The position numbers and the translations under genes are program-made. Below, piece by piece: positions 1-64,000 of a stretch of DNA of 64,000 bases (position 1 is its first letter; each line of letters opens with the position of its first letter). Under the pieces are notes generated by a model, which saw only the letters and a program-made list of their open reading frames with translations, did not search any database and was not told the origin of the DNA. The stretch is from assembly GCA_011033025.1 (NCBI GenBank), contig WFMF01000151.1, positions 1 through 64,000 on the forward strand, in the 5' to 3' direction. This DNA comes from Beroe forskalii (Eukaryota; Ctenophora; Nuda; Beroida; Beroidae).

Positions 1-179
1 AAAAAAAAAGGTACCCAAAAAACCCAAAAACCCCACCCCCTCCGTTTGGAGCTTTGCTTTCCCCATTTAAAATTAAAACTCCCAATTTCCCCATTATTTA
101 AAACCCACTTCCCCACCCAAAGAATTTTTTAACAAAAACTTCTCCAAAAAAATTTGGAAAACAAGGGCTTCATTATATT

Positions 180-415
180 AAAACTCCCACTTCTCACCTA
201 TAGCCAAGCTTCACCTAGCTGCCCCATAACACACTCTCAATGGAGCAGTTGCTTCATTATATTAAAAACTCCACTTCTCACCTAGCCACTATATTACCCA
301 CTTCTCAGCCTAGTACCAAGTACACACAATGGAGCAACATCTTATATTAAAACCCCACTTCCTCACCCAGCCAAGCTCCCCCTTAACACAATGGAGCAGT
401 TGCCCCTGCAGCCTG
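180..415. repeat. Degenerate tandem repeat, about 75 bp period
   Basis: About three diverged copies of a unit with the core ATTAAAACTCCCACTTCTCA, followed by a CCAAGC stretch and ending in ACAATGGAGCAGTTGC, run directly into the exon that starts at 420. The first 180 bases are low-complexity A/C-rich sequence and look like a decayed extension of the same array. I see no gene in 1-419. Confidence 0.6.
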
Positions 416-419
416 CCAG

Positions 420-591
420 GTAGAGGTGCGAGTAGAGAAGATCCTGAATTCTGCGCTCTCCAAGTCAGGGTCCTGACCTCGCGGAGAGGACCCACAAGAA
501 GATGAAAACTGCACCTGTCAAGGAGAAGGAAATGAGCGAGAAACTCCAGGAGTTCGGGAGGGGAGAGGCGTTCAGTGCCCTGCCTCCTCAT
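420..591 (+). CDS. Internal exon of an unassigned + strand gene
   Basis: The stretch has a 3' splice site (CTGCCAG) at its left border and a strong donor (CTCAT|GTGAGT) at its right border. The translation opens VEVRVEKILNSALSKSG and, after a one-base slip near position 470, continues as PDLAERTHKKMKTAP and then KEKEMSEKLQEFGRGEAF, ending ALPPH. In the assembled frame a TGA interrupts it at the slip, and removing one base restores a single 57-codon exon. I do not recognise the protein. It could be an upstream exon of the Tudor gene that becomes recognisable at 16.1 kb, but 15 kb of unrelated sequence lies between. It could equally belong to a neighbouring gene. Confidence 0.4.
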
Positions 592-699
592 GTGAGTAGA
601 CTTCTGATGCTATTCGGTTAGTTTATAGATAGAGCTGTAATCTGGGTCAATTACTTGACGATAATATTCCGTCTATTGATGATATTCCGTCTAGTAATA

Positions 700-799
700 C
701 AGTGGCAAGTCGAACTACAGTTTTGTGTCCGCGGCGTACAGACATGTTATTTATAATATGTATGTACGCCGCGCACACAAAACTGCAGTTGAACTGTGA
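700..799. mobile_element. Short foldback MITE (GCGCGGC family)
   Basis: The two arms, each about 40 bp, are near-perfect inverted copies: an arm ending TTTTGTGTCCGCGGCGTAC pairs with GTACGCCGCGCACACAAAAC, with a short AT-rich loop. Related foldbacks lie at 33,440, 37,941 and 41,418. No coding capacity is present, so this is a non-autonomous element. Confidence 0.55.
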
Positions 800-939
800 T
801 TATTAATTGGTTGTGTTAGCAATTGATTAATCAATCGCTGTGAAAATTAATGTCCGCCCGACACGATTTGCAAAATTTACTGCATTGCAGTGCTTTTGTA
901 CATTAAGTAGTATTGTAGTGTTGTATGAGTACTTGATAC

Positions 940-1165
940 TTTGATAGCAAACATTTTCAGGTGTCTGTTGATAATACGACCGCCTTTTCAGGGCTCTGTT
1001 GATGATATGATTACATTTTAATTTTCAGGTGTCTGCTGATGATAATACGATCACCTTTTCAGGTGTCTGCTGATAATACGATCACCTTTTCAGGTGTCTG
1101 CTGATGATACGATCACCTTTTCAGGTGTCTGCTGATGATAATAAATCAAATTTTCAGGCGTTTGC
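940..1165. repeat. Minisatellite of about 31 bp carrying a 3' splice-site-like motif
   Basis: Five to six copies of a unit containing CCTTTTCAGGTGTCTGCTGA are seen. Each unit holds a pyrimidine tract followed by CAG|GT, so it resembles a 3' splice acceptor. The array lies about 350 bp downstream of the donor at 591. The remaining sequence from 600 to 1,200 shows no convincing coding exon. Confidence 0.65.
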
Positions 1166-3514
1166 TGATAATGACCTTTTTAACATTGGGTATGATTAGC
1201 ATGATAGTTAGATATTTAATTGGTATAATCTTATTCATTTAATTTTAATCTTATTCATTTAATTTCATAATTTTCTTTATTGTATATCCATTCTCCAATC
1301 ACTCGAGGAAGGGTTGGAAGACATTCATTTTAGAAACTTCTAGAGAGGTTTTGACTTCTATGCAGCTGTTTTATGGGAAAGCTTCCATTAAATTGAACAT
1401 CAAACACCTGAGTTTAACTTCAGCAATCAATATTGTAAACAACGAAACCATGGGTATTAATTGTATTTTGAAATAAAATAAAAATTTAGTCTTACTGTAC
1501 ACTTATTTCTATTTTTATCTACAAACCACAGCACAAAAGGCCTGTTATCTGATCAATCAATGTCTCCATATTAAGTTGGTAAAAATATTATGTCATAATT
1601 TAATATCACGCCCATAGAATTCAAAAAAGCTCGTGAAATAATATACTCTCAAGTTCTAAAAATCAATATTATACGTCATAATAACTTAATAACATATCTA
1701 TAAATAATGTTATCTTCCTTATTACTTATTAAGTACTAGAGTACTAAACAAATTAAAAAAAGGATTTGGTTGGTGTTGGACGTTGGTTCACAGTAGACAC
1801 AGTAAAGCAGTTACTCAGTTATAGTTTCAAATGTTCCTTTACTGCTGTAAAATTCAGGATATATGATCTGGCAAAAATGTGGTGGTTAATAAAACTTAAA
1901 CCTGCTGCAAAATCACTTCACAAATGATATATTACATAATTGAAAAATTAAAAATGCTTAAAAATAATTGACGTAAGTGTCTGTGAACTATTTTGAGTTC
2001 TGTCATGATTTTGATGATAACGCATCTAAAACCGGCAGAAACACTGTCCAGCATTATTTCAAACTATTCCAGTTTCAGTGAGGGAACATGCCAGGGGCAT
2101 GTCCTCTGATACATGAGATTGAGAGCACGTGACATGGCAGAGCACGTGACATGGCGAATCATGGCTCTGTGCAATCTCTCTGCGACTTTAATATCCTGAA
2201 TTAGTACTGATTAGTAAGGTCATACTGGAACAGCTGCATCCCTAATTTGCTGTTGACATTTTGAAATTTTGATAAGTTGTATTAAAACTAAAATCATGAG
2301 ATAGGTTCCTAGCTAGTAGCTACCTTGAGCTACAACCACGAAGTTGCATCCAACCTCTTGAATCGACTATAAAATATAAAGTCCTATGTAATAAAACTTT
2401 CACTAGCATGAAGTAGGTAAGAAGGTACCTACCACTTGAGTCTTTGAGTTAAATCCTGCTTTTCCTTCGCCACTTTGCGCCCCTGACTGCTTCTAATTTA
2501 TATGAAGGCTATGGCCACCATATAAATGATGATATAAAGTGGTTGTGGAATTAAAGGGTTAATAAAGTAAAGATATCTCAGTTAAAGAATGACAGTTACA
2601 AGTAAGTAAGTAAGTAATCGAAAAGTTTTTATTTTTGTAATTGTAAATTTATAATTGAGCTCCCGTCCCTGTGTTGCTCACTGCATCGTTATCCAATATC
2701 CATAAACAGGATATTGAGTGTACACATGGATCGATCACTGTGGTAAAATCACTGTTGTTTCGACAGAAATGCTATGAAAAGTAAAATACGTGCATTGCAA
2801 AATGCGAATCTCTATCAATCCCTTCATCGACCGATGCATGTGCACACATAATATCGTGGGTAGGTGCGTAATAGTGCAAGGGAGGGTTATGAAAGGATAA
2901 TACGGCACAATGTGCCATATTTTTGGTAGATAATACCAATGCAAAGTAGCAGTCCACTGACCGCTCCTCTACGACTCTCCCTGTTCATAAACGTTGGACC
3001 AGGGTGCCAGCCAAGGACTCAAGACAGGTGTCTCAGAGCACCTGTCTTGTCAGGTAATGAAAACCCAAGAAAAATATTTTCTTGCGTTTTAAAAGTCATA
3101 TATTATTATTATGGAGGAGCATGACCATGGGGTTTACAATCGGGAAAAGTTTATAATTACGTTATGTATTATGAGAGTATGAGAACATTGCCTTGTAAGA
3201 CTTCAACGTGGGGGAGGATCTTATGTTTCTGTGATCAATAGGACTGGAACCTAATTCAGTATTTCATGACATGGGAATCGGAGTTGAATGTAGTTGTTTC
3301 CCAGACTTATTATAGTTCATGCCTTCTACCTAATACCCAGTTCTTGCAGACAGCGAATTAACATGCCTACATCCAAAACAACTAGACTGTATAGTGTATT
3401 AAATGGACTTCATGCCGAAACCAGACCTAATGCCGTCATATATGCTAGAAATCTGGTGTCGGCGTGCATTTTGCTGTCGGCATAAAGACATAATTAGGTA
3501 TAAAGTCCGATTAC

Positions 3515-4674
3515 CATAATCAAAGAGACACACTCCTGACAGGCGGCAACTAGAGTTGCACTCTACAGTACAGGACTTTTTGTCGTTGCTGATGACGACT
3601 GTTCCGTCTCTGAAATTGACTCCTTCTGGCTTTACAATCTCATCTATGTAACTGGAGGATTGGACAACACATGAAGTCAACACATGAAGCCTTCTGTTGC
3701 ACTTTAGGGTAGGCGAAGAAGCGTAAGTGGAATAAAACTGGGGTGATTTGAAGCCATATCCTTCTTTAATGCAGAGAACTTTGGCCTGTAATAAAATTAA
3801 CAGCGTTATTAAGATAAGCCAACTGCTACAGCAGCATTGGAACATTGTACATTCTTACATACTCACATCAACTATACAGCCACAGGTAAGCAGGTAAGTA
3901 GGTACATGCTTTTCCAAAATCGGGTGAGAAACCCACCCTTTTTACTTTTTTACCGAGACACGATCAAAAAATAACCATGGTAATTATTGAAAATTCACCA
4001 AAGATACTCTACCTCCATTTTGTTACTTTGTTTAGAAGATTAGTGCCCGATAGTTTTTTTTCAAAATATCTGAAAATGACCAGCCTCCCAATTTTTTCAT
4101 GCAGCAAAGAGTAACACATCAGCCTTCATCTGACCATATAAAATAAACTTTGTGATTTTTGAGACCAGTGGCACAGCGACAGCCACTAATCAAGGTGCTG
4201 GCACGTGCACGGAAATTCTACCCTATTGGATGTCACCATGGTTACCTCAGTAAAAGTGGAGGTGAGCAGTTTGTGCACATTTTCCGGGCACTTTCAGAAC
4301 ATGCAACTAACCCTCATCAAGCCAACTTGAGAGAGAAGAATGCGACTGGGATGTGACGGGAAAATAAGTGTTTGAGACCGTATAATCTTACTGTAAATTA
4401 CCCGAACTGCTAGATCGTTGTCACCGACATGTGCTCTGCACACCCCATTAGTATTGATTTCAACACCGTCGCTGTCCCTCCAGCTGTACTTCTTTTCCAT
4501 AGAGCACTGGAGTAAGAGAAAGCCAGCAGGACAAGAAACTTCTGATTCGTACCCATCACCGCCATATTCCCAGCTACCATAATTTACGCGAGTAGAGCCA
4601 GCTGGGTATATCCTCTCAGAGTGTCCAAGAGTGATCAAGCAACAAGACACCAAAGCCAATAACATGGGTACCAT
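3515..4674 (-). CDS. Secreted Cys-rich protein with PCSK9 V-like modules, copy A
   Basis: Two exons on the minus strand join in phase 0: 4402-4674 (donor CGG|GTAATT) and 3515-3785 (acceptor ATTACAG; donor TATG|GTAATC). The first exon opens with a signal peptide (MVPMLLALVSCCLITLGHS). It continues into a module with the pattern C-P-x-G-F-x-L-x-x-C-S, which ends across the junction in AVR/AKVLC. The second exon holds another Cys-rich module (LKCNRR through LTSCVVQSSS to SCTVECNSSC). The arrangement recalls the Cys-rich repeats of the PCSK9 C-terminal region, which also occur in lectin-like secreted proteins, but this is a pattern match by eye. Exon 2 ends in phase 1, so at least one 3' exon is missing from my model. 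The in-frame continuation past 3515 is probably intron read-through. Function unknown; likely extracellular. Confidence 0.6.
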
Positions 4675-4928
4675 GATCTGTCGAATAGGTCCTTGTTAAA
4701 TTTTTTCCTAGCCCCAACGCCTTTTTTCTTACAAAAGGCATTGAAGAGAGTTAGCAGAGATCGTGGTTTGGAAAGGTGATTAAATAATTTATGTGTATAG
4801 CAGGTCCAGTTTTGCAATACAACTAAAGTAATTTCTAAAAAGTGCCCGGGAAATGACAGTGGTGTAAAAACCTCATTACACTGGCGTAAAAACGTCATAC
4901 AATTACAGAGTCCAAGGTCTTATCAATA

Positions 4929-5215
4929 AAGGTGTATGGGTATACTACAAACATAACAAAGCTGCATATCGATTTTATACTTCAAGGATCGAAACAGCTG
5001 GAGGAGGAAGAAACTAAACTGCGAATCATCAGCGGTTACCCTACAGATGTAAGGTCCTCCTCGTCAACTGCGATGAGAATGTCTACATCAGCAGGTGGCA
5101 AGAGAGAACGGAGAGGTTTCGGCCCACCGTACTTCTTACAGCTTACAACTTCAAGGCTGGGCCACCCGGAACACGTTACTCCGGAAATTCCGAGCATCGC
5201 AGTTTAGAGAGGAAG
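4929..5215. repeat. Dispersed repeat, copy 1
   Basis: This stretch shares the core GTGTATGGGTATACTACAAA, the block GAATCATCAGCGGTTACCCT and the block GGTTTCGGCCCAC with 23,388-23,657 in the same order. It is an interspersed repeat of about 280 bp with no obvious terminal repeats or coding potential. Confidence 0.6.
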
Positions 5216-6473
5216 GACATACAATTCAAAAGAAGTGGAAGATTAGAAGGAGAGTAAAATCTTGATACTGTAGTGACTAATGTTGGTTTAAAAGACAAAT
5301 ATTGGTTTGTTATTAAATATACAACTGCTAAAATCTTTGGTGTTATAACTTTATAAGAGATAAACTATTAAATAAAATATGCATACTCATTAACTCATTT
5401 ACGTTGAGGTTGGTAACCTCTGAATTTCTTCTGTATTACTGCACATTAGCTTATTCTTAAAGTCTTAAGATCTTAAGGGAAATAGTGATTATCAGAATGA
5501 AAGTTTGAATTTTTTAGAATACCTCTCAAAACATTTTGGTGAGGTGCTTTGGTCCATGAAAGCAATCGAAAAAAATGGCATTTCATCAATTCACCCATAA
5601 CCATTCTTATTTTGGCCAATCTGCACTTGAAGTATTTCTAGATTATGAACGTTGAGTGATCAAGCCATGATGTTTTCGGCTTTTCGGGGGAGGTTCAGCA
5701 GTAAGTGGCATGGACGACATCACACTAAATGGCATGGGGGTGGGTGGGTCCTTCGAACTAGCGACCAGATAGCGGCAGACGGTAAATGGTATGAATTTTA
5801 GGGTAAAATGCAGTAAATCCACTGAATTTGTCACGAACGTTGTGAAAAATTTGTCAAAATGCTCATTTCCAGAAATTTTGGATGGTGAAACTGGATTTCT
5901 CGGCTGCCCCTAGCGCTCTTAAGTTAATTTAATCATGAATCAGGAATCTTAACTTTAAATTGGTATGTGATGTCATCACGGAATATTACACGCTGCAAAA
6001 GATAACATATCCAGCTGATTTCTAATATCGATCATATATGCCAATGATTTGACAATTGTTTGAAGAAATCACGTGACTTAAATGTTGCTATGGAAGTAAG
6101 GAAGTAAGACTGCAAGTTTCAAGTTAGTTAGTAGTTAGTTACAAAAGTTGCAGGTCACGTCACTTGGTCGGCCAATACCTACCAATTGCACGCAGTCTAG
6201 ATAGTTCTATCCAGATATCTAGGCAGTTGTATGGTACGATTCGCTTGTGTTTCTAAAAAGCTAAAATCTGTAGCAATTTTGGACTTGAAATTGAGTCTGT
6301 CCCTAGGAAGGAATTTTCTACCAATTTGTGGTACCAGAAACACTTTCTGTAACTTGTAGGGGTGGGTCTTATTTTCAGTTCAGTTTGCCCAGTTACAGGC
6401 ATGCCGCTATCTGGTGGGTGGGTGCGTGGTTGGGATTCTTGACCAGATAGGGTGATGCCGTCCTCCCACTTAC

Positions 6474-6617
6474 TGCTGAACCCCCCTGATGTATTGCAAG
6501 TTCCGTAGGTAAACTCATACGCTGTCTCGTGTGGGAAAGTAGCAAGTTCTATCATGATCGTCTTGCCACTGAGCACTTCTGAGCTTCTCATCCTGCCAGA
6601 TAGGGGCCAGACACCCA
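6474..6617 (-). CDS. Possible LamG/ConA-like exon in copy A
   Basis: A minus-strand exon with an AATTTAG acceptor and an AGCA|GTAAGT donor has symmetrical phase 1-1 borders. It reads VGVWPLSGRMRSSEVLSGK, then ELATFPHETAYEFTYG and TCNTSGGFS. The opening VGVWPLS followed by a hydrophobic/aromatic YEFTYG block resembles the first strands of laminin G/pentraxin-like domains in cnidarian secreted proteins. The match is short, and no partner exons are identified. The copy B counterpart (near 13,460-13,586) is frameshifted and truncated by a deletion, so it is probably dead. Confidence 0.35.
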
Positions 6618-7280
6618 CTAAATTGTAAAATGAAATAAAATCTCGCAACCGAAACCGAAATTAACTTGTAAAAATTGAACACGGCATTTTAAAGTATATG
6701 CACTAAGCAGATCTCATTACGCTACTTGGTTTTATACTGTAATTTTAGTATGCGTGGCATGGTAAGTGCTAATTAGCACGTGGAGGTCGCGCGCAGCAAT
6801 AAGATGCGCATATATGTGAGTTCCTTTTGACAGCTGAAAATGCATTCGAATATTCATCTCCAGCAAATTGAGACTTTGAGAAAATCAGTCCTTTTTGAGT
6901 AACTCCATCATTGCCCAAAGCATGGAAGACGGTTTTCTTAGGATCCTAAGAATGGCTAAGGGTCTGTGTGATTCAAGACAATACCTAAACAGATTCAAAG
7001 AGGGGAAGGCTTTGAATAAATCTTCTCTCTTCATCTCCAGCAAATTGAGAAAATCAGTCCTTTTTGAGTAACTCCATCAATTCCCGGAGCGTGGAAGACG
7101 GTTTTCTTACGATGCTACGAATATCTAAGGGCCTGTATGATTCAAGACAATACCTTAAACAGATTCAAAGAGCAAAGGCTTTGAATAAATCTTCTCTCTT
7201 CCTCTGGTTACTTTTGAGAGCTTGAGCTGTGAATTGTTATCACTCCTAGCCAAACTGTGCTTACAGTACAGTAGGAACTA

Positions 7281-9142
7281 GGAGTACCTACATATAGTAG
7301 GAACTAGGATCTAGATTATATATGGTACGAGAAAACCCGTTGGATACTTATTCTCTTCATTTCAATATATATTCAATTTTGGACGGACGGTCAATTGGAC
7401 GAATTATAGATTCGAAATATTAAAAAGTTGAACATTTTATGGCACTTCTGGTTATCTTGAGCAATTTTACGGAAGGTCTCCCAAAATATAAACGGCGTTG
7501 AGTGACGTCACATATCTAAACCTCAATCTTTATGCATCTTAAGCCTAAACTTAATCCTAATCACTACCTTAACCTTGATCCTTACCCTTAACCTTACAAA
7601 TCCTGACCCTAATCATGATCCTAACCCTAATCCTTGAAGCGCTAGATGCGCCTGATTATAATTTTCCCGAGTGACGTCATGGTCATAGGATAATGAAGGC
7701 CCTCGTTTGTTTATCAGTCTAGACAAAGGTGTTAAACCTTTTTGGACTTATTTACTGTACCATTCCCCCTACCATTTACCATTTACTATGGGAGACCGAC
7801 TAATTTTACAGTCATAGGGTTATTTATTTTAGAGGTAAGGCTTGTCTTTGACGGATCAATGACACCAGTATGGCCGATAAAGTACATTAAACCGACAGTT
7901 GAGAACAATATAAAGTATTAGTAAGGATGACACCGGTGTATACATCCTCCATAACAGTTTGAGGATGAGGTATAATAGTTGACACCAGTGTGAGGTAAAG
8001 TATTAGTTGAAACCATTGTGAGGCATAGCTGACAACTGGGCAATTTATAGTCAAAAAGCTGGTGTGAGGTATATTTGACACCAGTGTGAGGTATAGTTGA
8101 CACCAGTGTGAGGTATAGTTGACATCATTGTCATTCACAGTTGACACCAGTTTGGTGTATAGTTGATACCAGTTTGAGGCACCAGCTAGTGTGAGGTATA
8201 GAGGACACCAGTGTTATTTTCAATGATTTTTCTTCCCGGGAACCTCCCAGCATACTCCTACAGTTATAACGACGAAATATTATTGCCAATTTTATTTATC
8301 ACCAAAAGTGCTAAGTATTTGAATAAAATATTCAAACCTTTCCGTTTGATTCTTTTGTAGGAAACGTTGATAAATCTTCGGCCGCAAACTTTTACCGAAC
8401 TCAACAAGAATTGCGCCTGCTTGCAAAATTCTTGTTTGTCCATTGTTCCCGTATGCAGGCGCTTAATTTCCCTCACCCACGGTACTTGATGTAACATTTG
8501 CATCATGATACAACACGCAGTCGTTCGTAGTAAGAGTATTAATATTGCTGCGCGCGACCACCGAGAACACGCATTGGCACGTGCCATTTCTTCTAAAATT
8601 CCTGCGCGAGCGTTCGTACCTATCAAGTTGTTGTACTCAGTTCGTTGTAGATTTCGCGCCATTTTGTTGAATTAATTTACGTTACGCGCTGTATTTTCCT
8701 GAATGTTTATACGAGTATACGAAGCAGCTTCATTAATTAACCCTCAAATCACCTATGCACTTTTCGTCTTTGCCACATCAGTGCCATTTAGTAACTTTAC
8801 TTGTCAATTAGTTATTGGATCATCAAGCTATTGATGGGGAATTTATAAATTTATATGAAGACTTGACCGGCACCAGTAATAAACGCACCCTATATATTTA
8901 TTAAGTTATTTAAGTTAAAAAGTTATGTTAGTTATGTTAGTCTTTTAGCTATGTAATTATAGTTATGTTATCTATGTTAGTTATGACAAACATAACTAAC
9001 ACAACTAACAAAGCTAATAGACTAAAATAACTAACAGAACTACTTAATACTTTAGTCAAATGACAGTCCCTAACTCAAAAAAGTAAATTATTGGGACAGG
9101 AACAATTGGAACCTTTTGGACAGTGACATTCCCACCGTTAAA
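7281..9142. other. Spacer between the duplicated copies; no gene seen
   Basis: The spacer contains a degenerate CCTAA-like stretch (about 7,540-7,640) and a tandem array of a unit of about 22 bp, GTGTGAGGTATAGTTGACAC (7,860-8,215). It also holds a CpG-richer patch at 8,330-8,680 that has a minus-strand open frame without recognisable motifs, and an inverted repeat of TTAGTTATG-type units (about 8,920-9,045). I see no supported gene here. Confidence 0.6.
7860..8215. repeat. Tandem repeat, about 22 bp (GACACCAGTGTGAGGTATAGTT)
   Basis: About a dozen imperfect copies, some shortened, are present. Open frames on the minus strand through this region are repeat translations and are not taken as genes. 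Confidence 0.7.
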
Positions 9143-11542
9143 TAATTAATTGGTATCATTGTATTCATCTGATTTCATAATTTTCTTAATTGTATATCCA
9201 CTCTCCAATCACTTGAGAAAGGGTTGGGATACATTCATTTTAGAAACTTTTAGAGAGGTTTTGACTTCTATGCAGCTGTTTTATGGGAAAGCTTCCATTA
9301 AATTGAACATCAAACACCTGAGTTTATTAATAACTTCAGCAATCAATATTGTAAACAACGAAACAATAGATATTAATTGTATTTTGAAATGAAATTGAAA
9401 TTTAGTCTTACAGTATTTCTATTTTTATCTACAAAACACAGCACGAAAGGCCTGTTATCTGATCAATCAATGTCTCCATATAATTAAGTTGGCAAAAATA
9501 TTATATTATAATTTAATATCAAGCCTATAAAATTAAAAAAAGCTCATGAAAAATTATTCTTACTCTCAACTTCTAAAAATCAATATCATACCATAATAAC
9601 TTAATAACATATCTATAAATAATTTCATCTTCCTTATTACTTATTAAGTTCTAGAGTATTAAACAAATTACAAAAAGGATTTGGTTGGTGTTGGACGTTG
9701 GTTCACAGTAGACACAGTAAAGCAGTTATAGTTTAAAATGTTTCTTTACTGCTGTTAAATTCAGGATATATGATCTGACAAAAATGTGGTGGTTAATAAA
9801 ACTTAAACCTGCTGCAAAATCACTTCAAAAATGATATATTATGTTATTGCAAAATTAAAAATGCTTAAAAATGCTTAAAAATATTTGACGTAAGTATCTG
9901 TGAATTATCAAGATAAGGTGACAAAGTTTTTCTGAGTATAGAAAAATATTCAATATACTGCGCATCGATGAATAGTTCTGTCATGAGGCAATGATAACGC
10001 ATCTCTGCATCTAAAACCGGCAGAAACACTGTCCAGCATTATTTGAAGCAATTCCAGTTTCAGTGAGCGAACATTTCGGGGGCATGTCCTCCGATACATG
10101 AGTACATGACATGGCGAAGCACATGACATGTAAACTCAGGAAACACTCCTTCAATTTGAATATAATATCATCAGATATACACGTTTTTAGAATTTTCTAA
10201 GCACTGTGCAACCTCTCTGCGACTTTAGCCTCCTGAATTAGTACTGATTAGTCATGTTGGGACACCTGCATACCTAATTTGCTGATGAATTTTTTAAATT
10301 CTGATAAGTTTGAATTTCATTATTAAAACTCAACATGAGATAGGTGACTAGCTACCTTGAGCTACAGCCATGAAATTGCTTCCAACCTCTTGAATCAGCT
10401 ATCAACTTATCAAGTCGTAAAACTTTCACTAGTATGAAAACGCTAAGTAGGTACCTACCACTTGAGTCTTTGAGTCATATCCTGCTTGTACTATCGCCGC
10501 GTACAGTAACGTCCCTGACTGCTTCTAATTTATATGAAGGCTTTGGCCACCATATAAATGATGCAGAAGTGGTTGTGGAATTAAAGGGTTAATAAAGTAA
10601 AGATATCTCAGTTAAAGAATGATAGTTACAGGTAAGTTATAATTGAAAAGTTTTAATTTTGTAAATTGTAAATTTACCAATCTGACATAATGAGCTCCCG
10701 TCCCTGTGTTGCACTCTGTATCGTTGGGGGTCGTTATCCATCGAATACATAGACACACGCCTATCCATAAACAGGATTAAACAGGATATTATGTGTGCAC
10801 ATGGATCGATCACTGTGGTAAAATCACTGCGGTTTCGACAGAAATGCCATGAAAAGTAAAATTCGTGCATTGCAAAATGCGAATCTCTATCAATCCCTTC
10901 ATCGACCGATGCATGTGCACACATTTTATCTTAGGTAAGTGCCAAATAGTGCAAGGGAGGGTTATGAAAGGATAATACGGCACAATGTGCCACATTTTTG
11001 GTAGATTACCAATGCAAAGTTGCAGTCCACTGACCGCTCCTCCGCGACTTTCCCTGTTCATAAACCGTGGACCAGGGTTCCAGGCAAGGGATTCAAAGCT
11101 TAATACTCAAATAGTATTATAACAGACCTATTCTACAGAGCACATGTCTTGCAAGGTAATCAAAGCTTAATACAGTAATACTTAATTACGCAATATCATG
11201 AGGATATTGCCTTGCAAGATTTCAACGTGGAGGAGGATGCTATCCTATATTCCTGAGATCAATAGAACTGTAACCTATTCCAGTATTTCATGACATTACT
11301 ATGGAAACTGTGAATACCGGAATAGGAGTTGTTTCCCAGACTTAATATAGTTCATACCTACTACTTAGTACCCAGTTCTTGCAGACAGCGAATTAACATG
11401 CCTACATCCAGAACAACTAGACTGTTTAAGATGGACTTCATGCCGACACCAGACTTAATGCCGACATATATGCTAGAAATCTGGTGTCGGCATGCATTCT
11501 GCTGTCGGCATAAAGACATAATTAGGTATAAAGTCCGATTAC

Positions 11543-12712
11543 CATAATCAATGAGACACACTCCTGACAGGCGGCAACTAGAGTTGCACTCTACAGTACA
11601 GGACTTTTTGTCGTTGCTGATGACGACTGTTCCGTCTCTGAAATTGACTCCTTCTGGCTTTACAATCTCATCTATGTAACTGGAGGATTGGACGATACAT
11701 GAAGTCAACACTGCGTTTTTTCTGTTGCACTTTAGGGTAGGCGAAGAAGCGGAAGTGGAATAAAACTGGGGTGATTTGAAGCCATATCCTTCTTTGATGC
11801 AGAGAACTTTGGCCTGTAATAAAATTAACAGCGTTATTAAGATAAGCCAACTGCTACAGCAGCATTGGAACATTGTACATTCTTACATACTCACATCAAC
11901 TTTACAGCCACAGGTAAGCAGGTAAGTAGGTACATGCTTTTCCAAAATCGGGTGAGAAACCCACCCTTTTTCCTTTTTTACCGAGACACGATCAAAAAAT
12001 AACCATGGTAATTATTGAAAATTCACCAAAGATACTCTTCCTCCATTTTGTTACTTTGTTTACTTGTTTAGAAGATTAGTGCCCGATAGTTTTTTTTCAA
12101 AATATCTGAAAATGACCAGCCTCCCCAATTTTTTTCATGCAGCAAAGATTAACACATCAGCCTTCATCTGACCATATAAAATAAACTTTGTGATTTTTGA
12201 GACCAGTGGCACAGCGACAGCCACTAATCAAGGTGCTGGCACGTGCACGGAAATTCTACCCTATTGGATGTCACCATGGTTACCTCAGTAAAAGTGGAGG
12301 TGAACAGTTTGTGCACATTTTCCGGGCACTTTCAGAACATGCAACTAACCCTCATCAAGCCAACTTGAGAGAGAAGAATGCGACTGGGATGGGACGGGAA
12401 AATAAGTGTTTGAGACCGTATAATCTTATCGTAAATTACCCGAACTGCTAGATCGTTGTCACCGACATGTGCTCTGCACACCCCATTAGTATTGATTTCC
12501 ACCCCGTCGCTTTCCCTCCAGCTGTACTTCTTTTCCATAGAGCACTGGAGTAAGAGAAAGCCAGCAGGACAAGAAACTTCTGATTCGTGCAAATCACCGT
12601 CATATTGATAGCTACCATATTTCACGTGTGTAGAGCCAGCTAGGTACATACTCTCAGAGTGTCCAAGAGTGATCAAGCAACAAGGCACCAAAGCCAACAA
12701 CATCGGCACCAT
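11543..12712 (-). CDS. Secreted Cys-rich protein with PCSK9 V-like modules, copy B
   Basis: This is the paralogue of the gene at 3515-4674 with identical exon structure: exon 1 at 12440-12712 and exon 2 at 11543-11813, with conserved splice signals and phases. The signal peptide reads MVPMLLALVPCCLITLGHS. The stretch after it differs strongly from copy A (SMYLAGSTHVKYGSYQY against RIYPAGSTRVNYGSWEY), while the Cys-rich core is nearly identical. In exon 2 the variable spot is CNRKNAVLTSC against CNRRLHVLTSC. All cysteines are kept and neither copy has a stop, so both look functional. Changes cluster in short patches near the N terminus, as expected for a recognition surface, although two copies are too few to show selection. 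Confidence 0.6.
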
Positions 12713-13947
12713 GGCCTTGTTAAATTTGGGTACTTAGGTACTTACTTTCCTGTATTATAGAGTGAAATTATTACTTGATTACTGTAGGGGAATTGGAAAA
12801 TCAAATTGCAATTAAAACAAAATTGGCATAAACAATCAATACGGACATTTTTCGAGTAAACCGGGCAATACTTGTGATTTGTGGAGCGGATGGTCTGCTG
12901 AAATTTGTAACACTACGATCTCCAGTTACGTTGTTTCGATTACATGCATAGCAAACCGCTGGGTCATTTACCAGGTGAGCGTCTACATTGGACGGAATTT
13001 CCGATTGAGAAGCTGGATTGAGAAGTGTGAGCCATTATTACATTTATAAACACGCAAAATGAGCATGAAATTAAATTCTTTTACTCATTTCCGTTGATTT
13101 GATGATTTTGATCTGAGTAAATTCTGATATTCCTCTTATGTTCAAACAATGTGACTTCTGAGTAGTTTCACCCCACTGAAACATTTATGTTGAGCTTGGT
13201 AACCTCTGAATTTATTCAACTTGAGAAATAAGGACAATCAGAATGAAAGTGTGAAATCTTTAGAATAGCTCTCAAAATGTTTTGGGAGGTGCTTTTGTGC
13301 ATGAAGAAAGGATTAAGGAAGAATCGAAAAATCGGCAGTTTTAGCGACAGTTCATAAATTCACCCATAAGCCCATAACTCGTCTTATGTTGGCCAATCTG
13401 CACTTGAAGTAATGAAGTATTTCTAGATTATGAACGTTGAGTGATCAAGCCATGATGTATTGCAAGTTCTATGGGTAAACTCATACGCTGTCGCGTGTGG
13501 GAAAGAAGCAAGTTCGATCATTATGGTCTCTGAGCGCTTCTGAGCTTATCATCCTTCCGGATATGGGCCAGACACCCACTAAATTGTAAAATGAAACAAA
13601 TTCTCGCACCGAAACCGAACTTAGCTTGTAAAAGTTGAACACGGCATTTTAAAGTATATGCACTAAGCATATCTCATAACGCTACTTGGTTTTATACTGC
13701 AAATTTAATATGCGTGGCATGGTAAGTGCTAATTAGCACGTGGAGGTCGCGCGCAGCAATAAGATGCGCATATATGTGAGTTCCTTTTGACAACTCGAAT
13801 GCAGTTTGAATATTAATCTCCAGCAAATTGAGAAAATCAGTCCCCTTTGAGTAACTCCATTATTTCCTAAAGCATGGGAGACGGTTTTCTTAGGATCCTA
13901 AGAATGGTTAAGGGCCTGTGTGATTCAAGACAATACCTTATAATTAA

Positions 13948-14256
13948 GGGGCCATCCATAAAGGACGTCCGCAATGAGGGGGGAGGGGGGAGTTTGGCCA
14001 ATGTGGAAGTTTGCGGACATAGGGGGGAGGGGGTGTTTGGCCAAATGCGGACGTCCGCAGTTAATGGAAATTTTGGTCGATTTGACGGCTGTTTCACAAG
14101 AAAATCGTGAAATTTCGTGCCTAAAATTGATGACTGAAAAGATTTTTAGGAAAAATGCGGACGTCCTGGGGGAGGGAGGGGTTTCGGGAATGCGGACGTT
14201 TGCGGACAAGGGGGAGGGAGGGGTCTAGAATGCGGACGTCCTTTATGGATGGCCCC
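13948..14256. mobile_element. PIF/Harbinger-like MITE with TAA target duplication
   Basis: Terminal inverted repeats GGGGCCATCCATAAAGGACG and its complement bound a 309 bp element, with TAA on both sides. Inside are G-rich GGGGGAGG tracts and repeated GCGGACGTCC motifs arranged as an imperfect foldback. The equivalent place in copy A (about 6,985 and 7,153) reads AATACCTTAAACAGATTC or close to it without the insert, so it is an empty site. Superfamily assignment rests on the 3 bp TAA duplication and the GGG-type ends. Confidence 0.75.
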
Positions 14257-14395
14257 TAAACAGATTCAAAAAAGGGCTTTGAATAAATCCTCTCTCCTCC
14301 CCTGGTTACTTTTGAGAGTTTGAGTGTCAAGACCTGAGCTGTGAATAGTAATCACTAATCAGCCCAAGCCAAACTGTGCTTACAGCACAGTAGGA

Positions 14396-16103
14396 ACTTC
14401 AAGTGGGTAGAAGTACCTACCTGATTTTGGTCCAATTATCGGCGATAATTTTATCGGCGATAATTTTATCGGCGATATTTTCGGTTGGAAACCCTAGTCA
14501 CAGAGTCACAGGTAACCCGACCCATTCAATGCTGTTTACAGAGTACAGAGTATCACAATGCTACAATATATTTGCCCTGACCAGGACCCTGGTTTCCTAA
14601 AGACTTAAAATGTTGAACATATTATGGACATACGCAGTATTTTCAAAATCCATGGATCACAACGCGGATATCATAAATTTTGAATTATAGAAATAACTGA
14701 CAAAACAAATGCTTGTAAAACAGTAAAACGTATCAAATTGAAACATGATCAACTGCTTTTTTTAAACTTAAAGTTTGGAAATGTCAAATGCGATATCTAA
14801 CACTATGTAAGTCATCGATGCAATTTCTTGTTACTGGGGGTGGGGGTGCAACGTAACGAAATTACGAAATATTCACATAGGCTTTGAAAGTGAATGAAAG
14901 AAATACCAAATTTTACGATTGCATACTAACCTCGAGCAAACTGTTGTTAAATAAGAACTCAAGTTTATCTTAACTTTAAGTTCAGATTTGGAGAATAGAT
15001 GGGCAACAAATTTTAATCAAAGCTCATTGAAATCAAAATCGTTCGCCTTTTTTTCCTGTTTATAACCCACTTCTAGCTTCAGTAAATATGAATTCCTCAT
15101 TCCGTCGAATTCTCGCTCTCGCAGCAAACCATCGAAACTACAATAATATCTTCACATGAAAGAATTATCGCTGATTTTCACTTTGGAACAAAATGTTCAA
15201 CTCTTACCTCTTCTCCTACTCTTCTAAAATACTGATAAGAGTTGAAGTCTCCTGCAGTCGAAAGCTTTTTCCGTACTCGAAAATTCCATTGAGAACGTAA
15301 ATTATGAATTTAAACAGCACTGGAATCGTTTTAAAATACACAATTTAGCGAAATGGCAGATTCGTGGTTAAAATGCACATATTGCCATAGCAACGCGCGC
15401 ATCTGGTAGTGAAACTTATATCTCGATCTTGTTTTTGGCGACCCTTTTTGCAACTTTGAGCTTTAATTACGGAAAATCTAAAGCTTTTACTATATGCAAA
15501 AAAGAAGAATGTAGCAATACGAAGACACCTTTTTTCAACCGCCCTGCAAATAATCGCGGGTTTTCAACTCCTAGTGTGTCAGATTTTCATGGAAAGCGGA
15601 GGCTCCTACCTTGAACTACCTCTTTCGATTATATTAATGATTTATGGAAATCTGAAGTATAGAAGGAACTCGAATCTGGATTGTAATATGGTTTTATGAT
15701 TTTATGAAAATCTGAATGCGAATCTGAAAGCAAATTCCAAACGTCTTTGGAATGTGATGCCTGATGGCTATTCTTTGCCTTATCGAAGTAACTAAAAGTT
15801 TCAAAAAAGGAACATCCATTTAAATTTATTATTCACGATCCTTGACGGAATTCAGTTATTACTTTAATACCTTTTTTTCACTCAGAGTGTGGCGAATGAT
15901 CACTGAGCACCTTGTAAGGGCGCTCTCACATCCTGTCACATTCATCATAGTGATAATGTAATTAAACAGTGACAGTTTTCCCTTGTCTATTGCCTCAGCC
16001 TTCATCCCACAAAAACTGAAATACCTGAAATAAAAGTAAATAAGAAAAAAATAAATTAAAGTAAACTAAATTTTTTTAATACTTTAATAGGCTTGTCTTT
16101 CAG
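14396..16103. other. Intergenic or intronic AT-rich stretch; no exon supported
   Basis: Includes a short direct repeat of ATTTTATCGGCGATA type near 14,440-14,480. A + strand open frame at 15,429-15,614 has no splice context or motif. If the Tudor gene begins upstream, its first exon should lie here or further left, but I could not find it. Confidence 0.5.
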
Positions 16104-16735
16104 CTGGACAGCAGAGTGATGAGTATCAACATACAATACCGGGACATGAGACCCCTTCCCGGGGAGTTTGGGATGAAAGTGTGGCCCCCTAGCATCCTAC
16201 AATTCCATCTAGCTCAGGTTATGTACTTCCATGACACATGTAACCATCTTCCAGATTTCGGGTGGTTTTGGGTTAAATTCCAATTTTCAAATTTTTAGAA
16301 CGATATCGGTTGGGTGATTTCGGAATGGTTTTGGGCCGATTTCTTCCGAAAATCTACCTGTCGAGGCACTGAAACGACCCATACTGGCTGTTTTGGGGTT
16401 ATTTTGGACGAATTCGGGTCGTTCCACAAGTCTAAGGTTACAAGGCTTTGCTTTTTGAAAATTTGTTTTGGACACCTAGTAACTATATTAAAAACTTCAA
16501 CTATAATTATTTGAAGGTTCAAAGTCGAAATTTGACCCCTTGACTTTCAGGTGAAACCCATAACTCTGGAGATATGCGATGGCGCCTTGACATCGCGTAA
16601 AGTTGACAGTGAAAAGTGGGACACTGCGGCAGTGAATCTGGTGAGGCAACTGGTCAAGGACAGGGTGGTGGTCTGCAAGGTGGAGGACATGGACCCAGTC
16701 ACGGGGGAGTACGGAGTTATGATGTGGTCACAGAA
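16104..16735 (+). CDS. TDRD12: TDRD12 homologue: N-terminal Tudor-like exons
   Basis: Exon 16104-16217 (acceptor TTTCAG, donor CAG|GTTATG) reads through DMRPLPGEFGMKVWPPSI. Exon 16551 to about 16735 opens VKPITLEICDGAL and continues EKWDTAAVNLVRQLV and VCKVEDMDPVTGEYGV. This matches the second half of the N-terminal extended Tudor domain of vertebrate TDRD12, where the same K-P-x-T-L and K-W-D-x-A-A-x pattern occurs. The right border is unclear because the 38 bp minisatellite starts inside the exon end, at the TGGTCACAG codons. Every repeat unit brings a new candidate donor (CAGCG|GTTAGT or CAGTG|GTAAGT). Exons for the first half of the domain are missing upstream. Confidence 0.7.
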
Positions 16736-19700
16736 ACATCACATGCAAAACACAGCGGTTAGTGGACACAGAAACATCACTTGCAAAACACAGTGGTTAG
16801 TGGACACAGAAACATCACATGCAAAACACAGTGGTTAGTGGACACAGAAACATCACATGCAAAACACACTGGTTAGTGGACACAGACACATAACATTCAA
16901 AACACAGCGGTTAGTGGACACAGAAACATCACATGCAAAACACAGCGGTTAGTGGACACAGAAACATCACATGCAAAACACAGCGGTTAGTGGGCACCGA
17001 AACATCACATGCAAAACACAGCGGTTAGTGGAAACAGAAACATCACATGCAAAACGCAGCGGTTAGTGGACACAGAAACATCACATGCAAAACACAGCGG
17101 TTAGTGGACACAGAAACATCACATACAAAACACAGCGGTTAGTGGACACAGAAACATCACATGCAAAACACAGTGGTTAGTGGACACAGAAACATCACAT
17201 GCAAAACACAGCGGTTAGTGGACACAGAAACATCACATGCAAAACACAGCGGTTAGTGGACACAGAAACATCACATGCAAAACACTGAGGTTAGTGGATA
17301 CAGAAACATCACATGCAAAACACAGTGGTTAGTGGACACAGAAACATCACATGCAAAACACAGTGGTTAGTGGACACAGAAACATCACATGCAAAACACA
17401 GCGGTTAGTGGACACAGAAACATCACATGCAAAACACAGCGGTTAGTGGACACAGAAACATCACATGCAAAACACAGTGGTAAGTGGACACAGAAAAATC
17501 ACATGCAAAACACAGCGGTTAGTGGACACAGAAACATCACATGCAAAACACAGCGGTTAGTGGACACAGAAAAATCACATGCAAAACACAGTGGTAAGTG
17601 GACACAGAAACATCACATTCAAAACACAGCGGTTAGTGGACACAGAAACGTCACATGCAAAACACAGTGGCTAGTGGACACAGAAACATCACTTGCAAAA
17701 AACAGTGGTTAGTGGACACAGAAACATCACATGCAAAAAACAGCGGTTAGTGAACACAGAAACATCACATGCAAAACACAGCGGTTAGTGGACACAGAAA
17801 CATCACATGCAAAACACACTGGTTAGTGGACACAGAAACATGACATTCAAAACACAGTGGTTAGTGGACACAGAAACATCACATGCAAAACACAGCGGTT
17901 AGTGGACACAGAAACATCACTTGCAAAACACTGTGGTTAGTGGACACAGAAACATCACATGCAAAACACAGCGGTTAGTGGACACAGAAACATCACATTG
18001 AGAACAAAACGGTTATACTTTCTAAGACTTTCAAATAGACACAAAACTTAAACACTTTTTGAATTTTCTATTACCTATCGTTTTCAAAACGCTCCCTCAT
18101 CAGGTAATACTTTATCATGGATGCTGCTGAAATACTAAAATTAAATTTAAAAATCAATTTGTTAAGAAATTTTGGGTTAAAAGGGGCGTTTCACTGCTAG
18201 AGGCATGGGATTGAAATGAAGTCGATGAGCCTCATTCAGACCTGAGCTGCCCATGCCCAAATAACATTCAGACCTGAGCTGCCCCGTGCCCAAGTAACAT
18301 ATGCTATATTTTACGGTGAATTTTAAGAACCAAAACGAGTTAGCTTTTGGTGACAATTATCTAAATGCCCGTGGCAGGATGGCAATTGTTGCATTGTTCA
18401 AGAAATAAGTTATGGTAATATTTTGCATATTAAGTAGGTAGGTAAGTATGATAATTATGAAGACAGCGCTTGAATGCGTGGTTATAACTACGTATCTACA
18501 TAAAGACCGAGTCAATTACTCGAATAAAGAACCCATCTGAATGACTACAATCAAAGCAATAAAATCTCGATTCAGCCATCCGGCTCCGAATTTTGAGCAC
18601 TGCTGAATAATATTATAGCTGGCTACTTTACTTGGTGACACCAATACGAAGGGCGGTAAGAGTGCAATTTTCAAGACTTCCAAATATTAAACAGCAGACG
18701 GAACACGTTTCATGAATAATGTTATCAATTCTACCGCCCTCACTCCTCAGGCACCAGCACCAGTCGTCAATGTGAACGAGGAGCTCGTGAAGAAGGAATT
18801 TGCCAGGGTAGCTGGTCCCCGGACAGACAGCGACACTCCTTCCAAGGACAGGACGGCAACCAGTTCTCCCTCACGACATTCCAGTTCTCCCTCACGACAT
18901 TATGGCGCCAATTCTCCGAGGGGCAGCTCTGGCGCCAGCTCTCCGAGGGGCAACTCTGGCGCCAGCTCTCCGAGGGGGACCTTTGGCAGGACTCCAAGTG
19001 AAAGGTCTTCGTCCGGTATCTCCACGGCTTATGTGCCAGTTGATTCCCATTATCAGAGTGGTAGGAAAAGTGGGGGAGCGAGTGGAGGGGGAGCGAGTGA
19101 AGGGGGAGCGAGTGGAGAGGGAGCGAGTGGAGGGGGAGCGAGTGGAGGGGGAATGAGTGGAGGGGGAGCGAGTGGAGGGGGAATGAGTGGAGGGGGAGCG
19201 GGTGGAGGGGGAGCGAGTGGAGGGGGAGCGAGTGGAGGGGGAATGAGTGGAGCGGGAGCGGGTGGAGGGGGAGCTGGTGGCACTCTGGACAGAGCCACTC
19301 CTGCACTCTCCTTCAATATCAAATCATTGTAAGTTTTATGATGTTTTCGGGCGAGGTTTCAGTCGTTTACTAGGCATACGCCATACAGAAATCGTTTATT
19401 CAATGTACTAATGTATACTAAATAATTAGAAAGTAGAAACCAAGTTAATCAGATATTATTCACAGTCTAAGACTTTTAATAACTTAATAGCAAAGTGTAA
19501 CTTCACTCCCGCAGTAATAAAGTTCATTACCACTCCCGCAGTAATAAAATTCGCTACCACTCCCGCAGTAATAAATTTCACTCCCGTAGTAATAAATTTC
19601 ACTCCCGCCGTAATAAATCCCACCTCCGCAGTAATAAAGTTCACTCCTGCAGTAATAAATTTCACTCCCGCAGTAATAAATTTCACTCCCACAGTAATAA

Positions 19701-22700
19701 ATTACACTCCCGCAGTAATAAATCTTACTCCCGCAGTAATAAATCTCACCGCCGCAGTAATAAAGTTCACTCCCGCAGTAATAAATCTCACTCCCGCAGT
19801 AATAAAGTTCACTCCCGCAGTAATAAATCTCACTCCCGCAGTAATAAATCTCACTCCCACAGTAATAAATTCCACTCCCGCAGTAATAAAGTTAACTCCC
19901 GCAGTAATAAATCTCACCTCCGCAGTAAAAAGTTTCACAACCCGCAGTAATAAAGTTTACTCCCGCAGTAATGAATTACACTCCCGCAGTAATAAAGTTT
20001 ACTCCCACAGTAATAAAGTTTACTCCCACAGTAAGCGCTCGACGCCCCGCCGCCCGCTTATCCTGGGTTGTGAGGATATCCGTCCCGTGTACAGCATTCA
20101 GGACTGCTACTTCGCCCCCAAGATAGAGCAGCAGTACATCAAAGGACGGGGAGTGTCGCACACTGACCTCAGTGTGATCCAGAAGTACGGCTGGCCTTTC
20201 TTCAGGAAAGGTAAGTATAAAGTGGAAATAATGAAAAGGAAAGGTAACTCGAAATACGTTTGTTAAATTAGGTGGTCAGTTGGTGTATTGGTATCTAGTC
20301 AGTCTCGTGATCGAAAAGATCCCGGGTTCAATTCCCCGCCATTCCCACTGACCCACTGAGCTACGGGTGAAAGAAAGGTTAGTCGAAATAAATTATACTG
20401 GCGTAGAATTAGGTATAGTATTTTCTATCTGACATTGGTAATATGAACTTATGAAATATCAGATACAACCATCTGATTGGTCCCAGTACCCAGTCGAGTA
20501 TAGGTACTACTAAACGGGTGACGGATCTCCCGCTACAGGTGGTCCTAGTCCCCCAAATTAGTAGGTTCAGATTAGTAAAGAATAGCGTTTTTAATGTTCA
20601 AATCGCATGACTGTAAATATGACCGATTGAATTTCTCCAGTCAACTGATGTATGGTTTATGATAGAGTTTGATTTGAATTTGGCAGACTCTAAATCCAAA
20701 TCAGCAAATCGTTGCTATTTTCGCAGGTCGGGACGGTGTCCTTGTGTTCCACCCTGACAACACTCTGCGTCCCGAGCTGACCTTCCTCATCCTCTGCTAT
20801 CCGTCCTCATCAAGGGAACATACGCCAGATTCCCCAAGAACTACTCTGTATGTATAATGGATAAAATCTGGTTATTTTACAACTCACCTACGGAGAGTTA
20901 CCAGTCGATTAACGGTCGCATTCAATCAGATAAGCACTGTATTGTATTGTTGTATTATATTTGAGGCAATGATTGGAGCAATGATTCATTATTGTTTCCA
21001 TTATGAATGAATGGAAATTGAATTCCAATATGTGATCATTATATGCTTGTGAGTTTGTTTACAAAGCTTAATTAATTAATAACGATAAATCTGACATCAA
21101 TTTAGTAATAATATTATGAAACTGTTTGATAACCGCTCATTTCCTGGGGTAGCCGAAAGTTCTGATAGTGGTCCCATCCTGTAAAGATGCTGATCTCCTC
21201 ACCCGATACTGTAAAGAATCGCTAGATGAATCCCTCAAGTATGCTCTAAAGTAAGTGCAAGCTTCAGACTTTCAACTTCATCGGTATTATACACACTGAC
21301 ACCAATTCACACTGACACCAATTCACACTGACATCACTTTACACTGACACTAGTTCACCTTAGCATCAGTTCACCTTAGCCCCTCGCACCAGTTCACATT
21401 GACACCAGTTCACATTGACATAATTACACCTTGACACCAGTTCACCTTGACACATCATACCAGTCTATCTTGACACCAGTAAAAATTGAGACCAGTTCAC
21501 CTGGATACAGTTCACCTTGACACCAGTTCACAAGTGCACCAGTTGATTTTGACATCAGTTCACAATGACACCAGTTTACATTGACACCAGTTCACCTTGA
21601 CACCATATCCCGCACATATCTAGCCCAAACCCCCCTCTTGGCAGCGTTCACAAAGCGTACGCCATCTCCAAGTTCGCGCCGCACGCCGAACTTTACAACA
21701 ATCAGGACCTCCTGGTCATCACCCCTCAGAGCCTCATTGACTCCTACAAGGAACACGTGCCCGCGGATGGCAGGTTCAATTGACTTTCAAAAGCTTCTTA
21801 TATCAATTTATTAAACTTTTTCAGAAGCTTCTTATATCAATTTATTAAACTTCCTCGTATCATTAAGAACTAAACTCCTCCATGACTGCGTGTAAGAATG
21901 AATATTTAAATTTGAGTCATAATTCACTACCTTGATCCTAAAGAGTTATTTTCTACTGCTTATTAAGAGCTGTTGAAGATCCATCAGTTTTTACTTTAAT
22001 CTATATGATCGTGAAGCCACTATTAATTATTTTGCATGTTTCTGAACGGTGTCCTCTTCATTTCAGGAGCATTTACTTCAGTAACACATGCCATTTGATA
22101 CTTCACAAGTCACACGAGCTCTTTACTCGGCACCGAACCCAGATGCAGTTCATCCTCAACCTCCTGAGGGATGAGGTCGACGAACAGGTCGGAGATATGT
22201 GCATGTTGTTTGTTTTTATGACAGGTTAAAGGCTATTGATTGAGTTTCACAGACTTTAGATTGTGCACAGACTTTAGATTGTGCATAGGTGATTTAAACA
22301 TGTTTTATGAGCTCAACTACATCTTGACATAGTAAAAGCCACAGATCGGAGCATTATCGTGAATGATTAAAGTTATCTCTAATCCATCATTTCATCTACT
22401 CTCCAAGTCTGCTTTTGAGTAGGGCGACGTTTAGCTATTTAGAATTGCACTTTTTAATTGCACTTAAACAAGCCTTAGATTATCTGAGCTCACCCTACGT
22501 TTTCCCAGGACTACAAACAAAGTGTCAGATAGTCCTGATATCGGAGACTTGGTTGCCGATTTACCACGCAGTAGCCCGTACCTTCATGTCAGACCCCGTT
22601 ACTATCATTCAGAATAGGACTGAGAGTGCCCTGCATAGCGGTGTAGTTACGGTACGTTTACACTCACTTGAATTCCTCCTTATTACTCTCTTATTTTCAC

Positions 22701-25700
22701 CCAATGTTTGCGCCCATAACGCTTTAAGCTTTTTAGAGTCCTCTGTTTTTAGAATTAACATTTCCATTGTAACTGGCAAAATATTCAGCACGTTGAAGAA
22801 TACCAGAGCTCAGACTTGAAGTTGAATTCCTTCGTGGAGACAGTGGAAAAGCTGTGTAAGAGGAACAAGAAAATAGCTGTATTTGTGAGGGAATGCGGAA
22901 GGCAGCTGGTTGAAGCACTGTCAAGCAAAGCGATCCCTAGTTACCAGCTAGATGAGTCCGGAGTGCAGATCCAGCACTTGTCGAAAGGAAGTGCAATGGG
23001 TAAGTTGTGTTTTTGTCGTTCAGCGGTAGGTTTTACTTTAGAGGAAAATTTGATTTTGGCTCACCACAATGTCACACTGCCAAAGGTCATCTCTAGTTGT
23101 GTTTGCGTAGGGCGCGGAACGTATTTACCGAATATGAATCACGCGATGTCTTTTTGTATGAGCTGTAGAATTCAGTCAGCTCTCTGATTTTCATAAATAT
23201 ATGCTGCAAACTTGACAGGCAAACTCAATAATTACCAAAAAGTTTGGTAGCAGCGTTTACCCGAATTTGTGATCTTGCCTCTTGGGAAAAGCTTTCAATC
23301 CTCAAGTCCACAGGTCCACTCATGTGGAGAAGGCAGAACGGAGTTGAAATCAACTGAAGGGCGAATCCAATGTCTTATCTATTAATAGAGGTGTATGGGT
23401 ATACTACAAACATAACAAAATACTGAATATCGATTTCCTAATTCAAAGATTGACATAAGAGGCGGAAGAGACTAAACTGTGAATCATCAGCGGTTACCCT
23501 ACAGTTGTAAGGTCTCCCTGCCATCTGCGATGTAGGTGTACCATCAGCAGGTGACAAGGGAAACGGAGGGGTTTCGGCCCACGTTTCCCTCACAGCTTAC
23601 AACTGCAAGGCTGGGCCACCCAGGACTCCGGATTCCTGAGCAACACAGTTTAGAGGGAGGGGGAGGAAAAGGAAAGAGTTCAGTAGAGGCAAAAGATCAA
23701 TGAGTGTTAAAATCGGGCTCTTTTTTCTTATAACTCATGTTGATCTAAATCTTGGCTATATTGTCTCCCATTACAATAGCAATGGCCTGCGGTACCCTCA
23801 GCTTCGATTCCTTGTCTAACTATGTTCGGGATAGTTCAAGACTGCCGATTGCTGAAAGTACGGGAGTAAAGGTAGCGCAAAATACCGGGTGGTCCAAAAA
23901 GAACGTTACAAAGTTAGCGCGCTGTAACTTTGGTTGTGTTTGGAGTTTCTCAATGAAACTTTGGTATGTCATAGGTATGTACGATACAATTTTGCACCAA
24001 AAATTTGAAATGTCTACCTCCGAAAATGTCCGAGTTATCAACGAAAAACCGGTTTATTTGCCATATCTCAGCTTCTGAGGGTCAAAAATGTTAGCTACTC
24101 TAGGATCATATTGCCCACATATCGCCCGAAATATCCTGAAAGTTTCATCAAGATTGCTCAAAAAACCTTGGAGATATGCGCCTTTTTGTTTCGCAAAAAA
24201 GTGTGTATACGCAAGCTTTTACACACTCTGCAGATGAAATGTAAACAAACACTGTGCTTATCTCCCTATTTGGACATGTAAAACTATGCAAGCTTGCATA
24301 ATGTACCCTTTAATTGTGCTTTAAGTACACTTTTTGCGATACAAAAAGGCGCATATCTCCGAGGTTTTTTGAGCAATTTTGATGAAACTTTCAGGATATT
24401 ACGGGCAATATGTGGGCAATATGACCCTGGAGTAGCTAACATTTTTGACCCTCAGAAGCTGAGGTATGGCAAATAAACCGGTTTTTCGTTGATAACTCGG
24501 ACATTTTTTGAGGTAGACATTTCAAATTTTCGGTGCAAAATTGTATCGTACATACCTATGACATACCAAAGTTTCATTGAGAAACTCCAAACACAACCAA
24601 AGTTACAGCGCGCTAACTTTGTAACGTTCTTTTTGGACCACCCGGTATAATCTGGGATTACAATGATAACTTGTTCGAGTGCCAAAAGGCCAAAGTTCTG
24701 ATGAGCCAGCCATCTTCTCGGCCGGCTCATCAGTTGGTCAGCTAGCCGGTTGTCCGGGTGGCGAGCCGTCGTTGTCGGGATAGTTCAAGAGTGCCCATTT
24801 CATTATTTCTGATTCACTTTCAGTTCATGCAGAACGACAATCTAATAATTTAAAAAGTAAACACTCACTAGTTACTTGCAAATTTGAAAAAACGCCAAAT
24901 GACAATATTCCATTCAATACTAAGAAATTAAGAAAACAGTGAATTTTGTAACTATGGAGCCTAGACCGAAAAGCTCTAGGTTGACAATTCAGTTCTTTAC
25001 ATGGAAAATTGAATGAATGCCTGCCTAAACCGCGAAAAGCACACATAACTTCATTGCAACAGCTTTTTGCCAATGAATATCTCTGTCCCAGCTTCATCGA
25101 GAAGCTTTCCTCGTCTCTGGCTCGATTACTTGAATCCTTCGGTTCCTGTCGTTGACCACGTGGCTGTTGAAAGAGAAGTAAAACCTTCCAAATAAAAGTA
25201 GTGTATCTTGTAGACGTGGTTAGCTCGACGACCTCCCTTTCCCCCAGCTTTGCAGGCATTGGACGGCCCGTACACTTTGTAGGTGTCTTGTGCATCTGGG
25301 GCACTGCCACACCAACCACCCCCTTGCAAGGCAAACACTTGGTACCCGTAGGAGGTGGCAGCCTGCAGACACTTCTCATAGGCATCTGTCCGAGACAGGA
25401 AGGAGTCTCTGAGAAGAGAGTGAGTTCCTTCAATGGGCTGTATGGCTTTATTGATGGTATCGCGCCAACAGCCGAGGTCTTCAACTTCAATGTATGGGTC
25501 TTCATCTTCTGATGACTTTATCCGGTACACTTGGTTTGCCAACATACCTCCATTTCCAGTAGCCTGACATGCAGTAGAACTTCCGTACTTTTTGTAAGTG
25601 TCTTGTGCATCTGAGGAACTTGCACAAGAACCTCCATCTTGCAAAGCAAACACTTTGTATCCATAAGAGTTTGCTGCTTGCAAACATTTGTCATAAAGGC

Positions 25701-28700
25701 ATTTATGCGAGCATGGTAGGAATCTGCAAGAAGTGTGTGATTTCCTTCCAATGGCTCTATGGCTCTGTCACTCGTGTCGTTCCAGCAACCGAGGTCTTCA
25801 ACTTCAAGTTCTAGTTCATCTTTCTCTGACTTGATCTTGTAGACTTGGTTTGCCAGTGGCCCACCATCCCCATCAGCTTTACATGCAGCAGATTTTCCAT
25901 ACTTTTTGTACGTGTTCTTTGCATCTGAGGAACTTGCACACAAACCTCCATCTTGCAGGGCAAACACTTTGTATCCATAAGAGTTTGCTGCTTGCAGACA
26001 TTTGTCAAAGGCATCAGTGCGTGATATAAATGGATCTCTGAGAAGGGAATGCGATCCTTCCAGGGGTTGTACAGCCCTTTTGATGTGGTTATCTTGCCAG
26101 CAACCGAGGTTTTCAACTTCAACATGTGGGTTTTCATCTTTCTCTGACTTTATCCGGTAGACTTGGTTTATCAATGGACCTCCATTTCCATCAGCTTCAC
26201 ATGCAGTGGAACTTCCATACTTCTTGTAAGTGTGTTGTGCATCTGAGGAACTTGCGCACCAACCTCCATCTTGCAAAGCAAACACTTTGTATCCATAAGA
26301 GTTTGCTGCTTGCAAACATTTTCCGTATGCATTTGTTCGGGTTTCATACGAATCTCTTAGGAGAGAATGAGTTTTTTCCAAGGACTGTATTGCTCTGTTA
26401 TGATTGTCTTGCCAGCATCCAAGATCTTCAACTTCGAGATCTGGTTCCTCATCATCTGCGGACTTGATCCTGTAGACTTGGTTTGCCAATGGACCTCCAT
26501 CCCCATCATCTTTACATGCAGTGGATGCTCCATACTTTTTGTAGGTGTCTTGTGCGTCTAACGAACTTGCACAAAACCTCCATTTTGAAGGGCAAACACT
26601 TTGTATCCATAAGACTTTGCTGCTTGCAAACATTTTCCGTATGCATTTTGGCGAGACTTGTAATCATCTCTTAGGAGAGAATGAGTTTTTTCCAAGGGCT
26701 GTATTGCCCTGTTACGCTTGTCTTGCCAGCATCCAAGATCTTCAACTTCGAGATCTGGTTCCTCATCATCTGCGGACTTGATCCTGTAAACTTGGTTCGC
26801 CCAAGTACCACCTTCCCCATCATCTTTACATGCAGTGGATGGTCCGTACTTTCTGTAGGTTTCCTCAGCATCCGGCGCAGTAGTGCACTGTCCACCGTAC
26901 TGCAGACCAAATACCGTGTATCCTAAGGAACGTGCTACTTCCAAGCACCTGCCGTACGCATCAGTGCGTTTTTGGTACCAATCCATCAGAAGGGAGTGCT
27001 TTTCTTCTTGGACCTCTATGGCTCGGTCGAGGGTGTCTGTCCAGCAACCTAGGTCCTCAACAACTATCTCAGAGTTTCCTAAAGAATGTCTTATATAATC
27101 AGAATGCACGATGCAGGACGGTAATTCATCCTCCACGAGTATGCCGTATCGTGAACAGTGCAGAGTTTCGGGCCCCTCTAGCAGCATGTTTGTACCAGAG
27201 CACGATATATGTATTTCCTCTGTATTCGGTATTTGGCATGGTTCCTCACAATTTGAGTGAGGAATCTGGACTTCACAATCACCTGCAGAGAAATTAACTG
27301 TGAGACCCTTGTGATGATGCACATGGCCCGTTTCATATAAAATTAAATGTACATATACTAAAATCCAAAAATAGGTAGAACACACTGCAAAACATGGTTG
27401 AAACGAGGTGTGCACTTACTTTTCCCAAAAACTTCTATCTCTGCGATGTTCTGATGAACTGTATCTCCTTCTTTACTCAGTTCCACTATATTTCCCACCC
27501 CTGAACAGGGCATTTCGTAATACTCTCTCACTCCCTCGATTTCTCCGCATTCCTGTACAACATCCTTGTCTCGTTTAATAAACACCGAAAGTCCTTCGAT
27601 CCTGTCCCTGCAACAATCCATCCGGTTGTATATCTCAATGAATGTGATGTTTCCAATGCTCTCCAATTGGACTCTCAGCCAAATACCCGATGTTGATGTG
27701 TGTGTATGGGCGAAGTTATCATAGATCCCGTCAACGAGATTTGATGCTGGATATAGATCACCATGATATCTGTTTTTCATTGATGCTGTAAGTCCGCCGA
27801 ATTTCTCCCAATGATCTGGAAAGGGGTAGTGAATATCATCAATGATTTAAGAAGTGTAGAAATTAGGATCTGTAGAAATTAAGGTATGTGCAAATTAAGA
27901 TTTTTTTCGTAAGTTTCTTATTTATTACACGTCTTTATAGGTTCAAATAAGGTTTTTGTTTGCCTTCTTTAGTTCTGTCAAATACAATGTATAATATAGC
28001 GCAGGTATTCCTGAAAAGAGTTTGTCAAACCCATGAATTTGATCAGTTGACATCTAAGGTATTATTATGTTAAATGTGTCACATGGTTTTCGACTCATGC
28101 AGAATGGTAGTTGTGTTTCAATACCTTTCTGGGTGCTGAGGGCTGCCAAGTAGAGAAGTAGAACAATTCGATGGCACATGGTGCATGTGCGTGACGACAA
28201 TATTTCAATAACAAAGCACAAATGGCTTCTGTCCCCTTACTTGATTTCTTAAATCGACATTAATGTAGTGATGTGCTAATATTTCAGTAAACTTCATCTC
28301 CTTAATGGGTCGCATGAAGATTTTGTTGTTTGAATCTTATCTGAAGCTATCCGTTATAATGGTGCATTATGATGATGCAATCTCTGAATCTACACGAAAG
28401 GTGGAAATGTTCAATTAATAATCTGAGGCATTATTTCAAAGAATAGTCAAATCCTGGAACTCACGGGAAGGCTAGTTTTTTCACCAATATGTTGTTCAAG
28501 GTGTCTTAGCTATAACACAGAAATAAAACGCTACTCAACGGGCAACGCTCTTTTGGTACTATCGATCCTAAATTACCAAAAAAGAAAAGAATTTTTCGGA
28601 TGTTTTGGGTCAATCCGAGTGAGATATGTATTAGCAGGCCTACTGGGGCACTGGGCCTGTTAGTGTTTTTATACGACCGAAACATGTGTCAGATCTCTGT

Positions 28701-31700
28701 GGTTGATAGGAAACGAACGGAATCCGAACTACCGGTTAACCGGGCCTTTTTAGCCAACCGTAACCGTAACCGGATTTATTGAGAAATGGTAACCGGATTC
28801 ATTAAGAAATGGTAACCGGTTGTTTGCTAGTGGTTGAGACCAGTTCTACGTTTACCACGTAACTCACCGTGATCACGATTCTCCATGTAGCTCTCAGAAA
28901 GGCTGATGGTGAAGCAGGACCCAATGTTCCGGATACCAAGCCTCACGTACGTTTCCAGAACACCCGAGTCCATGGCGAACTCTTCAGGGAGTGGAGCTCC
29001 GTTAAACGTCACTTTATAAGTATCCGGAGTTAGTTCCACCTCCACTATGTTGGTTTCCTCCAGGTAAGGCATGTCGTTCAAAGTACGTGTTTTCCATTCG
29101 CCGTCCTGTTTGGAGTTCTGCAGGATTTTATACTTGTGACCCTTCATCTGGACTCTGAAATCCAAGTGGTATATGATATCTTCCGAACTTCCCACGATAT
29201 CCAGTGTTGCTCCACAGGTATCATCGTAGTAGTAAACGCTGGGATACGTACGTTTTGGTACGTTTTGGAATGTTGTTTGGAGGTGGAAACGGGTGGAGTC
29301 GGTGTTCGGTTTTCTCTTTGTTTCACACGAATAGTACACATCCTCAGGGTCACTTGAACTTAGCACACATTTATCAAATGTCTCCCTGATTCCTGGCGAT
29401 ACAAATGGTTTTTTAATATTACCCATGTTAACAAAATGATGATGACGTCATTTTGCAACTTTATGGAGTGCAAAAATATGGGAATTTCTTCGTCTATTCT
29501 CCAAATTCCACATAAATATATTTTATAAGATATAATCACAGCCTAAGTGATGAAACACTAAATAATGCTAATCTTAAAACTTTGTAAAACGTAAATTATA
29601 TGGAGATTTATGGCTGGAATTAAATTCAATGTCGACAAGACTCTGAAGAATGAAAGTGGTATCTGAACCCAGTATATAAAACAAACAGAGAGATCTATAA
29701 TTGGCCCTATCCACCAATGTGATACTATCTTTTTAAGACACCGTCTTAACCTTCTAGATTGGAGATGGTGAGCCATAGAATCACGAACTTCAAGATGTAG
29801 CTATTCAACATTTCCCTAACTTTGAAACTTTGAACAGTGTAAGGGGTCAGTGGGTCAGATGAATTCCTGAAAAGAGTATTATCAAAACCACGAATTTGAT
29901 TAGTTGATATCATGTCATAATATGTAGATTAGTGGTTGTGTTTCAATACCTTGCTGGGTGCTGAGAACTGCCGAGTAGAGAAGTAGAACAATTCGATGTG
30001 CGTGACCGATAAGTTGAGCAACAAATTGAAGTAGTGCGGTATTCGATCTAAATCAAATCTCGGCAATATTTCAATAACAAAGCACAAATGGCTTCTGTCC
30101 CCTTACTTGATTTCTTAAATCGACATTAATGTAGTGATGTGCTACTATTTCAATAAACTTCATCTCCTTAATGGGTCGCATGAAGATTTTGTTGTTTGAA
30201 TCTTATCTGAAGCTATCCATTATAATGGTGCATTAGGTTTGTTGGTCTGGCCTTTCTCTCGAAGCGAACCACTCCACGCAAAATGTGGGAATGGTCAAAG
30301 ATCAGACAGATCTTATAGAATGCTCCAATACCACCGGCTGCTCAATCAATGTCCATTCTTTATATAGTCGATCAATTCATAAACACATCAACTACACATC
30401 CTGTCAGTAATCAATTTTCAAGCACTTTTACCTCCTCCCTGAGAGTCTGAGACTCTCAGACAATGTTTGAGTTACTATAATAAGTCACTGTTTCAGTAAT
30501 ATAAATTACTTCATATATTCAATGTGTAATAAATTCCATGTTTCAGTTATCAGTGACTCGGTAGCAGCACAATACTGCGTTCCTGACTGTGATGTCGTTC
30601 TGAACTACGATCTACCCAACTCTCTCACTGCTTTCAACAATCGACTCTCCTTTCTTGAACTCTTCCTAACTGGACAAAACTCCGTGAGTTGGCGTGATTC
30701 AATGCATTCAGGCATGTATTTCTAATTTACTGAGTTTTAGACGGTATATTGTTCGGATAAGAAAAAGTGCAAGATCCACTAGAGCCTTTTAATGCTTAAC
30801 TAAAAGATAAGAAGGTCTTTTTGAGTAAAATAAAAGGTCTCATCAGTGAGTGGAATATCGCCAGCTCACCCGGAAAATTTATCACTCTTTTCGGGTTATT
30901 GCGCCTAATATTAACACTTCATTACTTAGAATTCATGACAGTGACTAGTGAAACTCAGAAGTTAGGTGCCCCACGGATAGATTTGATATTGCAGTCTTTC
31001 ATTGTGTAACCCACCTCCTCCAGGCCAGCGAGTGTCTCTCCCTGTTCTTCATATCAGAGGAGGAGGATGCCCAAGGAGTCAACAATCTCGTCAAATACCT
31101 CTCACGATACACTGCTCATATCCCAGCCAGTCTCAAGGAAAAAGCGGATGCGGCAGAGGTACGAATGTTTCTTTGAGAGTTAATCTTGATAACTACAGTT
31201 ATGTCTCAAGTCTCAGTAATCTACTTTTATTCTCGGCATGATGTGAATCGACCATTGTCTCATCGTTGTTGCAATACCAAGTACCCCTCATCGCTGGGAT
31301 ACGTATTACGTATTGTAGCACTCTTCCTGACTCGTTCTTCTTAACAGAAAGTCCGGCAAGCCACGGACAAAGCCACCAAGTCGCTGTGCCCCTACCTGTT
31401 GCAGTATGGGGTCTGTTCGTTGCGGACATGCCCCCAGAGACACGCAGTTCTGGAGAGTGATGCCCCCGGCTCCAGTCTCCGGGTCCTGGACATTCCCCTC
31501 AGGGGAAAGATACAGGTAACAATTCGCAAAAAATCGTCTATTTTCGACCGGACTACCTTATTAACCTTTCTTCAGCCGGCCTTTTAAACCGGCCTTTTTA
31601 ACCAGCCCAATATTTCAACGGAACAAAAATTGAATCATTTTGAACCGTTTCTCGCATCGATCTGACCTATTTTCATCACTCTTTGTCAATGATAGGATGA

Positions 31701-34700
31701 ACAATTTAAAAACATTTTTTGGTTGAAAATAAGACTTAAGAATAATGAATATTGCAACAAAGCAATATAAATCAAAGCAATATAAAATTCGAAGTTGAAT
31801 TACGAAAGTCACGTTAAAAAGATTCGGAAATAAGAAACTATTGCTACAGTCTGGCATTTAAAACAAAATTCTATCAAGGGAAAGATCTTGTCAGTTTCTG
31901 ATTAGAAATTTATAAGTAAACGATACATCATAAAATAAATTTAAAACTATAATTATGTCTCTTATAACACATTTATCCAACAATGACCTAATAAGTTGCG
32001 CAGCGTAAAGTACGTGCCGCGTGTATCAGAGCAAACTGAAACAGCAAAGTAAGTTTGCGCGCTGTCACGCGTCGCAGAAAAAAAAGCATCGTCATGTTCG
32101 CCGCGCCCACAAAGCGGCGCAGCAGTGCACCACTCCCACTTTACATGGTGTATAAAGCAGCGCACTCCGTCCACTTCACGCCATGTAGAAAGCGGCGCAC
32201 TCCGTCCACTTCACGCCATGTAGAAGGCGGCGCACTCCGTCCACTTCACGCCATGTAGAAAGCGGCGCACTCCGTCCACTTCACGCCATGTAGAAGGCGG
32301 CGCACTCCGTCCACTTCACGCCATGTAGAAGGCGGCGCACTCCGTCCACTTCACGCCATGTAGAAGGCGGCGCACTCCGTCCACTTCACGCCATGTAGAA
32401 AGCGGTGAGGAGGGCGGCAAGGAGGAAGCTGGCGGAAAGGGCGGTGGAGCCGTTACACATGTCGCCAACACACTCCAGACAGTTTCCCGCAGTTCTCTGT
32501 GCTGACAGACACGGGCCGCAACCTTTCAGTTGAGCGGTGTAGTCGTCAGCTTCCGGGGTTACGTCTCGGTCAGGTCTGGGAAAAGGGTTAAATTTAAAGT
32601 GTTAGGGTGGGATTTTGGGAAAATGATTATTAATTACCCACGGCAATTCACGTTACGACACTTAATCGCATGATATTTCACTCCTTAAGTTACTGTTAGG
32701 GTTTCTGGGTGGAGTCAAGACTTTGGGTAAAGTTAGGGTAATAAAAAATTATAAAAAAACCACCCTGGTTTATGTACAAACACAAGGAAATATTATTGAG
32801 AATGATTAACATACGCGTTACATATCTTCTCGTCACTGTTTGCATCAGCACCGATGTGGCAGGTATACGCGTCTTCCGAATGAGTCCACGTGTCAGCGGC
32901 GTAGGTCCACTCGTAACAACGGTAAGTCGTGCTGGCCACGGGGGCGTTGCAGTTTTCTGAAAGTGATGAGACATGTTACGTTGATGACGCGAGAACGCCT
33001 CTCAAATTTCCAAATGACCGACGTTTTTGAGAACGTGATACTGATTTTACAGCATATCCATTATCCACGTACCGCGTGGATCATATTATGTAATTTTACG
33101 TATCGAACATGGTTTTACATCTCGTTCCTCGTATATTTATTCGTGGCCCCTCATTGATAGATGCAAATGCACACATACGTGTCAGGGCGATGGATTGAAT
33201 GATGTCGACTTACCTGCGGTGCAATCGACGCAGTTCCTATTTCCGAAAGTGCAGTCCCCGCACCCGAAGGCAACACTGTCGACGTACCCAGTGTAGAGGG
33301 TCCATACGGGCTGAAGGCGGGTTGTTTATAGGATGACGCTGTCATCATACCTTGTACCCAGTGTAGAGGGTCCAGACGGGCTGAAGGCGGGTTGTTCATG
33401 GGATGACTTAAGACAATTAAAACTTTATTTTAAAAAACTACTACTGTTTCATGCGCGGCTCACAGCCGGTCATTAACAGCCAGTGAGTCGCGCGCGATTA
33501 CACCGCACATGGAAAAGCCGCGCACGTGGGAGTTCGACACGCCACCGTTATGGCTCCATGACAGACTCTATACTTGGTATAACTCACCGCTTTACATTTG
33601 TTTATTCCTTGAGAACAGGTCTGTGTTGTGGTAGAATCAGTGTGGCAGCTGAGGGAGTAGGTAGCACCAAGGAGGGCGCTCAGGACCATCAGAAACTTCA
33701 TGACGATATTGTGCAGCTAGAGGAAGTGCTTATTAAGTTACTTCTATGTAACTAAAGGGATAATCCATGAAGTTAATTCTACATGTGCCCTCGCGAAGTA
33801 TCCCAAATTGACCCGTTAGGCGAGGGTCTATGTATTAACGGTCAAGTTGCGGATGTTAACCAATGAGGCATGATAAGCCTGCCAGAACGGCAGCTGAAAA
33901 TAAAAGTTTAAACTTGAAGCAATAGGACTATAAAAGTCATGTTAGATTTATTTACAAGAGTTCATACTACGAAGAGGGAGAAAAATTCGGATGAAAAGTT
34001 CTGAGGGCGAAAAACGAAGTGTTGCTTCTGCAGAGTCGACCGGGGTAAAATAACAAAAGGGGTAACGCGACGCCCGGACAACATGACATGGATACCATGG
34101 ATACCAAGTACCATGGATACCAAGTAACATGGATACCAAGTACCATGGATACCAAGTAACATGGATACCATTATCTATTGTTTACACACGTTTACATACA
34201 GAAAATAACGTGGCAAAGTGACAGTGAAAGGGAATCCAGTTAAGTAAATTCCATTTGCCACACATTAGCTTGAAAATAGTCTAGACTTGTTTACATTGCT
34301 ACCTTGATAGTGATATCGGGTGATATTTCTGATAATTCTGATAAACAGAATCCTTGAAATTCTTATTACCATCCTTCAAATTCTGATTACGTACATTAGC
34401 AGAAATATTCCCCGATACTTTCACTATCAGGGTAGCAATGTAAACAAGTCTATATTCCAGCTAGACTATTTTCCAGCTACACATTAGCTGGAAAATAGTG
34501 GACTTGAAAGATGCAGATAATTGCCTAGTATTATGTGCGATAAAACGAACACCCGGTTTATGTGCTTTAGAGGCGTAAGACGAACTCGCAGAAAATATAA
34601 TGCCCTGCGACAGCAGGGCTTTATATGATTTAAATGTCGACAGTGCAGCTGGAGACATTTAGATGATTCAAAGTGAAATACACTCAATTACAATTTTACC

Positions 34701-37700
34701 TCACTAAACAACTAAACAAGTTTACAGCCCGATGTCCATTGCTTAATAGAACCTTCAAAAAAAGAAATACACTGATCAAACTCAACTTCTGGTTAAACTT
34801 CATTAAAACTTGCAGCAAGATTGATGATTTCCCTTTCAGAAATTTCTGTATTGCTGTTAAATGTGCCTAATTCTCTAATTGTTATATTGAGGTGCAATGG
34901 AAACATGTCAACTGTAACGTTTGTGGTTTACTTAAATTGGTGCTCATCAGAAAATATATGGAATTCTATCTCTGTAACCGCCATTATATCTTATCGGACA
35001 TAATTATCTCCGGCTCAATTTTGTGCCTCATTTTTTTGCCCAACTATCGACACCCTTGTTAGTCCGGAGGTGTGGAAAGTTAGCCTTAAATTATTTTTCA
35101 TCATTGAACCTTTTTATTATTCCAACCATGCAAAAATCTATGAGCATTTTATGACCATGATTTGTCCATTCTTTTAAATTTTTGCCTAATTTTTGGCGTG
35201 AATGATTGCCTCAAGTGTTCAATTATGCCAAAGAATCACGGACTCAGCGTCCTAAAATTCCTGACATATTTCCTATAAAATAAAATAAGAATTTTAAATT
35301 TTCCCATTTTCCACAATGGCGTGAATACTAAGATTAAAGATTTTCAAGGTCTTGAAAATTTGCTTAGATAAATTCCGACATTTTGCAATTCTAAAAACGC
35401 CTATATGACCTTTAATGACCTTTTGCAGCCTTATTGGCATTACTGATCTGACTATATACTGATATAACCTGAAGGGATAACATGGCCTAATTGAACTGAT
35501 ATCAAAAGAACACTATAATATGGCCTTATTGAACTATCAACTCGAATATCTGAATAGGGGCCTATCATTGGCTGCTATATAGGTACCCCTAGATATAATC
35601 TTCGTGCCCCGTCAGGTGAAGATAACAGCGGTATCGGACGGTAACAGGTTCTTTGGTCGCATTCTCTCCGTGTCCCCGGGATCCTGTGTCAATGCGGAGG
35701 AGGAGTTTCAGACATTCCACAGGAAGGTTCAGGGATCCTTCAGCGACCGCTCCATACCCATAGATGAGGATAAGTTAAAAGAAGATCCGATAGTCTTGAG
35801 ATTTAGTAATTCTTTGGGTTTTTAATATGGTAACTCACAAATAACAGGGATTTACATGAAAAACAAGTGTCTCAAAACAGTAAGCGATGGAAGGATTTAA
35901 AAAGTTCGCTTGAATAAGATATTACAAGTGACTTTTTGAAATGCATACTATATAATTATCTTCTTGAACAGATGAGGATAAGTTAAAGGAAGACGTTGAA
36001 AGCAGAAACAGAGAAGTCACCGTTGGAGTGAGGAGCCAAACAGATAACATGATCTACAGGTACGTGGCTGCATGAAACTCAATGTTTTACCGATATTTTC
36101 TATCGGAGCACTATGCCGTGAAACAGTTAGATAGGAGATAGCTCATATAATAGATGATAACATTTTCAATTTCTATATTCATAACTGAAAACAATAACCC
36201 CTTCCCCTTCCTTCCCCCGTGCACCATTTTGTCCAACTTTTTTTCACTTCACCCCTTCCTCAGAGCCAAAGTCAGTTCAGTGCGCTACAACGCAGACCGG
36301 GCAGGCCGAGTGGACGGGGTGCTAGCTCGCTGCCTGGACACGGGGGAGGAGGGGCTGTACCCCCTCGAGACGGTGTACCGGTTCCCAGCCCGGCTAGCCG
36401 AACAGCCCGCCTTCGCTACCGAGCTGATCGTGTGCGGAGTGAAACCCGCCGAGAATGACCGGCATTTCGCTTCCTACTGCAAGGAGGAACTGAGGAAGAG
36501 GGTGGTGGGCGAGGTGCTTGAGGGGAGGATTGAGCTGGCGCTGGGCAACTGTCTCTGGCTCAGGTTGGTTGTTAAGTTCTTGATACCTTGCGAGTGCTTC
36601 TCAATGATAGAAATTCCACTCTACTTTTATCCAGTTAAATGTTTTTCAATCTTCGAATTTTCAGGACTCTTGAGAAGAGGCAGCTTCTGAAGAATCTGAA
36701 GCTCATGTCGTCAGAACTGAGTGTCAAGAAAGTGATCATGGACAAAAAGTTTGGCGTTTCTAATGAAGAGGTGATTTTAAATAACTTATTACTGCACTCA
36801 TGATTGCATGGAACTAAATCATCAATGGCGATCTTTTTCTCCCATGGGATGGATGAAAATAAATCATCCAGTCATATCTGCTTTCATGAAAATTTCCACA
36901 CCAAAGCCCCAATTCGAATGATTCGAGTCTCCTTTAGACAAAGTTAATAACACTATTTACTTGAAACTAATCCCCTCCCCCCTCCCCTCATCAGCACATC
37001 AAGCTGCTACGCGCTGCAGTGCGTGAGGCCCTCCCTCAGGAGGTCCCTGAGGACTCTGACGTCACCACCTCACGCGTTACCTTGGAAACGGGCACGCGTC
37101 ACCAAGTGTGCATTTCGCACGTGCAGTCTCCCCACAGTTTCTACGTGAATCTTCTCGCGAACATGACCAGGTGGGTTAGGGAGAAGCTAGCGTTCTGAAG
37201 CTTGTGAAGTTGAAAATAATCAGGAGCACGAATTTATCTTGCCAGTTCGCGTAAAATAAAGTGCTGGTTAGGGCTAGAAGTCAGAAAATTATGCTTCCTA
37301 TTACTACATTATCTTTGAATGTAATTGGTTGTGATTTTTATTTTTCATTTCAGCCTGGAAGACCTTGAGGAGGAGTTGAACGACGTACAACTCTTGGAGA
37401 GCATTCTACCGTGCTGGCTGCCAAAGACTACACTCTGCATTGCCAGATACAGCAAGGACAACAGGTACACAGCGATTGCAGCTGAGACTTATAGGTTGTC
37501 AGGTTGCAACTGACCTAACTCTCTTAATCATTTCTACTCTTGTTATAATTTTCAGAGGCGTTTATTATCGTACTATTCTAGAAATTTCACTTTCTTGAAT
37601 CCTTCACAGATAAGATCTATACTGCGTCAGTGAATTAGATCAAAGAGGGTTCTGAAAGCTTACAAATGGTAAGTATGCTGACCGTTCAAATTGCAGATGG

Positions 37701-40700
37701 TACAGGGCAGAGGTACGGCGGACATGGCACGACAAGTACCATGTTTACTTTGTGGACTACGGAAACGAGGACGAAGCTGTGCCGTCAAACTACGTCAAAA
37801 CCATACCACCCCACTTCCTTCAGGTTAGTTGGTTGCCATGGTAACATACCACCCCCCCCCCTTCCTTCAGGTTTGTTCAACTGGCATGAATTTGTTGAAT
37901 AGCGCTCAAGAATGGGCGCAGAAGTCGCTACTCGCTATGTTACAGGGGCAGTTCGAACTGTACTCAAGTGTGCGCGGCTTGAGTTTGTATGGCGTATAGA
38001 AGTATAGACATGTGAATAGCCTGTCTCTATGCCGCGCAAACTTAAGCCGCGCAAACTGCAGTTCGAACTGTCACCGTATAATTCCTATGTTCTTGTTTCA
38101 GCTGCCGTTCCAAGCCGTGTACTGCACCCTGTCTGGCATTGAGCCAATTAGTGACGAGTGGAGTGCCACAGATCAGAGACTCATGACGGAGCTGTCAGAA
38201 GAAGAGGACTTCTTCTGTGACGTCTTATCTTACTCAGGTTAGTAGTAGTTGATGTTAATTGGACAATCAATTAACTTTTAAGTAATTATCAGTGAATTCA
38301 TCCATAGTTAGCGACTTATTTTGTTGAGTTATCATACACTAAGTTCGAATCAAGGAATCATTGAAAAGCGTTCAATGTTCATTTTGAATCAAATCGAAAC
38401 ATTGGTTGAACAATGAAGGCTGGCTGTTGTAGAAAAATATAAAAATGTTGTAAAATATTAAGATGACATCATCAAAATAAACAATCTTCTATGCACCAAT
38501 TCTACAAAAACTTCACTAAAGTTACATATTCCATACCAATCATGTTCAGAATTGCTTTTAGAAATACAACATTCATTTTGGCAGGTAAGAAAAAATTCAA
38601 ACAAAAAAGTGTTTCATAGTTTCATTTATGGCCTTTATACTTTTATAATGTATATTTCTAACTTAGCATAGATCTACGAATACTGAGTATGAAAATCAAA
38701 TATCATGAATCACCGAGCGATGAGTCACTTGCTCACTTGTTAATAAAAGCGTTCCATCTGATTTATTGGGCTTGAACGCGCCCCATTGTTACCAATGAAA
38801 CGTTACGGAAACTTGATGACGAATCAGCTCCCAAGCTGTGACGTGTCTCCAGCAGCTGCTAACACTTCTGTCGACGTCTTGATGTACCTTCTCGTTCCTG
38901 TTCCGCTTTAGCTTTCCAATACCAGACGGAACCAAGGAAGCATGAAATGTCACGAAGCTAGGATTTGCGGAATCTTGTTTTGCCTTTTAGAGCTGTTCAG
39001 ATCGGTCAGGATGATATCTAAGTTGAATCAATTGTTTGCTGGCAAAGCATGTCTACGATGAGACCTCTGGGTTCCATGCAAACCTAACTACACAGACCCT
39101 ACCTCTCACATCTACCCTGAACCTAAAGGACGTGGTTTGGAAACAACATTCTCAATAGTATCAGCTCATAAGTTTGTATCTAGATTAGCTAGATCTAAAT
39201 AAAATAAAAAGTCTGGAAAAGTAAGGAAGCGATCACTCACCGCCCCTGAGACCCTGGAAATTGGAGGAATTTTCAATTTACCTGGGGTGGCCTCGTTCTT
39301 CTCCGTACAAACGTAGATCTCCACGAAGCACAGACTTTCTGTTGTCTTTTCGTTACTTACTATCACCGAAACACCTGTCAGAGATATAAGCGATAATTGA
39401 TATCGACGGGGTATTAGTTTACCCACAGGTCCATTTGACATTGGCCGAGTTGACTGCAAACTCGTTCGCTGATTGATAAACGTCTTGACGATTTCGTACT
39501 CCTATGGGTAAGCTAATATGCCACCTAGTAAAGTACCTACGTTTGCGTTATCAGCAAATCTTGTAACAACTCTCATTTAGGCAGCATATAGTAGCTTGCC
39601 ATCTTGAAATTATCTTTGCATATACCATTAGACCAATCAGCGAACAATTTGAAGGTCAACTCGCACGCTGATTGGTCAATGTCAAAGGGACCTATGAATA
39701 AGCTACAACGCCCTCCCTAGACTTCCCCTATGCTTGATTCTATGCGTCCATTTCATGTCCAAGCAGCTATTGGGTCAAATGTTGGTATGCCTACAAAGTG
39801 TGTTTCTCAACACAACCCCAGATTCTCCATGAAAGTAAGAAACAGGAATTCACGAGATCTGACCTTCCCTGTGTTCGCACGATCTCACGTACGTTTCCTC
39901 CTTCAAAGTGAACTTAACCCTCGGTGCGATGGGGTCCCCACAGACATTTTGGTTGCCAGCCATAGTATAGAGACTCACTGTAGTATCTTGGATCCTGGGG
40001 AATTCAGGTTTATAATATGGTGTGGGACAAAGATTTCCCAAATAATCCGATATTTTAAATTTTAATCATGCCAATTCATAATTGGGAAATTATGTTTAAC
40101 CTACAATGCTGAATGTGACGTCATTACCATAGCTCAAATGGATTAATTGTTGAGCTGCATAGTTCTCACGCACGATGATTTGCCTCATACCTGAGGGAAC
40201 ACATTGCGCATTCTGCCACGGTGTAGTCAATGAATGAGTTGACAATAACGACATCTCCTACTTTCACTGAAGTACCTCCAAGAAGATCTATCCTCACATA
40301 CGGTGGTATAAAATCTCCTGGCTCCAGCTGAAGTGTCAAAGTGTTATCAAAGAGTCAAAGCCCCTTGGGGATTTCGCCTGAATTATCATAGGGATCACAC
40401 TGTTGTTGATAACGCCCTGGCAAGGACAGATCTATATATACTATATCAATCGGCCATAATATACAGTATTACTGCATGCAATTTCTAAATTTTAACTTAA
40501 AAAAGGTAATTCTTACCACTTGATACGTGTAAGGGTTGTTGTCTATGAGATATTCGTACCCTGGGTCTGCAATGCTCGTCTGTACATAGGAGCCACAACC
40601 TGGAAAATGGTTCTTCCCGCTTCATGGAAAAAACAATAACATGACTGGGCAACTTATTTAGTATCGGGATAACCGTATGTAAACCGGTGCTAGATTGTAC

Positions 40701-43700
40701 ATCATCTGATCAGGAATTAGGGTGGCTATTATGGGAATTAATAGTTCTTCCATCGACGTTCGCATCTATTTGGATGGAATTTCAAAGTAGTCTACGATAT
40801 TGCGATAATACGATAAGTCAAGCGAAATAATAGCATACTGTGGTATTTCCGGACGTCCACGACTTTGCAGGGCACGATCTCCGCGATGAGCATGATAATC
40901 ATTCCCGCTTCGTAGGAGTTTTCCTGTGTCACACGGATTTTGTTTCCTGAGGGGTATGACAGTAAACTTTTCCTTCCTATGATTCTAGCTTAAATGCGAA
41001 AAATCGTGTCACATTTGGTTGGATACCGTTGGAAATTGCCTATAAGATAACAATGACATGACGTTAATTAGGAGTAAAACGAAGTTATGCTAAAAGTTTT
41101 GAAAGTGTGATGGAGCCCCACCGTATCTCCCGTCACACTGGACTGTATAAGTCCGTTTTTCAGTGTCTATAGCTTCTATAAATCCACAAGTTCCCCCATT
41201 ATTGCCTCTGATCACCTCAACTTTGGCTCCGTGCAACCTGCAAGGCATTCAGTTTGATTTGATAGAGGACCACCAAAACCTTCGCTTCGAAATATTGAAA
41301 AAATATCCATATTCCCGATCCCCCAAAATTTGGATCTTCAGAATTATTGTCCCTTATAAATATGTTAGGTATGATTATAAAATATAAAGTGAAGTTTGGC
41401 AGTGTTTTACGGTGTTGTGTCGAACCCCACGTGCGCAGCGTTTTTAAGCGCAGCGTAATCATGCGCGGCGCAATCAAGTGCGGCTCACTGACTGTTATTT
41501 ATGGCAAGCAGTGAGCCGCGCATGATTACGCTGCGCATGAAAAAGCCGCGCACGTAGGAGTTCGCCACGACCCCTTACCGTTGCCAGCAGTGAGGACAGT
41601 CCTCGATCTCAGCGTCAATAATAACCACGGAATCAATGTAATTGTTTTCACTGATTTCAATCTGTATCCACACCTGTTGCTGTAGAGGGAAGGGATGTTT
41701 TTAGCTGTAGTAATAAACGGCATATTTTTTATCTTATTCGGACCGTCTAAATTAGACGCTCCAAAGAATACGAAGATATGCCGTTGCTTAAAAAATCAAT
41801 AAGATATCACGAAAAATTGCAAAGTTTTCACGGAGTTCGCTCCTGCTATCTGAATCTCCTTGTAGCGACATGTATCACTGCATGGGAGCTTCACATAATA
41901 CCATTTCTCAGACCCCCCCCCCCCCTTTCCAGCCACTGTCAGGTATCAGCATTTAGAAACCCCCCTCCCCCACCCTCGGTTGCTGACGTAATATTTGTGG
42001 CAGTTCCTTGTCCAACTTTATTATTCTCTTACCGCACTGAGTGGCGACTCCGCCAATGCATATGTCTGTCTGTCCAAATCGAAGGTATTGCCACCTGTAA
42101 AGTCCACTATGCGTTGTGCTTCAATTTCACCACCTACAAAACCAACAGTGTCGCACCCTGAAATAAGTGCATTTTTAGGAACCTGTATAAATTTCTTTGT
42201 CCTGGCAGCAAATGACAAACCTCATTCTACCATCAATTTTATCTTTTGTTTCATAATTTGTTGAATCAGATGATTTTGTTCGTCGGCAAATCATGAAGAG
42301 TTCATGGTTTGCCCTTAGTGTCCGTTATATGATTCGAATGAGGAAGGAAGGAAGGATTCAGGAAATGCTATTTCATTGCTACTTGATTCTTGTTTAAGTT
42401 GTATCAACATTTTCTCGGGATATAGGTTTTATGTGGTATACATACCTTCTTGAAGCCATGGGTCTTCTGAAGTCCGTACTGGAACTACCCCCATAACAAG
42501 AAGAAAGATAGATGTCAACATCTGCTAATAATAGTGAATTAGAGTACCTTAGTAGATTACAAGAATAGAAAAATAACAAAAAATAAACTGTGGTACAACT
42601 GTATTGTTACACAAGTCTATTCTTAACTGGAAAATTTGCATAGCTGTAAAAACGATACAAAATATACCATTTAAATCGGAGTCAAAACTCAAAAGTGTTT
42701 CGGATGTATCTTAATGAAAATGAGAGATTTATTTTATTCTTTTTTGACAAAAATACGATGTGGTTCTTTTTACTGACACTTGTAAAAAGAACCACATCGC
42801 ATTTATGTTTACCTGTACCGCTGAGTCGTAAGAAAATAGACTTACAAATATCACATTGAAATCTTACGAATCTTATTCAACAACCCGATCCGTGAAATCA
42901 TTAATTATGCATAGTTGTGTGCAGATCGCTCGATTGATAGAGGAATAGATAAAGAAACGCAAATTTACTGTTTGCCCGTTAGATTCTAACAAAAGTTTAG
43001 CAAAATTGCGCGTCTTCTTTAATCTGTTCATCAATCAAACGATCTGCGCCCAATTGCGTACAATTCAAGCTCTATATCTGTGATCACACTTCAGAAAGTG
43101 ACAACAAATAGTGACAACAATTAACTTCAGAAAGTGACAACAAGTACACAGTGGAGATGGCGTATGACGATACGATGCCGCTGATTGACATCCTGTGCAG
43201 AAGTCACGTGGGACTGGACACTGGACACGTTAACAACAGCGCTTTCTCGGATCTGTTCAACAAGGTTTGGAAGGTGGTGGAAGGACGATTTATAGGAAAC
43301 ATCTAGAGTGTTCCTATCATGAAGCATTTCATTTCGTTTTTTGTGCTCAGGTATTTTCTATCAGCTCTGATTATTCCTTGACCTTTTCATTCTATCTTGA
43401 TAGATTTTCAAACCATCTAGTCCATCTAATAACCCCTTTCACCACCCTACAGCTGTACCGCAGTGATGACGACTATGTGGTCCTCTGCGCGGCTGAGTCC
43501 TTAGGAAGTGGACCTGAAGGCGGGTGATAAGGGCGTGATCCCTGGTGATCTAGCAACAGTGTGCAGGCTGTGTAAGCTGAGGTATGAGGATGAGAGTGTC
43601 ATGGTCCACCTCATCTCATCCCTTAACCTGGTGCTGAAGATGCAAGGAGAGAAGGAGAAGGAGGAGTGGGTGAGTGAGTTGATAGAGGAGGAGGTGCTGG

Positions 43701-46700
43701 TTAGTCTCATCAAGAAACTCACTTCTCCCTCACCTACTCACAGAGCTACTGCAGATCTCATCGCTACAGTCGGAGCTAAACCAAGTAATTACTTTATTAT
43801 GCTTATCATTAGGAGTTATATCTCCACTTATCTGATACCTAATCTACTATAAGTGATCTGATCTGACATCTGAGTATATATTTTGAAGATTTTAAGGAAG
43901 CCTGTTTATCGCCGAGCAATTAGAAGAGTTTATTGACTGATGTTCGTGATTCTGTGTTTGAAATCAGGAATTTGTATTGAAGTTTAACTTTTCTTAGGAA
44001 AATTTGAAAGGTGATATCTTAAATTTCAAACCTCCCCAGAGATCCTGGACATGCTGGCTGGTACCCAGTGTATCGTGTCACTGTGTGAGTTGTGTGTGTA
44101 CAAGCAACCAGAGTCTGACAAACTGCTGTCTGTTCTCCGAGCAATCAGAACCCTTGTTACTGTCAAATACGATGTTTCTAACGGAGATATCCTGGGCTCC
44201 TACCACATCCGCAAAGAAATCAAAAGCACAGGTGGGTGTCATGGAGTTAGTTGGAGACTAGATTTTATAAAATCTAGCCCATCCATATGTATCAAAAAGT
44301 CAAAGACATTTGTATTTGTGTTTCTTTGCGTCTACACCTCTAAATTCCCTAGCAACCACAACCTCGTTCTAGAACCTCTTAAATTGTACGTCCTTCGCAG
44401 GACATTCTAAATAAGTAAACTTGGTCGTAAAATTCACTAGCAACGACAACCTCTTGCGCATGACACCTCTAAAGCATCAATTCCCTAGTAACCACCACCT
44501 CTTGCGCAGGACATCTCTTAATATCCCTAGCAACCACGACTTCTTTTGCAGGACATCTCCGAACTCTGATGAAGTTCCTGCGTGAAGCGTCTGACGAGTG
44601 TCTGGAACAGATCCTGATTCTGTTTGATAGCATGTTCATGGCTGAAGGGAAGAAACAGGACATGTTCCGGTTTTTCAAGGAAGAGGGAGGGCTGAAGGAC
44701 GTGTGTCGGGCTACTAAACGATGCAACTCTCCGGCTGTCATCGGGATTGTGAAGCTGTTCGGAACGCAATGCAAGGAGGTTCATACTAGTATTCTGATTG
44801 CTGGTAGCGAGAATTAGTCAATTTGACATTGTCAATGAAAATAAAACTCAATATCTATTTCCATTGCCTTAAATATGGAGATAATGGATTTTACCTTTCT
44901 TATGTTATTCTGTATTCAGTCCACTTTTTTCAAACGATCTTAACTCTTACACTTACAGTCTCTTACGTTGATGAAGAAAGAAGGCCTGACTGAGTGGTTC
45001 AAAGAACTCAAGAATAAACGCAGAGACTTTAGTACCAACTTGGCTTGTGAACAATACTACAAAATACTATCATCTCACAAGGTGAGATTAGTAAATTTGA
45101 GCTGTTCAATTTCTGATTGGGGTTTATCGATTTTACCGTTTGGAAGATTTAAAGACCTTTTCCAAAGTCCCTTTCCTGATACTGACTGCAGGCCAGACTT
45201 GAACTTTAAAATTAAACGAAGTCAAACACAGCATTCAAAGAATGGAGGTTTTTTATAAGTCTTAATCAACTCGAACCTATTCAAGCTAGCACATAGTCAT
45301 TATTACTTTCAGGCGTCTATCATCTATGATAGATAATGATGCTCGATTGTTATCCGAAAAATGCTGTCAAGGCAAAAGAATATGGCAAATTTATATTTTA
45401 CTGATCCAACATCAATTTTCAAAGAAGTCTAAAGGCTCAACCATCAAAATATTAAGTCCATATGCGATATCCATGAAGAGCGAATAGTGAATTATAAACA
45501 CAGTGGCCGAAAAACACTGATCAGGCCTCATTTGAATACAAAGGCCAAAACGTTTACCGAAATTTAGCTTTTATGATATGGCAGGAGAGTTTTTTAGAAG
45601 AATAATGATAGATGCTTGTGAGTTGGCGTCGTCTCCATTCTTAAGAACCGCCTTTTGCCATGATCGACCTATGCCTGGGTGCTATTTTATAGCAATTTGA
45701 CAATTTGTCGATTTAATATCTCACATTCCTCAATCCTCAGGTGTTGGAGGAGAAGGAGGAAGGAGAGAATCAGGATCAGATCCCTGTACCAATGACCAGA
45801 GCCCCCATACTTACTCCCATAGACCAGCCTGTTCAGATGAAAGAGGGAAATATCCTAGACAACTTCGTGGTAGGGTTATTATTCTTCTTATCTCTTTATC
45901 TAAACCTACTATCACTGGTTTCTGGTTTCTGATACTGGTTGTTAGGGAAATATCCTACCCGTGGTAGTGCTAAACCAGTGGAAAAACAACATTTTTCCCA
46001 GAAAGAGCCAAGTATACTCTGGTACCAGAGAAAGCGCTCGGTTGCCCTCAGTATTCAACTCAAAGATGTGGGAAAACACGAGTTAAAAGTAGAAGAAAGC
46101 AGGATTCTTGTGTTTTCTTCATGGCACTCAGGATACCTTTACCGCTTCAGGTTCATTGAGATCAGTTTATTAATGCTAGCGTCCCTGCTGTGAACTTAGA
46201 CTTCTGGAAATACTCGTAGAGTACCCTACCATTGAAGCGTTGGGGAATCATGAAACTAGGAAGCCCCATGTACAATAACCCTACCAAGCTATTCAAAGGC
46301 CGCGTTTTGGCAAGATTGATTTCACAACGCCTTAACGCAACAACAAAAAAAGCGCCAATAATTCTGACAGTCTTCAGTAGGCTGTAGCAAACTAACATAT
46401 CACCAACTCCAGCGCTCCAGCCAAATGTCTTCTGTCTCCCCCTTGAAACCACCCCACACTTCCCAGGTATACCCTGTTTGATGCGGTGAGTAAGATGACA
46501 TCCCAAGTCAAGAGCTCTGAACTCCTGGTGATCCTGACCAAACAGACCCCGTCAGCCCGGTGGAGCACTCTGTTCGATCAGAAGCGGGGTAATGTGAAGC
46601 TGGACTTCTCACGAGCTTGTGATTCTGAGGATGAGACAGATAGTGAGGAGGAGGAGGAGGAGGTGAAGAGGGAACCCCTTCCTTCTGGAGATCATGTGAG

Positions 46701-47122
46701 TATAATCTTCAAACATGGCATCATTGGGTTTTGGGGGTGAGCACTGAGCAGGGATGTGGGCTGTGAAGATTTGCTATCTTCTCTCTGAAGTTAAGTTGCG
46801 GAGAACGAGTATATTGATAGAGACGTTGTGCCATTGGCCTTTGCGCGATGAAAAACCCAAGGATACGTTTTGTCGTTTTATGGTAGGGTAGGAGCCGGGC
46901 TTCAAGCCTTGGATATCGTAATCTGTAATCAATCCGTGAACCACACTGAGTCCTGTTACCCTTTAACCTGTCCCGCATATCCAGGTGTGTATCGGAGATG
47001 ACGACTCCTCCTCAGACGGGTATGTAGATGAGGATGAGGAGATTGGGGACGACTTCTCCAGCTCAGTCTTCAGCCAGATGAAAGTTAATGTGGACTCTGA
47101 TGACATGGACGGTCTCGAGTAG
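16104..47122 (+). CDS. TDRD12: TDRD12 (Yb-like) homologue: whole gene span, about 29 exons
   Basis: One + strand gene of about 31 kb is assembled from GT-AG exons whose phases agree at most junctions. The order is an N-terminal Tudor-like half, a Ser/Arg and Gly-rich linker, a DEAD-type helicase core, the helicase C lobe, a CCCH finger, an extended Tudor region, an ARM-like block, a CS domain and an acidic tail. TDRD12-family proteins act with PIWI proteins and other Tudor proteins in germ-line granules in secondary piRNA production. A role in transposon silencing is inferred from the family. Nucleotide-binding motifs are degenerate (see helicase block). Three introns contain minus-strand genes. 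A poly(A) signal AATAAA lies at 47,433. The 5' end is not found. The family is firmly supported by domain order plus the CS tail motif. Uncertain points are the exon borders near 16.7-18.7 kb, 22.2-22.5 kb and 45.87-45.95 kb. Confidence 0.8.
16733..17998. repeat. 38 bp minisatellite, about 33 copies, over an exon-intron border
   Basis: The unit is CAGAAACATCACATGCAAAA followed by CACAGCGGTTAGTGGACA. Copies are mostly 90-100% alike and the unit is 38 bp, so it is not a multiple of three. The array starts within the last codons of the exon that begins at 16551 and ends at 17,998. Long open frames through it are repeat translations. No spacers are present, so it is not CRISPR-like. Confidence 0.9.
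17999..18694. other. TDRD12: Remaining intron before the SR/Gly-rich exon
   Basis: AT-rich intron with a short direct repeat (CATTCAGACCTGAGCTGCC at 18,234 and 18,268). No coding exon or mobile element recognised. Confidence 0.5.
18695..19328 (+). CDS. TDRD12: TDRD12 homologue: Ser/Arg/Pro and Gly-rich linker exon
   Basis: Acceptor AAACAG and strong donor TCATT|GTAAGT. The translation contains NVNEELVKKEFARVAG, then SP/SPR repeats (SPSRHSSSPSRH and three NSPRG-type units), then about 14 copies of a five-residue Gly-rich unit of GGGAS or GGGMS type encoded by a 15 bp repeat (about 19,072-19,275), and ends SFNIKS. It is low complexity and probably disordered. The SP sites could be phosphorylated (inference). 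The unit length of 15 bp keeps the frame, unlike the intronic arrays on both sides. The antisense frames here are shadows. Confidence 0.7.
19500..20031. repeat. 21 bp minisatellite made of a 3' splice site, about 25 copies
   Basis: The unit is CACTCCCGCAGTAATAAATTT with small variants. Each contains a pyrimidine-rich tract and CAG, then TAATAA. The final unit, ACTCCCACAG at 20,022-20,031, is the real acceptor of the next exon (exon starts T-AAG-CGC at 20,032). The array fills most of the intron 19,329-20,031. Confidence 0.9.
20032..22999 (+). CDS. TDRD12: TDRD12 homologue: degenerate DEAD-box helicase core (lobe 1 and start of lobe 2)
   Basis: Exons: 20032-20210 (VYSIQDCYFAPKIEQQYIKG, Q-motif region), 20727-20847, 21153-21250 (PKVLIVVPSCKDADLLTRYC, motif Ia region), 21645-21773 (LLVITPQSLIDSY, motif Ib/GG region), 22067-22187, about 22509-22651 (IVLISETWLPIYH) and 22807-22999 (KKIAVFVRECGRQLVEAL, motif IV region). 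The Walker A place reads GRDGVLVFHPDNTLRPELTF with no GKT. The DEAD place reads HLILHKSHELF, and SAT is SET. ATP hydrolysis is therefore unlikely, an inference. One base is missing near 20,790: with it the frame continues as VLIKGTYARFPKNYS to a perfect donor at 20,847. The junction 22187/22509 is not phase-clean, and an acceptor at AAAG|TGT near 22,522 would restore it. Confidence 0.75.
20268..20345 (+). repeat. tRNA-derived SINE fragment
   Basis: The piece has an A-box-like TGGTGTATTGG stretch and a good B box (GGTTCAATTCC) within GATCCCGGGTTCAATTCCCC. The 5' and 3' ends do not pair into an acceptor stem, so it is not a functional tRNA gene. It lies in an intron of the TDRD12 homologue, and its 3' tail and borders are unclear. 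Confidence 0.5.
21285..21610. repeat. Intronic tandem repeat, about 16-18 bp (TTGACACCAGTTCACC)
   Basis: About 18 imperfect copies of a GACACCAGTTCAC-type unit fill most of the intron between the exons ending at 21,250 and starting at 21,645. Small open frames are repeat translations. Confidence 0.75.
23388..23657. repeat. Dispersed repeat, copy 2
   Basis: Same family as 4,929-5,215, with shared blocks in the same order and scattered indels. It lies inside the large intron 23,000-30,546. Confidence 0.6.
23885..24645. mobile_element. Foldback element with TA target duplication, Tc1/mariner-like ends
   Basis: The ends CCGGGTGGTCCAAAAAGAAC and the complement are the tips of two inverted arms of about 320 bp each, separated by a central stretch of about 130 bp. 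The dinucleotide TA flanks both sides (23,883 and 24,646). The arms are nearly identical, which suggests a recent insertion or ongoing gene conversion. Both arms carry the same open frame in opposite directions without transposase motifs, so the element is non-autonomous. Confidence 0.8.
25126..28179 (-). CDS. Secreted F5/8-like + Sushi + six WSC-like modules, nested in a TDRD12 intron
   Basis: Three minus-strand exons: 28125-28179 (signal peptide MCHRIVLLLYLAALSTQK), 27420-27815 (a discoidin/fucolectin-like domain with GGLTASMKNRYHG, NLVDG and IYNRMDCCRDRI), and 25126-27282. Phase-1 junctions agree. The last exon starts with a Sushi-like domain (DCEVQIPHSN through LHCSRYGILV to LPSC). Six copies of a module of about 105 residues follow, with pattern LGCW-x-D, RAI-x-x-LE, Y-x-x-R, KC-x-x-AA-x-SYGY, VFALQ-x-GG, Y-x-x-YG-x-S-x-C and N-x-VY-x-I. 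Module starts are at about 27,041, 26,726, 26,412, 26,097, 25,782 and 25,465, mostly 315 bp apart. Module 2 lacks one base (near 26,573) and module 5 has two extra bases (near 25,697), so the assembled exon is split over three frames. WSC-like is a resemblance only. Probably a carbohydrate-binding extracellular protein. Confidence 0.75.
27900..28390. repeat. Duplicated 5' region of the nested secreted gene, copy 1
   Basis: The block with the signal-peptide exon and upstream sequence (for example GGTCGCATGAAGATTTTGTT at 28,308) recurs at 29,850-30,235. The two copies flank the galectin exon, so the promoter plus first exon was duplicated. Confidence 0.75.
28868..29392 (-). CDS. Galectin-domain exon, nested in a TDRD12 intron
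   Basis: A single 525 bp minus-strand exon with acceptor CGCCAG and donor CACG|GTGAGT is phase 1 at both ends. It contains a galectin-like carbohydrate-recognition fold: DIIYHLDFRVQ (place of the H-x-N-P-R motif), ILQNSKQDGEW (place of V-x-N and W), PDTYKVTFNGAPLPEEF and TYVRLGIRNIGS. The sugar-binding H, N and W are kept, while the N-P-R and E-R positions are changed, so ligand binding may differ. An N-terminal stretch with KCVLSSSDPEDVYYSC precedes the fold. By phase it can follow the decayed signal exon at 29,950 and could continue into the F5/8-like exon at 27,815, giving one longer mosaic protein. Otherwise it is a separate gene with unknown ends. Confidence 0.65.
29850..30235 (-). pseudogene. 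Duplicated signal-peptide exon lacking its start codon
   Basis: This is copy 2 of the 27,900-28,390 block. The exon equivalent to 28125-28179 begins at 29,950 and still reads HRIVLLLYSAVLSTQQ with an intact GTATTG donor. A 14 bp deletion between two CAT trinucleotides removed the ATG. An in-frame TGA lies upstream, so this exon cannot start translation as assembled. Confidence 0.6.
30547..31515 (+). CDS. TDRD12: TDRD12 homologue: helicase C lobe and CCCH zinc finger
   Basis: Exons 30547-30683, 31024-31158 and 31348-31515. The first reads VPDCDVVLNYDLPNSLTAF, the helicase motif V/VI region with the Y-D-L-P typical of DEAD proteins. The second has CLSLFFISEEEDAQGV and LVKYLSRYTAHIP, as in TDRD12. 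The third contains CPYLLQYGVCSLRTCPQRH, a C-x8-C-x4-C-x3-H finger, then RVLDIPLRGKIQ. The first exon joins exon 22807-22999 across a 7.5 kb intron in phase 1, which contains the galectin/WSC locus on the other strand. Order and spacing agree with vertebrate TDRD12. Confidence 0.8.
32157..32404. repeat. 35 bp minisatellite at the 3' end of the Ly6/uPAR gene, about 7 copies
   Basis: The unit is GGCGCACTCCGTCCACTTCA followed by CGCCATGTAGAAAGC. The copy next to the gene supplies its last codons and the stop (read from minus: TTC-TAC-ATG-GCG-TGA), so every other unit carries an identical potential terminus in the 3' flank. Confidence 0.9.
32386..33701 (-). CDS. GPI-anchored protein with two Ly6/uPAR (LU) domains, nested in a TDRD12 intron
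   Basis: Four minus-strand exons, 33588-33701, 33214-33310, 32815-32956 and 32386-32575, join with matching phases to 180 codons plus stop. The signal peptide MKFLMVLSALLGATYS is followed by LU domain 1 (SCHTDST, GCGDCTFGNRNCVDC, AENCN) and LU domain 2 (YRCYEW, TCHIGADANSDEKIC, GCGPCL, NCLECVGDMCN). Each ends in the hallmark C-N. The C terminus, GSTALSASFLLAALLTAFYM, is a typical GPI-attachment signal. LU proteins are cell-surface adhesion, complement-control or receptor-modulating proteins, and the ligand here is unknown. The acceptor part of exon 2 is partly duplicated (33,284-33,345 and 33,357-33,410). The host is the TDRD12 intron 31,516-35,615. Confidence 0.8.
33440..33545. mobile_element. 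Short foldback element (GCGCGGC family)
   Basis: The GCGCGGCTCACAG and CAGTGAGTCGCGCG inverted arms and the flank AAAAGCCGCGCACGTGGGAG match the element at 41,418. It lies just 3' of exon 1 of the Ly6/uPAR gene, in its intron. Confidence 0.45.
34085..34170. repeat. Short tandem repeat, about 15-16 bp (ATGGATACCAAGTACC)
   Basis: Five to six near-identical units. Overlapping open frames on the minus strand are repeat translations. Confidence 0.8.
34259..34501. mobile_element. Foldback MITE, about 240 bp
   Basis: Left arm GACTTGTTTACATTGCTACC pairs with right arm GGTAGCAATGTAAACAAGTC. The outer parts also pair (ACATTAGCTTGAAAATAGT with ACTATTTTCCAGCT). No clear target duplication was determined. 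The rest of 34,500-35,600 is AT-rich intron without a recognised gene. Confidence 0.6.
35616..38237 (+). CDS. TDRD12: TDRD12 homologue: extended Tudor region
   Basis: Exons 35616 to about 35805, 35972-36059, 36264-36563, 36665-36770, 36995-37170, 37354-37464, 37697-37823 and 38102-38237. The first opens VKITAVSDGNRFFGRILS, a Tudor strand pattern right after the CCCH exon as in TDRD12. Exon 36264 encodes EEGLYPLETVYRFPARL and LIVCGVKP. The canonical Tudor core is in exon 37697: WYRAEV, YHVYFVDYGNEDEAV and IPPHFLQLP, keeping the aromatic-cage and D-Y-G-N residues that bind symmetrically dimethylated arginine of PIWI proteins. Function by family: PIWI or partner docking. Exon 38102-38237 ends in phase 1 and joins the exon starting at 43,152. 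Confidence 0.8.
37941..38077. mobile_element. Short foldback element (GCGCGGC family)
   Basis: The arm GGCAGTTCGAACTG pairs with GCAGTTCGAACTG, and the inner parts carry TGCGCGGCTT and AAGCCGCGCA. It sits in the 278 bp intron 37,824-38,101 and ends only about 25 bp before the acceptor. Confidence 0.55.
38238..39281. other. Intron sequence 3' of the nested F5/8-like gene
   Basis: AT-rich intron with no supported exon of the TDRD12 homologue. The minus-strand 3' end of the nested gene probably lies in 39,166-39,281. A short CpG-richer patch at 38,780-38,960 has a minus-strand open frame but no motif I recognise. Confidence 0.4.
39282..42521 (-). CDS. Secreted protein with two F5/8-like domains, nested in a TDRD12 intron
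   Basis: Nine minus-strand exons join with consistent phases: 42446-42521, 42033-42157, 41579-41679, 41122-41237, 40839-40946, 40517-40599, 40191-40327, 39864-39994 and 39282-39374. The signal peptide MLTSIFLLVMGVVPVRTS comes first. Domain 1 reads QQVWIQIEISENNYIDSVVI, CWQRLHGAKVEVIRG and QCDGRYGNKIRV. Domain 2 repeats the layout with PPYVRIDLLGGTSVKVG, TMAGNQNVCGDP and SVIVSNEKTTESLCFVEIYV. This is the jelly-roll pattern of fucolectin/coagulation F5/8-type domains: W-x-x-I-x-I, a mid Cys pair, a terminal I-x-E-I strand. It is probably a secreted lectin or adhesion protein, about 325-345 residues. The C-terminal end is unclear: either the exon reads on to a stop at 39,166, or it is spliced. 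The host is the TDRD12 intron 38,238-43,151. Confidence 0.7.
41418..41575. mobile_element. Foldback element (GCGCGGC family)
   Basis: The arm GTAATCATGCGCGGC pairs with GCCGCGCATGATTAC, and the ends TCGAACCCCACGTGCGC and GCGCACGTAGGAGTTCGCC are also inverted. It lies directly next to the donor of exon 3 of the nested F5/8-like gene (exon starts 41,579). Confidence 0.6.
42756..42799. other. Perfect 18 bp inverted repeat with 8-base loop
   Basis: CGATGTGGTTCTTTTTAC (42,756-42,773), loop TGACACTT, then GTAAAAAGAACCACATCG (42,782-42,799). The transcript of either strand would form an uninterrupted hairpin. It lies upstream of the nested F5/8-like gene and inside the TDRD12 intron. It could be a promoter element, a MITE remnant or a small-RNA hairpin. 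Confidence 0.6.
43152..45081 (+). CDS. TDRD12: TDRD12 homologue: ARM-like helical block
   Basis: Exons 43152-43264, 43453-43784, 44040-44231, 44552-44778 and 44959-45081. Amphipathic helices repeat throughout: MPLIDILCRSHVGL, DLATVCRLCKLRYEDESV, MVHLISSLNLVLKMQ, EEEVLVSLIKKLTS, AGTQCIVSLCELCVYKQ, LRTLMKFLREASDECLEQIL, FFKEEGGLKDVCRATKRC and TEWFKELKNKRRDF. The pattern of 40-odd residue helical pairs resembles armadillo/HEAT repeats. The phase join from 38,237 (G|TG) and the downstream CS domain place it inside the TDRD12 homologue. One base is in excess near 43,503-43,508: the frame LYRSDDDYVVLCAAES must shift to reach VDLKAGDKGVIPGDL. From memory vertebrate TDRD12 has no such block here, so it may be lineage-specific or from a fused neighbour. 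Confidence 0.65.
45741..47122 (+). CDS. TDRD12: TDRD12 homologue: CS (p23-like) domain and acidic tail
   Basis: Exons 45741-45869 (EEKEEGENQDQIPVPMTR, linker), about 45946-46150, 46467-46695 and 46985-47122 (stop TAG). The CS domain reads EPSILWYQRKRSVALSIQ, LKDVGKHELKVEESRIL and VFSSWHSGYLYRF, then YTLFDAVSKM, SSELLVILTKQTPSARWSTL and NVKLDFSRACDSEDE. The last block corresponds to the vertebrate TDRD12 CS tail, where the same V-I-L-x-K and W-x-x-L-x order is followed by an acidic run. CS domains commonly contact HSP90. The exon starting near 45,946 is in the CS frame only if its acceptor is shifted or a base is lost, and both intron borders share the direct repeat GGGAAATATCCTA. The tail is Asp/Glu-rich (DSEEEEEEV, GYVDEDEEIGDD). 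Confidence 0.75.
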
Positions 47123-47432
47123 AGTAACTCTGTAACTCCCACATCTCCCGCTCACCACTCACCACTCACCTCTCACCACTCCAAGGTTTCCACAGCGCCC
47201 CAACAACCACTCCTAATTCTCCTGTTGCTGTGTCTTTGCCTGGCTCTTGCCTCTTATCTGCGCTGTATACAGTATACTGCAGTGCAGAAGTGCTGTGAGC
47301 TGGGGAAGCTGGTGTCAAGGAATCAAGGACAGATGACTATAAGTTGAGAGGATCATGATATCATGAGGATTTGATAACTCATTCAAGTTGTGGCGGAGGC
47401 TGGTGACAGGGATTTGTCTTATTTAAATGTTC

Positions 47433-47438
47433 AATAAA
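47433..47438 (+). terminator. Poly(A) signal of the TDRD12 homologue
   Basis: AATAAA 311 bp after the TAG stop at 47,122, followed by a T-rich stretch. Confidence 0.6.
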
Positions 47439-47929
47439 AGATTATTTATTTAAACGTGATTAAACATTTGCATGGGTTTGAATTATTTTATTCTTATTTT
47501 ATTAACTTTTTTACTATAATTTTTACGATAATCCTGAATAATGGGGCAGATTTAAAGAAAGCAAATAGAGGGAATTATATCTCAGTTCATTTAGTTGAAG
47601 GTGTTTTTTAATTTAGATCCATTGACCCTTTTGAAAGTTTGAACTAGAAATCTAGGCCTTGTGATTATTTTTATCAATAAATCGTTATTTGTTATTTCGT
47701 ACGTTGAACTTTTAGTTTCATTGCATAAAATTGCACTGGTTTATTTCTTTATTTTCAGTTGCCGATTAGTTGGATGGCATTTGGATCCTTTTTACTTTTT
47801 TATACCTTTTCATACAAATTAACAAAAAAAGTTCTGAAAAATCATAACATTTCTTTCTGCACTTGCCAATCTTTGAATGTTTTATCCAATTTTCAATTCG
47901 CTTAAATCCTTAATCGCCAACTTGTTCAG

Positions 47930-49078
47930 GATGATAAAAGGTTCCTCAAGGAGCAATGTTTGGTCCCCCTCCTTACTTCCCCGCTGATCATATCAGAACG
48001 AGCCATCTCGTACGGGATAAAGAAAGACAAGTTCGGATACCCGATCAGGAAACGTGACCCTGAGACTGAGGAAGTATCAGATAATCTGAGCAGTCTCATC
48101 AAGAAATCTCCTCTTCCTCCCCCAAGCCCTCCCAGTGGGTACGATGTCAAGACCAACGAGTCTATGGCACTGTACAAGGCTTACCTGGAGTCAGACAGGA
48201 AGTCAATGTTGGAAGCGTTCGTGAGGAAAACCCCCGATTTCAGCGATGTTGTGAAACCTGTTGAGTTCCGTGAGGGCATGCGACGGACTGGGCTGATTGG
48301 ACGGAAACACGGACAAACTGTGTCGTATCTCAGAAACGGAGACAAGGTGGTTTCCACCATGGTCGAAATACAGGATAACTTCGTGCTGTCATGTCAACCC
48401 ACGATCTACCACGGTAAGACGGACTATCTGAAGATGAAGCTGGCAGCTTTTGATGTTCCTTCTGTTGAAGATGTCTCTCTGGTGAAACAGAAGGAATACC
48501 TCTCTGTTGGCATTCCTCCAAAACAAGTGGAACACGAGTTCATTGTGACAGCAGAGCAGGAACTCCCGACCAACTACAAGCTGGATCTGTCTCACTTCTT
48601 CGTGGGGCAGTACCTGGATGTGGCTGGTCTGACCATCAACAGGGGCTTCCAGGGCGTGGTCAGGCGGTGGGGGTACAAGGGACAGAAACAGACTGGTCCG
48701 GGGAAGACCCACAGACGTCCCGGGTCCATCTCCACCCAGGGACTAGCCCGAGTGTTGAAGGGTAAGAAGATGCCGGGTATCATGGGCAACAGACCCCATG
48801 TTACTCGGGATGTTCAGATCCTGTATGCTAACTACGAGAAGAGGTACATGTTGGTGGAAGGGCCCTTGCAGGGGGTCAACGGGTGCTTCCTCTTCTTCAG
48901 TGACTCGCTCAATAAGGACCCTATTCAGGGCCCGCTCCTTCACTGTCCTACTTTCCTGGGCCACAGGACGGATATAGGTCATGAGATCTATGATAGGGGC
49001 GTTATAGACCCCACTGAGTCGTTCGAGTATGTCTACAATAACAGATTAGATAGGAAACAGCGTGTACCAAGAAGTTAG
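47930..49078 (+). CDS. MRPL3: Mitochondrial large-subunit ribosomal protein uL3m
   Basis: An uninterrupted exon of about 382 codons follows the acceptor TTGTTCAG at 47,929. The uL3 fold is clear: RRTGLIGRKHGQTVSYL, VGQYLDVAGLTINRGFQGVV, RRWGYKGQKQTGPGKTHRRP, GSISTQGLARVLKGKKMPG and MGNRPHVTRDVQILY. It is a structural protein of the mitochondrial ribosome near the peptidyl-transferase centre. The N-terminal part (DDKRFLKEQCLVPLLTS, SERAISYGIKKDKFGYP) is typical of mitochondrial uL3 extensions. No in-frame ATG precedes the conserved part; the ATG at 47,931 is in another frame and stops after 18 codons. A first exon with start codon and transit peptide is therefore missing, yet only about 490 bp separate this exon from the poly(A) signal of the upstream gene. 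The gene ends in TAG at 49,078. Confidence 0.9.
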   Translation, partial: DDKRFLKEQCLVPLLTSPLIISERAISYGIKKDKFGYPIRKRDPETEEVSDNLSSLIKKSPLPPPSPPSGYDVKTNESMALYKAYLESDRKSMLEAFVRKTPDFSDVVKPVEFREGMRRTGLIGRKHGQTVSYLRNGDKVVSTMVEIQDNFVLSCQPTIYHGKTDYLKMKLAAFDVPSVEDVSLVKQKEYLSVGIPPKQVEHEFIVTAEQELPTNYKLDLSHFFVGQYLDVAGLTINRGFQGVVRRWGYKGQKQTGPGKTHRRPGSISTQGLARVLKGKKMPGIMGNRPHVTRDVQILYANYEKRYMLVEGPLQGVNGCFLFFSDSLNKDPIQGPLLHCPTFLGHRTDIGHEIYDRGVIDPTESFEYVYNNRLDRKQRVPRS

Positions 49079-51037
49079 TTAGTTAGTTATTAAAATTCCC
49101 CCGCCTAATAGTTGAATGTTTGGGGCCTGAAATTATTAAAATTTTTGTATGATCGTTGATATCAAACCAAGATTTATCACCATACGACAAGCTTTATCAG
49201 GTCAGCTTCTTTTTTATTCTGATTTAATTTATTCATTCTGATTAGAAATTGATGCCAGAAGGGCTTTAGGGTCTGATAATGATGTAAATTTATAGTCATA
49301 GACTGAACAGAGCTTTACTAATATTTGACAATTTTTATGAAATTTTCAATTTCACGAACAAAGATGTTGAACTCATAGCTAACGCAAAGGGCATAAAAGA
49401 TTTGGAATATCACAGAAAAGGTTATGGCTTAAACTTTGAACGTTAAGCTGTAATTAATTGTGCCAACCGGTGCCAAGCTCCAGTTATGTCTGATCATGAT
49501 ATGAATCTATTGTGTTCCTGCTCTGTTCATAATATTTTGTTGTCTTGACTTGTCAGTGCATTGTTTGGCCTAATGGGTGGGCGTCCTGCCTTGACGGTTG
49601 AATGGTCTTTGCCCAATGGTACCGTTTGTTCATAACAAGATGATGTTTGTTTATGTACCAAAAATCTGTTTTTTAGTCAAATTCTTACGAATATTATGGT
49701 TTATGTTCCAAAAAGCCCATTATGAGTGAGCTGCAAATAATTGCACGAAATTTTTCACCTACTTGACACTGAAATCTGTGGTATGAATCGTACAAAATAT
49801 TCTGAGATCAATTTCACATATGATGAGACGTTCGAGGCGATATCAGAATGAGTAAGACATATTATCATGACAGGCAAAATGATCAGTAGAAAGTAAGCTC
49901 TGAACATTGGCCAGGTTCACGGTTAGATGGTTGAGGGGTGTACTGCCTCTTTCCATGATTATGTGATTAACACCAGTAGCTCATACAGGTTTTGAGTCCA
50001 TAATCAGGTAATTGGAGGGGAGAATCACCCTGTGTTATTATTATTACTTCATTAGGAAGTTAGGACCACGCAAACCAGCAAAGCGAAGACCTGGATACTG
50101 CGGGTCTATATCCGCAAATAGGGCAGAATCATGCCGGAATGATCATTAAACTTAAAGCACAAAGCATAGCTACGACACAAAGCATTCAAAGGATTTATGT
50201 TAAACACTGTTTAGAGAGGGTGCTCTGTTTGATATAATGATACTGACTTCGTAGACTATAGGGTATGTTACATCGCACCTGTTCCATTATTAAGGCAGGA
50301 ACCAAGACTCCGAATATGAACTGAATATGGAACAGGGAACTGATTGGTCATGAGTATTGGCATCCTTCAAGGAATACCCTGGGAGACACCATTTCATTTG
50401 GTACAAATGCTATAAAATGCCCATTCCTAGGTTTGTTCAGTAACAACAGAGTGGTAACAATAGTAAGTTTATACCCATTGTAGCTCTGGAACATAGCTAT
50501 TATAACTGTGTTACTTTCCTATTAGAACTTGCGCCTCCACATATTTTCCACAATGACTGCATAACTGCTTTACTTAAACCAAAAGCAATCGACCGAATAT
50601 AATATGATACCGACATCTGGTGTCATGGTGTCATGGTATGAGGTTTAGGATAATGCGCTTTAAGTGGTAGGAGTAATATGTTTACACACGGATGCTTCTG
50701 CATCTTTGAGCTACTTGATCCCTAATTTAGTAATTTGTTGGAACCAAGCACTGAGTACTTATCTTATAAATTGAGCTCATAAACAATGTGCATCGGAATA
50801 ATTGAGATACCCAACCCAAGATAAGAGGTCTTCCATCTTCCCCTCAACTCTCCACATCCTCTATAGTAGTTTAGAATGAAATCATATCCCTGGTTGGAAA
50901 AATGAACTTCTTCCCCTAAAGTCTAAACTTCTAAATTCCCCTCATCCTTTTTTCTTAAAAAGTATCGATATGATAACATGATTATGAATTTGATGATTTG
51001 AACAATGAATTGATTTCACACCTCCCTCTTCTTATAG
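49079..51037. other. Spacer or 5' intron between MRPL3 and the dsRBD gene
   Basis: AT-rich sequence with no supported exon. A stretch at 49,920-50,010 (GGTTAGATGGTTGAGG and, 75 bases on, GGTTTTGAGTCC) has weak similarity to tRNA A and B boxes and might be a decayed SINE. The promoter of the downstream gene should lie here, with a 5' UTR intron ending at 51,037. Confidence 0.4.
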
Positions 51038-51038
51038 G

Positions 51039-54000
51039 ATGAGTGATGTAGTCCTACGGACTTTGGGAGCTGTTGGGGGCCATGCTCACATCAGTCAGCT
51101 GTGCACCATGACAGACCTCCCTGAAACTACCGTCAAGAACTACCTGGAACTGCTCAAGAAGGACAACAAGGTAGTAGTTTTTAAAATGCTTGGCAGTGGG
51201 AATGTTAATTAGATTCATTGCTATCTTCAAATTCATAGAGGCAAGGTAAGAACTTCTGAAATTCTGAATACATGCCCATATTCCCCCTCTCACAAGCTCA
51301 CAATACCCCTCCATTTTCAGGTAGCCTTCCACTCTTCGGCGTGGCATCTCAAGGCCCTGAAAGAGTGCCTCGCCTTCCCACCTTGGACAACACATGGTTG
51401 AAATGGCGCCTTTTAACTCCCATTGGGATGTTTCACTTGTTTTTTATCATGTGGAAACACCACGGTCACAAGCTCACAATACCCCTCCATTTTCAGGTAG
51501 TCTTCCACTCTTCGGCGTGGCACCTCAAGGCCCTGAAAGGGAAACCTCAAAACAACAGACAACACATCACTGAAAAGGTAAACCCCTTTCAACTCCCGGG
51601 TTGGGAGGTTTCACTTGTGAACTTTTTATTAACCAAGGCTCGTACCTCCTGCAGAAGTGAATCCATCCTTGATCTGTGAGTGCCACTCATTCATGGTTTT
51701 GCAATTTCCATGTCATCATGATTTCTGTTAAAAAGAAAAAAAAACTTTGTACTTAGAAAATATTATTCAATTCAAGAAAACGCTGAGATGTTTCTTCTCA
51801 GTTGATGGAATGTCTCACTGATAAGAGGACTATCCTGGATCTACAGTGCATGTTACCTGAGGTGAAGCAGATTCAACTTCAGGAAACACTGGATGCCCTG
51901 GAGAAAGCAGGGAAAGTCAAAAAGGTATAGTTTGTGATTGTAAGATAATCAACGATTCCTCAAAACAGCAGTAGCTACAAACCATTTCTTTTTATTCCCC
52001 TTTCCATTTTTCACTCAAAATAGTTCTGATCAGAATTAAGATTTGTATACTTTTAATAGTCAAGTTGAGAATTCATCTTAATAACGAAAATGCAAGCAGC
52101 AACTGAAACTGTTTGCTGTTACAGGCTGTATCCATGCTTTTTAAACACAACTGGGTACAGCCAGATAACAATGAACCGGCGGCTGGCGCCACTGTTGCTT
52201 GTTCTCAGTGCCTATAACCCCAACAGCCTCCTGTTTCAGATGGTGTGTTACAAGGCTGTTGGTCAGCCCTGGAAGAAGCCTACTAACACAGTTCAGCCTA
52301 TAATCACCCCGCCTCCCTCCCAACCTAAAGCGTCTGAGACCCCTACATCTGGGGTGCCGCCCGAACAGAAAGCACCCCCTAAGTTCACTTCACAGGATAT
52401 ACGATATCAGGATGCTCCGGAGCCGAGCAGAACGGACAATAATCAGAACAACAAGAACTACAATAACCTGCACAACAAGTCCCTACAACAAGGTCCACAG
52501 AATGCTGCTGCTGGTGGTAACAGGGGAGCCCCAGCTCCGAAAAGCGGAAACGTTCAGAGGCAGCCGCGTCCTTCTTCAGCCAGAATGCCACATTACAGGA
52601 CCGAACCGTTTAATAATCCCAACAGATCGAACCAGCCAACCAGATTACCATGTGGTGAGGACCCCAAGGGCCCGATTCCAAATCCACTGCACAGCCAAAG
52701 ACATCCTGGACCCGCAAGGTCTGGTCCGAGACATCATGGGCCACCAATGTCTGGTCATAGACCCCCTGGGCCACCAATGTCTGGTCCGAGACCCCCTGGG
52801 CCACCAATGTCTGGTCATAGACCCCCTGGGCCACCAATGTCTGGTCATAGACCCCCTGGGCCGCCAATGTCTGGTCCGAGACCCCCTGGGCCACCAATGT
52901 CTGGTCATAGACCCCCTGGGCCACCAATGACTGGTCCTAGACCCCCTGGGCCGCCAATGTCTGGTCATAGACCCCCTGGGCCGCCAATGCCTGGTCCTAG
53001 ACCGTCCATGCCCTCATCAATGATGACAGGAATTGACCCTTACACAAACAAAGCTTATGGGTGTTCTGAGACTGGTTATACTGCATGCAATGTGAGGTCT
53101 GAGGAACCATCACCAGTACTACCTGCCCTAGAAACACACTGGAAATGCACCAAACAACAGACAAAATAGCAACAATGGCAACAGCGGAATCAGACACCCA
53201 GCTCCAGTAGGGCATCCATCTCAAAACCATCCGGCCCCCATTCTAAACCACCCGGATGTCAACAAGACCTACAGCAAGCGGGGAGGGAGGGGGAGGTCTA
53301 AAGGGCTGCTGAGGAAGGGGAGCAACCCCGGGGTGGAGGTGCAGTATAAGAGTGACAGGAAGGTAGTTATAGCTACTTACAAGGAGCCAGGGGAGGAGGA
53401 TGTCAAGGCAGCCATGCGGAATGACACTCAGACAAACAGTCAGAGTATGGGATTATGGGACACTGACGATGTCAAGGAGATTCTCAAGAAGCCGGACATT
53501 GAAAACACCCACCTGTTCATTGACAGTGATGATAGTTCGGATGATGTGATGATTGAGGAGCAGCAAGTGGATGATTACGTATCGGACGGTAATACCAGCA
53601 TGACAGCTAACAAGGATATCGCCAGTGTAATATCATTTGAAACCTCCTCTGTTGTTTCCAACGAACTGTGTCAAACTGTTGACTCGCTGAGTACAGTATC
53701 GCTGTCATCACTGAATGTAGATTCGTTGTGTCCCAGTGTCCCTGACACAGAAGACAGCCTCCCTGTTGGACAGGGTGTAACCCCACCACTCAGTGATGTC
53801 TCTCCACAGTTATCCACCCTTCCACAACCCCCTGCCTTGGTGCCTGTCTCCAGTAACATCACACACCCTCCCTCAGTATCACATCATGAGAATACCCCTC
53901 CTTTCTCCATGCCTCCCCCTCTAATACCTGCCTCAGAGTGTGAGACCACCGAACTCAGTCCTCATGATTCCCACATTCCCATCCCTGGCTCTCTGCCAAT

Positions 54001-55404
54001 CCTGGGTGGAGACAGCACCGAGACATCAGAGCAACTCTCAACGAGCTTCGACTCAGAACTCCAGCAGATATCCGCTAAACTCAGCACTTACAACTTCGGT
54101 CTGGAGTGCGATGACAGTGATGATGACGAGGAGGATGATGACGTCATCACACCTGAGGTAAGACCCGACACCCACCCACTCGACCCCCCTCCACAACCAC
54201 TCGATACCCACTCACTCACAGGGTCTACCGAGGGAACCACCAAGCTTCCCAAGATAGGGACGATGCTGAAGCCTGTTTCGACCCTCTGTGAGAAGGAAGG
54301 ACTGGCTCCCCCAGTTCTGGTGATCCACCACAGACCTAGCGATGCTATCTGTCCCTGGAGGTGTGAGCTGACTGTGGAGGATAAGTACAGCAGTGTGGGT
54401 GAGGGGTGTACACAGAAGGACGCTGTTCTGCTAGCTGCTGCAGCCATCAAACCCACCCTCCTCTCCAAGCGACAGAGCAGACAGTTCGTACAGCAGACTC
54501 ACTTCCTAGCACAGGTCCTTCACCACTGCTGTGCGCTAAAAGGACTCTTCCCTCCCGTCTACAACATCGTGCACAAGTCTGCTGACAAAGTCAACATCTC
54601 AGCTAAGATAAGCGGAGATCTACTCTACTCTGAGAAAGGAGTGCCGTCTGCCGACTTGGCACTTAGCCAGTGTTTTGAGCAGTGCTGCAAGGATTTCCAG
54701 GTGCCAGTGCCAGGACTGCCGAGCTGGTGCCAGGAGGAGCTGGACTACAAGAAGCTGCTGGTGGAGCGCCACCCTGACGCCATCTTCTCCAGTAACCGAG
54801 TAGAAGAGGACTGGTGGGCAGAGGTCTTCGTAGACGGTACGTTAACCTCACTCCTTCCATATCTTCATGCAAAGCACTTCAATTTGTTTCTTTGATAAAT
54901 ATGGAAATCAATTTTACTGCAGTGTGCAGACAGCAAGTGCAACGCTCTTTCAGGCACGTTGCCTGTTTCAATCTATATTAATTTCATGGAATAAAAATGT
55001 TTCCATTTCATGATATTCATGGAATTGGATGCTGGTGCTGTTCAGAGCATCCCTTTTCCTGCTCTCTGCCGACGAAATCATTAAATCATTTATTTTGCTG
55101 GCTCATGAGCACGCATTTATTTAGCTGGCTCCTGATTTTGAATTTAATGTTGTTAATGTTATTCTTGTTTGCATCCATTGTATTACGTCACATTCCTCAC
55201 GGCTCTTGTAAAAAACCATCCCATGAATTCTCCTGAGGAATAAGTTACCGTGCAGCAAGTGGGTACCCTAAGAAGTGGCTATCTGAGCAGGCGGCCGCCT
55301 GTAACGCCTGTTTTCTCCTGCACCTACCCGCCTGCGATTGGAAACTCCCTTACTTCCACATCGGTAGAAACACTGCTTTTCCCATGACCTACCCTATGAC
55401 GTAA
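51039..55404 (+). CDS. dsRNA-binding protein: two winged-helix domains, Pro-rich repeat, three dsRBD-like domains
   Basis: Exons 51039-51170, 51497-51577, 51802-51924, 52125-52154, 52240-53091, 53132-54836 and 55256-55404 join in phase to about 1020 residues. The ATG lies one base after an acceptor. Winged helix 1: VLRTLGAVGGHAHISQLC, TVKNYLELLKKDNK, VVFHSSAWHLKAL. Winged helix 2: LMECLTDKRTILDLQCML, TLDALEKAGKVKKAVSML. Nine copies of a GPPMSG(H/P)RPP decapeptide and an acidic disordered stretch follow. Three dsRBD-like units end the protein: APPVLVIHHRPSDA with TQKDAVLLAAAAI, FPPVYNIVHKSADKVNIS with LALSQCFEQCC, and DWWAEVFVDASGYPKKWLSE with QAAACNACFLLHL. The order is that of ADAR1 without a deaminase. 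The Z-DNA-contacting Asn and Tyr of Z-alpha are not conserved in winged helix 1. Probably an RNA-binding adaptor. Confidence 0.65.
51321..51430 (+). pseudogene. Decayed duplicate of the second exon of the dsRBD gene
   Basis: An acceptor CCATTTTCAG and the reading VAFHSSAWHLKALKECL duplicate the exon at 51497-51577 together with flanking intron. The repeat unit is about 175 bp. Where the downstream copy has donor GAAAAG|GTAAAC, this copy reads GAAATGGCGCC, and a TGA ends the frame. It is a pseudo-exon unless an alternative donor is used. Confidence 0.6.
52735..53004 (+). repeat. 30 bp coding repeat (GPPMSG(H/P)RPP)
   Basis: Nine copies of CCACCAATGTCTGGTCATAG plus ACCCCCTGGG lie inside the dsRBD gene. 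The unit is 30 bp, so the frame is kept. Antisense and +1 open frames in this stretch are by-products. Confidence 0.9.
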
Positions 55405-56939
55405 TACTGACCAGTAATGATTTTTGTGGTTTTTAAAAAGATGCTTAGTAAGTTTAATTTAAATAATGTTTAATTATCAATTGAATAATCATAGTCTTTG
55501 AAACTGAACGTTGAAAATAAGTCAAAGTTCTTATGGGTTCAATATTTTAAACATAATATGCATTTCAATAAGTCACCAAGCTATTATTATTATTAAGGGA
55601 TCGTTAACATATTACGTAATCAATTTTTGGCCATTTTCAACCCCCCTCCCTCCTTCCCCCTCGTAATCAAACGTAATCAAAGCCCAACCCCCCTCTCTTG
55701 AGGAGAATATTACGTACTCATTGCTTAACCCCCCTCCCCAGTGAAGAAAATGGACTGTGTTAATACTTTGAAATTGATGATGTTTCAACTTTGGAAAGAT
55801 TTATGAAAATATTGAGGTAAGTTTTTAAAAATGTTGCTGAAAAATGGTGCTTCTGAGTTGGTTTTCTGAAAATTTTGCTAAAAATACCGAGAATTTGTGG
55901 CTAAAAATTTCAAAAATTGTGTCAAAAATTAGATATTTTGATTACGTAATCAACCACCAAACCCCCTCCCCCCTCCCCGTAATCAAACGTAATCATTTGA
56001 AAACACCCCTCCCCCTAGGTGATAACGTAATATGTGAATCTAATATTCTAAACCTGAAATGAACAACGCTGAACTTGAAGCGCTTCATTGCTTGCTGATG
56101 CTCGCAAGACTCACTCACAGTCACGCTGTCTTTCAAATAATTTTAAATAGTGCATTGCCCAAGTCCCATTGTCCAATTGTTTGTTTTTACCTGTTCCGTT
56201 TCCATGTTTGCTTTTCTCCTTCTTCCCTTTTAAGATGTAAAATCAATTATCAAGAAGCGTGCTCGCGCGCTTAAGATATTTTTGAATTTAAAGGTCAAAC
56301 TAGGACACGTAACATTTGGTAACATTTTACTGGTAACATTTTTACAATCTGCAATTTAACTAGTAGGATTTTACCCTACCCTCCGCCGCGCGCCCAAATT
56401 TCCGAGTGTTGCGCGCTAGGGATGGGTGAAATCCATCTACAATTTAACTTGAAGTATGAGTATGACTATGCAGTATGAGTATCTTTTCTTAATCTCATTT
56501 CAACAAGTCTTTTAAATTATTGCAATTTTCTCATTACGTATTGTTTGCAGTTCGCTCGATTACCGAGGGGCTCGAAAAAAACGCGCGAATTTCCTAGTCC
56601 AGTTCGGCGACAACTTTCTAATTTACGTATTTCTAATTCTTATCTTTTCTACATACTCAACGACTCTATCGAAATCACACAATTATGTGCGCCTTTATAG
56701 TTTATCGAGCCATCCGTCAATCGAGCGGTCTGCACACAATACAATTACACATTAATGATTTAATGCGTTATGTAATTGTAAGTGTAACTTAGGTTTATTA
56801 ACTTTGTGATGGCGTCATGCAAATACAATCTCCCTTTAATAATATTTTCCATCTTTATTTGTCAGACAATCTTTATTCTTATTCTGCGATATGCATGAGT
56901 TTTAACTTCGAGTTTGAAAATAGCAGTGCGTAGCCAAAT
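55405..56939. other. Spacer with a MITE; no gene seen
   Basis: Apart from the element at 55,596-56,045 the stretch is AT-rich. Small open frames at 55,844 and 56,059 lie inside or next to the element and have no motif. Confidence 0.5.
55596..56045. mobile_element. MITE with CATATTACGTAATC ends
   Basis: The left end AACATATTACGTAATCAA is inverted at the right end (GATAACGTAATATGTGAATC). Subterminal stretches CCCCCTCCC and CGTAATCAAACGTAATCA repeat internally on both sides. The layout of C-rich tracts next to the inverted ends is like the Harbinger-type element at 13,948. No coding capacity. Confidence 0.6.
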
Positions 56940-57340
56940 CAAATTTTGTTGCCAGACGTTGCGCCTCTGGCCCCGACTCTGCGAGTCGCCGAGTCGAGGC
57001 GCGCACGCAGGGGGCATGGCAACGTCTGGCATCGACGGGCGATGTCCGTCCCTTTCTTCTGTCCGTCCCTTTCTTCTGTCCGTCCCTTTCTTCTGTCCGT
57101 CCCTTTCTTCTGTCCGTCCCTTTCTTCTGTCCGTCCCTTTCTTCTGTCCGTCCCTTTCTTCTGTCCGTCCCTTTCTTCTGTCCGTCCCTTTCTTCTGTCC
57201 GTCCCTTTCTTCTGTCCGTCCCTTTCTTCTGTCCGTCCCTTTCTTCTGACGAAGGCGCAAAGTGACGTCCAAATGTGGAACGTTGCGCCGTGCGCGCGAG
57301 GGTAGGGTAACATCCTACGACGTCTGGCAAAAATTTTGTA
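56940..57340. mobile_element. Non-autonomous element with internal 17 bp VNTR
   Basis: The ends AAATTTTGTTGCCAGACGTT and ACGTCTGGCAAAAATTTTG are inverted copies. Inner inverted pieces include GTTGCGCC and GGCGCAAAG, and the element is CpG-rich. Its centre is an array of exactly 12 copies of TCCGTCCCTTTCTTCTG (57,045-57,248). Confidence 0.65.
57045..57248. repeat. 17 bp tandem repeat, 12 perfect copies
   Basis: TCCGTCCCTTTCTTCTG repeated 12 times without visible change. Because 17 is not a multiple of three, all frames stay open on both strands, producing long spurious open frames (minus: charged EERDGQKKGTDRRKGR-type). Confidence 0.95.
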
Positions 57341-57532
57341 CAATGAGCATTTGATCATTGACAATTGATGATGATAACAGACGTCAACACAACGCATAGG
57401 TTTCCTAAGCCCGCATAGGTGTGTGTACGCGCCGCGCGCTTCCCTCTGAGGAAGCGCAACGCAGACAGGGATATACGTGTTTAGCAACGCATAGGTGTGA
57501 GGAAGCGCGCCGCGCAAAACACGCGACGTATA

Positions 57533-57790
57533 TTATACCCCTGTTATCGTCGCGCAGGAAGCTGCAGTTGTTTGTGAAGCTTCTGTTGCGACTTTAAGGG
57601 TCTTCATGAACTCATTCCTCCCAGGATTGACAGGTTCTCTTACTTTAACACCCGCAGAAAGATTCCAAATGAAGATGGGTGCATCACAAAGTCTTGAAAT
57701 GTTGAGATTCCGGAGGTACTTCTGATCTGGTAGAATTGTCCATTGAGATTCAAGTTTTGAGTCAATGGTCAAGTGTTGAGGGTCTTGAAG
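57533..57790 (-). other. Open frame of unknown origin
   Basis: A minus-strand frame contains DSKLESQWTILPDQKYLRNL, then DAPIFIWNLSAGVKVREP and FMKTLKVATEASQTTAAS, ending at a TAA at 57,533. The residue pattern looks protein-like, but there is no start codon, splice site or motif I recognise. It could be a fragment of a gene or transposon protein at the left edge of the CpG-poor stretch. Confidence 0.25.
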
Positions 57791-57799
57791 AGTGGTAAG

Positions 57800-60700
57800 G
57801 CTGGTGGGGGAGGTTGTTCAAATGAAGGTCAGGGTTCATCAGGAGCTTCAACAATCATCTGTAGACTTGAGAGGCAGATGGGATGGGACTCTGATCACTG
57901 TATTGTCATTATTCACTGTATACACATGAAAATTATTATCAAAAGGAACATGTTAAATCACATAAACTCTGGAGGGGTGGGGCCATAATAATATATTATT
58001 TTCCCAAAAGAGGGGGCTTGCCTGAGATCACATTTGATTTGGTGGAGGTAAAAGTGTCCAAAAATTGATAATACATATATTTGATTGATCTCTTAGGAGG
58101 AATTAGGCCCAAGATTTCATCTCTTCTAAGGATGGAACGGTATTATTCAGCAGAAGCCCTACTAACCATGCTACTGACCATGTATAAAGTGGGAATAGGA
58201 ATTGAAGTCGCTTTAACTGAGAACAGGTCTAAGTGCAAAGTAGTTACTGTTGTTATTAATCAGTCAAAACTTCTGAGAAACAAATCTTTACTTTCCTAAG
58301 TTGTGTTATCTGACTGCCATTATATGCAAAGGGCATAGACAGAAGTGGCCTGGGATGTTAGGAGTTAGGACTGAGTGTTGAGGCCTAACCATAGAGGTTA
58401 AGGCAGCTATTGTTGTGAAATCTAGGACAATTTTACTATCTGCTTAATAAATACTGTATGTGGTCACTGCACTTGACAGTGCTATACCCTGGTACCAGGG
58501 GGTGACTGCTGGGGGGCCAACCTCATAAAATGCTCTTGCAATTTTAACACCCTGAAAGCTGAGGTAGATATTGGACTGAATATGCCTGCACACCACTCAT
58601 CTTGGTGTGACTTGTTTGGATCCTGCTGCTCTCAACATTGCATTACCTCAAGGGATCATGTTGGTGTTCAAGTACGGAGTTGGAGAAAAGTCTTGCAGAT
58701 TGATGTCTTGAAGAAAGATTTCTTTTTAATTCAAGTATGTGGAAATCAAAACTAAAATTTGGAGTTGCTAAGTGGTGAATGCTCGATTACCATACAAACC
58801 TCATTACCATACAAACTTATAGGGTGCTGAGGGACATTTCCTGATAGTGGTAGGAGAATATCTCCTGCTACCTCGAGATACTATAGGTCTCTTCCTGGTG
58901 GATCCAGTGCATGTCCTGCATTGCATCTAAATGTGGCCTAAGAAACCCCTTCCAAACCTCCATGTATTGTAGGCCGGGTAGCTCCAACAGAGGGTGCAGA
59001 GAGATGACTTGTTTTGCAACAGGGAAGATTAGCCACTCCAACCAACACAGGAAAATCAGGATCTAGGGGGGATTAGAGCCTGAGCTCAGCCTGGTATGCT
59101 TTTGTCTCAATTCAGGATCGTGGATCTGGGTTGAGACTGAGACTTGCCCAGTTCTTTCCAGTCAGGAGCTGCTAGTGCCTGTTAATCGAACAGCCTGTCT
59201 CCACTACGCTGGCCACTGTCGACCACATCCACATCCAGGTTGAGCTTTAGCTCAGCCTGGTGTGTTTCCTGAGATTCCATCCTAGTGCAGACACTGGATA
59301 GAGAGGTTGAAGGGTCTTGGGGAGGTACAAGTGGTAGATGGTCCAGTCTTAAGGGAGTCTTGCACCCGCTTCATTTAAATCAGAGTTGTTATCACATGTT
59401 GAGGTGTGCACTGCCAGGGGGCCTGAGGAAGATTGCCTGGAGCTGAGGTTAGCTATCCTGAGTTTCCTGGGTTGGTTGGAGTGGCTAATCTCCCCTGTAG
59501 CAAAGGGACTCCAAGCAAAACAAGTCGTCTCTCTACACCCTCTGGCCTGCACCACATGAAGGTTTGGAAGGGGGGTTTCCCAGGCCCAAGATTTCATGCA
59601 TGCATGTTCAAATTAAGGTACTGATAAGATTCTCTGAAAATTCATATCACTGTGTCTGATGTAATTTTGTGCATGCATTGTGCATCTTCAGTCTCATATT
59701 GTGAAGCTGGAGTCTTTATTAAAATTTCTTTATTTTTACTGATGAAAACATTTCCTACACAGTCATGAACAATTCGACCACACAGTCATGAACAATTCGA
59801 CCAAACATCCTAGTAGGATTTTATTCTCCATTGCATGCACTTTTCCTGTGTGAAGGAACATGAACATCCATTTGCACACTATAATTTGGATTTTCTTTCA
59901 ATGGATCCTTTTGATTGACACATCTGCACACATGGGTATAAAAATGTTGGCAAATGACCCATTTTTATTTCATGGGTAAGGTCTCAATTCTCATGTAGGT
60001 AGCAATAACAGTGTCTTATTAGAAGAAAACAAGTAATTTGAAGAAAACAAGTAATTCAAATTTCATGCCATTCCTACAAACATAGAGATCTAACAAATAA
60101 AATAGAATTCTCATTGATGAAAATATTATGGTTTGTCACCTTGTTATCCTGAGAACATTTTTGGAACCAATAAATGTTAATTTCCAAGTAATTCAGGCTG
60201 ATTGGTCAACAACTACCCTATGGTGTAATCCCACATGTAGCCATTAATAGCACATATTCTGGGGCATAGGAATCATACTTGCAGGGGCTATTGTTTGAAC
60301 CAAAACAGAATATGCAAAGTCAAGGCAAGGCCAGAGTTTAAAAAGCCACAAATAAATAATAATGAAGAGTTGAAGATAAGTGGCTGCTCTGTCAGATTCC
60401 CCTAAAGGAATACTTGTTTAGGTACATGGGTATATCATGCATTAATATGGGTATAAACCATTAGTTCCAAAGTTAATCAAATTTAATCCATTAATGAGTT
60501 ATAGAGTTATCTTTACTTCACATTTTACAACACCTACTGTAATCCTAGCTATGGGTACCAATATCCAATACAGTGCTATTGTATGATCAAAAGCACTGTA
60601 TGTTTTAATAACAAACACCAACTGGACCTGGAGAGGAGTAAAGCAGTCTCTTAGCTTGAATTTATTGAAAATAGCTATACTGTAACTGCTACAAGTGACT

Positions 60701-61150
60701 GCTATTTAGTGACTGCTACAATGTTTAAATTTTGAGGTTACCTAAATCTTAGTTACACTCAATCAGTATACAGCTTCATTTAAGCTTTAATAAATTCAAC
60801 TCCAAGTTAATTAATATTTACTTGGGTTCAAGTCATGTGAGGGGAGCCACTCGAATTCTTCATGCTTATGCTGGTTCTTGAACTCATGGCATCATTTAGC
60901 CTCGTTTTTACCCCAACTAGGCTGCTTGTGGAATCAAGCTGCAATTTTTGATGAAGTGTAAATCCATAGAATAGAAGATTGGTAAACGAAGTGTTTTGAT
61001 GGGGTAGGGGACAGGGGTCATAATGGAATTTGATGAAGATCTTTTTGGTACCCATTCAAGTTTGGAAACCTCAGAATATAACCACATTATTGACTTGTTA
61101 GTGATTAAATACTGAAATTGGTGATATTTCTCTTAAAATTGTTAAACTCA
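57800..61150. other. CpG-poor stretch without recognised gene
   Basis: CG dinucleotides are very rare here: the five 60-base lines from 58,321 to 58,620 contain none. Long inverted repeats are present (58,945-59,063 against about 59,445-59,575), as well as short direct repeats such as GAGCTCAGCCTGGT. I see no coding exon. Confidence 0.6.
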
Positions 61151-61155
61151 AGGTT

Positions 61156-61950
61156 ATGGCTCAATCCAGTATTTCATCTTTTTTCAAGCCTAAGCGAAGA
61201 AGTGAAGACTTGGAAAATGAAAGGCCTCCTTCTAAAATCCTCAAGTTATCAAATGATTCCATGGCAAATAAATGGAAAATTTCATCTTCCTGGGAACAAT
61301 GCCTAGTGAGTGAAATAAATAAAGAGTATTTTGGTACACTTGAAAAGTTTGTTGACAAAGAGAGAGGCAGTAAATCTATATATCCCTTACATGATGAGGT
61401 ATTTTCATGGACTCAACATTGTGCTTTCAAAGACATCAAAGTTGTCATCCTTGGCCAAGATCCATATCATGGTCCTAATCAAGCTCATGGGTTGTGCTTC
61501 AGTGTGAAAGTTGGTACTACTCCACCACCAAGTCTGAAAAACATTTACAAATGTCTTGAATCAGATATAGAAGGGTTCCAAGCACCCTCTCATGGCTTTC
61601 TGATTGGTTGGGCCAGACAAGGAGTGCTGATGCTTAATGCTGTTCTTACTGTTGAAAAGGCTAAACCAAATTCTCACAAAGGTAAAGGGTGGGAAAAACT
61701 CACAGATCATGTCATAAAGTACATCAATAAAGAGCTTGAGCATTGTGTTTTCTTACTTTGGGGTTCACCTGCCATGAAGAAGCAAACATTGATTAATAAA
61801 TCAAAACATCTTATCCTTACTGCTGTACATCCTTCACCCCTATCTGCACATCGAGGATTTTTTGATTGTCAGCATTTCTCAAAAGCAAATGAGTACCTCA
61901 AAAAGCATGATAAAGGTACCATTGATTGGAATGATTTGCCATCTGTATAG
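61156..61950 (+). CDS. UNG: Uracil-DNA glycosylase, UNG2-like, intronless
   Basis: A single 264-codon frame encodes a complete family 1 enzyme, which removes uracil from DNA to start base excision repair. The water-activating loop GQDPYHGPNQAHGLCFSV holds catalytic Asp102 and uracil-stacking Phe115. Asn161 lies in VLMLNAVLTVEKAKPNSHKG, and the Leu-intercalation loop is HPSPLSAHRGFF with His225. The N terminus has a textbook PCNA-binding box (Q3-S-S-I-S-S-F-F10) and basic KPKRR, so the protein is nuclear and replication-linked, as for UNG2. Vertebrate UNG genes have several introns. The absence of introns and very low CpG content set this gene apart from its neighbours and suggest a retrocopy or a different regional history. 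No poly(A) tail is evident. The start ATG is the only one before the PCNA box. Confidence 0.92.
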   Translation: MAQSSISSFFKPKRRSEDLENERPPSKILKLSNDSMANKWKISSSWEQCLVSEINKEYFGTLEKFVDKERGSKSIYPLHDEVFSWTQHCAFKDIKVVILGQDPYHGPNQAHGLCFSVKVGTTPPPSLKNIYKCLESDIEGFQAPSHGFLIGWARQGVLMLNAVLTVEKAKPNSHKGKGWEKLTDHVIKYINKELEHCVFLLWGSPAMKKQTLINKSKHLILTAVHPSPLSAHRGFFDCQHFSKANEYLKKHDKGTIDWNDLPSV

Positions 61951-63284
61951 CTGGATGAAGAATTAAATCCACCTAAGGATAGAAAAGTTGAAAATTAATA
62001 ACTTTTTGAGTTTTAAATAGGTTTTTTCAAATTATAACTTATTTTATATCCTTCACCCCTATAATTTTATATTTTAAATGAGAGGGTTGGCAGAGATCGT
62101 GGTTTGGGAAGGTGAAAATAGGATATGTTTATATCAGGTCGATTAATCATATTTTTAAAGTGTTACTTTATAATATCAGTCAGAACTTTCTTCCGTCCCT
62201 ACCGATTTCAAAATCAAATTTTTTCATATTTTAATCTCATTTATTGACTCTTAAAGTTTTCATGGATAATTTCAAACACAAAAACATTTTTTTTTCGCCA
62301 AAAGATATTGACCGAGTAAATGTGAAGAAGGCTTGAATTTGACTTTTTGATAAAAATTGAATCAATCAATAAAAAACTTGAAATTTTACACTATTCTTTT
62401 AACATGTCATTTCACAATTTTATATTTCTCTTGAATTTATACTGACATTCTTCAAGCATGCTAATTTCAAATTTTTTTTTCTTATTTTTATTTTTCTGAA
62501 AGACATGTTACTTCATCAGAACTTTTTTAAATCAACTTTTTCAAAAAGTTTAATTCAGATTTTTCAAACTAAACAAACTCCCAGGTCGTTAAGACTATTT
62601 TGATTTAATCATCTAAAAATTAAAAGTTTCAATTCTTGGATTGTCCAAACTGAGTACTGTCCATTGATTGGAAATTTGTATAGCTGGATGAAGAATTTAA
62701 ATCTACTAAGGATAGAAAAGTTGAAAATTCTTTTTGGGTTTTAAATAGTTTTTTTAAATTATAACTTATTTTATATATTTGCATCGTTTTTTATGCAAAT
62801 TAATCGTATTTTTATGTTACTGGTTATTGCTCAGGACTTTCTTCACCTACCGATTATTCGATTAACATATTACATTTATTGACTTTATTTTCATGGATAA
62901 TTTATTTTTGTTTTAGACATTTAATACAAAATGTTTTTATAATGCAAGATTAACTATTCTTCTTTTAAATTTCTCTTGAATTTATACAATTCTACATGCT
63001 AATTATTTATTTTTATTGAAAGACATGTTACTGAACTTTCAACTTAAAATGATTTTTCAAACTAAACAAACTCAGTATTTTGATTTAATCATAAAAATTA
63101 AAAGTTTTCAATGGAACCAAACTCTGTCAGTAAATTTGATATCTAGGCATTCTTTGATTCTCCTCTGATCTATTTATCATAATGGTTATCCAAAGGCATA
63201 TGATCAACACATTAACCCATCTATTATATTATTGATATTCTGTAATATGTATCAAAGTTGTTTTAAACATCATTTGAGTTCTAG
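61951..63284. repeat. Tandemly duplicated UNG 3' flank
   Basis: The sequence opening GCTGGATGAAGAATTAAATC at 61,951 recurs as GCTGGATGAAGAATTTAAAT at 62,681, and many following blocks repeat in order up to about 63,110. The second copy is shorter through deletions. The rest is very AT-rich with no gene. A short piece at 62,083 (GGCAGAGATCGTGGTTTGG) also occurs near 4,752. Confidence 0.7.
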
Positions 63285-63287
63285 GAA

Positions 63288-63997
63288 ATGACATCAACTG
63301 GTGAGGGGCCGTCGGCCACAGGATCCAGTAGCATCAGTGCAAACACCAGTCAGATCTCCCTAGCTGACCAGTTTGCCAGAGAATCAATCATTTCAGTTGT
63401 TTGTCTTTCAATTTTTTTTGTCTTTCGACAATGATTTGACAATTGACGTCATTGATCAAACGTTACACTTACAAACTGGCTTTCCCTCTGTCCTGAATCC
63501 TTGGCTTGTATGCCAATGATCAGTTACTGGATTGAACATTGCTTTTCAAACCTCTGCCATTTTCAGATCTGAGAATGATAAGTTAGAAAAAGAGACAGCG
63601 ATTTTATCGAAATACCTCAAACGAGTTGACCCTAAAGACATTCAGACACAAATTAAAGGTTTGAACTGCTCGATCGGGTGATAGACGAATCACATGTTAT
63701 ATCGAAATATTTCTTAGTTTCATTTACAAGGAAATGTAGGGTTGTGTTGAGAAACACACTTTGTATATACCAACATCTGACACCATAGCTGACCGAAGAA
63801 CTTAAAAATGTACAATGTTTTCGTAATAATAGGTATTGAATTTTGATAAATGTACTATCGATCCTATGCAATCCTGTCATGCCACTTCCTGAAACACCAC
63901 CGTCATCTCCCTTTAAAACACTTCCTCTCCCCGCTTAGGCATCCCCTGTGAAACCCCTCCTCTCCCACAGAAGCGTCCCCTGTCCAGCAAGACGTAG
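63288..63997 (+). CDS. Small protein of 77 residues, three exons, unknown function
   Basis: Exons 63288-63370 (acceptor TTCTAG four bases before the ATG, donor GACCA|GTTTGC), 63567-63658 and 63939-63997 sum to 78 codons including a TAG stop, with agreeing phases. The protein has a Ser/Thr-rich start (MTSTGEGPSATGSSSISA), a short helical or coiled-coil segment (SENDKLEKETAILSKYLKR then VDPKDIQTQIKG) and a Pro/basic end (PCETPPLPQKRPLSSKT). I do not recognise the family. The segment is reminiscent of short coiled-coil adaptor proteins but too short to assign. The first donor is weak, so an alternative exon 1 end is possible. The acceptor just before the ATG implies a 5' UTR intron or trans-splicing. 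Confidence 0.45.
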
Positions 63998-64000
63998 TGC

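Follow-up and report, generated by a model that had tools for sequence, protein, structure and literature searches.

Minus-strand genes nested within the three largest introns of a probable TDRD12-type gene of Beroe forskalii

The window analysed, comprising the first 64 kb of one contig (C194) of the Beroe forskalii draft assembly (216 Mb, 1,134 contigs), contains a plus-strand host gene model of 30 exons at positions 16104-47122, which join into a single frame of 1,707 codons with the stop at 47122. All host introns are of the GT-AG type (29/29) with a median length of 293 bp, and the three introns that carry minus-strand genes are the three largest of the host (7547, 4893 and 4100 bp), the fourth largest being 2035 bp. 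The host gene is composed of the following features.

16104-16217, 16551-16715, 18751-19328, 20032-20210 and 20727-20851, plus strand: host exons 1-5, placed by phases and splice sites
21153-21250, 21645-21773, 22067-22187, 22523-22651 and 22789-22999, plus strand: host exons 6-10, placed by phases and splice sites
16104-22999, plus strand: content of exons 1-10, i.e. pre-helicase region, Ser/Gly-rich linker, helicase domain 1 and the first part of helicase domain 2
23000-30546, plus strand: host intron 1, 7547 bp, largest of the 29, phase 1, with nested genes
30547-30683, 31024-31158 and 31348-31515, plus strand: host exons 11-13, remainder of helicase domain 2, a CCCH-like stretch (by inspection) and start of the next Tudor-like region
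31516-35615, plus strand: host intron 2, 4100 bp, phase 0, with a nested Ly6-like gene
35616-38237, plus strand: host exons 14-21, Tudor-like region (under the Pfam cut-off, E=0.084) plus a clear Tudor domain (Pfam TUDOR, E=5.7e-27)
38238-43130, plus strand: host intron 3, 4893 bp, phase 1, with a nested F5/8-type gene
43131-47122, plus strand: host exons 22-30, end of the Tudor region, region of ca. 274 amino acids, CS domain, acidic tail and stop

Host exon boundaries were picked by eye from splice sites together with the reading frame. The flanking exons join in phase over all three gene-bearing introns (phases 1, 0 and 1), as the preliminary description had stated, and this agreement is not independent support, because the boundaries were set with the frame in view. 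The open-frame product for the host (ca. 10^-40, uncorrected for frame-guided exon picking) was for the same reason given no weight. For intron 3, an acceptor ending at 43151, the one given in the preliminary description, is likewise in phase (read by eye), host exon 9 has a weak acceptor, and a short coding-like stretch between exons 22 and 23 runs into a stop and was left within the intron. No 5' start was found among the open frames upstream of 16104, which is an internal acceptor. Within a host intron, at 16724-17998, a 38-bp unit is repeated in tandem ca. 34 times, starting near the exon-2 donor. Scans for tRNAs and Rfam families gave no hits.

The host probably encodes a TDRD12-type protein with a degenerate DEAD-box helicase, of which the ATPase motifs seem to be lost, Tudor regions and a CS domain. 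TDRD12 proteins are composed of a Tudor domain, helicase, CCCH-like stretch, second Tudor domain and CS domain, and the helicase-like, Tudor and CS parts of the host follow in the same order. In searches of the spliced host against solved structures, the DEAD-box-type helicase region was aligned with Dbp2 over residues 18-412 (E=3e-5), and the Pfam DEAD match (E=0.0011) was under the curated cut-off. Within 20032-22651, the host residues aligned with the GKT and DEAD motifs of Dbp2 are unrelated to them (HKSH for DEAD). C-terminal to the helicase, the clear Tudor domain matched in the structure search the extended-Tudor proteins Tudor, TDRD1 and TDRKH, and N-terminal to it no TUDOR match was obtained at contig positions 1-37685, with the gene start lying outside the model. 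The C-terminal CS domain matched 2kmw (E=4.6e-6), which we take to be a p23-like CS protein, and the SGT1 homologue 1rl1 (E=0.0052), with a Pfam CS match (E=0.0062) under the curated cut-off. Between Tudor and CS, the host differs from TDRD12 in its region of ca. 274 amino acids, which is not known from the human protein and is helix-rich by inspection; it returned no match in the PDB search and sub-threshold Pfam matches only. A segment taken to be human TDRD12 was aligned to the host with an E-value of 9e-25 and 26% identity. We infer that the gene is orthologous to TDRD12 and would function in the piRNA pathway.

Of the host joins over the gene-bearing introns, that at intron 1 falls in helicase domain 2 near residue 332. 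The best-matching stretch crosses this join in 24 of the 25 listed chains (E-values up to 1, many being near-identical eIF4A entries); the eIF4A-III alignment is ungapped there, and that of Dbp2 has a 2-residue insertion one residue off the join. At intron 3, the join sits where the Tudor fold is almost complete, and the match to TDRD1 (5m9n, E=3e-15) reaches ca. 18 residues beyond it. Only three of the 43 rows cross this join, two of them by only ca. 4 residues, when the other 40 stop short, and the Tudor match thus gives moderate support for continuity over intron 3. At intron 2, phase and splice sites fit, a PDB search with the CCCH-Tudor region returned no match, and the alignment with the presumed human TDRD12 segment is ungapped, which may be taken as a lead only.

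That the helicase, Tudor and CS parts belong to separate genes, with the minus-strand genes being intergenic, is highly unlikely. Some open frames do extend beyond the host exons, the intron-2 join is without an independent fold test, and the TDRD12 architecture used as comparison is a presumed one. However, the helicase match spans intron 1, the Tudor match continues across intron 3, the phases fit at all three introns, and the presumed human segment shows no gap at the join over intron 2. Exceedingly unlikely is also that the assembly has joined unrelated contigs: the assembly is a draft in 1,134 pieces, and breaks in the reading frame of the WSC array in intron 1 (see below) could be sequence errors, but the 64-kb window has no N, the host exons are collinear on either side of each nested gene, and domain matches span introns 1 and 3. 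A second copy or alternative haplotype of the host was not seen with a 409-amino-acid host query, for which all genome-wide matches (7/7) were plus-strand hits at the host locus itself. The preliminary description, in which antisense genes are nested in a host resembling TDRD12, is supported. The minus-strand features are the following.

25126-28179, minus strand: N1b in intron 1, with a signal-peptide-like exon (28179-28125), F5/8-type exon (27815-27420) and Sushi-like plus WSC-repeat exon (from 27282)
28866-29389, minus strand: galectin-like exon in intron 1 (Pfam Gal-bind_lectin, E=3.7e-5), ends read by eye, probably a neighbouring gene of its own or a remnant
32386-33701, minus strand: N2 in intron 2, intact 4-exon ORF of 180 amino acids with consistent phases and splice sites
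39237-42521, minus strand: N3 in intron 3, intact 10-exon ORF of 328 amino acids with signal peptide, one F5/8-type domain and a further region that Pfam does not match

The coding exons of N1b, N2, N3 and the galectin exon all lie within introns 1, 2 and 3, and their overlap with host coding exons is 0 bp (UTRs outside the model).

In intron 1, the minus-strand location of the previously described coding sequence was verified, when its reading as one galectin/F5-8/Sushi/WSC gene was not. The galectin match scores 23.6 bits, above its cut-off of 22.1, the F5/8-type exon of N1b is recognised by Pfam with an E-value of 1.5e-8, and the Sushi label is by inspection only, without a Pfam match. The WSC array consists of 314-bp units and is open only across three different frames, i.e. 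with two frame breaks, so that this WSC copy is either a broken pseudogene or mis-sequenced. A duplicated block of ca. 300 bp (81% identity, within 27990-30300) carries the first exon of N1b, and its other copy, apparently without ATG, lies upstream of the galectin exon. With an F5/8-Sushi-WSC query, 88 of the 97 matches were found off the host contig, many of them to WSC only, and the nearest F5/8 relatives were grouped on contigs C366 and C263; for the galectin query, 30 of the 31 matches were elsewhere, the nearest on C913 and C703.

Co-occurrence of the paralogous parts was searched by tblastn in a subset of 11 matching loci (L055-L058 and L015-L021, with a further look at L055-L060), of which L015-L021 are only ca. 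3.4 kb each, which limits the test. These loci comprised 11 F5/8 places, five of which had a Sushi-like match close by, and none of the 11 loci had F5/8 together with a galectin or WSC match; in L057 and L058, the galectin places were without F5/8 match. Against splitting the gene counts contig C399, with one F5/8 and one WSC match on the same strand ca. 8 kb apart. A single galectin-F5/8-Sushi-WSC gene is disfavoured, since paralogues of its parts were apart in the stretches examined. The separate galectin and F5/8 paralogues and the first-exon block upstream of each favour two adjacent units, with the galectin exon probably separate from the neighbouring F5/8-WSC gene.

The Ly6/uPAR gene proposed for intron 2 was confirmed as an intact minus-strand gene (N2), with a signal peptide and a hydrophobic C-terminus resembling a GPI signal (by inspection); its putative Ly6/uPAR character is a reading of the cysteine pattern (three-finger type) by inspection only, and Pfam returned no Ly6 match. 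The draft N2 query produced 31 matches in the genome, four on the host contig and 27 on others, including a cluster on contig C503. In two stretches of this contig, the parts of N2 were identified in the same exon order and in separate pieces, which speaks against retroposition.

For intron 3, where a double F5/8-like protein had been described, one F5/8-type domain was confirmed in N3 (Pfam F5_F8_type_C_2, E=2.8e-7), and the second was not. Elsewhere in the genome, N3 had one weak match only (E=0.0016), at an F5/8 place on contig C263. N2 and N3 have several introns each; both reading frames are complete and have splice sites of their own, which suggests independent transcription units.

Outside the host, to its left, a local duplication at 3399-4695 and 11361-12733 consists of two similar pairs of short minus-strand ORFs of secreted type, and two of these ORFs had no match in Pfam. 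On the other side, a neighbouring plus-strand ORF (53132-54895) had a match for double-stranded RNA binding that is weak and under the cut-off (E=0.011).

Very probably, the locus is a single TDRD12-type host gene whose three largest introns carry ordinary nested genes on the minus strand. Duplicated genes for secreted or surface proteins would have inserted into the host introns and then come to be expressed independently. The genes in introns 1 and 2, having paralogues on other contigs, look like DNA-level duplicates, most likely derived from families elsewhere in the genome, and for the gene in intron 3 insertion is assumed only. The previously offered option that the genes simply inserted fits best, considering these paralogues and the Ly6-like exon order shared by the two stretches. 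Each nested gene would be driven by a promoter of its own, with independent splicing and translation, and the host spliceosome would remove it together with the intron. We infer both the independent transcription and the inserted origin of the nested genes.

The antisense layout could instead be regulatory, with nested transcription pairing or interfering with the host pre-mRNA and thereby linking the expression of surface proteins to a piRNA gene. This is very unlikely. All nested genes seen are antisense to the host, and opposite-strand nesting in Drosophila has been tied to transcriptional interference (PMC8467205). However, three out of three antisense genes would be expected by chance with a probability of ca. 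0.30, given an opposite-strand share of two-thirds among nested genes (our arithmetic; fraction from PMC4394429), the coding exons overlap by 0 bp, and ca. 610 bp separate the closest nested coding end from a host exon (UTRs outside the model). The overlapping transcripts and dsRNA suggested in the preliminary description gained no support. Pairing would depend on long UTRs or on host pre-mRNA that is still unspliced, and pairing of mature messages through coding exons is ruled out. In intron 1, the host also carries the longest inverted repeat found in the three introns.

23882-24648, no strand assigned: fold-back repeat in host intron 1, with 318-nt arms of 97% complementarity, member of a high-copy family

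This family is common in the genome (744 first-look candidates, of which 40 were scored), and the fold-back would form dsRNA in the host pre-mRNA independently of the nested genes. That the host pre-mRNA, including the 318-nt fold-back, and the nested transcripts together give rise to nuclear dsRNA, with the piRNA-pathway gene feeding small-RNA control over the nested surface-recognition genes, is extremely improbable.

The human gene OMG, to which the nested genes may be compared, encodes a GPI-anchored protein. The two members of a nested pair mostly have opposite orientations, and duplication into introns is a frequent source of internal genes (PMC8467205); the opposite-strand share is put at ca. 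two-thirds (PMC4394429), and intronic genes account for ca. 6% of Drosophila genes (PMC3786989). According to PMC7692384 and PMC4394429, human NF1 holds three coding genes, OMG (a glycoprotein), EVI2A and EVI2B, on the opposite strand within one intron. The locus resembles NF1 in having one host with coding genes within introns, all on the opposite strand, and differs in its TDRD12-like host and in having genes in three introns, when in NF1 a single intron of a RAS regulator is involved. Likewise, the Drosophila coding gene 2mit lies within an intron of tim2 (timeless2), a large host, and runs in the opposite direction (PMC3786989), but it is a single nested gene. The earlier statement that no described case of this combination was known holds for the exact gene set only, and not in general, as human NF1 hosts three antisense coding genes. 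No paper on genes nested in TDRD12, and none on TDRD12 with the CS domain, was found among open-licence papers, which is weak evidence.

The locus is a new example of a known nested-gene arrangement, and it requires no new principle. If the nested genes are expressed, a single probable germline gene would here host several genes unrelated to one another in a compact space, and the locus would be useful for testing whether nesting constrains expression.
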